A DNA stretch of 62,665 nucleotides from Desulfamplus magnetovallimortis (GTDB taxonomy: Bacteria > Desulfobacterota > Desulfobacteria > Desulfobacterales > Desulfobacteraceae), in NCBI RefSeq assembly GCF_900170035.1, contig NZ_LT828542.1, positions 375,746 through 438,410 on the forward strand. The letters are read 5' to 3'. The first letter of the stretch is position 1. Each line of letters starts with the position of its first letter. A model generated the notes under the pieces. The model did not search any database. It saw only the letters and a list, made by a program, of their open reading frames with translations, and was not told where the DNA came from. The position numbers were made by a program, and so were the translations under genes. Positions 1 through 62,665 of this stretch are shown here, piece by piece.

Positions 1-1216
1 GGGTTTTAAAGCCTGCCTTTTTCATAACAAGTAGCATTTCCATATCAAGGGATGGCGGATAGAGGCCATTCATTGCCCGCAATTCAATATCTCTTCCCCT
101 GAAAAGAGAGTATAAACGATCCATGAGATCAAAAAACCATTTTCGATTCAAGGTAAGATTTTCATCTTCAAAATCAATAAAACCAATATCATGGTTTCCC
201 ATCTGTATTTCAATCTCTCTTATTATATCATCCACCTTTCTCTGGCGAAAACCTGCATGATTTGAACTTGCTCCCACAGAGCAGTATGTGCATGGCATAG
301 GGCACCCTCTGCCAGCCACCACAACACTTCCTGCCCTTTTGTTTCTGCTGTAAAATTTATGATTTACAAGAGAAAAATCAGGCAAAGGATACTCTTGAAA
401 ACTCTCAATCCACGCAGGCTCTGAAATATAAAGGGATTTGTTATTAGCATTGTTGTTATTATTAGCACCATTAGTATTGTTGTTATTAACACCATTGGCA
501 TTATTGCTGTTGTTATAACTATTGGCACTCTTGCCATCATCTATTCCATTTTTATCAGTATCATTGACACTGTTATTGTTATCTGTTCCATTGATATTGT
601 TATTATCATCAATTCTTTCAATATCATCAGGAAAAGGAATATTTTTTACAATTTTTTTTCTAAAAACAATACCAGGAACATCATCAATGTTTTTCCCCTC
701 TTTCAGACGCTTTACAAGCAAAGGCATTGAGACCTCCCCTTCTCCCCGAAGAAGAAAATCAACAGCCAAGCAACTTATTGCAGATTCAGGAAGAGCTGTT
801 GGATGATGTCCTCCCATCACAATATAGCAGTCCGGCAAAAATCTTTTTATGGCCTCTGCTGTCTTTTCCGCAGTTCTGGCATAAGGGCTGAAAAGAGATG
901 AAATACCTACAAGAAAAGGCTTTTTTTCACGGGCTGTTCTGCCGGCATATTCAAAGCTGTATCCATAATGCCGGAAGTGGTGAAACAACCCAAAATATGA
1001 GAGATCATCCTTTCCATAGTAAGGAAGAAGATACTCCATTTCATCAGGTATAGGAATAATCTTTGATTTCTTAACTGCAAGACAATCCAGAATTTCAACT
1101 GAAAATCCCCGAGACTTAAGTGATGCTGCAATGGATGTCAAGCCGTAGGGAATGCTTCTTTTATAAGTAAAATAAAAATCCTCAACTGGTGGCTGCACCA
1201 GCAAAATATCTGTCAT
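1..1216 (-). CDS. B12-binding-domain radical SAM protein (3' end beyond window)
   Basis: The frame is open from ATG at 1216 to the left edge (405 codons, incomplete at the C-terminus). An AGAGGGT ribosome-binding site lies just upstream of the ATG. The N-terminus (MTDILLVQPP, then YGLTSIAASLKSRGFSVEILD and later VMGGHHPTALPE) matches the cobalamin-binding Rossmann domain of the B12-radical SAM superfamily. The motif GCPMPCTYCSVG near residue 306 carries the CxxxCxxC cysteines that bind the [4Fe-4S] cluster and S-adenosylmethionine. Between the two domains (about residues 200-262) is an unusual asparagine-rich stretch of roughly 60 residues (runs such as NNNNN, NANGVNNNN) encoded mostly by AAT/AAC. 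Family members are methyltransferases or ring-forming enzymes in cofactor, lipid or secondary metabolism. The substrate cannot be told here. Confidence 0.9.
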   Translation of the reverse strand, partial: MTDILLVQPPVEDFYFTYKRSIPYGLTSIAASLKSRGFSVEILDCLAVKKSKIIPIPDEMEYLLPYYGKDDLSYFGLFHHFRHYGYSFEYAGRTAREKKPFLVGISSLFSPYARTAEKTAEAIKRFLPDCYIVMGGHHPTALPESAISCLAVDFLLRGEGEVSMPLLVKRLKEGKNIDDVPGIVFRKKIVKNIPFPDDIERIDDNNNINGTDNNNSVNDTDKNGIDDGKSANSYNNSNNANGVNNNNTNGANNNNNANNKSLYISEPAWIESFQEYPLPDFSLVNHKFYSRNKRAGSVVVAGRGCPMPCTYCSVGASSNHAGFRQRKVDDIIREIEIQMGNHDIGFIDFEDENLTLNRKWFFDLMDRLYSLFRGRDIELRAMNGLYPPSLDMEMLLVMKKAGFKT

Positions 1217-1349
1217 GTTATACCCTCTGTAGAGCTGGGTTGTCTAAATCCGCCATTCTACTTTTTTTAAATTATAAAGAAAAATGATATGCAAATGCAA
1301 TCAGATGAGTTATCAAATAGCTTTACAAAAAAATTTGCATCCTCATTTT

Positions 1350-1455
1350 GGCATCTTTCATTTGCCAGTTTACATTTTCCTGAACACAATGGCGGTTTTT
1401 CTGGTAGCCTGTTCCGGAAAGTGTAAAGTACTTTATGCATGATATGAAGGATGCC
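1350..1455. mobile_element. Family A miniature element, copy 1 (8-bp target duplication)
   Basis: This is a 106-bp imperfect palindrome starting GGCATCTTTCAT and ending ATGAAGGATGCC, with inner arms like CAGTTTACATTTTCC and GGAAAGTGTAAAGTAC. It is flanked by the exact 8-bp direct repeat CTCATTTT (1342-1349 and 1456-1463). No coding capacity. It lies between the divergently transcribed radical SAM gene and the acyltransferase gene. Confidence 0.85.
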
Positions 1456-1491
1456 CTCATTTTGACTTCTTTCATATCTACTCAAAAGTAG

Positions 1492-1596
1492 GGCATCTTT
1501 CATATCTACCCAAAAGTAGTTTACACTATTTTGAATGAGACACCTTTAAAATGGTAAGATGCTCAGAAAATTGCAAAGCAGTAAATGAAAGATACC
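1492..1596. repeat. Degenerate family A copy
   Basis: The left arm GGCATCTTTCATATCTACCC, an AAAAGTAGTTTACAC core, and a right arm AGTAAATGAAAGATACC resemble family A. A partial second left arm (1464-1490) precedes it, as if the 5' end were duplicated. No exact target duplication is seen. The rest of the 1217-1700 gap holds nothing else recognisable. Confidence 0.55.
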
Positions 1597-1700
1597 AAAA
1601 TACCCAAATTATTTTCATGACATAAAATTGCCAAGATCATTAGGGTTCAAGGTGCTTATTAAAAGAGTCATTACGACTTAACTTGCTAACAGGAGCATGC

Positions 1701-2285
1701 ATGAAAACAGTTTTAAGCCATTTAGGAAAACTTATTTACCGCATTACAGGATGGAGTTATGATGAAATTCCGGCAGAGGAATGGCAGCCTAAACAGCTCT
1801 TCATCGGATTTCCACATACATCCAATATGGATACTGTAATGTCATTCACATATGCAAAAGTCATTAAAGTTGATGCCAAGGTGCTTATCAAATCTGACTG
1901 GTTTTTCTGGCCAATGTCCTCATTTCTTAATGCACTTGGAGGAATTCCCATTGTCAGGGAAAAGGGAAGCGGCTTTGTGGATAATATAATAAAGGAGTTT
2001 AAAAGTCAGAAAAAATTTATCCTTGCAATTGTTCCTGAAGGAACTCGGAAAAAAATTGAAAAAATTAAAACAGGCTTCTGGAATATTGCAAAAGGAGCCG
2101 ATGTTCCTGTTGCATGCTGGTTTTTTGACAACAAGCGCAAAAAAATGACATGGGTAGGTCATCTTATACCAGGAGATAACCTTGTGGAGGACTTGCTCAA
2201 ATTAGAAAACATGTATAAAAAACATGGATACCAGATTCCCCTTGGAGATATAAATCAATACAAAAAAATAAAAGGAGGTCAATGA
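1701..2285 (+). CDS. Lysophospholipid (1-acylglycerol-3-phosphate type) acyltransferase
   Basis: A 194-residue PlsC-fold acyltransferase. The HTSNMD motif (HX4D catalytic pair) and the EGTR motif around residue 118 are the signatures of enzymes that move an acyl chain from acyl-ACP/CoA to a lysolipid at the inner membrane. The ATG at 1701 is preferred over the upstream TTG at 1683 because AGGAG (1691-1695) sits five bases before it. It is somewhat shorter than classic PlsC (about 240 residues) and lacks an obvious N-terminal transmembrane segment. This resembles the compact acyltransferases often annotated as glycerol acyltransferase. It is followed after only three bases by ilvE, so the two are probably co-transcribed. 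The exact acceptor lipid is unknown. Confidence 0.85.
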   Translation: MKTVLSHLGKLIYRITGWSYDEIPAEEWQPKQLFIGFPHTSNMDTVMSFTYAKVIKVDAKVLIKSDWFFWPMSSFLNALGGIPIVREKGSGFVDNIIKEFKSQKKFILAIVPEGTRKKIEKIKTGFWNIAKGADVPVACWFFDNKRKKMTWVGHLIPGDNLVEDLLKLENMYKKHGYQIPLGDINQYKKIKGGQ

Positions 2286-2288
2286 AGT

Positions 2289-3350
2289 ATGGAAATCAAA
2301 ATCACTGAAAAAGAGTTAAAAGGCACAAGACCCGACGATTCTTCCCTGGGTTTTGGCACAATTTTTACAGACCATATGTTTAATATGGACTACTCTCCTG
2401 ACAAGGGATGGCATAATCCCAGGATTGAACCGTTTCAGAACCTTTCAATGTCCCCTGCAACCATGACCCTCCATTATGGTCAATCCATTTTTGAGGGGCT
2501 AAAGGCATATAAAAATACTAACGGTGAAATTCAGCTTTTCAGGGCACGGGACAATTTCATAAGATTCAACAGATCTGCAAAGGGACTTTGTATTCCGGAA
2601 CTTGATATAGATGATGCCATGGAAGCACTGAAAACGCTTCTCAGGCTTGAAAAAGATTGGATTCCTGAAACCCCTGGCACATCGCTTTATATCCGCCCTA
2701 CAATCATTGCAACTGATCCCTTTCTTGGAGTAAGGGCATCCCATACCTACAGGTTTTTCATCATTCTTTCACCTGTTGGAGCTTATTATTCCGGCGGTTT
2801 CAGCCCTGTAAAAATATGGATATCCAAAGAGCATGTAAGAGCAGTGCGGGGCGGAGTGGGAGAATACAAAACAGCCGGAAATTATGCGGCAAGCCTCTAT
2901 GCGTCTGAAAAGGCAAAAAAGGAAGGTTATGCACAGGTTCTGTGGCTTGATGGCGTAGAACTAAAATACATTGAAGAAGTGGGCGCCATGAACATTTTCT
3001 TTGTGATAAATGATGAGCTTGCAACCCCAAGTCTCAACGGCAGCATCCTTCCCGGTATTACCCGTGACTCTGTTATCAAACTTGGTAAAAAATGGGGTAT
3101 GAAGGTATCAGAGCGCAAAATTGCCATGGATGAAGTAATTGAAGCGTCAAAGAATGGCTCACTAAAAGAGGTTTTTGGCTCAGGTACAGCCGCTGTTATC
3201 TCTCCTGTTGGGGAAATCCGTTACGGAGATGAAAAAATCCAGATAGGAGATGGCAAGGCAGGTGACATTGCCGTAAAATTTAACTCAGCCATAACTGATA
3301 TCCAGTATGGAAAAGCAGAGGACAGTGAAAACTGGATTGAAAAGGTCTGA
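2289..3350 (+). CDS. ilvE: Branched-chain amino acid aminotransferase
   Basis: A 353-residue fold-type IV PLP enzyme of the longer (group II, mitochondrial-like) BCAT class. It transfers the amino group between glutamate and the 2-oxoacids of leucine, isoleucine and valine. The PLP lysine is Lys194 in GEYKTAGNYAAS. LHYGQSIFEGLKAY near residue 61 and the C-terminal FGSGTAAVISPV glycine-rich loop are also diagnostic. The strong AGGAGGT ribosome-binding site lies inside the last codons of the acyltransferase gene, pointing to translational linkage. Length and motifs look intact. Confidence 0.95.
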   Translation: MEIKITEKELKGTRPDDSSLGFGTIFTDHMFNMDYSPDKGWHNPRIEPFQNLSMSPATMTLHYGQSIFEGLKAYKNTNGEIQLFRARDNFIRFNRSAKGLCIPELDIDDAMEALKTLLRLEKDWIPETPGTSLYIRPTIIATDPFLGVRASHTYRFFIILSPVGAYYSGGFSPVKIWISKEHVRAVRGGVGEYKTAGNYAASLYASEKAKKEGYAQVLWLDGVELKYIEEVGAMNIFFVINDELATPSLNGSILPGITRDSVIKLGKKWGMKVSERKIAMDEVIEASKNGSLKEVFGSGTAAVISPVGEIRYGDEKIQIGDGKAGDIAVKFNSAITDIQYGKAEDSENWIEKV

Positions 3351-3412
3351 AGACCAATTAAACATGCAGTGCTTTGTCGTCAATTTATTTAAGGGTTGTT
3401 GTCTTTGGATTT

Positions 3413-3600
3413 TTTACCGTGGAAATGGATACAAATTTCCATATTCGGGGGTGGCTGGATGCCGGCCATGACCGTTTACCGTGAAAATGACTATCATTTT
3501 GATAGTTGGGGGTGATTGATACACAATCATGCCCGTTTACCTTGAAAATACCCTTACCATTTTCATGGTCGGGGGTGGCAGTTGAATTCGGCCATGAAGG
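3413..3600. repeat. Family D, three head-to-tail units
   Basis: Three successive units (about 3413-3474, 3475-3535 and 3536-3600) begin TTTACCGTG(G/A)AAATG or TTTACCTTGAAAAT. They contain a short inverted repeat (ATTTTCA-type arms), then GGGGGTG and end near CATGCCCG or CATGACCG. Other copies occur at 9769, 11314, 20469, 28747 and 42809. No coding capacity. The gap 3351-3838 consists of this array and the following family A compound copy. Confidence 0.7.
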
Positions 3601-3663
3601 TTTATTTGATAAGACAACTCAAATAGAGTACAAAAACTGACTTTCAGTTTTCACAAGCAAAGA

Positions 3664-3830
3664 GGCATCCTTCATATGAACCCAAAAGTACTTTACACTT
3701 TTTTGTGAGAAATTCTTGCCACTCAAAGTTTTCTCTCCGGAAAGTGTAAACTAGGAAATGAACCATGCCGAGATTTCCGCTGCCGAGAGTTTTCTCTCCG
3801 AAAAGTGTAAACCGGTAAATGAAGAATGCC
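3664..3830. repeat. Compound family A copy with duplicated right arm
   Basis: GGCATCCTTCATATGAACCC begins a family A unit whose right arm (TTTTCTCTCCGGAAAGTGTAAAC...ATGCC, ending 3769) is followed by a second similar right arm ending AATGCC at 3830. The flanking sequences AGCAAAGA and AGCAGAAT share only AGCA, so no clean target duplication remains. It ends eight bases from the stop codon of the J-domain gene. Confidence 0.6.
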
Positions 3831-3838
3831 AGCAGAAT

Positions 3839-4657
3839 TCAATTTTTTGAAATAAAGCCCTTGATTCTGGACAACAAATCATTTTTTACAGCAACGGTCA
3901 GAAAGAGATCTCCTTTCTGACCCGTTAACGAATCCTCTATTCCTGCACCCTTAAGACGTATCTTATGCCCATCCTTTATATCAGGGGGTATTTTTACAAC
4001 AAGTCTGGCATCCCGTTTTTTGTGATAATATGCATAAGGCCCTCCATCCCTTGCATGGGACGGAGAAAGAACAATATTATCATAAACATCAAGCTCTGTT
4101 TCAGGAGCTTTAAGAAGTGAGTTAACTGCACGCTTCAGTAATTTATTCCCCATATTATAGAAAAACTTCTGATAGGGTTTCAACTGGGGTGTAGAAGATT
4201 GATTATTAATCTCACTGAATCCCCGTGAGTTGAACCCCTGGGCGTCAGAACGAGGGCCAAAAGTACCAAAAAAGAAGAAACCACCACTGTTGACTCCACC
4301 GCTTACCTTGAACAGCTCGTTCAAACCACGAATTCCAAAACTGTCTGCAATCTCCTGAAAAATCTTTTCAATATCAGAATGCTTTAGAATATCTTCATAG
4401 CTGTTGCTCTGACGAAACCGGCCTGCTGCATCTGTTCCGAATCTCTCCCTGAGATGATCATACTCCCTGCGTTTATCTGAATTTGAAAGTACAGCATATG
4501 CCTCATTGAGCATGGCCATTTTTTCAGAAGCAGAGGCATCATCAGGGTTGCGGTCAGGGTGATATTTTATGGCAAGTTTCTTATACGCTTTTTTGATAGC
4601 TCCCGCATCTGCAAGGGGGTCAATCTCAAGGATTTTGTAATAATCTCTGGTATCCAT
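3839..4657 (-). CDS. J-domain (DnaJ-like) protein without zinc finger
   Basis: A 272-residue protein. An N-terminal J domain covers about residues 5-70 with the invariant HPD at 33-35 (IKYHPDRN), which stimulates the ATPase of an Hsp70 (DnaK) partner. A Gly/Phe/Asn-rich linker follows (about 115-160). The C-terminus ends in a DnaJ C-terminal-like beta domain (LVVKIPPDIKDGHKIRLKGAGIE...GDLFLTVAV). The four CxxCxGxG repeats of DnaJ are absent, so this is a CbpA/type II or specialised co-chaperone rather than canonical DnaJ. It starts 11 bases after the stop of the M23 peptidase gene, implying one operon. The client is unknown. Confidence 0.88.
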   Translation of the reverse strand: MDTRDYYKILEIDPLADAGAIKKAYKKLAIKYHPDRNPDDASASEKMAMLNEAYAVLSNSDKRREYDHLRERFGTDAAGRFRQSNSYEDILKHSDIEKIFQEIADSFGIRGLNELFKVSGGVNSGGFFFFGTFGPRSDAQGFNSRGFSEINNQSSTPQLKPYQKFFYNMGNKLLKRAVNSLLKAPETELDVYDNIVLSPSHARDGGPYAYYHKKRDARLVVKIPPDIKDGHKIRLKGAGIEDSLTGQKGDLFLTVAVKNDLLSRIKGFISKN

Positions 4658-4668
4658 GATCTATTTAT

Positions 4669-6108
4669 CTAACTTCCATTTGGAAAGGATTTATCAGAGG
4701 GGTTGGGTCTAATGACAGACCCAGAAGGTATTTCCGCAGAATCCATTGACTCATCACGAGGCAACACACGCCTTTTTCCATCAGAATCCTTAATGTTCAT
4801 TGAAATCTGTGTTGAAGAGAGCTGCCACTTGCTGGTAATCATGGCGACCTCTTTTGCAAATTGCTGCTTTGCAACTTCTGGTAATGGGGTGCCATCAGGC
4901 AGTTTTAATTTTCGATAATCAACATAACTGCCATTAACCATGAATCTCAAATCTAGATGGGGACCTGTGGCATAACCGGTTTTGCCCACATAGCCTATAA
5001 TATCACCTTTGGAAACAGCTCTTCCTTTCTTTATGGTAGGATGAAAACGGGAGAGATGCAGATATTCGCTGATACCGGTTCCGGGATGATCAATCTTGAT
5101 ATAATTTCCTGCTGATCGGCAATAGCCTTTAAAAACAACAACGCCATCACCAACACTTTTAACAGGTGTGCCTTTTGGAGCAGAGAAATCAATCCCGGGA
5201 TGGCTTCGATACCTCTTTGTGACAGGATGAAGGCGTTTAAGAGAAAACTCAGATGTAATTTTTCTGTATTTTAATGGATATTTCAAAAAAGATTTCTCAA
5301 GACTATTACCTTTTTCATCATAATATCCTGTCTTGCCATCATGGGTAAATCGATACGCCTGATAATTTCCATTACGTGTAACTATCACAGCAGCGGTTAT
5401 ATTTCCGCTTCCAACAAACTTATTAAGTATGTATTTTTCTTCATAAGCCAGCCTGATCCTGTCATTTCTATGAAGGGTTTTAAGATCAAGCTTGTTGCTG
5501 TATATGGAATCAAGCTGTGCTATCACCTGTGAAGGGAGATTCAACTGAAGGCAGGCATCGTGAAGAGTCGTATGGATAACCCCTTCCACCTGCCGTATCT
5601 TTATATTAATATTCTGCTGGGCAGCGTGTACTTTTATCGGGTCACCAAAATCAAAAACAACATAATTTTCATCATCTTTTTCGTAAATAAAATATTTTAC
5701 CTTTTCAGGCATGGAGCGTTCTTTAATAATACTGTACCAGCGGCCAGAACGAATCTTGTGGACATCAAAAACTCGACGTGAATTTTTGGCAGCACTGAAA
5801 ATCTCTGCGTGCGTTACTCCATAGGGATTTAGCATCTTTGCAAGGGTTTCACCTTTTTTAACCCTTGCCCTTATTTCAGAATAATTTTCAATGGAAAGAT
5901 GGTGTTTTTCTGCGAAATATGTAAAAATTTTGGATGGGGATTTCAGATGACCTTCTGAATCAAGGGGGGTAATTTTTTGTCTAACAGTCGCAAATGAAAT
6001 ATCAGACAATAAAAAAATTATAAGAATTGAAACGGAAAAACAAACAAGAAAGCAAGAAAGTGTTTTTTTAGTATAATAAATCTCTTTTGACAATTTCAAT
6101 TGAACCAT
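4669..6108 (-). CDS. M23 family murein peptidase, inner-membrane anchored or secreted
   Basis: 479 residues. A hydrophobic N-terminal segment (SCFLVCFSVSILIIFLLSD) would act as signal or anchor. Next comes an OapA/LysM-like region (VKKGETLAKMLNPYGVTHAEI) typical of the YebA/MepM group, then the LytM fold (about 285-410). Zinc-site motifs are SHPGIDF (HxxxD) and GPHLDLRF. In the second, the usual HxH is HxD, a substitution that could still ligate metal. Enzymes of this group cut peptide cross-links in peptidoglycan. The following gene is the J-domain protein. An AAGGT sequence precedes the ATG. The C-terminal about 60 residues are Ser/Asp-rich and not conserved. Confidence 0.85.
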   Translation of the reverse strand: MVQLKLSKEIYYTKKTLSCFLVCFSVSILIIFLLSDISFATVRQKITPLDSEGHLKSPSKIFTYFAEKHHLSIENYSEIRARVKKGETLAKMLNPYGVTHAEIFSAAKNSRRVFDVHKIRSGRWYSIIKERSMPEKVKYFIYEKDDENYVVFDFGDPIKVHAAQQNINIKIRQVEGVIHTTLHDACLQLNLPSQVIAQLDSIYSNKLDLKTLHRNDRIRLAYEEKYILNKFVGSGNITAAVIVTRNGNYQAYRFTHDGKTGYYDEKGNSLEKSFLKYPLKYRKITSEFSLKRLHPVTKRYRSHPGIDFSAPKGTPVKSVGDGVVVFKGYCRSAGNYIKIDHPGTGISEYLHLSRFHPTIKKGRAVSKGDIIGYVGKTGYATGPHLDLRFMVNGSYVDYRKLKLPDGTPLPEVAKQQFAKEVAMITSKWQLSSTQISMNIKDSDGKRRVLPRDESMDSAEIPSGSVIRPNPSDKSFPNGS

Positions 6109-6945
6109 ACCTTGTTAAATATGTATAATTTAAACTATAGAACAAGGTTAAATGAACAATCCAGTCTCATCCCCATTATGGCATATAACGGCCATCATGG
6201 ATGCCTGGCCACAATGGAACAGATGATAATTTTCATACAAACAGCCCTGTTACATAGACTTTCATACAAAAATATTGAGTGACAGACAACAACCGGAAAA
6301 TTGACCTTTAACCAGTTCCCATTGCTGCTGATCAAGTCATAAAAAAAGAGTGTACATAAATGAACACTGTTTTCCCCAGAAAGTTATTGTCATGCATAAA
6401 CATTTTGCCATCCACCATTTACCTTTTTACACTTTTAGAAACTCATTGCCGTTTTTTTGGGCTCTCAATCCTAAAGTGCAAAGTTGCTCCAGAATAATAT
6501 GTTAAAATGGCAATATTTTTTGCACAAACAAAAGAACAATCATAAACTTAAAAAACAGCAGCAAACACAATTCAGACGAATTAATTCGGTATAAAGATCA
6601 TATCATTGGAAGAGTGTCAATATAATTATCGACTGCAGCAGTAGAAATTTATTCTATTGTGGCTATATCTGAACAAGCACACATAAATAAAATGAAAATA
6701 AAGGCAAGAGTAAAATTCTGAAATAACTAATATTTTTTATTAGAAAACCTCAATAAAACATTGATATATAGAGACTTTAATGCATCGTTGTGATGCCCTC
6801 GCAATAATGAGGTTTTATTTGAATCTCCGGCGTGGGTCTCAATTTATCCGAAGATTCATTTTTCGTTGAGAATGTTTTTTCATGGGTGTTTATTAGTAGG
6901 CCTCTGTAATATTTGACACAAAAGCAACCACTCACAATCAAAACA
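6109..6945. other. Intergenic region with an eroded family A copy
   Basis: 837 bases without a convincing gene. An eroded family A unit lies at about 6407-6511 (left arm GCCATCCACCATTTACC plus TTTTTACACTTTT, right arm AAAGTGCAAAGT...AATGGC). A sequence at 6765-6800 (AGACTTTAATGCATCGTTGTG) resembles one at 59935-59957, next to a family F copy. The short open frames here lack ribosome-binding sites and were not called. Confidence 0.4.
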
Positions 6946-8049
6946 TCACAATGGCGGAAAAAAGAGATCTCCTGGATTAATTGATTTAAAAGCATAGGTT
7001 ATCAGGGCTGCTGAAGTCTCCTCCTCAACACTTAAGACAACGCAGGAACCAAGATACTCTGTTTTCTGAACATATTCAGGAGATGGGTATTCACTCTCCT
7101 CTGGCCTGTTAAAAATATCATAATATTGACCGGTATTAAGGCCGTGAATTTTTCCTCTGTTAACAAAGACAACGCTGTTTTCTCCAATTATGGAGGTATG
7201 ATTTTCTGCAAAAAGAATTGAGCCGGCTATTTCTGGACTCGATCTCTTAACTCTTACTTTTGCATCCTTAGAATTATAAGGAATAAGTATATCATTGGGC
7301 ATTATTTCCCTGTAGGCAGTTATAACTTTTCCTTCGATTCCGGATCTCTGATCATTGCATCGGCAGGGTTTTTGTCTGAGCTTTGTGATCTCCACAACAC
7401 CAGTCATATAATGCTGGATACCGGGCACAGGATAATTTGTAGCTCCCATAATATCAATTGTCCTGAGCAGATAAAAACGATCACCAATAGCAAGAACATC
7501 TTCATTGTACATATCAAGATAGACATCCTTACCTGCCTTTATATCCTTGTTAAAACCTGGTTTGCGTTTTAAAACCCTTCCCCATGGCTCAACAGCATCA
7601 GGCTTGATATATCCCACACTCTCCATTAAAGGATAATATAAGCTGTAGGGTGGATTAACAGGTATCACTTCCCGTGGAGAGTCTGAAAGGGGTGACAGAG
7701 TGCCTTGTAAAGATGAATTCTCCTGTTTAAGCCGGCTTCTGTCCTCAGGATTTATCCAGTGAGGATTTATAATGTGCCTCTCTCTTTTCCAGACTGCCGG
7801 CCAATCTTCAGAAGAAGAGTCGGGGTTATCCCAAGGCACACTATTATTTTTGACACTAAAGGGAGTGTCTGGCTCTGCCATATCTCCTGACTGTGACATC
7901 ATCTTACCTTCATCAGATTGAGTTACACCTTCAGTTACAGTGTCAGATGACTGGGATATTGCTTCATGGGGAGTTACAATGCAAAAGGTAACCAACCATA
8001 TAAGCACTGCCGTTTCCCTAATTTTTGAAAATATGACACAACTTGACAT
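6946..8049 (-). CDS. Exported protein of unknown function
   Basis: ATG at 8049 is chosen because AGGAGG lies six bases upstream. It gives 367 residues beginning MSSCVIFSKIRETAVLIWLVTFCIVTP, a plausible signal peptide. The next about 130 residues are Ser/Asp/Pro-rich and probably disordered. The C-terminal 230 residues form a beta-rich region with segments such as AIGDRFYLLRT, YMTGVVEITKL, GKVITAYREIMPNDILIP and FVNRGKIHGLNTGQYYDIF. This pattern of GDxxY/GxVVE/GDxI/GLxxGQxY repeats recalls the C-terminal part of LysM-containing envelope proteins in Desulfobacterota, but no LysM motif is seen. No function can be assigned. The last bases lie near the eroded repeat region downstream. Confidence 0.7.
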   Translation of the reverse strand: MSSCVIFSKIRETAVLIWLVTFCIVTPHEAISQSSDTVTEGVTQSDEGKMMSQSGDMAEPDTPFSVKNNSVPWDNPDSSSEDWPAVWKRERHIINPHWINPEDRSRLKQENSSLQGTLSPLSDSPREVIPVNPPYSLYYPLMESVGYIKPDAVEPWGRVLKRKPGFNKDIKAGKDVYLDMYNEDVLAIGDRFYLLRTIDIMGATNYPVPGIQHYMTGVVEITKLRQKPCRCNDQRSGIEGKVITAYREIMPNDILIPYNSKDAKVRVKRSSPEIAGSILFAENHTSIIGENSVVFVNRGKIHGLNTGQYYDIFNRPEESEYPSPEYVQKTEYLGSCVVLSVEEETSAALITYAFKSINPGDLFFPPL

Positions 8050-8115
8050 GGGTCGCCTCCTGGAACAATATAGTTGTAAACTACTCATCTTTTTATGCAG
8101 CATATCTATAATTCC

Positions 8116-8199
8116 TTTATATGAAAGTCTCCTTAACAGACTGTTTTAAAAACGACTTTCATCCCTTCGATTGTGGCGGTAATCCACCATGTACGTTAT
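8116..8199. repeat. Family F repeat, copy 1
   Basis: 84 bases identical to 59979-60062. It contains the inverted repeat ATGAAAGTC/GACTTTCAT and a smaller GTGG/CCAC hairpin. Its right end (GTACGTTAT) supplies the TAA stop codon of the lipoprotein gene on the minus strand. Confidence 0.8.
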
Positions 8200-9047
8200 T
8201 GAAAATCATCCGGTTTCAAATCAATCTCCTTCATTTTTCTTTTCTTGAAGGGAATTTTGAAAACCCGGTTAAGGTTATAATCTCCAACCCAAAAGTAACC
8301 ATCGCCAAGTGCAACTGAAGAGGGTCTTTCAATCATTGGAGGCAGTTTTACTTCGTGTGTGAAGCGGCCGTTGCTTGTATCCATTCTCAGTAGGCGGGAT
8401 GTGACGCAGCGTTTTTCATTATTCCTGCACTCATCCATTCCAACCACCCATATATACCCTTCACAATCCCATGTCAGACCTGATGGTCGCTTGATGGGTG
8501 AGAAATAAACATTTTCAATGGCTTCAAGTTCCGGGTTAAACTGCACTATTTTCATACTGTATTGAGAGATAAGCCACAATGATTTGCCGTCAAATGCGAT
8601 TCCGTTGGGGGACTTGACTGGAGATTTGATGGATAGAACAAACTCACGATTGGGTTTTATTTTTAAAATCTGGTCATTTTTTGCATCTGCAATCCATAAA
8701 AATCCCTCACCGCAACACTCGCCCTCCCATGCCATTCCACATATATCCATCAATCTTCTCTGGGGGCCAGGAAAACGTCCAGATGTGTAACTTCCACCAT
8801 TCAGCAATGTATCTTTAGAAAAAACATAAAAAGGTTCTGTAACAATATCCCTGGCAAACTGAATCTGATTGGAGCAGCCAAGCACAAGGTTTTTTCCATC
8901 CCACGCAATTGCAGCCGGCCCGACCTGGGACTCATGCTCAAAGGCGGCAAAAAGATCTGTCTTGAACTGCTGGTAACCGCATCCTGAAACAAGAAGTAAT
9001 ACCAGAAGTGATATCACGGGAACTATTTTTCGATATGGAGGGGTCAT
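8196..9047 (-). CDS. Lipoprotein with beta-propeller (NHL/YncE-like) repeats
   Basis: 283 residues with a classic lipoprotein signal: MTPPYRKIVPVISLLVLLLVSGC, the lipobox being LVSG/C23. The mature part repeats blade-like units: GPAAIAWDGKNLVLG, DICGMAWEGE...LWIADAKNDQILKI, PNGIAFDGKSLWLIS, PSGLTWDCEGYIWVVG, PSSVALGDGYFWVGDYNLNRVFKI. These resemble NHL or Vgb-like propellers, which act in ligand or protein binding or as lyases. It is probably membrane-tethered in the periplasm. The stop codon TAA lies inside the family F repeat, so the C-terminus may have been reset by that insertion. The ligand is unknown. Confidence 0.82.
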   Translation of the reverse strand: MTPPYRKIVPVISLLVLLLVSGCGYQQFKTDLFAAFEHESQVGPAAIAWDGKNLVLGCSNQIQFARDIVTEPFYVFSKDTLLNGGSYTSGRFPGPQRRLMDICGMAWEGECCGEGFLWIADAKNDQILKIKPNREFVLSIKSPVKSPNGIAFDGKSLWLISQYSMKIVQFNPELEAIENVYFSPIKRPSGLTWDCEGYIWVVGMDECRNNEKRCVTSRLLRMDTSNGRFTHEVKLPPMIERPSSVALGDGYFWVGDYNLNRVFKIPFKKRKMKEIDLKPDDFQ

Positions 9048-9081
9048 TTCTTTTCTCCTGTTGGATGAAAAATTTGGAGTT

Positions 9082-9399
9082 TTATGATCTGTCTATAATA
9101 ACAATACAGTTATCGGAATCAAGATATGGAGATGGTCTGTAATCGTCTGCATCAGGATCATTCTGCCATTTAATACCATCCATAAGGTATTTAAAATGAT
9201 ATTCCCTGCCACAATCCAGGTCAATGGTAATGGTAAAATCTCCGTTTTTCAGTTTCTGCATGGGAAGTGAGCTGATATCCCAGCCGTTAAAATCCCCTGA
9301 AAGAAATGCCTTTTCTGCATCCCCTGCCTCACTGCTTGATATGGTAAATTTTGTTTTACATATAGGTTTACTTTTTAAATATCGCTTTGTTATGCTCAT
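9082..9399 (-). CDS. Small glycogen-binding (CBM48/isoamylase N-terminal) domain protein
   Basis: 105 residues from ATG 9399, which has a strong AAAGGAGG site upstream. The longer upstream frame is rejected for that reason. The core KFTISSSEAGDAEKAFLSGDFNGWD...LPMQKLKNGDFTITIDLDCGREYHFKYLMDG...W.NDPDADDY is the AMPK-beta/CBM48 fold that binds alpha-glucans. The conserved features are the FNGWD turn, the HFKYLMDG strand and the NDP motif. Stand-alone proteins of this type are common beside glycogen metabolism genes, but none is adjacent here. Its role may be to recognise stored glycogen. 34 bases separate it from the downstream lipoprotein gene. Confidence 0.88.
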   Translation of the reverse strand: MSITKRYLKSKPICKTKFTISSSEAGDAEKAFLSGDFNGWDISSLPMQKLKNGDFTITIDLDCGREYHFKYLMDGIKWQNDPDADDYRPSPYLDSDNCIVIIDRS

Positions 9400-9485
9400 T
9401 AGGCAACCTCCTTTATTAATGAGGTTTAAACAGAATCCAAGGTTTAATTTTGATAACCATGTTAGCAAATTTTACTTCATTTTTT

Positions 9486-9591
9486 GGCATGCTTCATTTC
9501 CCAGTTTACACTTTCCTGAGAGAAAGCTCTGAGTGGTGGGAGTCTCTCACAAAAAAGTTTAAAGTACTGTTAGGTTCATATGAAGGATGCC
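9486..9591. mobile_element. Family A element, copy with exact 8-bp duplication
   Basis: 106 bp from GGCATGCTTCATTTCCC to ATGAAGGATGCC, flanked on both sides by CATTTTTT (9478-9485 and 9592-9599). Same length and arms as the copies at 1350, 28463 and 37546. Confidence 0.88.
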
Positions 9592-9768
9592 CATTTTTTG
9601 AGAGCATATTAAAATGCCCATTTTTATACAACTTTGCAAAAGCCAGTCAACAAGGAATCAACAGGAATTTAAAACACATATTTATTTTTATCGTCATGAA
9701 AAAAAAGTCAAGGTGAATTAAGAGTATATAAGATATATTTTCCGCCGTTTATCATTGATGCAGTAACA

Positions 9769-9831
9769 GGCATGATTGTTTACGTATCAATCACACCCAA
9801 ATATAAAAATGATAGTCATTTTCACGGTGAA
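9769..9831. repeat. Family D unit (reverse orientation)
   Basis: Starts GGCATGATTGTTTACGTATC and ends CATTTTCACGGTGAA. It is the reverse complement of the unit at 11314 and nearly the same as 28763-28831. Confidence 0.65.
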
Positions 9832-9898
9832 AAATCACAATTTTTTACTGCATCATTCATATCAACCAAAAGCAATCTACATTTTTCATGCCGAAAAT

Positions 9899-10109
9899 GG
9901 TATGCTTCATGACTACTTTAAACTTTCTGAAAGCAATCTACTGCATTGTCAAATCTAAAAATTAGGGTTCGGTTAATTGTAGAGACAAGGCCTGCCTTGT
10001 CTCTACGTTGCAGATAACCCTAAAATTAAGTATTGGCAGTGCACTACCTTTTTAAAAGTGTTCCCACCAAAAAAGTGAAAAGTACCTTTGCAGGGATATG
10101 AAGGATACT
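9899..10109. mobile_element. Old family A copy split by a family C insertion
   Basis: The left arm GGTATGCTTCATGACTAC...TTTAAACTTTC and the right arm ACCAAAAAAGTGAAAAGTAC...ATGAAGGATACT belong to one family A unit. They are separated by a complete family C element (9942-10043). The outer flanks CCGAAAAT (9891-9898) and CCGAAGTT (10110-10117) match at six of eight bases, a decayed target duplication. The right one overlaps the pyrE stop codon. Confidence 0.6.
9942..10043. mobile_element. Family C element (4-bp duplication CTAC)
   Basis: 102 bp with terminal inverted repeats TGCATTGTCAAA and TTGGCAGTGCA. Central perfect palindrome arms are GTAGAGACAAGG and CCTTGTCTCTAC, flanked by a TTAGGGTT/AACCCTAA pair. 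The direct repeat CTAC lies at 9938-9941 and 10044-10047. No coding capacity. Confidence 0.8.
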
Positions 10110-10115
10110 CCGAAG

Positions 10116-10676
10116 TTACTCTTTTTTTTGCCAACAATCCATAAGCTCATCCCTTGTAATAATTGCAGAGACGCTTTCTATGTATTTTTTAATATTTTCA
10201 ATTCCACCTTCCTGGCGATCAACAAGTGTTATAACGTGAACCACGTCAAGCCCCTGAACCCTGGCACGCTCAACAGCCTTTATGGTTGAACCTCCAGTTG
10301 TTACAACATCTTCTATTATAACAACTTTATCTCCCACTGCCATATCGCCTTCAACCCATTTGATCATCCCGTGATCTTTCTGCTCTTTTCTTATGGAAAA
10401 AGCTTTTACAGGGGATTTTTGAAGATAAGATACAAATGAGGTAGCAACCGCAATGGGATCAGCACCAAAAGTCAGCCCTCCTACACCTGAAACATTAAAT
10501 CCTTTAATAGATTCAAAAACAAGGTTTCCAACAAGATACATTCCTTCAGGGCTCAAGGTTACAGGTTTGCAGTTCACATAAAATTTACTCATTGCACCGG
10601 AGGCAAGCTTAAAAGTTTCTTTTTCACTATATTGAAATGATTTACTACAAAGCAGATCAATCAATCTTTTTTTCAT
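10116..10676 (-). CDS. pyrE: Orotate phosphoribosyltransferase
   Basis: 186 residues. It converts orotate plus PRPP to orotidine 5'-monophosphate in pyrimidine synthesis (cytosolic). The PRPP-binding signature [14 protein letters not shown] lies at about 118-131. The upstream KEQKDHG loop (about 98-104) carries the catalytic lysine and histidine, and the N-terminal [16 protein letters not shown] holds the substrate-binding lysine region. Length is normal. AAGGA precedes the ATG by nine bases. The stop codon abuts the decayed target duplication of a family A element. It is isolated, with repeats on both sides and no other pyr gene nearby. Confidence 0.95.
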
Positions 10677-10814
10677 TTGATTTTATCCTTGAATTTTAGG
10701 TATAAAACAGCAATCATTGAGAATCAGAACTTTTCTTTGATATTTTATTGTTTTTTTGTATATTTTACAAATATTGAAATAATGAAAAGCCTTAACTCAA
10801 GAAATACAATTAAT

Positions 10815-11012
10815 ACCCAAAATCGACATCTTATTGCTTTTGCATAAGTTATTGCAGTTGTCTGAACCAGGATAACCAGGTTGGATAGGATGCTCAGGAT
10901 AGATAATCCTGCCTTATCCTTGGATAATCCTGCCTTATCTTTGTTAATCTTGGGAATCCTGATTCAGACAGTTTTGACAAGGCTTACAAGATCATAGGTG
11001 TCAACTTTGAGT
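10815..11012. mobile_element. Family B element (4-bp duplication TAAT)
   Basis: 198 bp. Ends ACCCAAAATCGACATC and GGTGTCAACTTTGAGT are inverted. The interior carries the TGTCTGAA...TTCAGACA inverted pair and repeated GGATAATCCTGCC/AACCAGG words. The exact direct repeat TAAT lies at 10811-10814 and 11013-11016. Confidence 0.82.
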
Positions 11013-11021
11013 TAATAAGAT

Positions 11022-11071
11022 AGCCTTCACTGATGGAAGAAGCCGTTTTGCGGATTCAGTGAAGGCTTTTT
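11022..11071 (+). terminator. Intrinsic-terminator-like hairpin with no upstream gene
   Basis: The perfect 12-bp stem AGCCTTCACTGA / TCAGTGAAGGCT is followed by TTTTT on the plus strand. The nearest plus-strand coding region ends beyond the window start side of pyrE (which is on the minus strand). So this would end a non-coding transcript, or it is a leftover of one. Confidence 0.6.
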
Positions 11072-11313
11072 GTAAGGAAAACTGTTTTGCAGCACTCCTT
11101 GACAATAAAAATGATATACCAGCAATTTTCATTTGAGTCAAACATGTAAAATCAGATACAATACCTTTTGACACTCTCGTGAAAAGCCCAAAATACCAGA
11201 CGTGCTAAAAATATTGCATTTCAGAGAGTTGAACTTAGCGCCCTTCGGGCGGGCTTTTCCATAACCAAACTGCTTTTGCAGGATAAAAATGGAAATTCCT
11301 ATACTATATATAT

Positions 11314-11456
11314 TTACCGTGAAAATGAGTATCATTTTTATATTTGGGGGGGGGTGATTGATACGTAATCAATCATGCCCGTTTACCGTGAAAACACCCC
11401 CATCATTTTCATAATCGGGGGCGGCAGTAGAGAGAAGGCATGCCTTGTCTCTGCTG
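11314..11456. repeat. Two family D units, the second holding a family C-type palindrome core
   Basis: TTTACCGTGAAAATGAGTATC begins the first unit (11319 onward), and a second starts at about 11382. In the second, the usual GGCAG-to-GCCATG loop is occupied by a palindrome AGAGAGAAGGCATGCC/TTGTCTCT (about 11427-11454), the same core as in family C. A small CGCCC-TTC-GGGCG hairpin upstream (11239-11251) followed by TTTT is the only other feature seen in 11072-11313. Confidence 0.6.
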
Positions 11457-11492
11457 TCATGACGGTTGACCAAAAACAGTGGTGGCTAAAGT

Positions 11493-11598
11493 GGCATGCT
11501 TCATTTCCCAGTTTACACTTTCCGGAGAGAAAACTCTGTGTGGCGGGAATCTCTCACAAAAAAGTGTAAAGTATTTTTGGGTTCAAATGAAGGATGCC
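11493..11598. mobile_element. Family A element upstream of ftsE
   Basis: 106 bp, GGCATGCTTCATTTCCC to ATGAAGGATGCC. Flanks GCTAAAGT (11485-11492) and GATAAAGC (11599-11606) match at six of eight bases, so the target duplication is slightly decayed. It ends 34 bases before the ftsE start, so it lies in the leader region. Confidence 0.78.
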
Positions 11599-11632
11599 GA
11601 TAAAGCCACTGTTTTATTCTTCAGGGTAGATC

Positions 11633-12319
11633 ATGGGCAAGGATATGAATAAACAAGAGCCTATAATAAGGTGCTTCAATGTCAGCAAATGGTACGAAAA
11701 TCTTTGTGCTTTAAAAAAAATCAACCTGGACATATGTACAGGAGAGTTTGTTTTTATCACAGGCCCTTCCGGGGCAGGGAAATCAACCCTGCTTAAAATA
11801 CTCTATCTTGATGAAACAGCATCGGAAGGCCAGATTGTTGTTGACGGAATGAATCTTGCGAGGATTTCAAAGGCCAGAATGCCATACCTTCGCAGACGAC
11901 TTGGAGTTGTTTTTCAGGACTTCAAATTAATTCCCAACCGCACTGTCTATGAAAATGTTGCACTTGTTCTTGAGGTTGCAGGTGTCAAGAAATCTCTCAT
12001 CAGACAGAAAGTTCTTCAGGTGCTTCGTATCACCGGAATGACCCGTAAAATACATGCTCTTCCCCCAACACTTTCAGGCGGAGAGCAACAGCGTGTGGCA
12101 TTTGCAAGGGCAGTTGTCGGAGAGCCTGCAATAATTATTGCAGATGAGCCTACCGGCAGTCTTGATCATGATTCTGCAAGAATTATTTTTAACCTGCTTG
12201 TTAAATACAATGACAAGGGTGTCACAATTTTGATTGCAAGTCATAACCTCCATTTAATAAATAATACAAACAGAGGGAGGCACATTCACCTTACCAACGG
12301 TGAATTACAGCTTATGTGA
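11633..12319 (+). CDS. ftsE: Cell-division ABC ATPase FtsE
   Basis: 228 residues. It is the ATPase half of the FtsEX complex, which transmits conformational change across the inner membrane to periplasmic murein hydrolase activators at the septum. Walker A is GPSGAGKST, the signature LSGGEQQR, and Walker [10 protein letters not shown] with the downstream SHN switch histidine. The [17 protein letters not shown]-loop region is typical of FtsE rather than LolD. AGGGT precedes the ATG. ftsX follows, but after a 197-base gap that contains a terminator-like hairpin, unlike the usual overlapping ftsEX. Confidence 0.93.
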
Positions 12320-12447
12320 ATCTCTTATTGTAAAGCACTTAGGAATTAATTTTTAATAAACCCAATTACTTAGGAATGAACACCAAATGACCTGCTCTTT
12401 TCAAGAGCGGGCTAAAACTTCATGGTCTATGATCAAAGTCAACGACT

Positions 12448-12479
12448 ACCCCGATCATGAAAAGAATACGGGGTTTTTT
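12448..12479 (+). terminator. Intrinsic-terminator-like hairpin between ftsE and ftsX
   Basis: The stem ACCCCG (12448-12453) / CGGGGT (12469-12474) with a 15-base loop is followed by TTTTT. The gap also holds a direct repeat ACTTAGGAAT (around 12338 and 12370). Either ftsX has its own promoter or the hairpin attenuates read-through. Confidence 0.6.
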
Positions 12480-12516
12480 CACGGCAGAATAATCCGGGAT
12501 ATTTTTACAGTAAAAC

Positions 12517-13422
12517 ATGAAACTAATGACCATTCATTTTGAAAGAGCTTTACAGGAGATAGTTGCCAACCGCTATGTTAACCTGATGACAATCATGACC
12601 ATAGGACTATGTACACTTTTCATAAGTGTCTTTGGCATGTTTTATGAAAATGGGGCACGGATTATGAGTTCCTGGAATCAGGGTGACCGTATTCTGGTAT
12701 TCCTTCATCCCGAAGTGTCCTCAAAGAACACAAATGACGTACAAAACAATCTAAAAAAAATGGAACCAGTTGAGAGTATTACATTTATATCCCGCAAAGA
12801 TGCCCTTGAAGCGCTTAAACAATCCATGCCTTCCGGAACTGCCTATCTCGAGAACCTGGAAAGAAATCCGCTTCCCGATTCATTTATTGTTAAATTAAAA
12901 CCAAATAGAGATAAAAATATTAATATTGCAGATATTGCTGCGCAAATATCCAAATTATCACATATAGAGTCTGTTGATTATGGTGAGGCATGGATTAAAG
13001 AGATAAAGAAAGTCCTTGATCTTTTCCGGATCACAGGCATTTTTCTGATGATTCTCTTTTCAATGGTGACTCTTTTTGTTGTAGGAAACACCGTCAGGCT
13101 CTCTTTGTATGCAAGAGAAGAGGAGTTTGATGTAATGCGCCTTGTGGGAGCAACAGAGGCATTCATGGCAATACCCTTTCATATTACTGCTATTATTCAG
13201 GGAGTTACAGGAGCTTTGTCAGGATTTTTTACACTGGGCATATTATATTATGCAACACTTTCCATTATAAAAAATTTTAACATGATGGAGCAATCAGCAC
13301 TGCCCATGTCAATGGAGGTGCAATTTATTTCTCCATATACTATGACACTTATTTTTGCAGGTGCTGTTCTACTTTGCTGGGTAGGTTCTTTTTTCTCACT
13401 TAAAAGACACCTTAAAAATTAG
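12517..13422 (+). CDS. ftsX: Cell-division membrane protein FtsX
   Basis: 301 residues with four predicted membrane segments: about 24-44, then after a large periplasmic loop (about 45-165) segments near 172-192, 220-245 and 270-292. This is the FtsX topology. The loop (EVSSKNTNDVQNNLKKMEPVESITFISRKDALEAL) matches the FtsX extracellular domain that recruits EnvC-like activators. LYAREEEFDVMRLVGATEAFM is the conserved cytoplasmic coupling helix that contacts FtsE. The ribosome-binding site is weak. A degenerate family C element follows at once, then envC. Confidence 0.92.
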   Translation: MKLMTIHFERALQEIVANRYVNLMTIMTIGLCTLFISVFGMFYENGARIMSSWNQGDRILVFLHPEVSSKNTNDVQNNLKKMEPVESITFISRKDALEALKQSMPSGTAYLENLERNPLPDSFIVKLKPNRDKNINIADIAAQISKLSHIESVDYGEAWIKEIKKVLDLFRITGIFLMILFSMVTLFVVGNTVRLSLYAREEEFDVMRLVGATEAFMAIPFHITAIIQGVTGALSGFFTLGILYYATLSIIKNFNMMEQSALPMSMEVQFISPYTMTLIFAGAVLLCWVGSFFSLKRHLKN

Positions 13423-13427
13423 GCATC

Positions 13428-13514
13428 CTTATTTTAGGTTTATCTGCAACGTAGAGACAAGGCATGCCTTGTCTCTACAGTTAACCGAACCCTAACTTTA
13501 GCTTGGACAATGCA
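13428..13514. mobile_element. Family C copy with eroded left end (reverse orientation)
   Basis: TTATTTTAGG...TTATCTGCAACGTAGAGACAAGG, the central palindrome, then GGACAATGCA match family C in reverse. The right end is intact with CTAA next to it, but the left end no longer shows TGCACTGTC. It fills the gap between ftsX and envC and contributes the sequence just upstream of the envC start. Confidence 0.65.
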
Positions 13515-13526
13515 CTAAAGCGGAAA

Positions 13527-14761
13527 ATGAAAGATGTCCCGGAATTTCATCAAATTTTTTTTAAGATACTTACCGGAAAGCAGGATAAATTAAGCGTGTT
13601 TACTTACAAAACAGCCTACTACACAGCTTTATTGTTGTATTGTATATTTTTTTACACTATATACCAGCCAAATAGTGTAAAATGTTCTGAGAAAAACAAT
13701 TCTGAAGCTACAATGATTCATGAGCAAATTGAAAAAAAGAGTAAAGAGCTAAAGCAGATAGAATGCAATGAACACAAAATCCTTGATGAACTTGATTCAA
13801 TTGAATTTCAGTTAAACAGAACAAATATGAAGGTTTCTCTTTTATCAAGAGAGCTTGATACTCTTGACAGCAACATATATTCAATTGAAACTCGCCAAAA
13901 AAAATTAAACAGAAAATCAAACAAAATGAAATATACTTAATGGCCAGGCTGAACTCATTCTATAAAATGAAAATGGTAGAAAAACTCTCTTTTGCTCCCC
14001 TTAAGGAGTCTCTTATTGACATGGTTATGCATCGTCATTCAATGCAGATGATTATTGACAATGATGTGGAGCTTCTGAAAAGCCAGCAGGCCGGGGCCAT
14101 AGAACTTGCCATTACCGGAGACGAGTTAAAAAAAAGAAGAGAAGGCAAAAAAAAGACTGAGGAAAATCTTTTCCGTGAAGTAAAACTGATTAAAAGGAAA
14201 AAACAGGAGCAGGCTATTTTGTTAAAAAAAATCAGAGAAGAAAAAGAGGCAGGAGTTGAAATCATTGATTCTCTGAGAGTGGCTGCCCGTGAACTTGATA
14301 ACAAAATCAAATCATTTACTGAAAGCAATGCAGAAAAATCAGGCCAAATCTCTTTTGAAAAATTATCAGGACACCTTGACATGCCTGTAAAGGGTCAGAT
14401 TATATCCAGATTCGGCCCCCAGAAAAACAGTGCTTACAGTGCCTTCACATTTCAAAGCGGAATTGATATAAAGGTAGAAAGGGGCGAACCCGTGAAAACT
14501 GTTTTCAAAGGCAAAGTGATTTATTCACAATGGTTAAAAGGTTATGGCAACGTGATAATAATTGATCATGGGAACAGCTTTTATACATTGTATGCCCATC
14601 TTGAAGACCGTTTTAAACAAAAAGGGTCAAAGGTAAATACCAATGAAGTGATTGCAACAGCAGGAGCCACAGGTTCACTGAAGGGCGTCTGTCTTCATTT
14701 TGAAATAAGACATCATGGTACACCTGTTGACCCCCTGAACTGGTTGAAAAAAGGAGTTTAA
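13527..14761 (+). CDS. envC: EnvC-like murein hydrolase activator, frame broken at an A8 run
   Basis: Two overlapping frames (ending 13940, and starting 13940) together make one EnvC-like protein. The first part has an N-terminal membrane segment (YYTALLLYCIFFYTIY) and coiled coil. The second continues the coil and ends in a LytM domain (about 14380-14760). Reading one base back at the AAAAAAAA run 13897-13904 joins them as KKIKQKIKQNEIYLMARLNSFYKM, which matches the continuous EnvC helix. The LytM site is degenerate (QSGID instead of HxGID, CLHFE instead of HLHFE), as expected for EnvC, which activates amidases rather than cutting. ATG 13527 is preferred to a TTG inside the repeat. Possible causes of the break are true mutation, slippage decoding, or a sequencing error. 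Confidence 0.82.
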
Positions 14762-14764
14762 GAA

Positions 14765-16141
14765 ATGAGAAACAGAAAGCTGTTAGCTTCAATGGCCAGA
14801 TCCTGGTTATCTGTTGTCATCACAGTGTTCATGGTAATAGTTGTCGGTGGCTATGAACAGTTAAGCATAGCTGAAAACGACAGAGAAAAAACCTATGAAT
14901 CACTAAAATTATTTACTGACGTACTTCAGGAACTTGAAGATAACTATGTTGACGAAGTTGATGGCGAGGCTCTGATTCACAGTGCCATAAAGGGTATGGT
15001 GGGAAGCCTTGATCCCCACTCCACATTTATGCCTCCGGAAGCCTTTGATGAACTTCAGGATGACACAAAGGGAGAATTTGGCGGCATAGGCATTGTTATC
15101 TCCATTAAAAACGGCCTTCTTACAGTTGTCTCTCCCATAGAAGGGACTCCGGCATACAAAGCTGGAATAAAAGCCGGAGACATCATAATTAAAATTGATG
15201 GAGAATCAACCGCTGATCTGGCATTATGGGAAAGTGTCAAAAAAATGAGGGGTACAAGGGGTGAAAGTGTCGTCATCACCATTGTCAGAGAAGGCGTTCC
15301 AGATCCTGTTGACTATGAGCTTGTCCGGGATATAATCCCCATGAACAGTGTAAGAAGTGCCACAATACATCCAGGTTATGGATATCTTTGGGTAACCAAC
15401 TTCAGAAACAATACATCTGATGAAATCAAGGAAAAACTCGATATACTGGAGTCGGGGCAGGTTCCACTTAAAGGATTAATACTTGACCTTCGGAACAATC
15501 CAGGGGGGCTTTTAAGCCAGGCCGCCGACGTCTCTGATATTTTTCTGGAAAAAGGTGTCATAGTCTCAATAAAGGGACGCTTTGAACAGCATACAGAAGC
15601 CTTTGAAGCACACAAAACCAAAGATGACAGAAAATACCCTCTTGTGGTACTTATCAATTCAGGCAGTGCAAGTGCTTCTGAAATAGTTGCAGGGGCACTG
15701 CAGGATCATAAAAGAGCATTGATACTTGGAACCACTTCATTTGGAAAAGGCTCGGTGCAGAGCGTAAGACCCTTAAGAGATGGCTTTGGTCTTAAATACA
15801 CTATTGCAAGATATTATACCCCAAATGGCCGATCCATACAGGCACAGGGCATAATACCTGACATTGAGGTGCCTTTCTCCTTAGAAGAAGTTGCTGAAAA
15901 AGAAGAGAAAGAGCTGTCACCCATGGAGAGAATGCTGCGGGAAAAAGATCTTAAAAACCATCTTGAACCTGAAAATGCTCAAAAAAATAAGAAAAAATTA
16001 CAAGAAGAGAAAGAGAATCAAGACTCGGATGAAACTACATCAGGTGGGCTTATTGATATTGAAAAGCTCAAAAGGGATACACAGGTTCAAAGAGCGCTTG
16101 ACCTTTTAATAGGGTATGATCTTTTTAATAGTCTTGATTGA
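14765..16141 (+). CDS. S41 family carboxyl-terminal processing peptidase (CtpA-like)
   Basis: 458 residues. It has an N-terminal signal/anchor (SWLSVVITVFMVIVVGGY), a PDZ domain (about 103-185, FGGIGIVISIKNGLLTVV...AGIKAGDIIIKIDG) and the S41 catalytic core. Catalytic Ser303 lies in GSASASEIVAG and Lys328 in FGKGSVQ, the normal 25-residue Ser/Lys spacing. Such periplasmic proteases trim or degrade envelope proteins, often cell-wall hydrolases. The C-terminal about 70 residues are Glu/Lys-rich and charged. It begins three bases after envC with AAGGAG in the envC end. The envC-ctp-yibQ order is common in proteobacteria and supports a role in regulating septal wall cleavage. Confidence 0.93.
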   Translation: MRNRKLLASMARSWLSVVITVFMVIVVGGYEQLSIAENDREKTYESLKLFTDVLQELEDNYVDEVDGEALIHSAIKGMVGSLDPHSTFMPPEAFDELQDDTKGEFGGIGIVISIKNGLLTVVSPIEGTPAYKAGIKAGDIIIKIDGESTADLALWESVKKMRGTRGESVVITIVREGVPDPVDYELVRDIIPMNSVRSATIHPGYGYLWVTNFRNNTSDEIKEKLDILESGQVPLKGLILDLRNNPGGLLSQAADVSDIFLEKGVIVSIKGRFEQHTEAFEAHKTKDDRKYPLVVLINSGSASASEIVAGALQDHKRALILGTTSFGKGSVQSVRPLRDGFGLKYTIARYYTPNGRSIQAQGIIPDIEVPFSLEEVAEKEEKELSPMERMLREKDLKNHLEPENAQKNKKKLQEEKENQDSDETTSGGLIDIEKLKRDTQVQRALDLLIGYDLFNSLD

Positions 16142-16151
16142 GCACTGACAC

Positions 16152-17543
16152 ATGACATCATCAAAAAAAAATTCTGAACCCCCCGTTAAAAAAAGCGGGA
16201 GTGAAGGCAGTAAAAAACAGAACAGTCTCAAAAACAAAAGCAAGACTAAGGGCAATAGTGGAAAGACCGCCGGAAGCACTGCAAAAACAGGTAATAATGT
16301 ATCTTCAAAAACCCTGAAGAGAGCCACTGCTCCAAAAAGGCAAAAAAAAAGCACTAAAGTCAATAGCAGGCGAATCACTAACAGAAAAAATGAAACTTCG
16401 GTAAGCCAGGAATTAAAGAAAGGATTCACAGCCGTTTTTCTACTTGTCTGTGTGGTGGGGATAAGTGCAATGGGAGCGGATCTATATTTTAACGGTTTAC
16501 TTTCAGGCACAAACAGGGAAAAGCATTCCGATTACGTGGAAAACATATCAGGCACAGATCAAAACAGAGAGACCAATACAGGTGAAAATGCAAAAATTAA
16601 CACACCGCATCTGAAAGCCCAGAAAAAAAAAAGCAGGAATATTGCTGATCAGCCTGAAAATCTCTCAGAAGATGGCACAGTAACCATGTCACAAGAAAAA
16701 AAGATTGATTCCCGTGATAATAAGTCATCATCATCTGCAAAAAGCCTTGCCCAACCTGATTCAACAAATATGTCCGAAGAAAAAAACAAGATATCTCCGC
16801 TATTTGAAATTTTTGATGATGAACCTGTTCAAAAGGACTCCCTCTCCCTGCCTTCAAAAGATCAGATGTCAGAGGGTCCAAGGGTTGCAATTATAATTGA
16901 TGATATAGGGTTTGACATGAAAATGGCTGATAAACTTGCAGCTATTGACACCAACATAACCTTTGCAATTCTTCCTGCTGCCCCGTTTGCATTAAAAGCC
17001 GCACATAAACTACACACCAAAGGAATGGAGCTTATGCTCCATCTGCCCATGCAGCCTGTTGAATATCCGGAAGTTAACCCGGGTCCTGGTGCTATTCTTA
17101 CATCAATGTCACCGGATGAAGTTGTGGATACATTAAGAAAAAACCTTGATGCTCTCCCCTACATAACAGGTGTTAATAACCATATGGGCTCGGCCATAAC
17201 AGCACTCTCTCCACAGGTTCACCAGATATTTACGGTATTAAAACAGAGAAAGCTTTTTTTCATTGACAGTCTTACCTCCAGTGAATCCCTGTGCAGTCAG
17301 GCTGCCCACTTGTTTCAGATTCCGTTTGGTCACAGGGATGTCTTTCTGGACAATATTCAAACCAAACAATATATCATAAATCAAATAAGAAAACTTGTCA
17401 CAACTGCAAAGAAAAATGGCTTTGCAATTGGCATTGGCCACCCCTATCCTGCCACCTATATTGCACTAAGGGATGAGATATCAAACCTGAAAAAGCATGT
17501 AAAAATTGTTCCTGCTTCCCAGGTTGTGGGTTTGTTGGAGTGA
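16152..17543 (+). CDS. YibQ/DUF610-type divergent polysaccharide deacetylase
   Basis: 463 residues. A long Lys/Ser/Asn-rich cytoplasmic N-terminus (about 1-92) is followed by one membrane segment (FTAVFLLVCVVGISAMGADLYF), an acidic/Ser-rich linker, and the conserved catalytic-fold domain from about 238. Motifs are VAIIIDDIGFD, FAILPAAPFA, MLHLPMQP, VNNHMGSA, FFIDSLTSS and GIGHPYPAT. The DD and HxxxxxxxH-like positions of NodB-type deacetylases are present in divergent form. Its position after envC and ctp suggests a periplasmic role in wall remodelling. The substrate is unproven. The N-terminal region is unusually long compared with short family members. Confidence 0.88.
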   Translation: MTSSKKNSEPPVKKSGSEGSKKQNSLKNKSKTKGNSGKTAGSTAKTGNNVSSKTLKRATAPKRQKKSTKVNSRRITNRKNETSVSQELKKGFTAVFLLVCVVGISAMGADLYFNGLLSGTNREKHSDYVENISGTDQNRETNTGENAKINTPHLKAQKKKSRNIADQPENLSEDGTVTMSQEKKIDSRDNKSSSSAKSLAQPDSTNMSEEKNKISPLFEIFDDEPVQKDSLSLPSKDQMSEGPRVAIIIDDIGFDMKMADKLAAIDTNITFAILPAAPFALKAAHKLHTKGMELMLHLPMQPVEYPEVNPGPGAILTSMSPDEVVDTLRKNLDALPYITGVNNHMGSAITALSPQVHQIFTVLKQRKLFFIDSLTSSESLCSQAAHLFQIPFGHRDVFLDNIQTKQYIINQIRKLVTTAKKNGFAIGIGHPYPATYIALRDEISNLKKHVKIVPASQVVGLLE

Positions 17544-17573
17544 TGCTCTGTTAGCTACAGAAGCTTCTTAATC

Positions 17574-17860
17574 ACTCAAAATCGACACCTATAACCTCTT
17601 GAGCCTTGTCAATAGTGTCTGAATCAGGATTCCCAAGATTAACAGGATAAAGCAGGATTACTATCCTGAACATCTTGGTTATCTTGGTTATCCTGATTCA
17701 GACAAATTCAGACAAATTCAGTAAATTGAAAAAAGCAATAAGGGAGTCCGCAGAATCTAATTTCCCACCATAGTCGATGAAGAAGCTTCAAAATAGAAAG
17801 CAGCAACAATGACAAATGGTAATTTAGCAACCACTGACTCCCTAAGATGTCGATTTTTAG
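17574..17860. mobile_element. Family B element interrupted by a 101-bp insertion
   Basis: Starts ACTCAAAATCGACACC and ends AAGATGTCGATTTTTAG. The interior TGTCTGAATCAGG and CCTGATTCAGACA arms are as in other copies. Between GCAATAA and AAGATGTCG it is broken by the element at 17742-17842. No clean 4-bp duplication is seen at the outer ends. The element lies directly upstream of the AAA-ATPase gene. Confidence 0.75.
17742..17842. mobile_element. 101-bp miniature element with GGGAGTC/GACTCCC ends
   Basis: It is inserted in the family B copy. Terminal inverted repeats GGGAGTC and GACTCCC extend imperfectly inward (about 27 bases). The target duplication is TAA (17739-17741 and 17843-17845). Removing it restores the family B sequence GCAATAAGATGTCG found at 57765. 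Only one copy is seen in the window. Confidence 0.7.
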
Positions 17861-17876
17861 GACAAAGGATACATCC

Positions 17877-19427
17877 ATGAAAAATCTACCGCTGGGAATG
17901 AACACCCTTGCCAAACTGATCAAGCAGAACTGTGTTTACGTGGATAAGACCCAAATGGCATGGCAGCTCATTTGCCAGCCTGGTGCATTTTTTCTCTCCA
18001 GACCCCGACGATTCGGAAAAAGTCTTTTCGTGGATACATTGAAAGAGATCTTCGAAGGCAACAAGCCCTTGTTCAAAGGACTCTATATCCACGATAAATG
18101 GGACTGGACTCAAAGCTATCCTGTCATCAAAATCGACTTTTCCGACGGCACACTCCAAACCAGAGAAAGCCTTGACCGACGCATATATGAAATTCTATTC
18201 GACAATGCAACCCGGTTGAATGTCACCTTGAGTAAAGGCCGCGACATTCCAGGAACCTTTGGGGAGTTGATTCGTTTTTCCGCAGAAAAATATGGCACCA
18301 GAGCCGTGGTTTTGGTGGACGAATACGATAAACCCATATTGGACAACATCGAAAATAGAGATACTGCAAAAATCATGCGGGAGGGGGTAAAGAACCTTTA
18401 CTCGGTTCTCAAAGGCCAGGACGCCTATTTACAATTTATCTTCATGACCGGGGTGACCAAGTTCTCTAAGGTGAGTCTCTTCAGCGGAGTGAATCAATTG
18501 ACGGATATAACCATTGATGCGCAATTCGGAACCCTTTGCGGCTACACGCATCACGACCTTCAAACACATTTTTCAAAGCATCTTGATGGTATTGAACAAG
18601 AAGAGATAAAACAATGGTACAATGGGTATTATTGGTTGGGAGAGACCACAGTTTACAATCCCTATGATATTCTTCTTTTTATAAACAAAAGAGCCCAGTT
18701 CCGCAATTACTGGTTCGAAACCGGCAATCCCAGCTTTTTAATCAAACTTTTTCAAAAAAATCGCTATTTTCTACCCGATCTGGAGTCACCGGTGGTCACC
18801 GAAGAGATTTTAGATTCGTTTGATATCGAAAAGATCAACCCCCTGACTCTGCTGTTTCAAAGCGGTTATCTCACCGTGGCACACACCTTCACCCGTCGCC
18901 GACGCATGATGTTTCTGTTGAAAGTGCCCAATCTGGAGGTAAGAATCGCATTGAACGACCATTTCATCAACGGATACACCGATCTTGTAAACGAAAAAAT
19001 CGGAATTCAGGATAATCTCTATACCTGCCTGGAAAATGGAGACATCGACGGCATGCTCAAAGTGATTCAACGCCTTTTCAAATCGATCCCATGGCGAAAT
19101 TTCACCAACAACGATTTGGCAGACTTTGAGGGCTACTACGCATCGGTTATATACGCTTTTTTTTGTTCCCTTGATGCCGAAGTGATCCCCGAAGATATCG
19201 ACAACCACGGCCAGGTGGATATGACCGTCAAGCTGGGAGACCAGATCTATGTGATGGAGATTAAGGTTGTGGATGGGACAAACGCCGATAAACTCAATTG
19301 CAACCCGGCTTTGAAGCAGATTCAAGACAAAGGGTATGCCGATAAATACCGGGGAATTGACGGCGTCACCGTCCATGAGGTGGGGCTGGTGTTCAGTAAA
19401 GCATCGCGGAATTTGATTGTTTTTTGA
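17877..19427 (+). CDS. AAA-ATPase-like protein with PD-(D/E)XK nuclease domain (DUF1703 type)
   Basis: 516 residues from ATG 17877. The upstream ATG at 17847 lies inside the repeat and is not chosen, since family members begin like MKNLPLGMNTLAKLIKQNCVYVDKT. The ATPase part has RPRRFGKSLFVDTL (P-loop-like) and VVLVDEYDKPI (Walker B-like). The C-terminal domain GQVDMTVKLGDQIYVMEIKVVDG has the D...ExK nuclease core. These genes are abundant, horizontally mobile and of unknown cellular role. Base composition is visibly richer in G+C (about 47% by eye) than its neighbours, which points to acquisition by transfer. Confidence 0.9.
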   Translation: MKNLPLGMNTLAKLIKQNCVYVDKTQMAWQLICQPGAFFLSRPRRFGKSLFVDTLKEIFEGNKPLFKGLYIHDKWDWTQSYPVIKIDFSDGTLQTRESLDRRIYEILFDNATRLNVTLSKGRDIPGTFGELIRFSAEKYGTRAVVLVDEYDKPILDNIENRDTAKIMREGVKNLYSVLKGQDAYLQFIFMTGVTKFSKVSLFSGVNQLTDITIDAQFGTLCGYTHHDLQTHFSKHLDGIEQEEIKQWYNGYYWLGETTVYNPYDILLFINKRAQFRNYWFETGNPSFLIKLFQKNRYFLPDLESPVVTEEILDSFDIEKINPLTLLFQSGYLTVAHTFTRRRRMMFLLKVPNLEVRIALNDHFINGYTDLVNEKIGIQDNLYTCLENGDIDGMLKVIQRLFKSIPWRNFTNNDLADFEGYYASVIYAFFCSLDAEVIPEDIDNHGQVDMTVKLGDQIYVMEIKVVDGTNADKLNCNPALKQIQDKGYADKYRGIDGVTVHEVGLVFSKASRNLIVF

Positions 19428-19459
19428 TACCAATGCCAGACCAATCAATGCAAGTTTCT

Positions 19460-20419
19460 TCACAATTTTGCAGCAATAGCAACCCATTCCCCTTCATACC
19501 TTATTTCCGCAATGGAAAAGCCGTACTCTTCCAGAGCTGCCAGGACTATGCCCTCCTTCTCCCTTATTATACCTGACAAAATAACGGTTCCACCATCTGA
19601 AAGGCTCTTTTTTATATCACCAAGAATCTCAATGATAACTTCGGAAATAATATTGGCAGTGACAATGTCAAACTTTGGTGGCGGCTGGTTTTCAGCAAGA
19701 TAGATATCAAGAGTATTTTTTTCAACATGATAACGATCGGGATCAATTGCATTCTTTTCAAGATTCTGACAGGCAACTTCCACGGCAACCTCATCATTAT
19801 CAATGCCGCACAACCTTCTTGCCCCAAGCTTTGCACCAGCAATCATAAGTATGCCGGAACCTGTACCAACATCAAGGAAGGTATCAGCCGGCATTAAATA
19901 TTTCTCAATAAGAGCAACACACATGGCAGTTGTGGGATGTGTGCCTGTACCAAAGGCCATTCCGGGGTCTATTTCGATAACTATATCCTTTTGATGGGGA
20001 GCAAAAGTTCGCCATTCAGGTTTGACAACAATATGCTCTGTAATTCTGGTGACATAAAAAAATGATTTCCAGGCTTCAGCCCAATCTTCCTGATCCACAA
20101 TTTCAGTTTTTATGACAATATTAATATAAAGCCCAGACTGACTTTGTAGTCCTTCTGACTTACTCTGGAGCTCTTCAGCCTTTTCCCTGATTTTTTCAAT
20201 AATCTCCATTGATGTATCACTATCAGGAAGATAGCCAGAGACATATGTCTCATCAGAAACTTCTACAGCATCGCTTGCAAATCCTTCCGGAGGGGCATCC
20301 ATTGGAATCTGGCAGACAACCCCCTGAAGCCCAAGGCCAAAAAAAATATCAGAGACAAGTTCCTCAGCAAGGGGTATATCATTTGATTCAAATATTGCTT
20401 TTACATGTATCCACTTCAT
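19460..20419 (-). CDS. prmA: Ribosomal protein L11 methyltransferase
   Basis: 319 residues from ATG 20419 (GGAGAG nine bases upstream; the longer frame to 20494 runs into a family D repeat and is rejected). The N-terminal substrate-recognition domain is followed by the class I SAM-methyltransferase fold with FGTGTHPTTAMCVALIE, the SAM-binding FLDVGTGSGILMIAG (about 182-196) and the catalytic-region ANIISEVI. It methylates lysine side chains and the N-terminus of ribosomal protein L11. It is divergent from a PrmA-like paralogue, with a nest of repeats between them. Confidence 0.92.
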   Translation of the reverse strand: MKWIHVKAIFESNDIPLAEELVSDIFFGLGLQGVVCQIPMDAPPEGFASDAVEVSDETYVSGYLPDSDTSMEIIEKIREKAEELQSKSEGLQSQSGLYINIVIKTEIVDQEDWAEAWKSFFYVTRITEHIVVKPEWRTFAPHQKDIVIEIDPGMAFGTGTHPTTAMCVALIEKYLMPADTFLDVGTGSGILMIAGAKLGARRLCGIDNDEVAVEVACQNLEKNAIDPDRYHVEKNTLDIYLAENQPPPKFDIVTANIISEVIIEILGDIKKSLSDGGTVILSGIIREKEGIVLAALEEYGFSIAEIRYEGEWVAIAAKL

Positions 20420-20468
20420 TATTTTTAACTCTCCGGTTGATTTTTTTATGATTTTATGTGTAACGTTC

Positions 20469-20515
20469 TGCCCGTTTACCGTAAAAATACCCACATCATT
20501 TTCATGATTGTGGGC
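20469..20515. repeat. Partial family D unit
   Basis: CCCGTTTACCGTAAAAATACCC...CATTTTCATGATTGTGGGC resembles the first part of a D unit. It is followed directly by the family C element. Confidence 0.5.
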
Positions 20516-20522
20516 AACCTAT

Positions 20523-20804
20523 TGCATTGTCAAAGCTAAAAATTAGGGTTCGTTTAATTGTAAACTCAAAGTCGATACCTATGATCTTGTAAACCTTGTC
20601 AACACTGTCTGAATCAGGATTCCCAAGATTGACAGGATAAGGCAGGATTATCTATCCTGAGCATCCTGGTTATCCTGGTTATCCTGATTCAGACAACTGC
20701 AATAACTTATACAAAATCAACAAGATGTCGATTTTGAGTGTAAAGACAAGGAATGCCTTGTCTCTACGTTGCAGATAACACTAAAATTAAGTCTTGACAG
20801 TGCA
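20523..20804. mobile_element. Family C element containing a family B insertion
   Basis: Ends TGCATTGTCAAAGC and GTCTTGACAGTGCA are inverted and flanked by the direct repeat CTAT (20519-20522 and 20805-20808). Without the inner family B element the sequence collapses to the same about 102-bp layout as 9942-10043. Confidence 0.85.
20564..20739. mobile_element. Family B element inserted in family C
   Basis: 176 bp, ACTCAAAGTCGATACC to GATGTCGATTTTGAGT, flanked by GTAA (20560-20563 and 20740-20743). Deleting the element and one GTAA gives TTAATTGTAAAGACAAGG. The uninterrupted copy at 9942 reads TTAATTGTAGAGACAAGG, so the empty site is visible in the same window. Confidence 0.88.
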
Positions 20805-20826
20805 CTATGTCCGGCCATGAAGGTTC

Positions 20827-21705
20827 ATGACCGAAACTCTTTATCCTGGAGGAACTTTTTTGTCAAACCCCTATGAAAATCTCTGGATATACTATCTGGT
20901 AGGTATCCCTGAAAAACTGACTGACATCAGCAGAAATGAATTTTTTATTGGCAACTGGGAAGAAGAGGGTTTTTCGTTTCTCTTTTTTTCTGTTCCCTGT
21001 GATGAGATGATTGAAAAACTTGTCTCTGAAGATCCTGGCATCAAACTGATAGACCGATACGAAATGAGCGGTGAACAGTGGCACGGAGATAAAATAGAGT
21101 CCTACACCACAGGCACCTTCTGTGTATCTCCTCCCTGGAAAATCCCCTTTGTTAACCGTTCTGATCTCAATCATATACTGCTTGATCCCGGAGTGGTATT
21201 TGGTACAGGTCGTCACCAGACCACAGAGGATTGCCTTGGTTATATAGAGTATCTATTCAATGAGAAAAATGAGCAGATAGACAGTGTTCTGGACATCGGC
21301 ACAGGCACAGGACTTCTGGCAATTGGTGCGGCTGTTCTTGGTTGCCGGAAAGTGATGGCACTTGATTTTAACCTGCTTGCCGTGAAAACAGCCCGCCACA
21401 ATATTATTATTAACAGCCTTGAAGAGAAAATACTTGCCTTTCAGGGTAAAGGGGAAGATTTCATATCCTTGCCTGCCGATCTTGTGATTGCAAATATTCA
21501 CTACGATGTAATGAAAAACCTCGTTGAATCACCCGATTTTTTGAATCACAAGTGGTTCATACTATCGGGACTTTTAAACAGTGAGGCTATAAAAATTGAG
21601 CAAAGGCTAAGGGAAAAAGGTATTTATGTAATTGAATCTATAGCTCCTGACCAAGTGTGGAATACAATTCTTGGTTGCAGCTTGCCGTTGTCAATAGATA
21701 AATAA
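20827..21705 (+). CDS. PrmA-like class I SAM-dependent methyltransferase
   Basis: 292 residues. It shares the PrmA architecture: N-terminal alpha/beta domain, then FGTGRHQTTEDCLGYIEY, SAM site VLDIGTGTGLLAIGAA (about 155-170), acidic strand VMALDFN, and ANIHYDVM. It differs from true PrmA at conserved positions: RHQTT for THPTT, and ANIHYD for ANIxxxxL. Substrate specificity may therefore have shifted. It is transcribed away from prmA across the repeat nest 20469-20808. ATG 20827 begins shortly after the CTAT duplication, so the local leader has been rebuilt by repeats. The protein substrate is unknown. Confidence 0.82.
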   Translation: MTETLYPGGTFLSNPYENLWIYYLVGIPEKLTDISRNEFFIGNWEEEGFSFLFFSVPCDEMIEKLVSEDPGIKLIDRYEMSGEQWHGDKIESYTTGTFCVSPPWKIPFVNRSDLNHILLDPGVVFGTGRHQTTEDCLGYIEYLFNEKNEQIDSVLDIGTGTGLLAIGAAVLGCRKVMALDFNLLAVKTARHNIIINSLEEKILAFQGKGEDFISLPADLVIANIHYDVMKNLVESPDFLNHKWFILSGLLNSEAIKIEQRLREKGIYVIESIAPDQVWNTILGCSLPLSIDK

Positions 21706-21714
21706 CAATACTCT

Positions 21715-23142
21715 CTAATTTTTTCCATCACCCCTCACTGGTGGATTAAAATATCCATGAATAAGTTCAGGAAACTCTTTCCTAAGCTCTTGAATAATGA
21801 ATTCCATACCAAGTGGAGGGTTTTGCCCTCCTCCTGCTTCCTGCATGACATTAAAATAACTCAATGGGTCATAATTCATATTCCGCCACTGAATCATGTT
21901 GACAGGATATTTTGCAAGGAAATGCCTTAAAGCCTCAAACTCCTTTTCTGAATCGGTAACTCCAGGACAGTTAAGATAGTTGATGGAGACAAACTTTCCT
22001 TTTTCACCTGCTGTTTCAATGCTTTTAATCACATCTTCATAAGAGTATCCCTTTGGCCTGAAATATCTCAAATAGCATGATTTTCTCACTGAATTCATGC
22101 TGACCCGGACAGAATCAAGGCCGGCATCAAATAGCCGTGCCAAAAGAAGCGGCAGGCCTGCGTTTGTGTTCATGTTTATGGTGGCATTACCCCCTGATTC
22201 ACGAATCATCTTTATGGCTGGTTCAATTACATCAAATGCCGTAAGGGGGTCTCCTTCACACCCCTGCCCGAAACTTGCCACTGCCTGTGCATCAGGAACC
22301 CTTGCAAAATGCTCAAGTGTTACTTCTGCAATTTCAACAGAAAAAGGCGTAAAATTTATCCTTTCCTGGCATGCAACAAGATTATTTTCACGCTGAAATG
22401 AGATGCAACCCATACAATCAGCATTACATACCCGTGAAGTGGGAAGCGGTGCTTCATACCTTCCAAGAAAAAAGTTCTTTGCAGCAGGACAGCCATATTC
22501 AAGGGCACATCGTTCAAGATGACGCATGAGCCTGTTCTCCGGATACTTCTGGCGCATAAATTCCACTCCGGCAACAATACCGTCATGGGGCATAAGTCTT
22601 AAATCCTGACGTGGCTCTCTGTCAACACAGATGGCTGCCGAGTAAAAACCGCCATGGCTCCATCCACATGCACCATAGGAAAAAAGGGGAAGAAGGCGTT
22701 CCGGTAAAGGCTTCTCATAGGCACAAAAATATCGGTTTACATATCCGGGGGAGTTAAATACAGCAACAGGAAAAATTCTTTCACCAGGAAGGTATGGATT
22801 TTCATCAAGGGTTTCAAAACTGCCCCTGTCAAAATTGAAAACAAGTGCTTTCATGCCCGGAAGCATCATAAGTTCACTGCCGTGGGGCATCTCAATGGTT
22901 TCATTTGAGGTCAGAAGCAGAGGTTTTTCACCCTGCATTGCAGCAGCACCATAATCTTCAAGCTCAAAGATTTCGCCTTTTTCATTGGCCACCACAGCAT
23001 TCAGGGGAATTGCTGCTGTGATATTATTATTACGGTTTTTCACCACCTGATTGTTAGGAGTTTTAACAACCTGATTGTTCTGTTTTTTCCCCATTTGCCC
23101 TTTCCGGCTAACCATATTCTTGAAACCTTTTTTTCTTTTCAT
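21715..23142 (-). CDS. Radical SAM protein, translationally coupled to alpha-2-macroglobulin gene
   Basis: 475 residues. A basic N-terminus with the tandem words NNQVVKTPNNQVVKNRNNN is followed by an about 180-residue domain of unknown type (ending CALEYGCPAAKNFFLG), then the radical SAM core. The cluster motif is RVCNADCMGCISFQ (CxxxCxxC, about residue 235), with a SFGQGCEGDPLT segment like the GGEP-type SAM loop, MNTNAG and VRVSMNS strands. Start ATG overlaps the upstream gene's stop (ATGA), so the two proteins are made together. The target is unknown. Anaerobic-type enzyme chemistry (peptide modification or methylthiolation) is possible but unproven. Confidence 0.85.
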   Translation of the reverse strand: MKRKKGFKNMVSRKGQMGKKQNNQVVKTPNNQVVKNRNNNITAAIPLNAVVANEKGEIFELEDYGAAAMQGEKPLLLTSNETIEMPHGSELMMLPGMKALVFNFDRGSFETLDENPYLPGERIFPVAVFNSPGYVNRYFCAYEKPLPERLLPLFSYGACGWSHGGFYSAAICVDREPRQDLRLMPHDGIVAGVEFMRQKYPENRLMRHLERCALEYGCPAAKNFFLGRYEAPLPTSRVCNADCMGCISFQRENNLVACQERINFTPFSVEIAEVTLEHFARVPDAQAVASFGQGCEGDPLTAFDVIEPAIKMIRESGGNATINMNTNAGLPLLLARLFDAGLDSVRVSMNSVRKSCYLRYFRPKGYSYEDVIKSIETAGEKGKFVSINYLNCPGVTDSEKEFEALRHFLAKYPVNMIQWRNMNYDPLSYFNVMQEAGGGQNPPLGMEFIIQELRKEFPELIHGYFNPPVRGDGKN

Positions 23143-26100
23143 TTAACTCCAGCTACAGGCATTAAAGGTAAAGCATCACCCACGCCCCTTATATATGGTC
23201 TGTACATATCTTCAATAAGAGGCGGAGGCACAAAAAATTCTCCGGGAGTAACCACCACAACTGAATAAAAAAGTCTGTACTTTTTTCCGGCATCAACATC
23301 AACTGCTGCGGCAAACCTGTCATCCCTGTACTCCCTGTGCTTTATCACAAACTCGTCATGCCATGTTGCAATGCTTTTTTCATCCACTACAACATCCCCA
23401 ATGGTACTTCGACCATTTAAAGAGGGATCTTCAAGCTCAAGACATGCCGGCAACAAGTCAGTAACAATGGCGTCAGACATATCCTGGTCACAATCAAACT
23501 GTAACTCAACTATCATTCTTCGACCGCTTCGCAAAGCATCCTCTGGCAATGCATTGATATAAAAGGTGCTTGCCGGCAAAGGCTTTCCTGAAGGGTCAAG
23601 ATAGCGACGTTTTAAAGTTGCTCCAAGATTTTCAACTTTTGGTTTTTCCTTGGGATATCCATTCATTGCAACATCTATAAAGAGATCACTGCTGCCAATG
23701 TTGGCAAGGGTGAAGCCATTCGCAGATTCACCTTTGCTGCTTACAATCTGCTTTAATTTATTCCCTTTAAGAGAAAGCATCCTTGCCCCTGCTTTTATTT
23801 TGGCCTGCCACTCCTTCCGGTTGTTTTTCATGGCAGATATCCCTGCCATTACAAGTGTATTTCTCTCCTGGGTGCTTAGCCATTTACGCTGATGCAGCTC
23901 ATCAAATACCTTCATTATAAACCTTGATTTTTCACCATAATCAGGAGCATAGTTTGAAAGAAGATAAAATGAAAATGCAGCATCTCTTAAATTACTGCCG
24001 TAATCCCCGTAGTAGAGTCTCTCATTTCTCTCTGAATCAAGGGCACGTTGAAAGGCTTCCATGGCAAGATTTGCATCTCCTGCAAGATAGAGGGCAATAC
24101 CTGCCTGTACCAATCCAAGCGAACCTCTGATTTTATCTTTTACTGCCCGATAGACTGAACGGGCATCACCAAGGGTAAGACTTTGAACCCTTGCAAGTAC
24201 CATTGCGGAATAGGCTCTGACAGCAGCATTGTAGTGGCCATTATCATCATCAAAATGCGGTCTTACAGTCTGGCCTCGCCTTACATATACAAGAAGGCGA
24301 TCAAGTGCCTTTGACAAAGGCCCCAGGGGCACTTCATAACCTGCTTGTCTTGCATTTATAAGAAAATCCGTCACATATGCAGACAGCCAGAAATCTTCCT
24401 GACTATCTGCATTCCAGAGGCCAAAACCTCCGGTGGATTTCTGTTTTTCAACAAGACGCTGAATTCCGAGAATAATTTTTTCTGTACGTTCCCTGTCACT
24501 TTGTGACGCTATCCCAAGGGATTTAATATCAGATGAATTCATTATCACATGGGGATATATTCCGCTTGTTGTCTGCTCAAGGCATCCATAGGGGTATGCA
24601 TTAAGGTACCTGACATGATCAGATACATTTATTGGGGGAGTTGAATTGATGGCAGCAGAAACTGTAATTGTATCTTTTATGAGACCGACAAAGGCATCTG
24701 GGGAGCCATTGCCTACAGGAAATGAATCAATGTCTCCACTTCCAATGGAGAAAATTTCAGAAGGTTTCAAGGATTTTCTCCATGTTTCTGTCACAGCCGG
24801 ATATGCAGGTCTTGTCTCAAGAAACCACTTTTTAACCATAACCCGTCTGTTAGCGACATGCTCCTGATTCGCACTGTTAAGATTCTCAGCGCCAAGATTC
24901 CCACTGTTAAGGGCATTAACTATTTTATCTACATCCTTTAAATCTGCTTTGGCATGCCTCACAATTCCGTCAATTTTACACTGAATGATTGCTCTGCCAA
25001 CTTTCTGCTCTGCCATTACAGGCAAGGTAACACTTTCCCTTTGATTATTAGCGATCTTAAGGTGATGCGATGTTGCTCCCAATGGTTTTAATGGTTCAGT
25101 TGTCTCTATTAAAAGGTCAAGATCCTGAAAAACTCCGCTTAAATTATGAAGATCAATCATCACCTGACTTCGATCACCCATTGATAAAAATCTTGGCATG
25201 GAGATCTGAACAACCAAAGGTGCTGCAACAACCACCTCTTTTTCAGCAGAACCAAAGATGTCAGAGCCATGGGCAACGGCCATGAATCGCAAAGAGCCGT
25301 TAAAATCCGGGATATGAAAACGAAAATTTGCAACACCATTTCCATCCACCGGAATGGCTTTGCTGTAAAGGGCAACTATCTGAACATCAGTTGATGGTCG
25401 GTCTCCTCCACGGGAAAGCTTTGGAGCATCTCCGCCAAATCTCTGGGAAGCCCATGCGCCATCCCCTGTTTCAATGAGCTTCTGGTAAAGATCATGAAGC
25501 TCAACACCATATTTGCGGGGCTGAAAAAAATGGCTCCATGGAGAGGGTGTTTCAAACTCTGTGAGATTAAGGATACCAACATCAACAGCAGCAAGTGTTA
25601 CCCATATTTTTTCTTTTGGTTTTTTATTCATAAAGACACTTACAGGAATATCAACAAACTGATCCGGCTCAATTTTATCAGGTATCTCAATATCAAGGGA
25701 AATTTTGCGGGCATTTCTGTCAATGGGCAGATGAATCAAACCAACAGAACGCTTGGGAAGAGCCTTAATATTTACCTCTCCCGGGCGTACCACAAGTGCA
25801 GATACATAGATATCATGACGCTTCCAGTCAGGTTCAATCTCTATTTCAAAAACCTTACCCTCCGGCGGAACTGTTATGGAACGGGTAAGAAGATTTGTCT
25901 CTGCTTCAACAAAGAGATAGCCACTTCCACCTTCAGGGGCTTTGACCATTACCTTTGCAATATCTCCTGGATAATAGGAGGGTTTATCTAAGGAGATGGA
26001 TATCCTGTCAGGGCGTCCGGCAACATCTTCACCTGCTTCTGACCATCCACCTTTTCCATAACGCCAGCCTGCCCATATTGGAAAACTTGTAACAAGTCCT

Positions 26101-28424
26101 GTTTCAGGGTGTGTCAACTCAAGACGGTAACCTCCCCATTTAACGGAAACATTAACCATGGCCGAACCATCATGGGGAATATCAACAGAAAATCGCTCAA
26201 CAGGATAAAACTGACGGGTGAACTGCCATTTCCATGATCCATTTTTGTACTCCCAGTAGTAATCCCGATGCTCACGTATAAGGAGAGCCTTTATCCCGCT
26301 GGCTGCAACCCGCTGCCCTGCCCTGTCAAGGGAAATAACCTCAAACCCTGCCACACTGTCACTTTTGACTTGATATACATGATCTTTTTTTGAATTTTTT
26401 TTGCGGCCATTTGCAATGGATTGTGCCTCCCCTGAGTCTGTGGCATCATCATCGTCTTTTCCATCATCAGCAAGGCTTCTTATGGCAAGAAGGGAGTCAG
26501 CAGGCCAAACCCGCCATGATCGGCTTCTTACAACAGCTCTTCCACCAGATTCATAAAGGCTTGCATTTGCAGTAAGCCATGCCGGTGATTTAATGCTGCT
26601 CCACTGGTTGGGAATTTTCAGCAAGCCTTTACCATTATCATCAAGGATCGTTTTATCGCTTTTGAATGTCTGACGTAGGTTTTCTGTAATGTCACCGGCT
26701 TCATATCCAGGCCATTTTTCCGGAAATATTTCACGGGCAGGAACAAGGCTTAATGATGCATCAACCATGCTTCCTGAAGCAGGAGCACCATAGAGATAAT
26801 CTCCCTGAAGAGCTATGAAAAGCGGATCATTTTTTCCAAGAATGTCTCCTTGTATCTTTCGATCTTCTACTTTTTTAACACTTTTTTCATTGGACTGTTC
26901 ATCAATGGTGTATCCACTCTTTTGTTCATCTGAATTATCACTATCATCCGACAGGAACTCAGGGTTATCAATGATAAGCTTCATCCGTTCAGGGAGAAAC
27001 TCTGCAACCGTGAAAAAATATGGCTTCAATGCATTGCCTGCATGGTTAAAATCAATTCTCCAACTACCGGTCAAGGCATCTGAAGGGAGAGAATATTCAT
27101 GGTGGTAGTACCCAGGGTGGCTGCTCTTAATAGTGAATTCGCTGGCCATACGGCCATCCGGCCTGAAAACCCTTGCACTTACCGGCAGTGCCGCCATAAT
27201 TTCGCCATCGTGCTTTCTTAAAAGAGCATCCATCACAACCGTTTCCCCTGGTCTGTAGAGATCACGAGGCCCATAGACAAAGAGATCCATGGCTTTAAAA
27301 GGTTCGGTTGCTGCCTTAAATTCAGAAAGATCCATTGCAGGAACATCCATCTTAAGAAGGCTTATGTGACTTTTATTGCGGGCAATTATGTAATAAAGCT
27401 GCTGTAAATCCCCCCTCATGGAGGCCAAACCAATGGTGTTTGTTTTAACCTGTACTATTCTTAAGCCTTTTTTATCATATGCCTCAACAAGAATATCAGA
27501 AAGCGGTTTTGCGGTTTCAAGGCTTTGGATATGAACCTGAAGCTCATTTTCATATCTTCTTGCATGAACTCCAAGATCACTTATGGTAAACCATGTAAAG
27601 CTGTAGTTATATTCATATATTCCCGCCCCTTTAAGGACAGCCACATATACACCCGGCTTCTTAAGCTGCTCAATATGTGTAACCGGAATGTTGACTTCAG
27701 TTCTGAGATCTTTTTTAATATCAAGATCCCATCTTCCGGAATAGACAAGATCAGTAATTTTATTAAGCTCGTCACTCATGTAATAGGCAATATTGCTGTT
27801 TCTTGCAAAATCATTGAAAAAATCGTTGATAGATTTCTCTTTGACTCTGAAAAAATCAATATCTGCTTTGTCGATATTGACACTGTTGACAGGCAATCCC
27901 TTGACAAGCTTTGATGCAAGGATAAATCCAGTACTTCCAAACGCTATCATTGGCTCAACAGGTCTTGTCTTCACATTAAACTCTGCTGAGTTTTTCAGGA
28001 AAGCTCCAGAAAGACCCTTTAAACCTTTATGAACCTTTATGGTGTAAGCTGTACCTGGTTCAATATTTGAAAAATAGATAACATTAGGATCATCTGAAAG
28101 AACCCAGCCCCCTTCCACTGCAATGCCATCGTCTTTAAACAGAGAGAAATAACTGTCAAAATTCTGGGTTGTATCAAGGGGAAGTGAAAAGGTAAGGGCA
28201 ATTGCATTGGTATCTCCAACTGTCTGCTGGGCAGCAAACTGTACCTCAAGAGGCTCTACAGCACTTTCTGCAATTTTTGATGTGGAGTTTTCGATATTAG
28301 AATTTTCTACATTACCGGAGGAGTAATTAATTCCGGCAGCCGTCATGCTGGCTTTGGAATAACCGTTTACAGCAACTAAAAAAGTTGTCAAAAAAAACAG
28401 GGTAATTACAACAGCCTTTTTCAT
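23139..28424 (-). CDS. Bacterial alpha-2-macroglobulin (thioester-containing)
   Basis: 1761 residues from ATG 28424 (GGGGG-rich site upstream). The frame open to 28592 runs through a transposable repeat and is not used. The signal peptide is MKKAVVITLFFLTTFLVAVNG with no lipobox cysteine. Macroglobulin-like beta domains follow, then the thioester motif YGCLEQ with Cys1281 and Gln1284, the alpha-helical thioester domain (about 1265-1560) and a C-terminal receptor-like beta domain. Such proteins trap attacking proteases in the periplasm by covalent thioester capture. The usual partner, penicillin-binding protein 1C, is not adjacent. Instead a radical SAM gene is coupled by an ATGA overlap. Confidence 0.92.
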   Translation of the reverse strand: MKKAVVITLFFLTTFLVAVNGYSKASMTAAGINYSSGNVENSNIENSTSKIAESAVEPLEVQFAAQQTVGDTNAIALTFSLPLDTTQNFDSYFSLFKDDGIAVEGGWVLSDDPNVIYFSNIEPGTAYTIKVHKGLKGLSGAFLKNSAEFNVKTRPVEPMIAFGSTGFILASKLVKGLPVNSVNIDKADIDFFRVKEKSINDFFNDFARNSNIAYYMSDELNKITDLVYSGRWDLDIKKDLRTEVNIPVTHIEQLKKPGVYVAVLKGAGIYEYNYSFTWFTISDLGVHARRYENELQVHIQSLETAKPLSDILVEAYDKKGLRIVQVKTNTIGLASMRGDLQQLYYIIARNKSHISLLKMDVPAMDLSEFKAATEPFKAMDLFVYGPRDLYRPGETVVMDALLRKHDGEIMAALPVSARVFRPDGRMASEFTIKSSHPGYYHHEYSLPSDALTGSWRIDFNHAGNALKPYFFTVAEFLPERMKLIIDNPEFLSDDSDNSDEQKSGYTIDEQSNEKSVKKVEDRKIQGDILGKNDPLFIALQGDYLYGAPASGSMVDASLSLVPAREIFPEKWPGYEAGDITENLRQTFKSDKTILDDNGKGLLKIPNQWSSIKSPAWLTANASLYESGGRAVVRSRSWRVWPADSLLAIRSLADDGKDDDDATDSGEAQSIANGRKKNSKKDHVYQVKSDSVAGFEVISLDRAGQRVAASGIKALLIREHRDYYWEYKNGSWKWQFTRQFYPVERFSVDIPHDGSAMVNVSVKWGGYRLELTHPETGLVTSFPIWAGWRYGKGGWSEAGEDVAGRPDRISISLDKPSYYPGDIAKVMVKAPEGGSGYLFVEAETNLLTRSITVPPEGKVFEIEIEPDWKRHDIYVSALVVRPGEVNIKALPKRSVGLIHLPIDRNARKISLDIEIPDKIEPDQFVDIPVSVFMNKKPKEKIWVTLAAVDVGILNLTEFETPSPWSHFFQPRKYGVELHDLYQKLIETGDGAWASQRFGGDAPKLSRGGDRPSTDVQIVALYSKAIPVDGNGVANFRFHIPDFNGSLRFMAVAHGSDIFGSAEKEVVVAAPLVVQISMPRFLSMGDRSQVMIDLHNLSGVFQDLDLLIETTEPLKPLGATSHHLKIANNQRESVTLPVMAEQKVGRAIIQCKIDGIVRHAKADLKDVDKIVNALNSGNLGAENLNSANQEHVANRRVMVKKWFLETRPAYPAVTETWRKSLKPSEIFSIGSGDIDSFPVGNGSPDAFVGLIKDTITVSAAINSTPPINVSDHVRYLNAYPYGCLEQTTSGIYPHVIMNSSDIKSLGIASQSDRERTEKIILGIQRLVEKQKSTGGFGLWNADSQEDFWLSAYVTDFLINARQAGYEVPLGPLSKALDRLLVYVRRGQTVRPHFDDDNGHYNAAVRAYSAMVLARVQSLTLGDARSVYRAVKDKIRGSLGLVQAGIALYLAGDANLAMEAFQRALDSERNERLYYGDYGSNLRDAAFSFYLLSNYAPDYGEKSRFIMKVFDELHQRKWLSTQERNTLVMAGISAMKNNRKEWQAKIKAGARMLSLKGNKLKQIVSSKGESANGFTLANIGSSDLFIDVAMNGYPKEKPKVENLGATLKRRYLDPSGKPLPASTFYINALPEDALRSGRRMIVELQFDCDQDMSDAIVTDLLPACLELEDPSLNGRSTIGDVVVDEKSIATWHDEFVIKHREYRDDRFAAAVDVDAGKKYRLFYSVVVVTPGEFFVPPPLIEDMYRPYIRGVGDALPLMPVAGVK

Positions 28425-28462
28425 GATTCCCCCCAATGTCAATATTAAAATGTTAAAAATTG

Positions 28463-28568
28463 GGCATCTTTCATTTCCCAGCTTACACTTTCCCGAAAAG
28501 AATGCCCGTTTCTCGGGGATACTGTTCTGGAAAGTGTAAAGTACTTTCTGTATGATATGAAGGATGCC
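28463..28568. mobile_element. Family A element with exact 8-bp duplication
   Basis: 106 bp, GGCATCTTTCATTTCCC to ATGAAGGATGCC, flanked by AAAAATTG (28455-28462 and 28569-28576). It lies 38 bases upstream of the alpha-2-macroglobulin start. Confidence 0.88.
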
Positions 28569-28587
28569 AAAAATTGCAGGAATTTTA

Positions 28588-28746
28588 GGCATATTTCATT
28601 GGCAGGCTTACAATTTTTCTGAACCATGATTTTCATGATTAAGTGATTATCCTGATTTTTCATCACGTTAATCCTTAAATCCTTTAATCATGGTTCAAAA
28701 TTTTCAAAAATGTGTGCATTACTTTTGGGTTGAGATGAAAGATGTC
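28588..28746. repeat. Longer degenerate family A-like copy
   Basis: The left arm GGCATATTTCATTGGCAGGC and the right arm ACTTTTGGGTTGAGATGAAAGATGTC frame an extra about 80-base inverted pair (GAACCATGATT...AATCATGGTTC). No exact target duplication was found. Confidence 0.5.
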
Positions 28747-28831
28747 GGGGTGTTTTCACGGTAAACAGGCATGATTGATTACGTATCAATCACCCCCAAA
28801 TATAAAAATGATAGTCATTTTCACGGTAAAT
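28747..28831. repeat. Family D unit (reverse orientation)
   Basis: GTTTTCACGGTAAACAGGC, then GTATCAATCACCCCCAAATA and CATTTTCACGGTAAA match the other D units in reverse. It ends two bases from the iorB stop codon. The gap 28425-28833 is fully occupied by repeats. Confidence 0.65.
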
Positions 28832-28833
28832 TA

Positions 28834-29436
28834 TCAAATAGAACAGCATGCCTTTGCGGCATCAAATCCCAGGCTGAATGCCTTTAGATTCATATCAACA
28901 AATGCAGGTCTGGTCTTGAGTTGAATAGCCTTTTCAACACTTTCTCTGGTCAAATCAAGAATATTGGACTGCACAAGTGCGCCCACCATAACAATATTAA
29001 GGGTCATTGGGCTTCCTGCCTCTTTTGCCAAAGTCATTCCATCAAAAGCAATAAGACGGGAAGTGCGCTCTTCAATCAGCCTTTTCATCTCGTCAATTTC
29101 AGGGTAAATACCCCTTCCAATGGCTGCCGTAAAAGGCGGAACAGGAGAAAGGCTTGTAACAACCTGGGTATCTGCATTGCATCGGCCCATGGCTCTCAAT
29201 GTCTCTGCCGGTTCAAAACCAACAAGAAGATCAGCCTCTCCATCGGAAATAATGGTGCTGACAGCATCTCCAAATATAATTGAAGATTCCACAACACCGC
29301 CCCTCTGGGCCATACCATGAATTTCACTCATGCGGACAGGTATTCCGGATAACAGTGCAGCTTCACCAAGCACCTTTGATGCCAGAAGATTACCCTGTCC
29401 GCCCACAGCAACAATTATCAATCTTTTTGTATCCAT
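28834..29436 (-). CDS. iorB: Indolepyruvate ferredoxin oxidoreductase, beta subunit
   Basis: 200 residues of the pyruvate-ferredoxin oxidoreductase gamma-type domain. Signatures are VGGQGNLLASKVLGEAA near the N-terminus and the HGMAQRGGVVESSIIFGD motif. With IorA it oxidatively decarboxylates arylpyruvates (indolepyruvate, phenylpyruvate) to aryl-CoA thioesters, reducing ferredoxin, in the cytosol of anaerobes degrading aromatic amino acids. It starts 10 bases after the iorA stop. Length is normal for the family. Confidence 0.93.
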   Translation of the reverse strand: MDTKRLIIVAVGGQGNLLASKVLGEAALLSGIPVRMSEIHGMAQRGGVVESSIIFGDAVSTIISDGEADLLVGFEPAETLRAMGRCNADTQVVTSLSPVPPFTAAIGRGIYPEIDEMKRLIEERTSRLIAFDGMTLAKEAGSPMTLNIVMVGALVQSNILDLTRESVEKAIQLKTRPAFVDMNLKAFSLGFDAAKACCSI

Positions 29437-29446
29437 TTGTCTTCCC

Positions 29447-31300
29447 TTATTTCAATGGCATAATTGCATTTTCAGGACAGAGTTGAGCACAAACAGCACA
29501 ACCCACACATGTATTGGCATCAATCTTAACTCTGCCATTATCAATAAAAAATGACGGGCAGGCTATCTGATCAATGCAATCCCTGTGATCAAGGCACTTG
29601 GAGGTAACATGAAAAGGTCTTGGCTTGAGAGCTTTTATGCTTTTGGCAAAAAGGGCACACGGCTCCTGGGAGATAATTACAGAAACACCTTTGAATGCAA
29701 GTGCTTCCTTGACTGCGGCAATGCTTTTTTTAACCTTGAAGGGCTTGATTATTGTGACATGTTCAACACCAAGGGAGCGAACCAATTTTTCTATGGAAAT
29801 TCTGTTATACCCTTCAAAATTCATCTGGGTCATATCCACACCAGGATTGGGCTGATGACCTGTCATTGCAGTGATTCCATTGTCAAGAATCACAAGAGTA
29901 AAGTTGTGATTGTTGAAAACAGCATTTACAAGTCCTGTTATGCCGGAGTGAAAAAAGGTGGAATCCCCTATAAAAGAGACCACTTTCTGGTCAGTGGCTC
30001 TTGAAAAGCCACAGGCGCTGCTTACAGAGGCCCCCATGCAGAGTACAAAATCCCCTGTGGAGAGAGGCGGAAGAAAACCAAGTGTATAGCAGCCGATATC
30101 TGATGGATAGACAACATCCATTCCTTCAGCAGCCTTTTTGATTTCATAAAATGTAGCTCTGTGGGAACATCCGGAGCAAAGGTTTGGCGGACGCTGGGGA
30201 ATATCAGGCAAACCCTTTGTATCAACAGGTGTTTTTGAATTACAGGGGAGACCAAAAAAGGCTGCTATATTTCTTCGTACCATTGCAGGGTCAAACTCAT
30301 ACAGCCTTGAAAAAAGCCCTTCATCCTTACCTTTGATGGGAATTGTAATTCCTGCCTCCTGGGCAAAAGCCTTGACAGCCTCTTCCATGAAAGGCTCTCC
30401 CTCCTCAATAATAAGAATCTTTTGACAACCCTTTGCAAAACTTTTGATCAGATCCGAAGGCATGGGATTTGAGAAACCAATGCGAAGAATTTTTGAGTTT
30501 TCCTCAAGACCAAGATCTTTTACTGCATCTGAAGCGTACAGGAAGCTCACACCATTACATATAATTCCATAAGATGCATTATCATTTCCATTGATAAAAT
30601 TATACTCAGATGATTCTGAAAAGTTGGCTGCCTTTTTAAGATTCTCCAGAAGTTTTACATGAAGGGTACGGGAGACAGCAGGTACAGTAACATATGACAT
30701 GGGATTTTTTTCAAAATAGCCTTTTGTTTTTGACCTGGCAATCTCTCCGGTTGTAATAGTGGCGCTGGAGTGATTTATCCTTGTGGTGGTACGAAGAATC
30801 ACAGGTTCCTGAAGCTTTTCGGAAAGTTCAAATGCAGCAATGGTCATATCCTTTGCTTCATGGACAGAAGATGGTTCCAGCACCGGAAGCCCTGCCATTT
30901 TGCCATAATAACGATTATCCTGCTCATTTTGGCTGGAAAACATGTAAGGATCATCTGCGCTCAGAATCACCATACCGGCCTTAACCCCGATATAAGCAAG
31001 AGTCATTAAGGGATCGGCTGCAACGTTCAAGCCCACATGTTTCATGATACACATTGTTCTCAAACCTGAATTTGCTGCTGCCGCCGCAACTTCCATGGCA
31101 ACTTTTTCATTGGTACTGTACTCAAAATAGAGATCTGTCTCCTGGGAAACCTGGAAAAGATTCAGGGAAAGCTCTGAAGAGGGGGTTCCAGGATATGTGG
31201 TTGCAAAGGCAACGCCCGCCTCAATTGCTCCCCTTGCAATGGCTTCATTTCCAAGAAGCAGGATCTCTTCTCCTGCTTTTTCACTCAATAGTTTATGCAT
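29447..31300 (-). CDS. iorA: Indolepyruvate ferredoxin oxidoreductase, alpha subunit
   Basis: 617 residues. The N-terminal pyrimidine-binding half (LLGNEAIARGAIEAGVAFATTYPGTPSSE) is followed by the transketolase C-like part, then the TPP-pyrophosphate half (about 380-540, GDSTFFHSGITGLVNAVFNNHNFTLVILDNGITAMTGHQPNPG). The C-terminus carries an 8-Fe ferredoxin-like segment: CLDHRDCIDQIAC and CVGCAVCAQLCP, giving two cluster sites with the first somewhat irregular. It catalyses the oxidative decarboxylation step. AAGGGAAG lies before the ATG. It follows a His-rich small protein by 12 bases and precedes iorB. Confidence 0.95.
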   Translation of the reverse strand: MHKLLSEKAGEEILLLGNEAIARGAIEAGVAFATTYPGTPSSELSLNLFQVSQETDLYFEYSTNEKVAMEVAAAAANSGLRTMCIMKHVGLNVAADPLMTLAYIGVKAGMVILSADDPYMFSSQNEQDNRYYGKMAGLPVLEPSSVHEAKDMTIAAFELSEKLQEPVILRTTTRINHSSATITTGEIARSKTKGYFEKNPMSYVTVPAVSRTLHVKLLENLKKAANFSESSEYNFINGNDNASYGIICNGVSFLYASDAVKDLGLEENSKILRIGFSNPMPSDLIKSFAKGCQKILIIEEGEPFMEEAVKAFAQEAGITIPIKGKDEGLFSRLYEFDPAMVRRNIAAFFGLPCNSKTPVDTKGLPDIPQRPPNLCSGCSHRATFYEIKKAAEGMDVVYPSDIGCYTLGFLPPLSTGDFVLCMGASVSSACGFSRATDQKVVSFIGDSTFFHSGITGLVNAVFNNHNFTLVILDNGITAMTGHQPNPGVDMTQMNFEGYNRISIEKLVRSLGVEHVTIIKPFKVKKSIAAVKEALAFKGVSVIISQEPCALFAKSIKALKPRPFHVTSKCLDHRDCIDQIACPSFFIDNGRVKIDANTCVGCAVCAQLCPENAIMPLK

Positions 31301-31312
31301 AGCAACTTCCCT

Positions 31313-31630
31313 TTAAATAAATTTTTCAGCATCTTCCATGGACGATGCATATCCCTTAAAGCCTTCAACCTCCTCACAGGAACGAATGGCATCAGATGCA
31401 AAAAAACCCTCTACCATGCTCTTTTCCCCAAGTTTTATCAATCCAAGAAAAAGAACCGGTATCAATGAAAGGCCATTTAGGCTCTTGTCAACGGCATACT
31501 TAAAATTGACATCTCCCTTATATACAGCAAAAAGAGGTGTCTGAACCGGCATGATCTGCACGATCTCCGGATGATGGTGATCATGATCATGACTGTGGTC
31601 ATGACCATGTTCATGGCAATGGTTACACAT
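31313..31630 (-). CDS. Small His-rich protein, first gene of the ior operon
   Basis: 105 residues from ATG 31630 (AGGAG seven bases upstream). The N-terminus MCNHCHEHGHDHSHDHDHHH is a dense His/Asp/Cys metal-binding tract. The rest (PVQTPLFAVYKGDVNFKYAVDKSLNGLSLIPVLFLGLIKLGEKS...) has no recognised domain. Proximity to iorAB, whose product needs several Fe-S clusters, suggests a metal-handling or redox helper, but this is inference. Similar His-rich tails occur on nickel and zinc chaperones. The alternative upstream start at 31654 has no ribosome-binding site. Confidence 0.7.
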   Translation of the reverse strand: MCNHCHEHGHDHSHDHDHHHPEIVQIMPVQTPLFAVYKGDVNFKYAVDKSLNGLSLIPVLFLGLIKLGEKSMVEGFFASDAIRSCEEVEGFKGYASSMEDAEKFI

Positions 31631-31685
31631 AAGCGAACTCCTGAAACGATGCAAAAATTAAAATATAGACTTCCAGAAAAATATT

Positions 31686-31745
31686 TTGGCATTCTCAATT
31701 CTGAAGGGCAACCACAAGGGATTGCCCCTACACTGATTGCCAATT
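31686..31745. repeat. Palindromic intergenic repeat
   Basis: Outer TTGGCA/TGCCAA arms surround AAGGGCAACC-ACAAGG-GATTGCCCC, a near-palindrome of the GGGGCAACC/GGTTGCCCC type. It is the only structure seen between the GAF gene and the His-rich gene. Confidence 0.45.
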
Positions 31746-31900
31746 TAATTATCTTGAACAGTATAGTTCTTCAAAACTCAAGAGTCCTGACTTCTCAAAT
31801 CCACCACCACATATTGTACTTTCAATTCTTTGAAAAATACTATCTGTGGTCTCCATTTAGAGAAGTTATGACTGACGAGTTCAAAAAAGGTGCACTCATA

Positions 31901-32947
31901 TCAAAACCAGGAACGATGGCTCCACACATCTTCCTCAAGGCTTTTTTTGGCATCCTGCAACTGCATGTACATGGAGGCATTCTGTATTGCAAGACCTCCC
32001 TGCTGTGCAATGGCCTCAACAATCAAAAGCATGTCATTTGGGAAATCTCGCTGTTCAGCACTGTAAAGGCGCATAACACCAATCACTTTATCCTTCACAG
32101 TGATGGGAGTGACAATCATGGATTTAAGTCCCTCTTTTTTCATCTCCTCCCTGAATTCCAGGCGCTGATCAGTTGCGGCATCTGTAACAATTACAGTTTC
32201 CCCTTTTAATGCTCTTGCAGTTGTATTTGTATTAATTGTCCTTCGTATCTCCAGAAACTCATTGCTCAAACCATGACTTGCAACAAGCTTCATGGTTTGG
32301 TTATCTTCATCAATAAGGCGTATGGCAGCACCTTTCATGCCGAAAGTGTCACAAAGCTCCTCTGTGAGACGCTTCAATATCTTCTGAATATCAAGGGTTG
32401 AGTTGATTGAAGATGCAAAATCAAGAAAAAGGGTTGCATTTTTTTCGATTCTGGAGAGAAGACGGTTGTTATGAATGGCAATTCCCGCCTGGTCGGCAAG
32501 TGCTCTCAAAAAGGCTATCTCCCTCTCAGTATAATCCCTTGGTGTTGCCGTATAGATGGATAAAATACCAATGGTTCGCCTTTTAACCCTTATCTGCACA
32601 GAAATAATGGTTGCAATGCCTTCTTCCTTTTTTGCATCATGATTCTCAAGCCTTGGATCTGTTGTTGCATCCTTGAACAGAAGAAAGCCATCTTTTTCAA
32701 TGGCCTTTACTATTCCCATGGCTTTAAGGGGGCTTGCATGAAAATAGTTTTCTGACAGCCCTTTCTGGGCAACAGGTACAAAAAAATCGTTCTTGTCATC
32801 TGACAGAAAGAGACAGGAAGCTTTGGCATCCATTGTAATGATGGCACTGTCAACAACAAGATTGAGCAGCTCATTCTGGGTGGCGGCAGTACCGAATGCT
32901 CTGCTTAGTTTACAGAAAATGTCAAAATAGTCGGTATCCCGATTCAT
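31901..32947 (-). CDS. Tandem GAF-domain protein
   Basis: 348 residues with two GAF domains (about 20-160 and 185-330), each with the usual alpha/beta pattern: LLNLVVDSAIITMDAKASCLFLSDD...GILSIYTATPRDYTEREIAFLRALADQAGIAIHN, and LCDTFGMKGAAIRLID...VMRLYSAEQRDFPNDMLLIVEAIAQQGGLAIQNA. No kinase, cyclase or output domain is present, so it may sense a small ligand and act through a partner. RBS GAGGAGA overlaps the phaC stop region. The 11-base gap to phaC places it in the PHA operon, where a regulatory role in polymer synthesis is possible. Confidence 0.87.
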   Translation of the reverse strand: MNRDTDYFDIFCKLSRAFGTAATQNELLNLVVDSAIITMDAKASCLFLSDDKNDFFVPVAQKGLSENYFHASPLKAMGIVKAIEKDGFLLFKDATTDPRLENHDAKKEEGIATIISVQIRVKRRTIGILSIYTATPRDYTEREIAFLRALADQAGIAIHNNRLLSRIEKNATLFLDFASSINSTLDIQKILKRLTEELCDTFGMKGAAIRLIDEDNQTMKLVASHGLSNEFLEIRRTINTNTTARALKGETVIVTDAATDQRLEFREEMKKEGLKSMIVTPITVKDKVIGVMRLYSAEQRDFPNDMLLIVEAIAQQGGLAIQNASMYMQLQDAKKSLEEDVWSHRSWF

Positions 32948-32958
32948 TATATTCTCCT

Positions 32959-34374
32959 CTAATTCTTTTTACTATTTTTTGCCAAAGTCGAAGACTTTGG
33001 ATATTTTTCAGATTCCGGCGGTGACGGAGAGATAACTGCTTCGGCACTCGGAGAGATAACTGGTTCAGAACTCTTTGCTTCTGTTTTTATGTTATCTGCC
33101 ACTTCTTTTTCCACAGGAACAGCTCTTTTTTCTGTGACGGGAAGTACCCCCTCCTCTTTAGCAGAAACAGCTTCCACCTTTTTGGCAGAAACAGCCTCCA
33201 CCTCTTTGGCAGGAACAGCCTCCACCTCTTTAACAGGAGCAGCCTCCACCTCTTTGGCAGAAACGGCCTCCTCATCTTTAACAGGAGCAGCTATATCCTC
33301 ATCCCTATCTTTGAGCCACTGTACAATTTTTGGAGCAAATGCCTCCTGACACTTGGAACTGACATAGATACCTATATGACCCGTATTAAGACATATATCT
33401 TCAGTATCTTTGCTGGCAACTGCATCAACAAGCTTATTACATGCCTCTGGTGGCACAAGGTGGTCAAACTTCCCATAGATGTTGAGAAGGGGCATGGTTA
33501 TATTTTTCAGATCAACAAGCTTGTCTCCAACTTTCAGTTTGCTTTGGATAAGTTTGTTCTCTTGATAACAATCTCTGATAAACTGCCTGAACACCTCACC
33601 TGGAAGATCAGGACTGTCAAAAATCCACTTTTCCATGCGTATGAAGTTTTCCACAAAGCCTTTGTTATCCATGTTCTCCATAAAACCCACATACTTGTCA
33701 ATCATCAGACGAGCAGGGTTCAGCAGAAGAAAACCAAAATTCATCATGTCGGCGGAAAGATTGCCGCAACTGTCCACAACAGCATCCACATCAAGCTGCT
33801 TCATCCAGACATGGAGAAGCCCTTTGTCAGTATCAAAGTTGGTTGGAGTAACTGTGGTTACAAGGTTTCTAACTTTTTCAGGATAAATGGCAGAGTACAT
33901 GACACTGAATGCACCGCCCATACAGATACCCATCAGGTTAACTTTGGGCACATTGTTTTTTTCACGGATAAAATCAACAATATTGTCCATATATCCATTA
34001 ATATGATCATCAAAGCCAAGAAATCGATCTTTTCTTGTGGGATAGCCCCAGTCAATCATATAAAGATCAATGCCGTTGTCCAGAAAACGTTCAACCACGC
34101 TTCGCCCGGGTTGAAGATCAAGCATTGTCTCACGGTTAATCAGGGCATATACAACAAGCAGAGGAGTTTTATACTTGCACTCCTTTCTCGGGCGGTAGTG
34201 TTTCAGCTTGACCCGGTCTTCCTGATAAACCACATCGTAAGGGGTCTGGGCCAGGGCTGTCTCAAGATCGTCAAGCAGAACCTCTGACGCCTTTTGTGCC
34301 CTGGTTTGCACTTTGGTGGCATCTTCTGCCAACTTTGACATGATAAGATCCACCGGAATCTTGAATTTTGCCAT
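32959..34374 (-). CDS. phaC: Class III poly(3-hydroxyalkanoate) synthase subunit PhaC
   Basis: 471 residues. It is the alpha/beta-hydrolase-fold catalytic subunit that polymerises 3-hydroxyacyl-CoA. The lipase-like box GICMGG puts the nucleophile at Cys151, close to Cys149 of the well-studied Allochromatium enzyme. YGKFDHLVPPEACNKL (Asp) and NTGHIGIYVSS (His) complete the triad. The catalytic part ends near residue 355. An about 115-residue tail then follows, made of eight-residue repeats of the EAVSAKEV/EAAPVKEV type and a Ser/Pro-rich end. This tail is not usual for the family and could bind granule proteins. phaE lies upstream, separated by a family A element. Confidence 0.94.
   Translation of the reverse strand: MAKFKIPVDLIMSKLAEDATKVQTRAQKASEVLLDDLETALAQTPYDVVYQEDRVKLKHYRPRKECKYKTPLLVVYALINRETMLDLQPGRSVVERFLDNGIDLYMIDWGYPTRKDRFLGFDDHINGYMDNIVDFIREKNNVPKVNLMGICMGGAFSVMYSAIYPEKVRNLVTTVTPTNFDTDKGLLHVWMKQLDVDAVVDSCGNLSADMMNFGFLLLNPARLMIDKYVGFMENMDNKGFVENFIRMEKWIFDSPDLPGEVFRQFIRDCYQENKLIQSKLKVGDKLVDLKNITMPLLNIYGKFDHLVPPEACNKLVDAVASKDTEDICLNTGHIGIYVSSKCQEAFAPKIVQWLKDRDEDIAAPVKDEEAVSAKEVEAAPVKEVEAVPAKEVEAVSAKKVEAVSAKEEGVLPVTEKRAVPVEKEVADNIKTEAKSSEPVISPSAEAVISPSPPESEKYPKSSTLAKNSKKN
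33140..33295. repeat. In-frame tandem repeats coding the PhaC tail
   Basis: 24-base units such as ACCTCTTTGGCAGGAACAGC (minus-strand EVEAVPAK) recur about six times with small changes (SAKEVEAV, PVKEVEAV, SAKKVEAV). Length variation by slippage would keep the frame. Confidence 0.8.
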
Positions 34375-34474
34375 ATATAGCCTCCTGAACCTTTTTTTGC
34401 CTCACTGAATTTATTGATAGCAACCTGGATGTTTTGGACTCTTTACGAAACCATCAAAAAATGTAAATCAAAAC

Positions 34475-34597
34475 GGCATCCATACATATATCCACAAAAG
34501 TACTTTACATTTTTTTGGGGAATACACTTTTTTGGGGTAAACACCCTGAAAAACGTAGCTTTGTTTCAAAAAGTGTAAAGTGGTTATGAAGCATGCC
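34475..34597. mobile_element. Family A element between phaE and phaC
   Basis: 123 bp, GGCATCCATACATATATCC to ATGAAGCATGCC, with the exact direct repeat ATCAAAAC at 34467-34474 and 34598-34605. It splits the phaE-phaC intergenic space and would form a hairpin in the operon transcript. Confidence 0.85.
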
Positions 34598-34623
34598 ATC
34601 AAAACATTAAGAATCTCTCAATA

Positions 34624-35667
34624 TCATGGCTTCTTTTTTTTAAGGGCACGAATATCCCGTTTTAACTGACTGAACTCCCTTGCAAGATCGTCAAGCTCAG
34701 AACGACTTGCAACAGGAAGAGATTTCAACATATCTTCCAGAACCTTCTCCCTTGAGCTGGAAAAGCAACTCATGGAAGAGAGGGTTTTAGAGAGGGTTTC
34801 AATATATTCAGGGGTCTGAAACAGGGTCATAAAATGCCCTTCCAGAATTTTTATCCACATCTGATAATAAAATTTGGGATCTTCAGGAAGTTCTCCTTTT
34901 TCAGAAAGGGCATGGACTTCCTCCTGCATCACCACAGCAGAACGCTGAAACGGCAGGGAAAGAACACGAAAAAATTCAGCAAGATGGTTCTGGAACTGAT
35001 TGAACTTATCCATCATGTCATTTACTTTTTCCTGATACTCCCTTGCCAGACCAAGCTGGGGTATATGAAGAAATTTCCTGAACTCTTTTTCATACAGCTC
35101 AGCCCAGAGATGGAAAACATTCTCATCCATATTGTCGAACTTGTACGCTTCTGCTGACTCCCCCATTCTTGAGGCGCTTTCCATTAGTTTTTTGTGTATC
35201 TCTCCAAGGCCGTTCATTGTTGACTGTGCAAAATTTGTCAACATTTCCGGCATGGTTCCAATACCCTTGAAAAGTGCAGAGATCGATGCCGGCGAAACCA
35301 TGGCTCCTGATATTGTCTGCCAGTTTTTCATTGCAGTCACCATGGCTGACATGGCATCCTTGGTTGTGTTTTTCCTATTTTCAGTGTCAGCAGAAGCATC
35401 CTTGTTACCTTCGGTTCCTGCCTGATTCCATCCAAAAGGCCATTGAAACGGATTCTGCATGGTATTTTGAAAAGGGCTACTGAAAAAGCTTGAAAGCCCC
35501 TCCTGAAAAACGCTGCCGGAATCCTGGAAAGGGGTAACAAATGGCGACTGAAAAGGAAACTGAGTCTGTGGCATGTTCAACATGCCACCTGCCAGAGTAT
35601 TAATTGATTCTGTCCAGGTTTTCATCATTGATTCAAATCCAAATGGATCATCTTTTTTTTCTACCAT
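34624..35667 (-). CDS. phaE: Class III PHA synthase subunit PhaE
   Basis: 347 residues. It matches the PhaE family: an N-terminal WTESINTLAGG segment, a Phe/Gln-rich low-complexity region (QFPFQSPFVTPFQ), then a helical core (YEKEFRKFLHIPQLGLAREYQEKVNDMMDKFNQFQNHLAEFFRVLSLPFQRS) and a C-terminal coiled coil ending RALKKKKP. PhaE binds PhaC to form the active class III enzyme at polymer granules. The start is nine bases after the stop of the phasin-like gene. Confidence 0.88.
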   Translation of the reverse strand: MVEKKDDPFGFESMMKTWTESINTLAGGMLNMPQTQFPFQSPFVTPFQDSGSVFQEGLSSFFSSPFQNTMQNPFQWPFGWNQAGTEGNKDASADTENRKNTTKDAMSAMVTAMKNWQTISGAMVSPASISALFKGIGTMPEMLTNFAQSTMNGLGEIHKKLMESASRMGESAEAYKFDNMDENVFHLWAELYEKEFRKFLHIPQLGLAREYQEKVNDMMDKFNQFQNHLAEFFRVLSLPFQRSAVVMQEEVHALSEKGELPEDPKFYYQMWIKILEGHFMTLFQTPEYIETLSKTLSSMSCFSSSREKVLEDMLKSLPVASRSELDDLAREFSQLKRDIRALKKKKP

Positions 35668-35676
35668 GGTACCCTC

Positions 35677-36285
35677 TTATTTTTTATCGTTATCTTCTTT
35701 TGTAAACATGGTATTCAGGTTACATAAAAAATTTTGAAAGTCAACACTCTGTTTTTTGGCCAGATCCTGAAACTGCCGGAAAAATTCCACATGTCCCTGA
35801 CCACCGTCAGAGAGAAGATTTCTCAATTGTGATATTATACCCTCCTGACTTTTAACCTTTTGCTTAAGATCATCATGGGCAAGCTTCAAGCCTTCAAATT
35901 CCTTTTGTAGATCTTCAAGCTGCATCTGAAGTTTTTCATGTTTTTTACGGGGAACCCATCCCCACATGGTAGCATATATTTCAAATGACTTCTGAAAATT
36001 ACGGACTGTCTCTTCAACGCTATGCTCACCAACATCTCTCTTTTTATTTTCCGGCTCTTTTTCTCTATTTGTACTCTTAAGGGGAAACTCAAGACCGTAA
36101 AACTGTCGGAAAAGATCATTCATACCCTTTAAGTTTACCACATCCTTATTGATTGCACCATCCATATTCATAAGAGATGAAAGCTGCTCAAGCTGCTCCT
36201 GACCCTTAGCGGCATTTAAAAGCAGGTTTCCCCAAAACTCAAGAAACTTTCTGTCAGGTAAATATTTATCTTTTAATGGATTCAT
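35677..36285 (-). CDS. Coiled-coil protein of the PHA operon (phasin- or PhaE-like)
   Basis: 202 residues, helical throughout. It has a long coiled coil (about 110-160: KKHEKLQMQLEDLQKEFEGLKLAHDDLKQKVKSQEGIISQLRNLL) and no membrane segment. FWGNLLLNAAKGQEQLEQL at the N-terminus and the MWGWVPRKKHEKL segment recall PhaE/PhaR-type granule proteins. First gene of phaX-phaE-phaC-GAF. It is likely a granule-surface or synthase accessory protein. The assignment is from context plus helix pattern, not a clear family signature. Confidence 0.7.
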   Translation of the reverse strand: MNPLKDKYLPDRKFLEFWGNLLLNAAKGQEQLEQLSSLMNMDGAINKDVVNLKGMNDLFRQFYGLEFPLKSTNREKEPENKKRDVGEHSVEETVRNFQKSFEIYATMWGWVPRKKHEKLQMQLEDLQKEFEGLKLAHDDLKQKVKSQEGIISQLRNLLSDGGQGHVEFFRQFQDLAKKQSVDFQNFLCNLNTMFTKEDNDKK

Positions 36286-36338
36286 TTTTTGCGGCTCTAT
36301 TATTTTTAGGTATTCCGGTTTCAGTGGATTGCCCCCGA

Positions 36339-36364
36339 CATCCTCTCCATTACCGGAGAGGATG
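36339..36364. other. Perfect 10-bp hairpin in the PHA operon leader
   Basis: CATCCTCTCC / GGAGAGGATG with a six-base loop lies 54 bases upstream of the first gene of the PHA operon (minus strand). There is no T-run, so a terminator is unlikely. It could be an operator or RNA leader element. Confidence 0.5.
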
Positions 36365-36389
36365 AAACCAGGTCATCTGACAGTTATAT

Positions 36390-36564
36390 TCTCAAATTCG
36401 ACATCTTATTGTTTTTTTATAGTTACTGAATTTGTCTGAATCAAGATAACCAGGAAAAAAAAGATTTTCAGGATAGATAATCCTGCCTTATCCTGTTAAT
36501 CTTGGGAATCCTGATTCAGACAGTATTGACAAGGCTCAAGAGGTTGTAAGTGTCGATTTTGAGT
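36390..36564. mobile_element. Family B element (4-bp duplication ATAT)
   Basis: 175 bp, TCTCAAATTCGACATC to GTGTCGATTTTGAGT, with ATAT at 36386-36389 and 36565-36568. It lies between the PHA operon and the solute-binding protein gene. Confidence 0.85.
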
Positions 36565-36581
36565 ATATTTCTAACAAAACT

Positions 36582-37328
36582 CTATTTTATTCCATAATTT
36601 TCAAGAATTATTCCATACTTACCATTCTCTTTTATTATGGCAAGTCCCTTATTAAAGGCATCAATCAACTCCTTATGACGAGGATTTGCAAGGCCACACG
36701 TCACATATAAAGGACTGGTGGAAATTGCATTTTCAGTAAACTTTATCTTCTCAAGCAGAGCTGGATCTTCTTTGGCAATAATTACCCTTGCAACTATTTC
36801 ATCTTCAATTGCAAGATCCACCCTTTTACTGGAATGGGTCAGTTTCTTTATATTTGTGATAAAATCATTGGAATCTTCTCTAACAAAATTTGTGGCATTG
36901 GTAAAATCATCTCCATAGCCGTAACCTCTTACAATTCCAACCTTTTTACCGGTCAAACTTTCAAGGCCATTAAATTCAAATGGATCATCCGCAGTTTTAA
37001 TAAACTTTACCTCATTTACAGCATAAGGCTCACTGTACATAAGAAATGCTTTTCTCTGTTCATTCATCCATGTATTGGGAAGAATATCATATTTTCCTTT
37101 TTTCACACCATCAATGGCTCTTGCCCATGGAACATACTCCATTTTAACACTGTATCCCTGTGTTTCATAGGAAGCACGAACTATTTCCAGGGAAAGCCCC
37201 TCCTTGGGTGCGGCAGGATCCACAAAAGGTGGCCAGGGATCCGCTGCAGCAACAATAGTCTTTTCGTCTGCTGTACAAGGCATAACTGACATCAAAAGAA
37301 TGATAACAAGCAAAATCGTTTTTTTCAT
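36582..37328 (-). CDS. Periplasmic solute-binding protein, family 3
   Basis: 248 residues with signal peptide MKKTILLVIILLMSVMPCTA. The SBP_bac_3 fold is shown by VAAADPWPPFVDPAAPKEGLSLEIVRASYETQGYSVKMEYVPWARAIDGVKKGKYDILPN and GKKVGIVRGYGYGDDF. Such proteins bind amino acids or small organic acids in the periplasm, feed an ABC permease, or act as sensors. No permease or ATPase gene is adjacent, so its transporter partner is elsewhere or it signals alone. ACGT-like ligand residues cannot be assigned. Confidence 0.87.
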   Translation of the reverse strand: MKKTILLVIILLMSVMPCTADEKTIVAAADPWPPFVDPAAPKEGLSLEIVRASYETQGYSVKMEYVPWARAIDGVKKGKYDILPNTWMNEQRKAFLMYSEPYAVNEVKFIKTADDPFEFNGLESLTGKKVGIVRGYGYGDDFTNATNFVREDSNDFITNIKKLTHSSKRVDLAIEDEIVARVIIAKEDPALLEKIKFTENAISTSPLYVTCGLANPRHKELIDAFNKGLAIIKENGKYGIILENYGIK

Positions 37329-37545
37329 TGCATTTTCTCCTTTTTAATATTTGCAATAAAAACCAAATTGGTCTCCCCTGAACAGTCAGGGTAACTGCAC
37401 TATCTGAATGGATAACACATTTAGAAATACAGTAATAGTGAAAAAATTATCTATTAAAAATTGACACATTAATTGCTCTGTTCTAATAAATAGCAATCCC
37501 GACAAACGCTGATGCCCTGCCAGCCAACCTGGAATTACAAAAATC

Positions 37546-37651
37546 GGCATATTTCATGGAGCCTCCAAAGTAGTTTACACTTTACTGGGTCAGACCCTCA
37601 AAAAACGGGTGTGATGCCCTTAAAAGTGTAAAGCGGGACATGAAGCATGCC
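37546..37651. mobile_element. Family A element upstream of the RND adaptor gene
   Basis: 106 bp, GGCATATTTCATGGAGCC to ATGAAGCATGCC, with the exact direct repeat CAAAAATC (37538-37545 and 37652-37659). The right copy of the duplication touches the AAGGA ribosome-binding site of the adaptor gene. The remainder of 37329-37545 shows nothing recognisable. Confidence 0.88.
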
Positions 37652-37671
37652 CAAAAATCAAGGATTTTTTC

Positions 37672-38775
37672 ATGTCAAACATCAAACAATTAACATTCAT
37701 CATGATATTCCTGTTTCCTTTATTATTTTTCTCCACTCTCTCTTTCACAGAGCTTGCCCATGGAGATTGGCAAGTGGAGAAATCCACAAAAAAAGTTAAA
37801 CTTAAAGGATATACAAGGAGTTTCCGAAGTGTTACTCTTTCTGCTGAAGCAGGAGGCCGCATAATAGAAGTTAATTATGAAACAGGAGATGAAATCGGCG
37901 ACAAACCACTTGCAGAGATTGACACTACATTTATATCGTTTGAGATTGAAAACACAAAATTTTCAATCTCCAGACTCAATGCCAGACTGAAACAGATTAA
38001 TTCCAGAGTCGCATATCTTGAAAAGGAGTTCAGACGCAAGGATAACCTTTACAAAAAAGGCCATACAACAGAAGTGATAAGGGACAGCGCATCCCAGGAG
38101 CTTGACCAGGCTCAACTGGAACGAGAAGCACTTCTTCTGGAGCAAAAATCCCTTGATGTAACGTTAAAGCAGCTTCTTGAAAAAAAGAGACGCTATACAA
38201 TCAAAGGCTTTAAAGGTTGGACTGTTACCGAAAGAAAAGCAGAACCAGGAGAAATTATACAGACAGGCATGTCAGTTGCAGTTATTCAGGATTTCAGGAA
38301 ACTTCTTGTACCTCTTTCAGTATCTGGTGAAGAGCTTGAATCAATGATGAAAAGAGTTGAAAACCAAAGTGAGCAGGATACAAATTCAAATGGTCAAAAA
38401 ATGAATTTTCCGGTAATGGTTGAAGGGTTGCCTGCAAGGGCATCTATCTACTCCATTAACCCTGCATTTGATGAACAAAGCAGAAAAATCAATATTGAGC
38501 TGTTAATAGAAGATTATCCATCTGAAGTGGCAATCAACAATAATCCACTACAACACAGGGGAGGACTTGCCTGTACAGTAGCCCTTGATGTTTACTCCCG
38601 TGGATTAAAGATTCCTGCTGAATCCGTACTCAACAGATATGAAAACCCCAAAGTGTTTATAAAGGGAAAAGATGCTCCTGTGATGATCACCATACTTGAT
38701 ACCCTTGATAACCACCTTATCATTGCCGATCATCCTGAATTATCAGAAGGAACTCTTCTGACAAATTTTAAATAA
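37672..38775 (+). CDS. RND efflux periplasmic adaptor (HlyD/MFP family)
   Basis: 367 residues. The signal/anchor is LTFIMIFLFPLLFFSTLSFT. The lipoyl-like half-motif LSAEAGGRIIEVNYETGDEIGDKPLAEID is followed by an alpha-helical hairpin (about 100-160), the second lipoyl half (YTIKGFKGWTVTERKAEPGEIIQTG) and a beta-barrel domain. It links the inner-membrane RND pump to an outer-membrane channel. The RBS AAGGA lies eight bases before the ATG and directly against a family A duplication. No TolC-type gene is near. Confidence 0.88.
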   Translation: MSNIKQLTFIMIFLFPLLFFSTLSFTELAHGDWQVEKSTKKVKLKGYTRSFRSVTLSAEAGGRIIEVNYETGDEIGDKPLAEIDTTFISFEIENTKFSISRLNARLKQINSRVAYLEKEFRRKDNLYKKGHTTEVIRDSASQELDQAQLEREALLLEQKSLDVTLKQLLEKKRRYTIKGFKGWTVTERKAEPGEIIQTGMSVAVIQDFRKLLVPLSVSGEELESMMKRVENQSEQDTNSNGQKMNFPVMVEGLPARASIYSINPAFDEQSRKINIELLIEDYPSEVAINNNPLQHRGGLACTVALDVYSRGLKIPAESVLNRYENPKVFIKGKDAPVMITILDTLDNHLIIADHPELSEGTLLTNFK

Positions 38776-38780
38776 AAAAT

Positions 38781-38890
38781 GAGTGTACCCTTTTTTTGAA
38801 TATCCGGCGTTAATTGTTGATATGAAACCTCACCCCCAGGCCCCTCTCACAGACTTGCAAAGGGGAGAATAATTCAAAAAGGGTACACCC
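38781..38890. mobile_element. Family E element between adaptor and pump genes
   Basis: Inverted ends GAGTGTACCCTTTTTTTGAAT and ATTCAAAAAGGGTACAC enclose a CTCACCCCCAGGCCCCTCTC-type core. The flanks AATAAAAAAT and TAAAAAAATG are similar but not exact. It sits between the two genes of the efflux operon. Confidence 0.7.
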
Positions 38891-38897
38891 TAAAAAA

Positions 38898-41800
38898 ATG
38901 AGGAACCAGGGTTTGAAAGCACTTGTTCGTTTTACTCTCTCACAGACAGTCTTTATCAATGTTATTTTTGTTATTCTTACAGTTGCCGGCATATTCAGCC
39001 TTTTCACCACCCCTGTTGAAAACATGCCGCCTGTGGATATGGGCAAGGTCTTTATCACCACAATATATTATGGAGCATCAGCCGATGATGTTGAAAACCT
39101 TGTAACCAACGAAATTGAAGATGCACTGGACGGCCTTGAAAATGTGGAATATATCCAGTCACGGTCACGCAGAAACAGCTCATCTGTGGAGGTAAAATTC
39201 CTTGATGATACCGACTATGAAACCCAGTATGACGAACTGCGATTCAGGGTACTCAACATAAAAAAACAGCTTCCTGAAGGAACTGATGACCCTATTTTTT
39301 TCTATGTGGATACCAAAATGTGGGTTCCGGTCATTGTAATTAATCTCATCGGGGATTTAAGCAATCAGACTCTTAAGCTTCTTGCAGATGAACTTAAGAG
39401 CAACATCATAAAAATTGACGGAATACAGGAAGTAAGCATCTCAGGAGAGTATGACAAGCAGTTCCATGTCACCATTGACCCTGCAAAACTTCGTGATTTT
39501 GGTGTATCTTTTAATGAAGTGGCAGAGGCCATAAGAGCATTTAACACAAAAATTCCCACTGGCAGATTCAAACAGGCAAAAAACAACCTTCTGCTTGACA
39601 CAGGAAACACCCTGGACTCACAAAATGAGGTTTTAAATGTCGTTGTGCGCCGTGATGGCGACGGCAGTTTTATACATGTCAGGGATCTTGTAACAACCTC
39701 CGGAGTAAGTCATCGGGATCCTGATACCATAGCATCTGTAAACTCAAAAAGCACCATCAAGCTGCTTGTTCAAAAAGAAGACTCATCCAATGCCGTTACA
39801 ATTGCAGAAGAAGTAAAATCAATGGCAAAAGAGTTTGAGTCAAACCACTCAAGGGATGGCCTCTCCATTGTCATGACCTATGACTCAACTGTGGAGATCA
39901 ACGATTCAGTAAAAACCCTTGGAGGCAACATGCTTCTTGGCATGTGTTTTGTCACGATTATTCTCTGGGTAACCCTGGGGTTTAGAAATGCAATGCTTAC
40001 GGCCATGGGCATCCCCTTTTCCTTTCTTGTAACCCTGATAATCGTAAAATACTCGGGACAGTCCATAAATACCATAAGCCTTTTCTCCTTTGTGCTTGTA
40101 TCTGGTATTATTGTGGATGATGCAATCATAATTGTGGAAAATATATATCGCCACCTTGAAATGGGAAAAACAAGAAAAGATGCCGTAGTGGACGGCGTTT
40201 CCGAGGTTTTCCTCCCTGTTATAAGCTCTGCACTTACAACAATTCTGGCATTTGTTCCCATGCTTATCATGACAGGCACCACAGGTGACTTCTTCAGTGT
40301 CATCCCAAAAGCTGTAAGCTTTGCTCTTTTTGCATCCCTTTTAGAAGCTCTTTTTATCCTGCCGGTACACGTACTTGATTGGGGTCCCAGAAGCAATATA
40401 AAAGCTAAAAGAAAAGGGTTTAGCAGGTGGTTTTTTGATGGCATGTGGAAAATTTACTATGCAATATTGACCTTTCTGCTTAATCATAAAATCATCAGTG
40501 TGCTGGGCATATCAGGACTATTTTTTCTGGCACTTGCAATGATGCTTCTCTCTGTCACAGGTATTGTTCCTCTAATTAAAGTAAAATTTTTCCAGGACAG
40601 TTATCTGCGATATCATGTGGCGTTCCAGATGCCGCCCGGAACTTCAGTGGAAGGTACTGACCTGGTTGTCAGGGATATTTCGACATATATTACAGGTTTT
40701 GGAAAACAGGAAGTTGGCAGCGTAAACGGAACCGCAGGCATGATGGAGTCAAAGGATTACCAGCAGCACCGTGCCCAGCATTACGGCCAGGTTGTTGTTG
40801 AACTGCCTCCCCAGGAGAACCAGCACCTCTCCGGAGTAAAAGACAATGATGTAAATGCCTACCTTGATATTGTACGGGACAAGCTCATAGAGTTTGCAAA
40901 GGCTAACCGTGAAAAATGGGGCGGAATGCCCACACTTGATATCTTTGGCGAAAATACCGGCCCTCCTGTTGGTAAAGCTGTCAACATAAGGGTATCTGCT
41001 GCCTCAATTGAAGAAGCACAACTGCTGGCAGATAAGATGCTCAACTTTCTTGAAACCGGAGATGAATTCAGGGATCTTGTTAATCTTGATGACAACAGAG
41101 CAGATCTACAAACAGTTGTAAAACATATGGTGAATCAAAAAAAAGCACTTGAGTACAACCTTGACAGCCGAATTGCAACAGCACTTATTGCAGGAACCCT
41201 CAATGGCATGAGTGTTGGCAACTTCCGAACAGACGGCGAGGAGATTCCTCTGCTTGTTCGCCTTGCAAAAACCGGCGACAAAGGCAACACAGAGGGAGTC
41301 GGACTTGCACATCCTTCTGACATTCTGGAGGTACCAATAATTGAGCACAGCAGCGCACCTGTCTATCTTGGAGATATTGCAGATGCCATATATGTCAAGG
41401 AACCTGATATCCGCAACCGTTACAAGGGAAAACCTACACTTACAATCACAGCAGATATCAGGGAAGGCTCACAGCTTTCTGCAGGACGTGTGGCAATGCT
41501 TGCATCAAGATACTTTGACACGATTTCACCGGAATACCCGGGTGTAACCCTGCACTTTGGCGGAGAGTTTGAAAGCACCTCAAGGGCATATACATCCCTT
41601 ATGTTTGCCTTTATAATTGCTGTGATGGCCATATACCTTGTTCTGGCATCCCAGTTCAACGACTATTTTCAGCCGCTGATGATTCTTACAGCCATTGCCT
41701 TTGCATTTATAGGGGTTGTTTTTGGCATGTTTTTCACAAGATCTGTCTTTACCATAGGAAGTTTTCTTTCTGTTGTGGGTCTTTCAGGTGTGGCTGTAAA

Positions 41801-42116
41801 TGATTCACTTATACTTATTGACTTCATGAATAAACAGAAACAAAAGGGACTTGCCATAAGAGAAGCAATTATAGAAGCATGCAGCGCCCGCATGAGACCT
41901 GTGCTGATAACAACAGCCACAACAATGATGGGGATGCTGCCAATGGCTGTTGGTATCCCCAGAAAATCTGTTACATGGGCTCCCATGGCAACAGCCTTTG
42001 CAACTGGCCTTGTGAGCGCAACCCTTCTGGCACTGCTCATTATTCCGGTGGAGTATGAAATTACGGAAAAAGCAAAGCTGTGGTTCAGGAAAAAATTTAA
42101 TTTAAAGCAGCCGTAA
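38898..42116 (+). CDS. RND superfamily efflux pump (AcrB/HAE1-like)
   Basis: 1072 residues with the RND topology: one N-terminal membrane helix (about 13-33), a large periplasmic loop, six helices (about 335-470 and 525-550), a second periplasmic loop, and six C-terminal helices (about 880-1055). The proton-relay region in the fourth helix is conserved (VSGIIVDDAIIIVENIYRHLEMG). The repeat half shows VVGLSGVAVNDSLILIDFMN. Substrate could be drugs, metals or lipids. No clear ribosome-binding site precedes ATG 38898. TTG 38913 is an alternative, and the family E insertion may have displaced the original leader. Confidence 0.93.
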   Translation: MRNQGLKALVRFTLSQTVFINVIFVILTVAGIFSLFTTPVENMPPVDMGKVFITTIYYGASADDVENLVTNEIEDALDGLENVEYIQSRSRRNSSSVEVKFLDDTDYETQYDELRFRVLNIKKQLPEGTDDPIFFYVDTKMWVPVIVINLIGDLSNQTLKLLADELKSNIIKIDGIQEVSISGEYDKQFHVTIDPAKLRDFGVSFNEVAEAIRAFNTKIPTGRFKQAKNNLLLDTGNTLDSQNEVLNVVVRRDGDGSFIHVRDLVTTSGVSHRDPDTIASVNSKSTIKLLVQKEDSSNAVTIAEEVKSMAKEFESNHSRDGLSIVMTYDSTVEINDSVKTLGGNMLLGMCFVTIILWVTLGFRNAMLTAMGIPFSFLVTLIIVKYSGQSINTISLFSFVLVSGIIVDDAIIIVENIYRHLEMGKTRKDAVVDGVSEVFLPVISSALTTILAFVPMLIMTGTTGDFFSVIPKAVSFALFASLLEALFILPVHVLDWGPRSNIKAKRKGFSRWFFDGMWKIYYAILTFLLNHKIISVLGISGLFFLALAMMLLSVTGIVPLIKVKFFQDSYLRYHVAFQMPPGTSVEGTDLVVRDISTYITGFGKQEVGSVNGTAGMMESKDYQQHRAQHYGQVVVELPPQENQHLSGVKDNDVNAYLDIVRDKLIEFAKANREKWGGMPTLDIFGENTGPPVGKAVNIRVSAASIEEAQLLADKMLNFLETGDEFRDLVNLDDNRADLQTVVKHMVNQKKALEYNLDSRIATALIAGTLNGMSVGNFRTDGEEIPLLVRLAKTGDKGNTEGVGLAHPSDILEVPIIEHSSAPVYLGDIADAIYVKEPDIRNRYKGKPTLTITADIREGSQLSAGRVAMLASRYFDTISPEYPGVTLHFGGEFESTSRAYTSLMFAFIIAVMAIYLVLASQFNDYFQPLMILTAIAFAFIGVVFGMFFTRSVFTIGSFLSVVGLSGVAVNDSLILIDFMNKQKQKGLAIREAIIEACSARMRPVLITTATTMMGMLPMAVGIPRKSVTWAPMATAFATGLVSATLLALLIIPVEYEITEKAKLWFRKKFNLKQP

Positions 42117-42142
42117 AAACCTAATTAGAATGGAGACAAAAA

Positions 42143-42403
42143 ATGAGCAAAACATCAACAATAAGGGCTCGCGTTGAACCAGAATTAAAACACAATGCAG
42201 AGCAAATATTTCGTCAACTTGGATTGACCACAACTCAAGCTATAACTCTGTTTTACAAACAGGTTGAAATGAGAAGGGGATTGCCATTCAACGTAGAAAT
42301 ACCTAATAAAATCACAACGCAAACATTCAAAGATACTGATATTGATCATAATCTAATAGTATACGAAGACACTGACGATATGTTTCAAAAGCTTGGCATC
42401 TAA
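42143..42403 (+). CDS. RelB/DinJ-type antitoxin (no adjacent toxin)
   Basis: 86 residues. MSKTSTIRARVEPELKHNAEQIFRQLGLTTTQAITLFYKQVEMRRGLPFNVEIPN is the ribbon-helix-helix DinJ N-terminus, which binds operator DNA. The C-terminal tail would wrap a YafQ/RelE toxin. GGAGAC precedes the ATG. It is placed 26 bases after the RND pump gene. The next gene is a small membrane protein, not a toxin, so it is an orphan or a regulator recruited to the efflux operon. It resembles the paired antitoxin at 47818-48078. Confidence 0.88.
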   Translation: MSKTSTIRARVEPELKHNAEQIFRQLGLTTTQAITLFYKQVEMRRGLPFNVEIPNKITTQTFKDTDIDHNLIVYEDTDDMFQKLGI

Positions 42404-42427
42404 TCTAAATTTTAAAGGAGTTAAGAT

Positions 42428-42772
42428 ATGACTGCATTCCGTTCTCTATTAATTGTTTTTATTGTATGCATAACAAGTATCACGGTGTTAGTAGGGATAA
42501 AAAACGGCTGGAATCTTCTGCCTGTTTTCTTTGACGACATGGTGTCACTGACATGGCCCGGACAGTTTAACTTTGATTTCATGTGTTTTCTTATACTGTC
42601 AGGATTATGGCTTGCCTGGCGCCATCACTTTTCCACAGGCGGTATTTTACTGGGAATTGCAGGTGTTTTTGGAGGAATAATGTTGCTTGCTCCATATCTT
42701 CTTTTTGAAAGTTACAGAGCAAACGGAGATATACTGGAACTGTTTGCAGGAAAAAAAAGGTTGCTCAAATGA
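42428..42772 (+). CDS. Small membrane protein of unknown function
   Basis: 114 residues with three hydrophobic segments (about 5-23, 52-66, 70-92) and a Lys/Arg-rich end. AAAGGAG lies before the ATG. No family recognised. It may belong to the preceding RND/antitoxin transcript. The stop codon TGA is completed by the first two bases of the family E element inserted here. Without the insertion the frame would read one codon further to TAA. Confidence 0.72.
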   Translation: MTAFRSLLIVFIVCITSITVLVGIKNGWNLLPVFFDDMVSLTWPGQFNFDFMCFLILSGLWLAWRHHFSTGGILLGIAGVFGGIMLLAPYLLFESYRANGDILELFAGKKRLLK

Positions 42773-42941
42773 GTATACCCTTTTTTAAAATATACGGATT
42801 CAATTTTTACCGTGAAAATGGATACAAATTTTCATGTTAGGGGATGGCTGAATGGCAGCTATGACAGTTTACTATGAACCCTAAGCCCATCCCCCCCTCT
42901 CAAAGACTTGCGAGGGGGAGAATAGTGTAAAAAGGTACACT
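42771..42941. mobile_element. Family E element holding a family D unit, 10-bp duplication
   Basis: Inverted ends GAGTATACCCTTTTTTAAAAT and GTGTAAAAAGGTACACT. Inside lies a D unit (TTTACCGTGAAAATGG..., about 42809-42870). The exact 10-bp direct repeat TTGCTCAAAT is at 42761-42770 and 42942-42951. It separates two convergent genes whose stop codons both overlap the duplication. Confidence 0.8.
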
Positions 42942-42945
42942 TTGC

Positions 42946-44949
42946 TCAAATCTTAAATCTTCCCACCATCTCTCCCAGTTCCCCTGCAAGAGTGGAAAGG
43001 GATTCCGAGCTTTCATTAACCCTGTGACTCTTTTGAGCCATCTCACCGGCTGATATGTTCACATTTTCAATATCTTTTGTGATTTCATCCGCAACAACAG
43101 CACTTTTGCCAACATTTTCGTTTACTTCCTGAACACCGGTAGATGCCTGGGCAATATTTTCTACAATCTCTCTCGTTGTAAGTGATTGCTCTTCTACAGC
43201 AGTTGCAATGGTACTGATAATTTCATTTACCTCTTGTATGACTTTGGAAATTTCACCAATACCGCTCAATGTTGATGATGAACTTTTTTGAATATCTTCA
43301 ATCTTCTCCTTGATCTCCATGGATGCAACTGATGTCTGCTTGGCAAGTTCCTTGATTTCATTTGCTACAACAGCAAAACCTTTGCCGGCCTCTCCCGCTC
43401 TTGCAGCCTCAATGGTGGCATTCAACGAAAGCAGATTAACCTGTTCAGAAATTTCGGTTATGGTTTCAACCACTTTTCCAATTGCCTGGGCAGCCTCTCC
43501 AAGTTGATTCATTTTAGCGGTTGAATCAGAGACTTTAAGCACCGCACTGTCCGAAATTGCCCTTGCCTGTTCAGCGTTTTTGGCAATCTCATTGATTGTG
43601 GCATTCATCTCTTCAGCAGCCGTTGTAACAGAGTTAAGATTGGTGCTTGACTGCTCCATTGCCGCAGAAGCTGAAGTCATGTTTGAGGTCATCTCCTCGG
43701 CAGCAACAGAAACTGCATCTGCATTTTTGGCTGTCTGCTCTGCACCAGTGGTCATTTGCCCAGAAATTGTTGATAATTCAGTGGCGGATAAAGAGAGCGT
43801 CTCCACTCCCTGTGTGATATCCTTGATCATTTTATGAAGCTTGTCGATAAAGGCATTAAAGGAAACTGACAGCATCCCGATCTCATCTTTACTTGAGACT
43901 TCAAGCCGTTTGGTCAAATCGCCATCCCCTTCCGAGATATCTTCAAGCCCTTTTACAGCAGCGTTAATCGGCTTGGTTATATATAATGCACTGACAAAAA
44001 TTATAATAAAGACAATAATTGATGTAATTGCTGCAATTATTAGATTGTAGGTCATCATATCGTGGACACCCTCAAGGAATTCATCAAGATCCTGGGCAAC
44101 ACCGATACTCCAGCCAGTTGTCTTGATTGGCGCAAACCCTGCTATTTTATATTTTTCCTTGAAAACATACTCTTCAACACCGGATTCACCAGCCATCATT
44201 CTCTCTGTTAGGCGTTCCATCCCTTTTACGCTCTTTAAATCCAGTTTGAACAGAAAATCTTTATTGGGATGTACAATTATTATTCCCTCAGCATTTACCA
44301 TATAAGGATAACCAGTATCACCAATTTTTATTGAAGCAAGTTTATTGGAAAGGGTATCCAATTTCAAAACCATCCCGAAAACACCAAAAAAATATCCTTT
44401 TAATGTTTTAAGGGGGATACTTACAACAACAACAGGATTTCCTGTTGCCCTTGATGCAATGGGTTTTCCAATTACTGTTTTGCCTGATTTTCCTGCAATA
44501 AAGTAATCCCGATCCTTAATATTGATCTTTTTTTCTCTTAAACTTCCACCCATGCTGTCGGTAATAATATTGCCTTTCATATCTGTAATAAAAAGTGACT
44601 CGTAATTTTGTTCAATATTTTTAAATGCATTCATCAGGCGTTTATCAATCAACGTTATTTTTTCCATGCTGCCCTCAACGCCTTTTTCCACTATGGTATT
44701 TATGATATCGCTTATTTGAGGATCAGATGATAGCTCTTTGGCAAATTTGAACTCCTCTTCAAGAAACAGTTCCGTCATGGCAGCCAGATCATCTGCCACC
44801 TGGCTTACCTGTCCTTTGCCTGTCTTTTCAATTGCTTTTGCAGCAGTTTTGGTAGAGACAATTCCCATGCCAAGCATTGGCAGCAACACCATAATCAGTC
44901 CGCCAACAACAAGTTTTGTTCTCAATGTCATGTTTTTGATACTGACCAT
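42946..44949 (-). CDS. Methyl-accepting chemotaxis protein with Cache sensor
   Basis: 667 residues. First membrane helix about 11-31, then a periplasmic dCache-type double sensor (about 35-280), second helix about 285-310, a HAMP domain (about 311-363) and the cytoplasmic signalling hairpin with the conserved tip [40 protein letters not shown]. It reports ligand binding to CheA/CheW and so steers motility. No che genes are nearby. It converges with the small membrane protein gene across the family E element. Confidence 0.94.
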
Positions 44950-45252
44950 AATCTCTCCTTTTTTAATTTTTTAATGTTATGCTTAAATAAATAACAATGA
45001 GCTGTTTTAAATGATAATGTTTTGGTTCTTTGTTAAATTTTAAATATTATTTTTAATTGTAAATAGTTGATATTACTATAAAATAACAATTTGGTCTCTA
45101 TGGTAAAAAAAATCATAAATAATCCTTAAAAAAGTAAGGATTATCTGTTGATAACGATTGATATGTTATGATGGAAAAAGACTTAAAAAGAGTGAGATAC
45201 TTCTGAAAAACTATTGGGGAACAGCGCTAATTATTTATTAACCTGCTTTGGG
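44950..45252. other. Intergenic, nothing recognised
   Basis: AT-rich sequence between the chemoreceptor start and the hybrid regulator stop. No repeat family member, hairpin with T-run, or convincing open frame was found. A chemoreceptor promoter is expected here but no clear consensus was identified. Confidence 0.5.
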
Positions 45253-46854
45253 TCAAAAATCAGCCGGCAGGCGACATTCAAATACTTTCCTGAGTTTTTT
45301 TTCAAGTATGGTGGCAGTAAAGGGTTTTACAATATACTGAGCTACACCAAGAGAAAGAGCACTTGAGACAATATGTTGATCCGATCGGCCTGTTACCATT
45401 ACAAAGGGAATTTTGCACAATGCGCCATCTTCCTTAACATGCTGCAAAAATTCAATGCCATTCAAACCCGGCATGTCGTAATCGGAAATGATCAGACTGA
45501 CTTTTTCGGTTTCAAGATATTTAACAGCTTCAACTGCACTGTCAAGTTTTATGATATTCCTGTAGCCCAAATCCTTTAAAAAACCTGCAATAAGACGCCG
45601 CATCATTGCATAATCATCAACCACAAGAATACGAAATGAATCATTGGAATTTTTCTCATCATCACCTATTTCCTGGACCGGTTCCGCTGTGCTGTATTGA
45701 TTCGGAAGCCTTACAACAAGAGTAGTGCCTTTTTCATCATCAGATGTAAAAGAGATTTTTCCACCCATTGTTAATACAATCAACTGAGCAACATAAGTAC
45801 CAATGCCTTCCCTTTTTTCTTTGCCGTATGTACTGTTTTTTTCAAAAAATGAATCTCGAATTTCCTTGGGAATGATGCCCCTGTTATGGACAAGAATTAT
45901 ATTTTCCTTGTTTTTGTGCTCCAGTGCAATGGTGACCTTGTTACCGTCATATGAGGCCTCCACAGCATTTTTTATAAGATTCAGAAGCAGAGTATAAAAT
46001 AGCGTCTTTTCTCCAGGAATTTCAAAAGAATCTGTCATGGCAGCCGGAATCCCGGCAATTGAAATGGAAAAACCTACATTGCCTGCCATCAGCATGTTTC
46101 TTATATCTCGTTTAATCTGGTACAAAATTTTAATCAAATCAATTGGAACAGGATTAAATTCATATGTCTGATCTTCCATTTTATATAAATCTATGGATTT
46201 ATTAAGTTTTTCCATAACTCTGGAACCGGATGATTCAGCTTTTTTAAGTATCTGCTTTTGCCTGTCGGTGAGGTTATCATCCTTTGATAACAACCTTGGA
46301 ACCTCCATCAAATCATTTAATCCAGTCTGAACCTCATCTCCGGAAAGCTTTTCAAGAAGGGCTTTAAGGCGGACATTTTCTTCCTGAAGCATGCTCTGCA
46401 TAAAGAGTTGATCTCTTGCGTTTTTGACATAAAGATGAGTTCTAATTCTGGCTTTGAGAATAGACGCGCTGACAGGTTCATGGATATAATCCTCAGCCCC
46501 CATGACAAATCCTCTGGCCATATCGTTCTCTTCTCCCTTTTCTGCAACAAAGAGAATTGGAATCTCCATGGTACATTCATTTGCCTTGAGTCGCCGGCAA
46601 AGTTCCCGCCCGTTTTTCTCAGGATTTTTCATGTAAAGTAAAATAAGATCCGGCGGACAAATGGTAATCTCTTCAATGGCTTTCTTTCCATTCAGTGCAA
46701 GCTTTGTTTCATACTCTTCGTTCAATGAATCCACAACAAAATCAATATTGATATCCCTCTCATAGACAATCATGATATTTCTTTTAGGTTTATGCGACTG
46801 AAGTTTCATTGCCATTTTGATTTGATTCCTTAAAGCAACATTTTTAATGAACAA
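45253..46854 (-). CDS. Atypical hybrid regulator: pseudo-receiver, HATPase, receiver
   Basis: 533 residues. The N-terminal receiver-like domain (about 27-145) lacks the phosphoacceptor aspartate (LILLYMKN, Tyr74 where Asp is expected) and the conserved lysine (IHEP at 114-117). A helical region (about 165-235) has no clear phosphoacceptor histidine. A HATPase_c domain follows, with N-box NLIKNAVEAS and an unusual G1 region HNRGIIPKE and FFEKNSTYGKEKREGIGTYVAQL. The C-terminal receiver (about 410-530) is complete (VVDDYAMMRR, LIISDYDMPG, VTGRSD, YIVKPF). It probably receives phosphate from another kinase. Its neighbour is a chemoreceptor, but a link is only inferred. Confidence 0.87.
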   Translation of the reverse strand: MFIKNVALRNQIKMAMKLQSHKPKRNIMIVYERDINIDFVVDSLNEEYETKLALNGKKAIEEITICPPDLILLYMKNPEKNGRELCRRLKANECTMEIPILFVAEKGEENDMARGFVMGAEDYIHEPVSASILKARIRTHLYVKNARDQLFMQSMLQEENVRLKALLEKLSGDEVQTGLNDLMEVPRLLSKDDNLTDRQKQILKKAESSGSRVMEKLNKSIDLYKMEDQTYEFNPVPIDLIKILYQIKRDIRNMLMAGNVGFSISIAGIPAAMTDSFEIPGEKTLFYTLLLNLIKNAVEASYDGNKVTIALEHKNKENIILVHNRGIIPKEIRDSFFEKNSTYGKEKREGIGTYVAQLIVLTMGGKISFTSDDEKGTTLVVRLPNQYSTAEPVQEIGDDEKNSNDSFRILVVDDYAMMRRLIAGFLKDLGYRNIIKLDSAVEAVKYLETEKVSLIISDYDMPGLNGIEFLQHVKEDGALCKIPFVMVTGRSDQHIVSSALSLGVAQYIVKPFTATILEKKLRKVFECRLPADF

Positions 46855-46977
46855 TTCAGGTATGTTATCTTCATAGAATCTCTCAGAGATTTTGAGTAAA
46901 CTTAATTTTTTTTATCCTGCAAGATTTCGTATGAAAAAATCTGAACGAATTTAAAACACTGGGCGAGTTTTTAAATT

Positions 46978-47143
46978 TCTCAAAAGCGACACCTATGGGC
47001 TTTTGAGCCTTGTCAATACTGTCTGAATCAGGATAACCAGGATTTACAGGATAAAAATCCTGAGCATCCTGTAAATCCTGGTTATCCTGATTCAGACAAA
47101 TTCAATAAATGTCAAAAAGGGCAACAAGGTGTCGATTTTGAGT
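46978..47143. mobile_element. Family B element (4-bp duplication AATT)
   Basis: 166 bp, TCTCAAAAGCGACACC to GGTGTCGATTTTGAGT, with AATT at 46974-46977 and 47144-47147. The interior holds GTCTGAATCAGGATAACC and its inverted partner. Confidence 0.87.
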
Positions 47144-47147
47144 AATT

Positions 47148-47545
47148 TATAAAAACCAACTATCTAAAATGACTGTTACCAGAAAACACAATGCCGGAAG
47201 GCTTTCAGATATTATTTGAAGGGAGATAAGAAAAGAAAATCAGATACAAAACAGCAATAATTCCGGTTTGATTGTGCAATTTTTAAGTATAATGGCGATT
47301 GTATATTTAAAGAGAGGACAGGTCAATAAAATGTAGGTGATATCTACAATTTTTATTCATGTTTTGGTTGGAAAGCCATTCATGGAGTACCGTAAAAATA
47401 GATCGTTTTAGTCTGAAATAAAGATTTCAGAAGGGGGCAGAGAGTATGTTTTCCTGCATAGCAATTCAAAAAAATTGATGGTACTCGTGCAATTGGTTCT
47501 GCATATTCAAATTCCGCTGTAAATATGTGTTCTGTTTAAATGATG
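47148..47545. other. Intergenic, nothing firm
   Basis: About 400 bases with no ribosome-binding site plus frame, and no member of the repeat families. The only structure noted is the near-palindrome TGTAGGTGATATCTACA at 47333-47349. Confidence 0.4.
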
Positions 47546-47821
47546 TTAGGACTTGAATAATTCTGAATGTGATCCAGTTCTACGCAATTTCACAACATCT
47601 TCAAATGATTCGTAAATTAATAGCCAATCAGGTTCAATATGACATTCACGTGCTTCACGGTAATCCCCAGTCAATTTGTGGTCTCGATATTTTGAATCAA
47701 GGTCCCCGCCTTCACAAAGAGTATCAATTATACACTTTAGTTTTTCTATATCTTTCAGTTGTTTTTTTATCTTTTTGATATCCTTCTTAAATTGTTTTGT
47801 GATTTGAATTTTTTTCATCAA
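47546..47821 (-). CDS. YafQ/RelE-family mRNA interferase toxin
   Basis: 91 residues. TKQFKKDIKKIKKQ at the N-terminus, HKLTGDYREARECHIEPDWLLIYE in the middle and a C-terminal RTGSHSELF match YafQ, a ribosome-dependent endoribonuclease. The catalytic histidines in DHKLTG, ECHIEP and GSHSELF are in place. The start overlaps the stop of the upstream antitoxin gene (ATGA), the typical coupled arrangement. Confidence 0.92.
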   Translation of the reverse strand: MMKKIQITKQFKKDIKKIKKQLKDIEKLKCIIDTLCEGGDLDSKYRDHKLTGDYREARECHIEPDWLLIYESFEDVVKLRRTGSHSELFKS

Positions 47822-48078
47822 ATCTCCAATTCATCATACAAATCAGAAGGACTTTCATATTCATCCAGGTCTTTCTCTTCCATTGCTTTCCGGGTGATGT
47901 TATTCAATTCTTTTTCAGGAATTTTAACTGAAAACGGAAGGCCTTTTTGAAAAGTGATTTGTTTATAAAAAACATTGATAGCTTGAGAAGGTGTTAAACC
48001 CAAGGATGCTAAAATATGTTCAGCACTGCTTTTCAATTCTGCGTCCATGCGGACTGAAATTGTTGTAGTTTTTGCCAT
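47818..48078 (-). CDS. RelB/DinJ-type antitoxin
   Basis: 86 residues. The ribbon-helix-helix part is KTTTISVRMDAELKSSAEHILASLGLTPSQAINVFYKQITFQKGLPFSVKIPEKE, with a C-terminal acidic tail (LDEYESPSDLYDELEI) that would neutralise the downstream toxin. As first gene it lets the complex autorepress. GGGGGAGG lies before the ATG. It resembles the orphan antitoxin at 42143. Confidence 0.92.
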   Translation of the reverse strand: MAKTTTISVRMDAELKSSAEHILASLGLTPSQAINVFYKQITFQKGLPFSVKIPEKELNNITRKAMEEKDLDEYESPSDLYDELEI

Positions 48079-48197
48079 TATTTCCTCCCCCCAAAATATC
48101 TATATTGTCATACTTTGAGAATACATTGAATCGACAAATTAGTAAACAAACTATTTTGTGGGAGGAAGAGCTTTGCTTAAAAACTTATTACACATTT

Positions 48198-48253
48198 CCC
48201 CCAAAACGACACATATGAACTTTTGAACCTTGTCAATACTGTCTAAATCAAGT
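48198..48253. repeat. Truncated family B copy
   Basis: CCCCCAAAACGACACATATGAAC...CTTGTCAATACTGTCTAAATCA matches the left third of family B and then stops. The rest has been deleted. It lies between the two toxin-antitoxin modules. Confidence 0.6.
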
Positions 48254-48283
48254 ACTTAGTTGACAAAGAACTCCATGAATAAA

Positions 48284-48336
48284 ATGTGTAATTATGTATT
48301 TTTATACTTGACCAACACACAATTACACACTAAAAT
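48284..48336 (+). promoter_or_regulatory. Predicted hicAB promoter with inverted-repeat operator
   Basis: The -35 box TTGACC (48308-48313), a 17-base spacer and the -10 box TAAAAT (48331-48336) lie 32 bases upstream of hicA. ATGTGTAATTATGT (48284-48297) and ACACAATTACACAC (48317-48330) form an inverted repeat matching at 12 of 14 positions. The second arm fills the spacer, as expected for autorepression by HicB. Confidence 0.65.
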
Positions 48337-48368
48337 ACTTTATCCTTAAACGAAAAAGGTGGAAGCAA

Positions 48369-48545
48369 ATGACAAAACGGGAATTGATAAAGCTCTTAAA
48401 AAAGGCCGGTTGGAAATATCTCAGAGAGGGTCGGCATGAAGTCTGGGGTAAAGGCGGAAAAACGGTTCCGCTTCCACGACATGCCGGAGACATCCCAGTG
48501 GGAACCGTCAACAACATTTTGAAGAGAGCAGGTATCAAAAAATAA
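48369..48545 (+). CDS. hicA: HicA-family mRNA interferase toxin
   Basis: 58 residues, too short for many gene finders. MTKRELIKLLKKAGWKYLREG RHEVWGKGGKTVPLPRHAGD, then IPVGTVNNILKRAGI, is the complete HicA double-stranded RNA-binding-like fold. The catalytic His is His23 in GRHEVW. AAGGTGG lies upstream. hicB follows after 61 bases. Translation-independent mRNA cleavage is the expected activity. Confidence 0.93.
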   Translation: MTKRELIKLLKKAGWKYLREGRHEVWGKGGKTVPLPRHAGDIPVGTVNNILKRAGIKK

Positions 48546-48606
48546 GCAACCCTCCCTTTCGAGTGCATCCCGTTTTGACAAACATAAACTAAACATGGAG
48601 GTAAAA

Positions 48607-48999
48607 ATGGAATATTTTTACGCTGTTTTCACAAAAGAAGATGATAATGTTTTGGTTTCAATTCCAGATGTAGAAATTTGTGAGACCTTCGGGAAAACAT
48701 GGAATGAAGCCTATGAAATGGGAGTGGATGCTTTGGCCGCCTGCTTATCAGAACCGGAAACTATCGTACATCCAAAGTCAACCCGTGAATCATTGCAGGC
48801 TGATAATCCTGAATCTGAAATCGTGCCTATTCCGGTTGACGAATCTATCAGAAAAAAATATACAAAAACCAAGCGGTTCAATGTAATTTTTCCTGAAGAT
48901 TTGTTGGTGAGGGTAGATGAATATCGAGCCGGTGCAGGAATGAAGCGATCTCAATTACTTGCAGAAGCAGCGGAACAATACTTAGAGGCGCAAGTATAA
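48607..48999 (+). CDS. hicB: HicB-family antitoxin
   Basis: 130 residues from ATG 48607, which has GGAGG five bases upstream. The in-frame ATG at 48595 has none. The N-terminal partial RNase H-like fold is EYFYAVFTKEDDNVLVSIPDVEICETFGKTWNEAYEMGVDALAACL. The C-terminal ribbon-helix-helix is KRFNVIFPEDLLVRVDEYRAGAGMKRSQLLAEAAEQYLEA, the DNA-binding part for autoregulation. It pairs with hicA. Confidence 0.93.
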   Translation: MEYFYAVFTKEDDNVLVSIPDVEICETFGKTWNEAYEMGVDALAACLSEPETIVHPKSTRESLQADNPESEIVPIPVDESIRKKYTKTKRFNVIFPEDLLVRVDEYRAGAGMKRSQLLAEAAEQYLEAQV

Positions 49000-49005
49000 T
49001 CGAAA

Positions 49006-49035
49006 GTACCTCAGCCTTCGCACTGGCTGAGGTAC
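49006..49035. other. Perfect 11-bp hairpin after hicB
   Basis: GTACCTCAGCC / GGCTGAGGTAC with an eight-base loop lies six bases after the hicB stop. No T-run follows, so it could stabilise the transcript end rather than terminate alone. The rest of 49036-49231 shows only an AACAAAAGGATG.../...TTGTTGAG-type inverted pair around 49150-49217. Confidence 0.5.
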
Positions 49036-49231
49036 AACAAAGGCTACAAGGTTCTTGCGTCCTTAAAATCCGTCAGTATCAAAAAGTGCTTCATCTATTC
49101 CCCACCCAATAAATATATCTCCTTAATTATATGGCAAAATTTCAGTCGAACTCATTCAACAAAAGGATGAAATCGTGGTTCGGCTGTCGCCTCACACGAT
49201 CTATCCTTATTTGTTGAGCGGCTGTTCGCAA

Positions 49232-49462
49232 TCAGGAATCTTTTCTTGCTTCGACAATACGACTCTCCAATCGTAATATAGCTTCCGGTTTTACTGACTC
49301 ACGCTCTTGCAAGACTTTCTCTAACTCTTCAAAAGAGGAATTTCTCAATCTTTTAATTCGTTCATTGAAATCTTTATGTTGAAATTCTGCTTCTTTCTCA
49401 GATAGTTTGTGAATTGTTGGGGTAAGAATTTTTTGGCGTGTTTGAGCATTTAACTTTAACAT
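49232..49462 (-). CDS. Small charged helical protein, uncertain
   Basis: 76 residues, very rich in Lys/Glu/Arg and predicted helical (MLKLNAQTRQKILTP...EEFQHKDF-type pattern). No family recognised. The ATG overlaps the stop of a receiver-domain remnant by seven bases, so translation could once have been coupled. No clear ribosome-binding site is seen. It may be a genuine small gene or a fragment. Confidence 0.35.
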   Translation of the reverse strand: MLKLNAQTRQKILTPTIHKLSEKEAEFQHKDFNERIKRLRNSSFEELEKVLQERESVKPEAILRLESRIVEARKDS

Positions 49463-49736
49463 TTACTGTTCAATGCCTCTCTTACTAATTGTGTAACCTG
49501 CTGCCATGTGAAGGGCTTAAGAAGTATATGACGGACTCCGATATTCTTGAATTTTAAACAGTTTCCTCTCCTGTTCTTTCTGCCTGCAGAAGGTCATAAC
49601 CTGTATGACCATGGCCTGACTTTTCTTGCTGCATCCAGCTGGAAAATTTTAAATTTTTACTGCCATCCGCGTTCGTACCACCTGTTTCAGGATCTCGTTT
49701 CATTGGCATTCCGCAACTTTGACAATTTTTATTCAT
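49456..49736 (-). pseudogene. Chimeric remnant: zinc-ribbon start joined to a receiver-domain end
   Basis: ATG 49736 opens MNKNCQSCGMPMKRDPETGG, then TNADGSKNLK, the start of the small zinc-ribbon proteins. The second CxxC half is missing. It continues as HTGYDLLQAERTGEETV and stops. One frame over, NCLKFKNIGVRHILLKPF, then TWQQVTQLVREALNSKC, is the C-terminal beta5/alpha5 end of a response-regulator receiver, with the LKPF lysine-proline. So two gene fragments plus a frameshift remain. Neither is likely functional. Confidence 0.6.
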
Positions 49737-49851
49737 TCTTCTCTCTCTTTTGTTGGAAAAGTTGGTGGGGTTCCACGTTCCTTGATCTAATAAGTAAACG
49801 ATTCTCTTGATAAATATTTCCAGAAAGTCATCCACAGATTTTGGACACTAC

Positions 49852-49892
49852 TGCATTGTCAAAGCTAAAAATTAGGGTTCGGTTAATTTTAC
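49852..49892. repeat. Truncated family C copy
   Basis: TGCATTGTCAAAGCTAAAAA and TTAGGGTTCGGTTAATT match the left 40 bases of family C, preceded by CTAC. The right part is missing. Further right, 49965-50030 (GGCTGGAGGGTGAGGTAAATG...ACCGATTCCTTAATG) resembles 60375-60415. Confidence 0.65.
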
Positions 49893-50065
49893 TTAAGGAT
49901 TGGCCGTCAAAAACCATCAATGATAAGGCTTTCAGGCACATTGACGGTGCCCCACGAGATTAAATCAACAGTATTGGGGGGCTGGAGGGTGAGGTAAATG
50001 GGCAAGTCATTAAAAACCGATTCCTTAATGCCATTACATCTCATCAATAAGTTAATAATGGAACA

Positions 50066-50983
50066 TTATTTCCATCTATCCATTATAGTTTGATATACAC
50101 CGTTGTTCTGTATTTCATCAAGCCCCTTTGCAAAAAGTTCCGCCTTCTCCTTCCGATCTTTGGGAAAAGCCACATAACGGGGCACCTCTTTTAATATTGT
50201 CGGGAGAAAGCGGATTTTTTCATATTCTCCCTTAAGTTTGGCAGAATAAGAAAGGGTATTAAGATCTCCTATGATCATATCAACCCTGCTGTTCACAAGG
50301 AGCTTGATCAAAAGGTTGTTATCCCGTGCTGTCTCTTTTTTCAAAAATGTGGCTTTGTCAAATTCAGGGGTGTAGGAATACCCCAGTACATGACCTATGG
50401 TATAATTCTTTAGTCCATCAAGGGTTGAATAGTCTTCAATGGGTGATGCGCTATTCACAGCAAAAAGCGTAATTTCTTTACGAAGGGGGCCGACCATCCA
50501 ATACTTTTCAAACCTTTCCGGCTTTCCTGCAAATTGATATCCAAAATCGACCTCGTTGTTATCAACTGAATAGACAACACGTTTCCAAGGTGCCGTAGAT
50601 ATTTCAAATTCAATATTCAAATGATTCAAAACTGCTGTTATCAATTCCGTATCAAGACCAGTTTTATTGCCCGAAGCATCAATAAAATTATACGGAGGAA
50701 ATTCTTTTTCGCATATTAAATGCCATTTTTCATCGTCATTTTTTTTTGAGTCAGCAGAGCTTGCTGATTGAGAAATAGTGTCCATTATGTTGTTTGATTT
50801 TTCAGCAACCTTTTCAGGGGGTAACTCTCCATGTTCAGGAGAAAACGCTTTGCTGCTTTCTGATTGACTTAAGATGATAGCACCATTATCAATGGCTCCT
50901 GATTCATTCAAGTAATATGCTTTATATATATAAATAGAAAATATAGCACAACAAATTGCAACAATAACAACGTTTTTTTTCAT
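50066..50983 (-). CDS. Membrane-anchored solute-binding protein, family 3
   Basis: 305 residues. The uncleaved-looking N-terminal segment MKKNVVIVAICCAIFSIYIY is followed by an about 70-residue Ser-rich linker, then an SBP_bac_3 domain (HLICEKEFPPYNFIDASGNKTGLDTELITAVLNHLNIEFEISTAPWKRVVYSVDNNEVDFGYQF...). No permease is adjacent, so it may act as a sensor, or as the binding part of a transporter encoded elsewhere. It is only distantly similar to the family 3 protein at 36582-37328. Confidence 0.83.
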   Translation of the reverse strand: MKKNVVIVAICCAIFSIYIYKAYYLNESGAIDNGAIILSQSESSKAFSPEHGELPPEKVAEKSNNIMDTISQSASSADSKKNDDEKWHLICEKEFPPYNFIDASGNKTGLDTELITAVLNHLNIEFEISTAPWKRVVYSVDNNEVDFGYQFAGKPERFEKYWMVGPLRKEITLFAVNSASPIEDYSTLDGLKNYTIGHVLGYSYTPEFDKATFLKKETARDNNLLIKLLVNSRVDMIIGDLNTLSYSAKLKGEYEKIRFLPTILKEVPRYVAFPKDRKEKAELFAKGLDEIQNNGVYQTIMDRWK

Positions 50984-51063
50984 TTAAAATCCCCTAATAT
51001 TTTTAGAAAGTTACAACTACAATGCTAAATCAGCATCTTTTTACAAATTTGCAATAAAAATGA

Positions 51064-51807
51064 CTATTTGTCCCCTTTCAATATTTCAGTACTGTATCCC
51101 CATCCTTTGCAGGATGGAACATCAATTAGAATAAAATCAGAATCCTCTTGAGCATTAACAATCAGTTGATTCTCAATATCAATTCGCGCTTGATCTTTTG
51201 AAACCAGCATTTTATCGTTGGCTAAAATACATCCTTCTGTCAAATATAAAAAAATTCGCCTGCCATCAGTAAATTTATGAATTACATCCTTTCCTTTGTC
51301 CAGTTTACAGCGGTAAATAGTGGCGTTACTGTGAAACGTGACAGCCCCTGGTATTTTTTGCCCTGATGCAACAGGAAATAGTTTGTTGTGCCATTCTTGG
51401 GTATCGAATCTCTTTTGATCATATGATGGGGCAAGTCCAGCTTCATCGGGATAAATCCATATTTGATAAAAATGCACCGGAATTTCAGCAAGGTTATATT
51501 CAGAGTGCGTTAATCCTGTACCTGCTGACATTCTTTGAACATCACCAGCTTTTATAACAGTTTCATTTCCCATACTATCTTTATGGGTCATTTCGCCATC
51601 CAGCACGATTGTTATAATTTCCATCTCTTCATGAGGATGTGTTGGAAATCCTGAGCCAGGATCAACAATATCGTCATTGAAAACTCTCAATGCTCCAAAT
51701 TGAATATTCTGGGGATCATAGTAGTTTGAAAATGAGAAGAGCCAATATGTTTTTAACCAGCCAAAATCAGAGAAATGACGATTATCTGCTTTAACTATTT
51801 GTATCAT
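51064..51807 (-). CDS. Pirin-family bicupin
   Basis: 247 residues. The N-terminal pirin cupin carries the metal ligands in THPHEEMEIITIVLDGEMTHKDSMGN (His, His, His) and GTGLTHSEYN (Glu nearby), as in YhhW, which has quercetinase-like activity. The C-terminal cupin (VASGQKIPGAVTFHSNATIYRCKLDKGKDV) lacks clear metal ligands. Cytosolic redox/iron-responsive roles are known for pirins. The physiological substrate here is unknown. It stands alone between a solute-binding protein and an FMN-binding lipoprotein. Confidence 0.9.
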   Translation of the reverse strand: MIQIVKADNRHFSDFGWLKTYWLFSFSNYYDPQNIQFGALRVFNDDIVDPGSGFPTHPHEEMEIITIVLDGEMTHKDSMGNETVIKAGDVQRMSAGTGLTHSEYNLAEIPVHFYQIWIYPDEAGLAPSYDQKRFDTQEWHNKLFPVASGQKIPGAVTFHSNATIYRCKLDKGKDVIHKFTDGRRIFLYLTEGCILANDKMLVSKDQARIDIENQLIVNAQEDSDFILIDVPSCKGWGYSTEILKGDK

Positions 51808-51865
51808 ATAATAATACCTCCTTAAAAATCGCTAAAATATGCTAATTATTATTTCTTATCGGTAA

Positions 51866-51919
51866 CAAAAAAAATAGCCGGCAACTGCCCATAAATCAAA
51901 GTGGGCATCTGTCCGGCTA
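51866..51919 (-). terminator. Intrinsic terminator of the FMN-binding lipoprotein gene
   Basis: On the minus strand TAGCCGG and CCGGCTA form the outer stem, TGCCCA and TGGGCA the inner one, followed by a run of eight T. It lies directly after the stop codon at 51929. Confidence 0.85.
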
Positions 51920-51928
51920 AACGTTGGA

Positions 51929-52321
51929 TTATATTTTTCCTTTGCTTAATGCAATTTCAATGGCTTTTAGAACTGTTTTACAACTGTTGGTTGCTCCGGA
52001 GATAGCATCCACATCAAGTGACTGATTATCAAGCACTTGTTGTATCATAGGTTCACCAGAATATCTGTCGTATTTATGCTCAATCAATTCTATACTTACA
52101 ATTTTATTGTCCTCAACCTTCACAGCCACCCTTGCGTTAAGATAATAAACATCGTAAAATCCTTCATATTCTCCGTCTTTTATGCTTTCAAGATTTATCT
52201 TTTCTATCTCTGTGGAAGCAATCTTCTTTTTATACTTCATAAGAGAACATCCTGATAAGGCAATAAAAACAGAAACACAGAATATGATCCAACCCGTCAG
52301 CAATACTTTTTTCTTCATCAT
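51929..52321 (-). CDS. FMN-binding domain lipoprotein (RnfG/NqrC C-terminal type)
   Basis: 130 residues. The lipoprotein signal peptide has lipobox ALSG/C near residue 25. The FMN_bind domain includes IKDGEYEGFYDVYYLNARVAVKVEDNKIVSIEL and DAISGATNSCKTVLKAI. The SGAT(N)S segment matches the site where FMN is joined to threonine in NqrC/RnfG. It probably holds covalently bound FMN on the periplasmic face and carries electrons. Own terminator downstream. The promoter region contains a degenerate family A unit (52380-52487). Confidence 0.87.
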   Translation of the reverse strand: MMKKKVLLTGWIIFCVSVFIALSGCSLMKYKKKIASTEIEKINLESIKDGEYEGFYDVYYLNARVAVKVEDNKIVSIELIEHKYDRYSGEPMIQQVLDNQSLDVDAISGATNSCKTVLKAIEIALSKGKI

Positions 52322-52379
52322 CTTTACTCCCTGTTTAAAATGGAATTCATCACCAGGTGCCCTGCAAAGTGTAAAAACG

Positions 52380-52487
52380 GAAGAAATCCTTCATACCATG
52401 CAGAAAGGACTTTACACTTTCCAGAGCTGGCTAAAGAAAAACCGGCATTGTGTTCAAGAAAGTGTAAACTGGCAAATGAAAGATGGC
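52380..52487. repeat. Degenerate family A copy
   Basis: AAATCCTTCATACCATGC...ACTTTACACTTTCC and GAAAGTGTAAACTGGCAAATGAAAGATGGC are the two arms, with degraded outer ends. An extra right-arm fragment (GCAAAGTGTAAA) precedes it at 52363. No target duplication seen. Confidence 0.55.
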
Positions 52488-52573
52488 AAACGGAAAATCT
52501 AAAATTTCATAAAGCTACACATTGTTAAAAGTATGATACTGCACTAATAATCTTTGCATATATTTACATATTT

Positions 52574-53788
52574 TTATTTTTTTATACAAAACACCTGACA
52601 CACATCAGTAATAAGCCCAATCATCCTGTTAATACTGGCAAGCTCAACATATTCATCCTCGCGGTGGGAATTTGCCCCAACAATGCCCATGCCGTCAATT
52701 GTAGGGACTCCAAGGGCAGAAGTGAAGTTACCATCGGAGCAACCACCTGTGGAAATCCCCTCAATCTTCATATCTTTGTCCAATTCACGGCTCTTTTTTT
52801 CAAACAGGTTCCACAGTGTACGGGTTTTCTCGTCCAGAACCATGGGTGGCCTGTCAATGAAGCCCTCCACAGAAACCGTTACACCAGGAATATGGGTATT
52901 TTGGGAAAGGGATCTGAAAAAATTATTAACCCTCTCCACCTCTTCCGGCCTGGAAATCCTAACATCTACGCTTGCTTTGGCTTCATTGGGAATAATATTT
53001 ACCTTATCGCCACCACTTACCACTGTCACCTGGGCAGAGGTGCCGATTTCAAGATCATTTAGTTTATTTATGGCCACTATCTGGTGGGCAATTTCCACAA
53101 CTGCATTGGCTCCCTTTTCAGGGTCAGCACCTGCATGGGCTGAAATTCCCTTTGCCGTGACAAAAAACCAGCCTCCACCTTTTCGCTGAAGAACAAAACG
53201 ATACCCCGGGCGGCAGGGTTCAAAGACAAAAACACGCTGGCTCATCAGGGCTTTTTGTTTTATCCATTCCTGGGAAGCCTCCGAGCCTGTCTCTTCATCG
53301 CCATTAAAGGCCACACACACCGAAAGGTCATCAAGGGTTCCATTTTCCTTTAATTTTTCAAGTACATGCAGCGCAACAAGAAGCCCGCCTTTCATATCGC
53401 ACACCCCGGGGCCTGTGGCACGGTCACCCTCTATTTTAAAAGGGCGTTTTTTCACCTCGCCAGGGGGGAAAACCGTATCCATGTGGCCCAGCATCATTAT
53501 ATCAAATTTTTCTGCACCAGGTCTGTTTGTGGCTTCAAGGCAGGGCACTAAGTCATCTTCATGGGTTGATTTATTGCAGTTTGCAAGCTTCAGAATTTTC
53601 ACTTCAAAGCCAATCTCTTGAAGTCTTTTTTCAAAAAAACGGGCAACCTGTTCAACTCCTGATTTGTTGTCGGTGCTGCTGTCAATATTTACTATGGTTT
53701 CAAAATCTTTTAGGAAAAGATCGTACCGCTTTTGGGTTATTTCCTGCATATGCTGTTGTACAGGCTCCATTATATTTTTTGTCAACAC
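52574..53788 (-). CDS. M20 family metallopeptidase (carboxypeptidase G2-like)
   Basis: 404 residues from a GTG at 53788 (ATG 53770 is an alternative). The zinc-site motifs of M20 are present: MLGHMDTVFP (His, Asp), GPGVCDMKGG (Asp), NGDEETGSEAS (Glu-Glu) and C-terminal near GANSHREDEYV (His). A lid/dimerisation domain occupies about 200-310. It lacks a signal peptide, so it acts in the cytosol, removing C-terminal residues such as glutamate from peptides or folate-like compounds. Located eight bases after a peptide ABC permease gene, it probably processes imported peptides. Confidence 0.9.
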   Translation of the reverse strand: MLTKNIMEPVQQHMQEITQKRYDLFLKDFETIVNIDSSTDNKSGVEQVARFFEKRLQEIGFEVKILKLANCNKSTHEDDLVPCLEATNRPGAEKFDIMMLGHMDTVFPPGEVKKRPFKIEGDRATGPGVCDMKGGLLVALHVLEKLKENGTLDDLSVCVAFNGDEETGSEASQEWIKQKALMSQRVFVFEPCRPGYRFVLQRKGGGWFFVTAKGISAHAGADPEKGANAVVEIAHQIVAINKLNDLEIGTSAQVTVVSGGDKVNIIPNEAKASVDVRISRPEEVERVNNFFRSLSQNTHIPGVTVSVEGFIDRPPMVLDEKTRTLWNLFEKKSRELDKDMKIEGISTGGCSDGNFTSALGVPTIDGMGIVGANSHREDEYVELASINRMIGLITDVCQVFCIKK

Positions 53789-53796
53789 AGTTTTAG

Positions 53797-54699
53797 CTAC
53801 CTTGCAAGTTTAGGGTTGAGTTCGTCCCGAAGCCAGTCAGAAAAGAGATTAATGGCAACCACCAGCAAAATAAGTGTGGCTCCGGGAAAGAGAATCATCC
53901 ACCACATGCCGGCATAAATATAGTTTTTACCAATGGCAATCATCATGCCAAGGGAGGGTTCGGTAATGGGAACACCTACTCCAAGAAAGCTTAAGGTTGC
54001 TTCAAGCATTATTACAACAGCGAGATCCACGGCAAGCACAACAAAAATTGGAGGAAGGGCATTTGGCAGGATATGGCGAAACAATATTCTGAAATCCTTT
54101 GCTCCTGATGCCTTTGCAGCCACCACATAGGCATTGTCACGAATCTCCAGCACACTACCCCGTATGGTTCGGGCATATTTCACCCAATCGGCAATGCAGA
54201 TGGCAAGAACCACTGTCCATAATCCACGGCTTTCAAACACCCCAAGGAGAAGCACAGCCAGAAGTGTTGTGGAAAAGGCAAAGACAGTATCAGCCATTCG
54301 CATTACAAAGGAATCCAGGATACCTCCGTAATATCCGGCAAGCATCCCCAGCACAATACCAATAATTGTTGATATTACGACAACTGAAAACCCAACAAAA
54401 AGAGAAGTTCTCAATCCATAAAGGATGGTTGAAAGAATGCCTCTTCCCTGGTCATCTGTCCCAAGTGGAAACTGAAATGAACCACCATCCATCCAGGCAG
54501 GTGGAATAAGAAAATTGCCAAGATCTATCTTTTCAAGATCATAGGGATCCATTGGTGAAAGCACTGGTGCAAAAAGAGCAGCAAAAATAAAAATCACCAT
54601 AATAGTCGTGCCGATTATGGCAGAGGGATCCCTCAAAAAGCTGTAAACATATTTTGATTCAACTATTTTTTTCATAACCTGAACATTCATATCAGTCAT
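53797..54699 (-). CDS. Peptide ABC transporter permease (DppC/OppC-like)
   Basis: 300 residues. The first membrane segment is about 26-46 (IIGTTIMVIFIFAALFAPVL). The remaining five surround the conserved coupling EAA loop (SVLEIRDNAYVVAAKASGAKDFRILFRHILPNALPPIFV). It pairs with the DppB-like permease to form the inner-membrane channel for di/oligopeptides (or nickel). It overlaps the upstream permease gene by eight bases (ATGACTGA), showing translational coupling. Confidence 0.93.
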   Translation of the reverse strand: MTDMNVQVMKKIVESKYVYSFLRDPSAIIGTTIMVIFIFAALFAPVLSPMDPYDLEKIDLGNFLIPPAWMDGGSFQFPLGTDDQGRGILSTILYGLRTSLFVGFSVVVISTIIGIVLGMLAGYYGGILDSFVMRMADTVFAFSTTLLAVLLLGVFESRGLWTVVLAICIADWVKYARTIRGSVLEIRDNAYVVAAKASGAKDFRILFRHILPNALPPIFVVLAVDLAVVIMLEATLSFLGVGVPITEPSLGMMIAIGKNYIYAGMWWMILFPGATLILLVVAINLFSDWLRDELNPKLAR

Positions 54700-55657
54700 A
54701 CCTGATTCTGGGGTTTAAGAACGCATACAATAAATCCACCATGATATTGATGAATAATATTATAAATGCCGCAAGCATGATATAGGTGACGATAATCGGC
54801 TGATCTGTCTCAAATATCGAGGTCAGCAAAAGATTGCCCATGCCTGGCCACTGGAAAATCGACTCTGTGACAATGGAGAAGGCGATAAGCTCTCCAAAGG
54901 AGAGGCCAGCAATGGTAACAACCGGAATCAATACATTTCTAAGTGCATGTTTTATGATCACCTTGAATGGTGAAAGGCCCTTTGCCCAGGCTGTTTTTAT
55001 GTACTCTTCGGAAAGAACCTCCCTCATTCCGGCACGGGTAAGCCTCAGCAAAACCGCCAGTTGATAGCCCGAGAGTGTAAGGGCCGGCATTATAAGATGT
55101 TTTAAGCCGTCAAGGGTGAAAAAGCCGGATCGCCAGGGGCCAATCTGAACCGTATCGCCCCTTCCAAAGGGAGGAAGCCACTCTAAATATACAGCAAAGA
55201 GCATAACCCATAATATTCCCATAAGGAATGTTGGGATGGATATTCCCCCAAGGGAGCCTGCCATGATGATACGGGAAAGGGCACCGTTGGGTTTTAAAGA
55301 AACCAGAATGCCAAGCCCTACGCCAACGGTAAAGGAGAAGATAATCGCCGTAAGGGCAAGCTCAAAGGTCGCTGGAAATCTCTCAAGGATGGAGTCTAAG
55401 GCATCCACCTGGGAAACATAAGACTTACCAAAATTACCTCTGAGAGCATTGCCGAGGAAGCTGGCATACTGAACATAAAATGGTCTGTCAAGGCCATAGG
55501 CAATCCTTACCTGCTCCCTTTCCTGCTGGGTGGCGTACTTGCCGGCCAGCATCAGTACGGGATCTCCTGTATATCTGAACAGAAGAAAACAGATAAAGGA
55601 AACTGCCAGAAGCACCATGATACCTTGAATAATGCGATGTACGATATAACTTGCCAT
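54692..55657 (-). CDS. Peptide ABC transporter permease (DppB/OppB-like)
   Basis: 321 residues from ATG 55657; the TTG at 55672 is less likely. N-terminal MASYIVHRIIQGIMVLLAVSFICFLLF and six membrane segments. The EAA-type loop lies in MREVLSEEYIKTAWAKGLSPFKVIIKHALRNVLIPVV. Pore-forming partner of the DppC-like protein. A family H/C-type inverted repeat lies between this gene and the upstream solute-binding protein gene. Confidence 0.93.
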   Translation of the reverse strand: MASYIVHRIIQGIMVLLAVSFICFLLFRYTGDPVLMLAGKYATQQEREQVRIAYGLDRPFYVQYASFLGNALRGNFGKSYVSQVDALDSILERFPATFELALTAIIFSFTVGVGLGILVSLKPNGALSRIIMAGSLGGISIPTFLMGILWVMLFAVYLEWLPPFGRGDTVQIGPWRSGFFTLDGLKHLIMPALTLSGYQLAVLLRLTRAGMREVLSEEYIKTAWAKGLSPFKVIIKHALRNVLIPVVTIAGLSFGELIAFSIVTESIFQWPGMGNLLLTSIFETDQPIIVTYIMLAAFIILFINIMVDLLYAFLNPRIRYD

Positions 55658-55673
55658 GGTTTTTCCGTTCAAG

Positions 55674-55808
55674 GGGGAAATTATTTCGGTAGTGTCCCAA
55701 ACCTGTTGATAGGTAGTAGAGACAAGGCATGCCTTGTCTCTACAATGCCTTGCATCTATAACACCAGCAACAAATCAACAAATTTAGGACAGCAGCATTA
55801 TTTCCCCC
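55674..55808. repeat. Family H: long inverted repeat in the peptide-transport operon
   Basis: The left arm GGGGGAAATTATTTCGG, then TAGTGTCCCAAACCTGTTGAT, is inversely repeated as ATCAACAAATTTAGGACAG then CAGCATTATTTCCCCCC. Between them sits the family C-type palindrome core AGAGACAAGG/CCTTGTCTCT (about 55716-55743). The intercistronic RNA would fold into an about 135-base hairpin. Confidence 0.65.
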
Positions 55809-55824
55809 CTGTGTAGTGGGTAAA

Positions 55825-57348
55825 TTATTTTTTAGTGATCTCTTTAAGGACAATCCATCTGTCGGGACGTGGTATAAAATTAAGGCCTGAACCCTTCTGG
55901 ATTGCATAGATATCCTGCTGATAATGAAGGGGAATCCAGGCCAGATCCTCAACAGATTTCTTATTGATTGCCTGAAGGGCTTTGCCCCTTTCAGCGCGAT
56001 CTAAAATAGAAGCAGAATCAATGATCATCTTGTCAAGGGTAGGATCTGAATACATAGCACCATTATAGGTACCCATACCTTTTTCCGGGTCAACTGTGTG
56101 GAGAAGCATCTCGGCGGAGCGGCCAAAATCATAGGAGCCATCCATCCAGCCTATGAGATAAAACATATGCTTATTTGAGGCAAGCTCGTCAAAAAATATG
56201 GATTTTGGTTTTACATCAAGTGTTACTTTAAGACCGATCTTTGCAAGATATTTGGCTACTGCCTCACATATCTGCTTGTCGTTGATATAGCGATCATTGG
56301 GACCTGCAATGGTGATTGGAAAGCCTTCCGGATAACCTGCATCCTTTAAAAGGGCTTTGGCAGCTTCCGGATCAAAGGGAAGGCGTTTCAGGGAAGGCTC
56401 ATAACCGATTGTGGCAATGTCCGGCACCTGTGCTGTGGGTGTGGCCTGTCCTCTCATGATGGTTTTTACTATTTCGTCCTCATTGATTGCCATGGCAATG
56501 GCTTTACGGACACGAAGATCGGCAAAGGGGGTTCCCTCTTTATTTCCAATATCCATGTAGATGCAGCGACGGGCTGCACGTGATACAACCTCAATGGTCG
56601 GGGTCTTGCTGATTCTGTCAATCATTGGTATGGGTACACCGCTTAAAAGATCAGCCTGTCGGGCAGCAATGGCAGCAAACCTTGTGGCATCCTCTGTGAT
56701 GGGTTTTATCTCCACATTTTTGAAAAAAGGCGCTCCTTCCCAGTAATCGGCATTGGCTTCAAGCTTGATATAGGAGCCTTTTGCCCACTCCACAAATTTA
56801 TAGGCACCGGTTCCAATGGCACGGGTATTGTAGTCTCCGGACTCACGCCCTTCCGAGGACTCCTTGTCAACAATAAAATTCTGGTGCATGGTTTCTGCAA
56901 ACCAGGGAATTGGCTTCACAGTTTTAAAGATAATGGTAAAATCATCTGGAGTCTCAATGGAAGCAATGGAGTTTGCAATATTCAAAAACTTGGAATATTC
57001 AGGATCTTTCATCCTTTCAAAGGTAAACTTTACATCGGCTGCATTAAAGTCATTACCATTATGGAATTTAACGCCTTGCCTCAGGATAAATTTCCAGGTC
57101 AGTTCATCAATACGCTCCCACTCTGTGGCAAGGGCTGGCATAAGCTTGCCATCTTTTGGGGCACGCTGCAGAAGTCCATCAAAAAAATTTGACATGTAGG
57201 AAAGGTTGGCATCGGAGTTGTAACCATGGGGGTTCATGGTTTTAGGGGGTGAATCCACAGCTATGGTTAGATCTGCCTTTGCAAAACATAAGGCTGGCAA
57301 TACCATGAGTATGATCATGGACAATAGGGTTAAAAGACGGTGTTTCAT
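55825..57348 (-). CDS. Peptide ABC transporter substrate-binding protein, family 5
   Basis: 507 residues with signal peptide MKHRLLTLLSMIILMVLPALCFA. The SBP_bac_5 motifs are LTIAVDSPPKTMNPHGYNSDANLSYMSNFFDGLLQRAPKDGKLMPALATEWERIDELTWKFILRQGVKFHNG and the DPEAAKALLKDAGYPEGF segment. It captures peptides or related solutes in the periplasm for the DppBC-type permease. Genes for permeases follow and ATPases precede it, separated by repeats, so one transporter is encoded from 59820 down to 53797. Confidence 0.93.
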   Translation of the reverse strand: MKHRLLTLLSMIILMVLPALCFAKADLTIAVDSPPKTMNPHGYNSDANLSYMSNFFDGLLQRAPKDGKLMPALATEWERIDELTWKFILRQGVKFHNGNDFNAADVKFTFERMKDPEYSKFLNIANSIASIETPDDFTIIFKTVKPIPWFAETMHQNFIVDKESSEGRESGDYNTRAIGTGAYKFVEWAKGSYIKLEANADYWEGAPFFKNVEIKPITEDATRFAAIAARQADLLSGVPIPMIDRISKTPTIEVVSRAARRCIYMDIGNKEGTPFADLRVRKAIAMAINEDEIVKTIMRGQATPTAQVPDIATIGYEPSLKRLPFDPEAAKALLKDAGYPEGFPITIAGPNDRYINDKQICEAVAKYLAKIGLKVTLDVKPKSIFFDELASNKHMFYLIGWMDGSYDFGRSAEMLLHTVDPEKGMGTYNGAMYSDPTLDKMIIDSASILDRAERGKALQAINKKSVEDLAWIPLHYQQDIYAIQKGSGLNFIPRPDRWIVLKEITKK

Positions 57349-57439
57349 GTTAAAATCTCCCTTTTTTAGTAAAAAATTAGTGTTAAGATAAAAAAGCCCT
57401 GTAAAATCAGGGAATATTGGCCTATTGATACGATTTAAG

Positions 57440-57516
57440 TTAAGTGTACCTTTTTTAAACTATTCTCCCCCTCGCAAGTCTGTGAAGAGGTGGGCTGGGG
57501 GTAAGGTTTCATATAG
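57440..57516. repeat. Partial family E element (reverse orientation)
   Basis: GTGTACCTTTTTTAAACTATTCTCCCCCTCGCAAGTCTGTG...GGTTTCATAT is the reverse complement of the right half and core of the element at 38781. The other end has diverged. Confidence 0.6.
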
Positions 57517-57609
57517 CTTACCAGAAAAATATTTTACTTTTTGGTCAAAAAAATTAATATAGATAACAGATAGTTAGACTTTTCCATTATCAATTTAATT
57601 ATCTGGAAT

Positions 57610-57785
57610 ACTCAAAGTTGACACCTGTGATCTTGTAAGCCTTGTCAACACTGTCTGAATCAGGATTCCCACGATTAACAAGATAAGGCAGGATTATTTA
57701 TCCTGAGCATCCTATCCATCCTGGTTATCCTGGTTCAGACAACTGCAATAACTTCTGAAAAAGCAATAAGATGTCGATTTTGAGG
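57610..57785. mobile_element. Family B element (4-bp duplication GAAT)
   Basis: 176 bp, ACTCAAAGTTGACACC to GATGTCGATTTTGAGG, with GAAT at 57606-57609 and 57786-57789. It lies between the ATPase and solute-binding genes of the peptide transporter. Confidence 0.87.
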
Positions 57786-57841
57786 GAATAATATAGCAAC
57801 AATTTAAGCCGGACATTCAAAAAAAATACACTCATTTAATT

Positions 57842-58834
57842 TCAGTACAGATGACAAGCTGCTGTATGGCCTTTGTCAAATTCCTTCATGGCTGGCTCAT
57901 TTTTTTCGCAAATTTCCATTTTTCTGGGGCATCGTGTATGAAAACGACAACCGGAAGGCGGATCAATAGGACTTGGCACATCCCCTTGAAGGATAATGCG
58001 ATTTTTCTCACGCAAAGGATCCGGTACTGGTACTGCCGAAAGAAGAGCCTGGGTATAGGGATGTTTTGCATCATTGTAAAGGGAGGCATAGGATGCGCTT
58101 TCAATGATTTTACCAAGGTACATAACAATAATACGGTCACAAAGATACTCAACAACAGCAAGATCATGGGAAATGATGATCATGGAGAGATCAAATTCTG
58201 ATTTCAGATTCATCAAAAGATTTATGATCTGTGCCTGAATAGAGACATCAAGGGCAGAGACCGGTTCATCTCCGATAATAAGAGAGGGACTCAATGCCAG
58301 AGACCTTGCAATGCCGATTCTCTGACGCTGCCCTCCGGAAAATTCATGGGGATAACGGGTGCCCTGTTCCGGCGACAATCCAACTGTCTCCATGAGATAA
58401 TCAATGCGCTCTTTTCTCTTTTCACCTTTATACATTCCATGCACTTCCATGGGATCAGCAAGAATCTGGTTTACAGTCATCCTGGGGTTTAAGGAGGAGT
58501 AAGGATCCTGAAAGATAAGCTGCATATCCCGACGAAGAGCACGCATCTGTGACGGGGTCATGTCAGCCATTTTTTTTCCCTTCCACCACACATCCCCATC
58601 GGTGGGGGGATTTAAATTCATTACAGCCATGCCGGCTGTTGTTTTACCACATCCTGATTCACCGACAATGCCAAGGGTCTCACCTTTTTTCAAATCAAAG
58701 GAGACACCATCAACAGCATATACATATCCCACAGGGCGGGATAACAATCCCTTGCGAATGGGAAAGTGCACCTTCAGGTTTTCAACCTTGAGTATTTTCT
58801 CTTCATTTTTTGTTTCAGGCTTTCCGTTATTCAT
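57842..58834 (-). CDS. Peptide ABC transporter ATP-binding protein (DppF/OppF-like)
   Basis: 330 residues from ATG 58834 (AGGAGAG upstream), two bases after the stop of the DppD-like gene. Walker A GESGCGKTT, signature FSGGQRQRIGIARSL, Walker B LIIGDEPVSALD. The C-terminal oligopeptide-transport extension holds CRFHTRCPRKMEICEKNEPA (cysteines that can bind an Fe-S cluster in the family). It powers the DppBC-type permease. Confidence 0.94.
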   Translation of the reverse strand: MNNGKPETKNEEKILKVENLKVHFPIRKGLLSRPVGYVYAVDGVSFDLKKGETLGIVGESGCGKTTAGMAVMNLNPPTDGDVWWKGKKMADMTPSQMRALRRDMQLIFQDPYSSLNPRMTVNQILADPMEVHGMYKGEKRKERIDYLMETVGLSPEQGTRYPHEFSGGQRQRIGIARSLALSPSLIIGDEPVSALDVSIQAQIINLLMNLKSEFDLSMIIISHDLAVVEYLCDRIIVMYLGKIIESASYASLYNDAKHPYTQALLSAVPVPDPLREKNRIILQGDVPSPIDPPSGCRFHTRCPRKMEICEKNEPAMKEFDKGHTAACHLY

Positions 58835-58836
58835 GG

Positions 58837-59820
58837 TTATTTCTCTCCTGAATGTAGCCAGCATCTCACTGAATGCCCATTGTCTGCATGGAACAGTTGA
58901 GGCTCTTGTTTTCTACAAAGCTCCATGACATGGGGACATCTATCACAAAATTTACACCCTTCAGGAAGGGAGTAGAGACTGGGTATCATCCCCTTTATTT
59001 CTGTCAGTTTTCGATACTTTCCAGCAGTTCGACTTCCAAGAAGCGGAATGGATTTTAAAAGCCCCTGGGTGTAAGGATGCAATGTATTCTGAAACATTTC
59101 AATGGTATTGGCCTCTTCTAAAACCCTTCCGGCATACATTACCACAATGCGATCTGCCATTTCGGCAATAACTCCCATATCGTGGGTAATAACCTGTACA
59201 GCGGTGCCAAAGTCCTCCTTCAGACGAATCATCAGATCCAGAATCTGTGCCTGGACTGTGACATCAAGAGCAGTGGTTGGCTCATCTGCAATGAGGATTT
59301 CAGGATCACATGAAAGAGCCATGGCAATCATGGCGCGCTGTCTCATACCCCCTGATAACTGGTGCGGGAACTCATGCACCCTTTTATGGGGAGATGGAAT
59401 CTGTACCCTTGCAAGCATATCAATGGAGGCTTCCATGGCCTGTTTTTGAGTATATTTCCTGTGGAGAACAAACATCTCGGAAATCTGGTCACCGATGGTA
59501 AAAACAGGGTTTAAAGATGTCATTGGTTCTTGAAAAATCATGGCAATGCGATTTCCCCTGATAAGTCGCATCTGCTTTGGAGAAAGTTTTACAAGATCCT
59601 GGCCATCAAACAGAATCTCTCCGCCCACAATCATTCCGGGAGGATTTGGTACAATTCCCATAATTGACTGGGCAGTAACACTTTTGCCACATCCAGATTC
59701 TCCTACAATACCAAGCACTTCGCCGGAATTAAGTGAATAGGTAACCCCATCAACTGCCTTGGCTGTACCTTTTCTGGAAAAAAAACAGGTTTTAAGATTA
59801 TTGACCTTGAGCAGTTCCAT
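58837..59820 (-). CDS. Peptide ABC transporter ATP-binding protein (DppD/OppD-like)
   Basis: 327 residues. Walker A GESGCGKSVT, signature LSGGMRQRAMIAMAL, Walker B ILIADEPTTALD. The C-terminal extension CKFCDRCPHVMELCRKQEP is typical of OppD. It forms a heterodimer with the DppF-like ATPase. First gene of the cluster. The upstream region 59821-60429 holds a direct repeat of TTTGTATGATTTATCTTTG near 59839-59875 and family F. Confidence 0.94.
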   Translation of the reverse strand: MELLKVNNLKTCFFSRKGTAKAVDGVTYSLNSGEVLGIVGESGCGKSVTAQSIMGIVPNPPGMIVGGEILFDGQDLVKLSPKQMRLIRGNRIAMIFQEPMTSLNPVFTIGDQISEMFVLHRKYTQKQAMEASIDMLARVQIPSPHKRVHEFPHQLSGGMRQRAMIAMALSCDPEILIADEPTTALDVTVQAQILDLMIRLKEDFGTAVQVITHDMGVIAEMADRIVVMYAGRVLEEANTIEMFQNTLHPYTQGLLKSIPLLGSRTAGKYRKLTEIKGMIPSLYSLPEGCKFCDRCPHVMELCRKQEPQLFHADNGHSVRCWLHSGEK

Positions 59821-59978
59821 TGTTTTTTTCAGATACCTCTTTGTATGATTTATCTTTGTTTGTATGATTTATCTTTGTGAAATTTGGAAGGATAAGCATT
59901 TTATTAGAAGGTCTCCATAATATACTGACATATAAAGATTTTCATGCTTCGTTGTGGCAGATAGATTGACATGGCCGT

Positions 59979-60062
59979 TTTATATGAAAGTCTCCTTAAC
60001 AGACTGTTTTAAAAACGACTTTCATCCCTTCGATTGTGGCGGTAATCCACCATGTACGTTAT
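59979..60062. repeat. Family F repeat, copy 2
   Basis: 84 bases identical to 8116-8199, about 52 kb away. It lies in the gap between the peptide-transport operon and the phosphorylase gene. The identity implies recent spread. Confidence 0.8.
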
Positions 60063-60315
60063 ATAAAAATCTCCGGATTTTACAGGTTCGTAAGGTTATA
60101 ATTACTTGATATTTCTGTTCGACTCCAAATCAAGCATGTTTGAGGCCAAAATTTTTAACAAATTACAGAATTTTGTGAATGACGAGTCTATGGTATTTTT
60201 GAGGCTAACACAAAGATAATATAAAAATCAACAAAAAAAATATATCTGGGTTAAAAAAAAATCAACCCAAACTAACCATATATATACACCCCAACAATAT
60301 TTTGAGAAGTTAGTA

Positions 60316-60420
60316 ATGGGGTTTAATTAACTTACCCAAACTCCCACTCTCCAGTCATGAAGAGGGTGTCGGGGGTGAGGTGAATGCACGTTATTTAAAA
60401 CCCATTCCTTAATTAAACTC
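60316..60420. repeat. Imperfect inverted repeat with TTTAATTAA arms
   Basis: GGGGTTTAATTAACTTACCC at the left and ACCCATTCCTTAATTAAACTC at the right, around CCCACTCTCCAG...GGGGGTGAGGTG. It resembles 49965-50030 in its right part. The rest of 60063-60315 is AT-rich with nothing recognised. Confidence 0.5.
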
Positions 60421-60429
60421 TATCACTTA

Positions 60430-62457
60430 TTATCCGATCCTCACATCAACCCAGTGCTCTTTATGGTCATTACACAGAGGGATTGCATTATCCTTCTGGG
60501 CATTACCATCTACAAGGAGTTTCATTGAAAGCTTGCCGCCTGTTATTTGGTCGCCTGTTTTTTGATCGTCTGGTTTTTGCTCACCGAGCTGTTGCAGAAC
60601 CGATATGTGGTAGAGCGTTTCCCGATAGCGGTAGTGAAGTTTAAACCCTTTCCACTCTTTAGGGATGCACGGGGTCAACCGCAGCTTATCCACCTCAAGG
60701 GTCAGCCCCAGAATTGACTCAATGATGAGCCGATACATCCAGGCCGAAGAACCGGTGTACCATGTCCAGCCACCCCGGCCCATGTGCGGGGCTACAGCAT
60801 AGACATCGGCTGCCACCACATAGGGCTCCACTTTATAAATATCAACATCCGAAGGGGACCGTGCATGATTCACGGGATTGATGAGGGTGAAAAGCTCCCA
60901 GGCCCGCCGGTTGTCCCCAAGGCGTGCAAAGGCCATGGCTGCCCAGATTGCAGCATGTGTGTATTGCCCGCCATTTTCCCGTACCCCGGGTACATATCCT
61001 TTGATATAACCCGGGTTCAGTTCTGACTTGTCAAAGGGTGGATATAAAAGCCTTACCAGGCCATATTCACGGCTGACAAGATGTTTATCCAGGGATTCCA
61101 TGGCAAGGATTGAACGCTCCCGGGAACCAGCCCCGGACAGCACTGACCAGCTCTGGGAAATGGAATCAATCCGGCATTCCTGGTTAATGGATGACCCCAG
61201 TGGTGTTCCGTCATCAAAATAAGCCCGACGATACCAGTCGCCGTCCCAGCCGTGGGATTGAATATTATTTTTAAGGGTTGTGGCCTCACTGCGGCAGAGG
61301 TGGGCAAAGTCTGTATCCTTCCGTTTATCAGCAACCCCGGCAAAACCCAGGAGCACTTCATAAAGAAAAAATCCCAGCCATACACTTTCGCCCCTGCCCT
61401 CTTTTCCCACAAGATTCATGCCGTCGTTCCAGTCACAGGAACCAATGAGAGGCAGACCATGCTCCCCAAAGGTGAGACTTTTTTGAATTGCCCGAACACA
61501 GTGATCATATAAGCCCGCTTTTTTTTGGGAGCGGCCTGGCAGATCATAATATGACTCTTCATCGGCATCCAGGTTACGACCCGAAAGAAAAGAGACCTCT
61601 TCATCCAGCACCCCGGTATCCCCGGTGACAAGGAGATAGCGGCTTATGGCCAGCGGAAGCCAGAGGTAGTCGTCGGAGCATAGGGTACGCACTCCCCTGC
61701 CCAGAGGCGGATGCCACCAATGCTGTACATCACCCTCCTCGAATTGACGGGATGCCGCCAGCAGGAGATGTTCCCGTACCAGATGTGGACGGGCATAGAT
61801 CATGGCCATTACATCCTGCAACTGGTCCCGGAATCCAAAGGCTCCACCTGACTGGTAGGTTGCATTCCTGGCCCAGAGTCGGCAGGCCAGGGTCTGGTAG
61901 AGAAGCCAGCCGTTGGCCAGCACATTAAGGGATGGATCAGGGGTTTCCACATTAACTGCACCAAGGGTTTGGGTCCAGTACTGCCAGATCGTATCAAGGA
62001 CATTGCGGGCTGCTGTTGAACCCCGAAGCCGGTGTACCAGATCTTCGGCATCACTCTTGTCTTTGCCCGATCCAAGCCTGAAAATGATCTCACGCTCCTC
62101 CCCGGCAGCGAGATGAAACCCCACCTGGATGGCGGCACAAGGATCCAATGCCGCTCCAACCCTTCCGGAAAGGCGGGTGCGCAGCATTGCGGCAGGTGAT
62201 GACAGGGTGTGATTACGTCCCAGAAATTCTGTCCTGTCACCGGTTATTGTGCAGTTTATATCATTAACATCAAAGAATGCAGTCCGGTTGGGGAATTCGA
62301 TGCTGTAGGCATTTTCTGCAAAAAGAACACCTCTCATGGCATCAATGGAGGTTACCACATGCATACCTGATTTTTGCCGCAGGTCTCCAAGCACCCATTC
62401 CACATATCCTGTGGCCGAAAGTTTTCGGGAGCGCTCCGATATGTTTCGTACCTTCAA
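60430..62457 (-). pseudogene. 3' part of a GH94 glycoside phosphorylase / cyclic beta-1,2-glucan synthase gene
   Basis: 675 residues match the C-terminal region of NdvB-type proteins and beta-1,2-oligoglucan phosphorylases: the beta-sandwich (GDRTEFLGRNHTLSSPAAM), then the (alpha/alpha)6 barrel with GGAFGFRDQLQDVM, the general-acid site CDWNDGMNLVG, ENGGQYTHAAIW, and the C-terminal IESILGLTLEVDKLRLTPCIP. Full NdvB proteins exceed 2000 residues. Homology continues upstream of the TTG start as KFSVL and is then cut by a stop, next to a transposase end. The gene is therefore broken at its 5' side. G+C is higher than elsewhere (about 53% by eye). Residual activity would need a new start. Confidence 0.75.
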
Positions 62458-62491
62458 GACTGAAAATTTCTGATTCTAATTTATTTTGTGG

Positions 62492-62665
62492 TCAGGTCGT
62501 ATAACCCGACATCGAAGTTGAAATCATGAGATTATGTAACCAATTTTGATGATAAACAAATCCGTTTAACTTGTGAACTGGAGATGAGTAAATCTCACTG
62601 ATTTTGGCACGTGGGCAGTATATTCCAAAGTTGTGCAATAATGCCCATGCACGTATGGAACGTTC
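62492..62665 (-). mobile_element. C-terminus of a transposase from an insertion sequence beyond the right edge
   Basis: The frame is open from the right edge to TGA (62492-62494). It ends ERSIRAWALLHNFGIYCPR, then SPVHKLNGFVYHQNWLHNLM, then a short ISTSMSGYTT tail. This pattern (RAWALLxNF, SPxHxLNGFxYHxNWLxNLLxSxSxxGY) resembles the end of DDE transposases. It is followed by only about 30 bases before the phosphorylase homology begins, so the insertion-sequence end must lie at about 62460-62490. Confidence 0.6.

Follow-up and report, generated by a model that had tools for sequence, protein, structure and literature searches.

The stretch of the Desulfamplus magnetovallimortis genome analysed here (62,665 nt, hereafter the window) carries a family of short repeated elements with common ends, some of them decayed (Table 1). 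A sequence-only reading had proposed that five of these, at 1350, 9486, 28463, 34475 and 37546, are flanked by exact and mutually different 8-bp direct repeats, and that all but one of them measure 106 bp; both statements proved correct, the exception in length being the 123-bp copy at 34475. All five are real, but the list was incomplete, a sixth flanked copy at 52383-52487 having been missed. A 10-bp near-match flank at 52385 was considered for that copy and superseded by the exact 8-bp duplication, which gives the boundaries listed. Around random 106-bp intervals of the window, exact 8-bp flanking repeats were obtained in 36 of 200,000 draws.

Table 1. Copies of the element in the window, with strand and flanking duplication
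Feature	Position	Strand	Flanks and remarks
MITE copy, 106 bp	1350-1455	+	CTCATTTT at 1342-1349 and 1456-1463
Diverged MITE copy, 105 bp	1492-1596	-	duplication no longer present
MITE copy, 106 bp	3664-3769	-	no duplication; adjoins partial copy 3770-3830
Partial MITE copy, inner box and one end	3770-3830	-	no duplication
Degenerate MITE-like copy, tips mostly gone	6409-6509	+	nhmmer E 2.6e-5
MITE copy, 106 bp	9486-9591	+	CATTTTTT at 9478-9485 and 9592-9599
MITE copy, 106 bp, perfect tips	11493-11598	+	no duplication
MITE copy, 106 bp	28463-28568	+	AAAAATTG at 28455-28462 and 28569-28576
MITE copy, 123 bp	34475-34597	-	ATCAAAAC at 34467-34474 and 34598-34605
MITE copy, 106 bp	37546-37651	-	CAAAAATC at 37538-37545 and 37652-37659
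MITE copy, 105 bp, decayed tips	52383-52487	-	AAACGGAA, exact, at 52375-52382 and 52488-52495

Two of the flanked copies lie immediately upstream of genes. The copy at 28463 stands 38 bp from the likely ATG (28424, a chosen start) of a bacterial alpha-2-macroglobulin gene on the minus strand, and is overlapped by the mechanically called ORF 23139-28592, while the copy at 37546 stands 20 bp from the ATG (37672) of a HlyD-family gene. Given the likely alpha-2-macroglobulin start, all six flanked copies fall between ORFs of at least 120 aa. The window holds no Rfam match at the gathering score.

End pairs were surveyed over 462 kb of the genome (the window and positions 1-400000 of contig C1), taking tips with at most two mismatches each that lie 60-6000 bp apart. 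An 8-bp duplication matching at 7 or more positions was found at 24 of the 356 candidate pairs, and the element length in all 24 is 105, 106 or 126 bp; the 123-bp copy, whose tip is more diverged, lies outside this count. Exact 8-bp matches were seen at 21 of the 356 pairs and exact 4-, 5- and 6-bp matches at one each, while at a control position 50 bp outside the ends none of the 356 pairs showed a duplication. The outcome that the sequence-only reading had named as fatal to its proposal, duplications no better than chance, was thus looked for and did not appear. The 12-base end GGCATNCTTCAT forms both tips, that is, terminal inverted repeats, and occurs 413 times genome-wide (198 + 215) against 4 times (2 + 2) for the backward-read pattern, suggesting some two hundred or more copies.

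Throughout this genome, 47 distinct copies with duplications of at least 7 of 8 matches were collected, 41 of them exact; the set is not random, because 30 loci were picked by similarity to the copy at 9486. Six of the 47 break other repeats, of which an uninterrupted, ungapped copy (at least 75% identity over the junction) stands elsewhere. The 106-bp repeats are a real MITE: they are short, have terminal inverted repeats and a duplication of fixed size (8 bp), and share their ends with an autonomous element. At 105-126 bp they have no room for a transposase gene.

Sequence comparison shows that the MITEs carry the ends of a transposon of ~1.9 kb that occurs in related sulfate reducers. Genome G284 holds three letter-identical copies of a 1923-bp insertion sequence, two of which are flanked by exact 8-bp duplications (CTCCGAGC and AATTTCTC) and the third by none, and Desulfobacterales bacterium HSG2 holds a 1951-bp insertion sequence with the duplication TGATTTTT. 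Both elements encode a DDE-like transposase of ~533 aa (about 520-540), the HSG2 reading being split across two frames. In the MITEs and the insertion sequence alike, an inner box lies at +20 when counted from one tip and at +29 when counted from the opposite tip; the two offsets are about one helical turn apart. Compared with the MITE consensus, the left ends of ten elements with a transposase gene, the D. magnetovallimortis relic described below included, agree in 23-27 of 31 bases; of ten right ends, nine agree in 30-36 of 40 and one, ungapped, in 20 of 40. These same-ended insertion sequences support the earlier proposal that the repeats are miniature transposons without coding capacity, which duplicate 8 bp of their target and would be moved in trans.

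The full-length insertion sequence that had been anticipated is present in other genomes, but all that was seen of it in D. magnetovallimortis itself (assembly 97.3% complete, 108 contigs) is a truncated 5' remnant, in which an exact 12-base tip leads into 28 aa of transposase N-terminus (54% identity, E 1e-5) before the element breaks off. With only this fragment of the parent left, the MITE copies in this genome can probably not move unless a transposase is acquired again. An intact parent could sit in a gap of the 108-contig assembly.

The transposase has a candidate acidic motif, DE[IL]F, in all nine pieces that reach that region, followed always 54 residues later by DEG (8 of 8 pieces), and EC[IV]NS in nine pieces. 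These motifs, with weak profile resemblance, point to a DDE fold. Target duplications of 8 bp are characteristic of ISL3 and IS1595, the latter with GGC tips, and duplications of 8-9 bp of IS256, so the 8-bp duplications and GG tips seen here are compatible with a source in one of these known families. The best ISL3 match (PF01610) reached 17.1 bits against a cut-off of 23 (E 0.0049) in one of three full-length transposases, the other two being unlisted; Transposase_mut (PF00872, IS256/Mutator) gave 12.3, 15.9 and 15.7 bits in the three, against a cut-off of 21 (best E 0.0061), and NF033543 (IS256/Mutator) 12.9 and 14.4 bits against 150 in the two scanned. This similarity to ISL3 and IS256/Mutator spans the second acidic motif and, in a comparison of protein profiles only, stays under all curated cut-offs. 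Even at E values up to 1, the IS1595 profile PF12762 matches none of the three full-length proteins. Since the transposase stays below every Pfam and NCBIfam cut-off and nothing in PHROGs or PDB matches it at E<=0.001, we do not place it in IS1595, ISL3 or IS256, and the membership in IS1595 or ISL3 suggested earlier is not borne out. Nor does the D. magnetovallimortis genome match PF12762, PF01610 or PF00872 at E<=0.001, which removes these families as candidates for a parent within it and makes a known family with 8-bp duplications an improbable source of the MITE. Two further searches for a parent were unsuccessful: PF01609 has six matches, none flanked by MITE ends, and de novo end finding, applied to the IS1595 loci plus two more (32 loci in all), yielded a single match, also without MITE ends.

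The transposase also resembles proteins carrying DUF6399 (PF19936), with a profile-profile probability of 97.8% and E 7e-13 on shallow alignments; the comparison alignment held four proteins, two with PF19936 and two from Acaryochloris without it. The 54-residue spacing of DE and DEG is shared by the parent transposase family and the two PF19936 proteins; in the Acaryochloris pair the DE motif is present and DEG was not found by the pattern used. Homology to the DUF6399 domain itself was rejected, as the aligned region falls ahead of that C-terminal domain and the parent transposases have no PF19936 match. None of the papers in the literature collection searched mentions DUF6399.

The elements share a left end of ~31 bp and a right end of ~42 bp, and the cores enclosed by them differ widely in sequence. 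Clustering of 88 exactly flanked elements gave 29 core clusters, and with six composites (a further tip inside) removed, 24 clusters among 82 elements, 6 of the 24 having a member in D. magnetovallimortis. Capture of cores from other repeats of this genome was looked for, but in the 462 kb no core had a match away from the family ends. A strict helical-length rule, by which 105 and 126 bp would be 10 and 12 turns, was dropped because other genomes hold flanked elements of 93, 98, 109, 116, 134, 139, 142 and 153 bp, among others. Provided that the assemblies concerned are free of contamination, the same ends also occur in Achromatium and in an Aquificaceae bin. Somewhat short of an even chance, in our estimate, is the broader proposal that the parent founds a hitherto unrecognised insertion-sequence family, with a DDE transposase distantly related to DUF6399-carrying proteins and weakly tied to ISL3 and IS256/Mutator, and that its unequal ends are a portable shell mobilising varied cores (~two dozen types) in Desulfobacterota and possibly Achromatium and the Aquificaceae bin.

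Across 389 genomes of the class, the left-end 29-mer occurs in 37, the transposase in 13 and both in 10; the three transposase-positive genomes without the end motif hold short fragments. The association (Fisher odds ratio 43, p 4e-9, kinship uncorrected) is to some extent built in, as the insertion sequence brings a left end of its own; in G284 it accounts for at least 3 of the 6 left-end matches. The transposase at E<=1e-8 is absent from 27 of the 37 end-motif genomes, D. magnetovallimortis among them, as would be expected if a different, unseen transposase moved the MITEs and the ends of the ~1.9-kb element were alike by convergence. We consider this very unlikely: the ends agree over about 31 and 40 bases, unequal inner-box spacing included, a relic of the parent lies in the D. 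magnetovallimortis genome, and the co-occurrence, for all its built-in part and uncorrected kinship, is strong. In collections of plasmids and phages the end sequences had short matches only, in 4 plasmid and 8 phage records for the left end and in 789 plasmid records for the right end; a search of viral contigs found none. One of the 789 records covered 80% of the query, with a 38-bp match (82.5% identity) on a Desulfosarcina sp. BuS5 plasmid that is a candidate copy only.

The MITE family, then, very probably consists of gene-less elements that have both ends of the ~1.9-kb DDE-transposase insertion sequence and are moved by its transposase. That four of the five copies originally claimed in the window show single-strand folding with z below -2.5, and that the flanked copies are intergenic, might suggest that they are regulatory hairpins, terminators or REP-like sequences, immobile and maintained by selection or recombination, a reading made barely credible by the differing exact duplications, the six uninterrupted target sites and the same-ended insertion sequence. 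Under the transposon model, the transposase, whose catalytic residues and cut chemistry are putative, would recognise the outer GGCATNCTTCAT tip together with the inner TTTACACTTT-like box, whose distance from the tip is +20 at one end and +29 at the opposite end. The element would be joined to its target with an 8-bp stagger, targets with an A/T-rich centre being preferred, and the 8-bp duplication would arise when the gaps are repaired. The ends may tolerate very different DNA between them, which would explain many short cores under one end pair.

PMC4853749 describes a MITE in hupL of Candidatus Thiomargarita nelsonii whose direct repeat is 10 bp and whose inverted repeat is 19 bp, and for which no parent is given in ISfinder. 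By that account it resembles the present family in being short, gene-less and multicopy, with inverted-repeat ends, flanking direct repeats and an elusive parent; the present family differs in its 8-bp duplication and in having full-length parents, located in other genomes. ISDol1 (ISNCY) is named without element features in the excerpt of PMC8147514. Searches on MITEs (Desulfobacter, Achromatium, Desulfobacteraceae, Desulfonema, sulfate-reducing, magnetotactic) and on Desulfamplus transposases gave no description of these elements among the matches listed, most subscription literature lying outside their scope; among the papers covered, the literal 12-base tip appears in five, which by title are animal or virus studies.

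With an estimated two hundred or more copies in one genome, some just upstream of genes, the MITE family may influence how genes are expressed and how genomes rearrange in sulfate reducers. Its parent encodes a putative DDE-type transposase that is unnamed in the curated protein libraries searched and opens a testable route to the proteins that contain DUF6399, an uncharacterised domain, and the defined end pair gives a handle on how MITEs acquire unrelated interiors.

The short, gene-less repeat (MITE) that recurs in the window, with a tip-bearing end on each side, is abundant in the genome of Desulfamplus magnetovallimortis (6.68 Mb, 108 contigs, 97.3% complete; the window lies within contig C3). 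Its 12-bp tip, GGCATNCTTCAT, occurs 413 times compared with four for a reversed control, and its 29-base left end 159 times compared with none for the control. The five copies that the sequence-only reading had placed in the window are where it put them, each bordered by a different exact 8-bp repeat, and the unit length of 106 bp holds for four of them, while the copy at 34475-34597 measures 123 bp. Exact 8-bp matches flanked 36 of 200,000 random 106-bp intervals of the window. A sixth flanked copy, other MITE copies and further repeats of the window are listed in the table.

MITE copies and other repeats in the window
Feature	Positions	Remarks
Sixth flanked MITE copy	52383-52487	duplication AAACGGAA
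Full-length MITE copy	1492-1596	no duplication
Full-length MITE copy	3664-3769	no duplication
Full-length MITE copy	11493-11598	no duplication
Partial MITE copy	3770-3830	
Degenerate MITE copy	6409-6509	
159-bp element	28588-28746	MITE-like tips, different core, no 8-bp duplication; begins 11 bases past the duplication of the 28463 copy
Second dispersed repeat family	17562-17651, 20552-20738, 46966-47055, 57598-57784, 10810-11018, 36412-36588	roughly 55-177 nt, found in either orientation; contains stretches like GTTGACAAGGCT and CAGGATAACCAGGAT
Third repeat family	3411-3529, 9765-9837, 11312-11431, 28735-28836, 42804-42878	around TTTACCGTGAAAATGA...GGGGGTGATTGATAC...CATGCCCG
Palindromic repeats	9973-10046, 13445-13518, 20734-20807	GTAGAGACAAGG..CCTTGTCTCTAC; the 126-bp elements have a similar palindrome in their core
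101-nt direct repeats	8116-8216, 59979-60079	94% identity, 51.9 kb between

The 8-bp target duplication was borne out beyond the window. Among 356 end pairs from the window and 400 kb of a second contig (C1), flanks matching at 7 or more of 8 positions were found at 24; exact 8-bp matches numbered 21, exact matches of 4, 5 and 6 bp were seen once each, and a control position 50 bp away yielded no duplications. Addition of 30 further loci, chosen by similarity to the 9486 copy, gave 47 distinct flanked copies, of which 37 are 106 bp long, five 105 bp and three 126 bp, with single copies of 107 and 159 bp. The A/T share in the 41 exact duplications is 85-95% at positions 3-7, 66% at position 2 and about half at positions 1 and 8. 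For six of the 47 copies, an uninterrupted repeat elsewhere matches the joined flanks without gaps and with at least 75% identity over the junction. Unbroken members of the third repeat family elsewhere in the genome are empty sites for some of the insertions, and members of the second family may be the targets of one or two flanked copies outside the window, which were left out of the six clean cases because of gaps at the junction.

Each MITE end also carries an inner box, TTTACACTTT; counted from the tip on its own side, its offset is +20 at the left end and +28 or +29 at the right. Mean pairwise identity among the 37 copies of 106 bp is 0.94 and 0.89 for the boxes, 0.91 and 0.93 for the tips and 0.62 for the core, the DNA between the ends; in this sample, biased to one subfamily, the boxes are conserved about as well as the tips. 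Single-strand folding beats nearly all shuffles in four of the five window copies and is unremarkable in the 123-bp copy (z -1.8).

The full-length insertion sequence with the same ends that the sequence-only reading had proposed seeking was found in other genomes, after the tip positions of ten motif-bearing genomes had pointed to longer pairs. An element of 1951 bp in Desulfobacterales bacterium HSG2 has the MITE ends, an exact duplication, TGATTTTT, and a 375-aa frame with an overlapping 163-aa frame. Another genome (8.0 Mb, single contig) has three copies of a 1923-bp element, identical to the letter and with the 533-aa gene intact; two are bordered by exact duplications, the third by none. 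The same left or right ends adjoin the transposase gene in other elements, several of them cut by contig ends; in the tip scan, a 552-aa frame in HSG2 showed no right end and the Grevelingen copy no left one. Compared with the MITE consensus, parent left ends agree at 23-27 of 31 bases; parent right ends agree at 30-36 of 40, apart from one that reaches 20 of 40 when counted without gaps. The parent boxes, TTTACAC at +20 and TTGACAC at +29, are laid out as in the MITEs. In the most likely mechanism, the transposase of this ~1.9-kb element would recognise both tip and inner box at each end, excise or copy the element and insert it at A/T-centred targets with an 8-bp stagger; the MITEs would consist of parent-type ends around other short DNA.

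With the 375-aa query, 7 of 58 relatives and 8 of 28 genomes carrying the end motif showed matches, some to a distant DUF6399-carrying type only; the full-length query had matches in 13 of 389 genomes of the same class. The left-end 29-mer is present in 37 of the 389 and both features in 10 (odds ratio 43, p 4e-9, uncorrected for kinship), an association that is in part built in, since the left end is also a portion of the parent. In the other 27 motif genomes, the parent may have been lost or be hidden in assembly gaps. In the D. magnetovallimortis genome, neither the full-length query (E<=1e-8) nor the 375-aa query (E<=0.001) matched a transposase, and the single match from a profile search was weak (E 0.062). 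At this site, an exact 12-base tip and a TTGACACTT box are followed by the transposase start (28 aa, 54% identity, E 1e-5), which then breaks off. Because these pieces remain there, the genome probably once held a parent; its MITEs would at present be immobile.

The transposase reaches the cut-off of no Pfam or NCBIfam family, and has no match in PHROGs below E 0.04 and none among PDB sequences below E 0.3. Weak matches over its second acidic motif are to ISL3, IS256/Mutator and rve domains, all of which are DDE-type. An alignment of two DUF6399-carrying and two Acaryochloris proteins matched it in profile comparison (probability 97.8%, E 7e-13), over a region that sits ahead of the DUF6399 domain, not in it. 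The spacing between the DE and DEG motifs is 54 residues in all eight transposase members spanning both, and likewise in the two DUF6399-carrying proteins. EC[IV]NS, present in nine transposase pieces, is a candidate third acidic position. The fetched Acaryochloris plasmid relatives are annotated as hypothetical proteins. A contig-edge frame (L229:3-1307, minus strand) joins a response-regulator receiver domain and a helix-turn-helix-like stretch to a region similar to the DUF6399-carrying, transposase-like proteins, perhaps through in-frame insertion.

A scan of genome contigs with the 29-base left end gave at least 82 stretches, and host tallies are based on 80. By record title, the listed hosts are mostly Desulfobacterota or 'Deltaproteobacteria', and include Desulfobacter latus, Desulfamplus MAGs, Desulfocicer vacuolatum, HSG2, HSG8 and Desulfarculaceae; Candidatus Achromatium palustre accounts for 15 listed stretches, 'Pseudomonadota' bins for three and one Aquificaceae bin for two. 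Exact 8-bp duplications also border elements of other genomes, including records titled Achromatium (L102, L124) and Aquificaceae (L100). Among 88 exactly flanked elements (41 from D. magnetovallimortis, 47 from other genomes), average identity is 85% for left ends and 71% for right ends, and the cores of 82 (six composites removed) form 24 clusters. One HSG2 locus (L207, contig C49) is a dense cluster of end sequences, in which nested pairs with a common A/T-rich duplication, AAAAATTT, suggest repeated insertion into one target. The transposase family is not named in the protein libraries searched; the MITE family is real, abundant and ordinary in kind, and its parent has likely been found.
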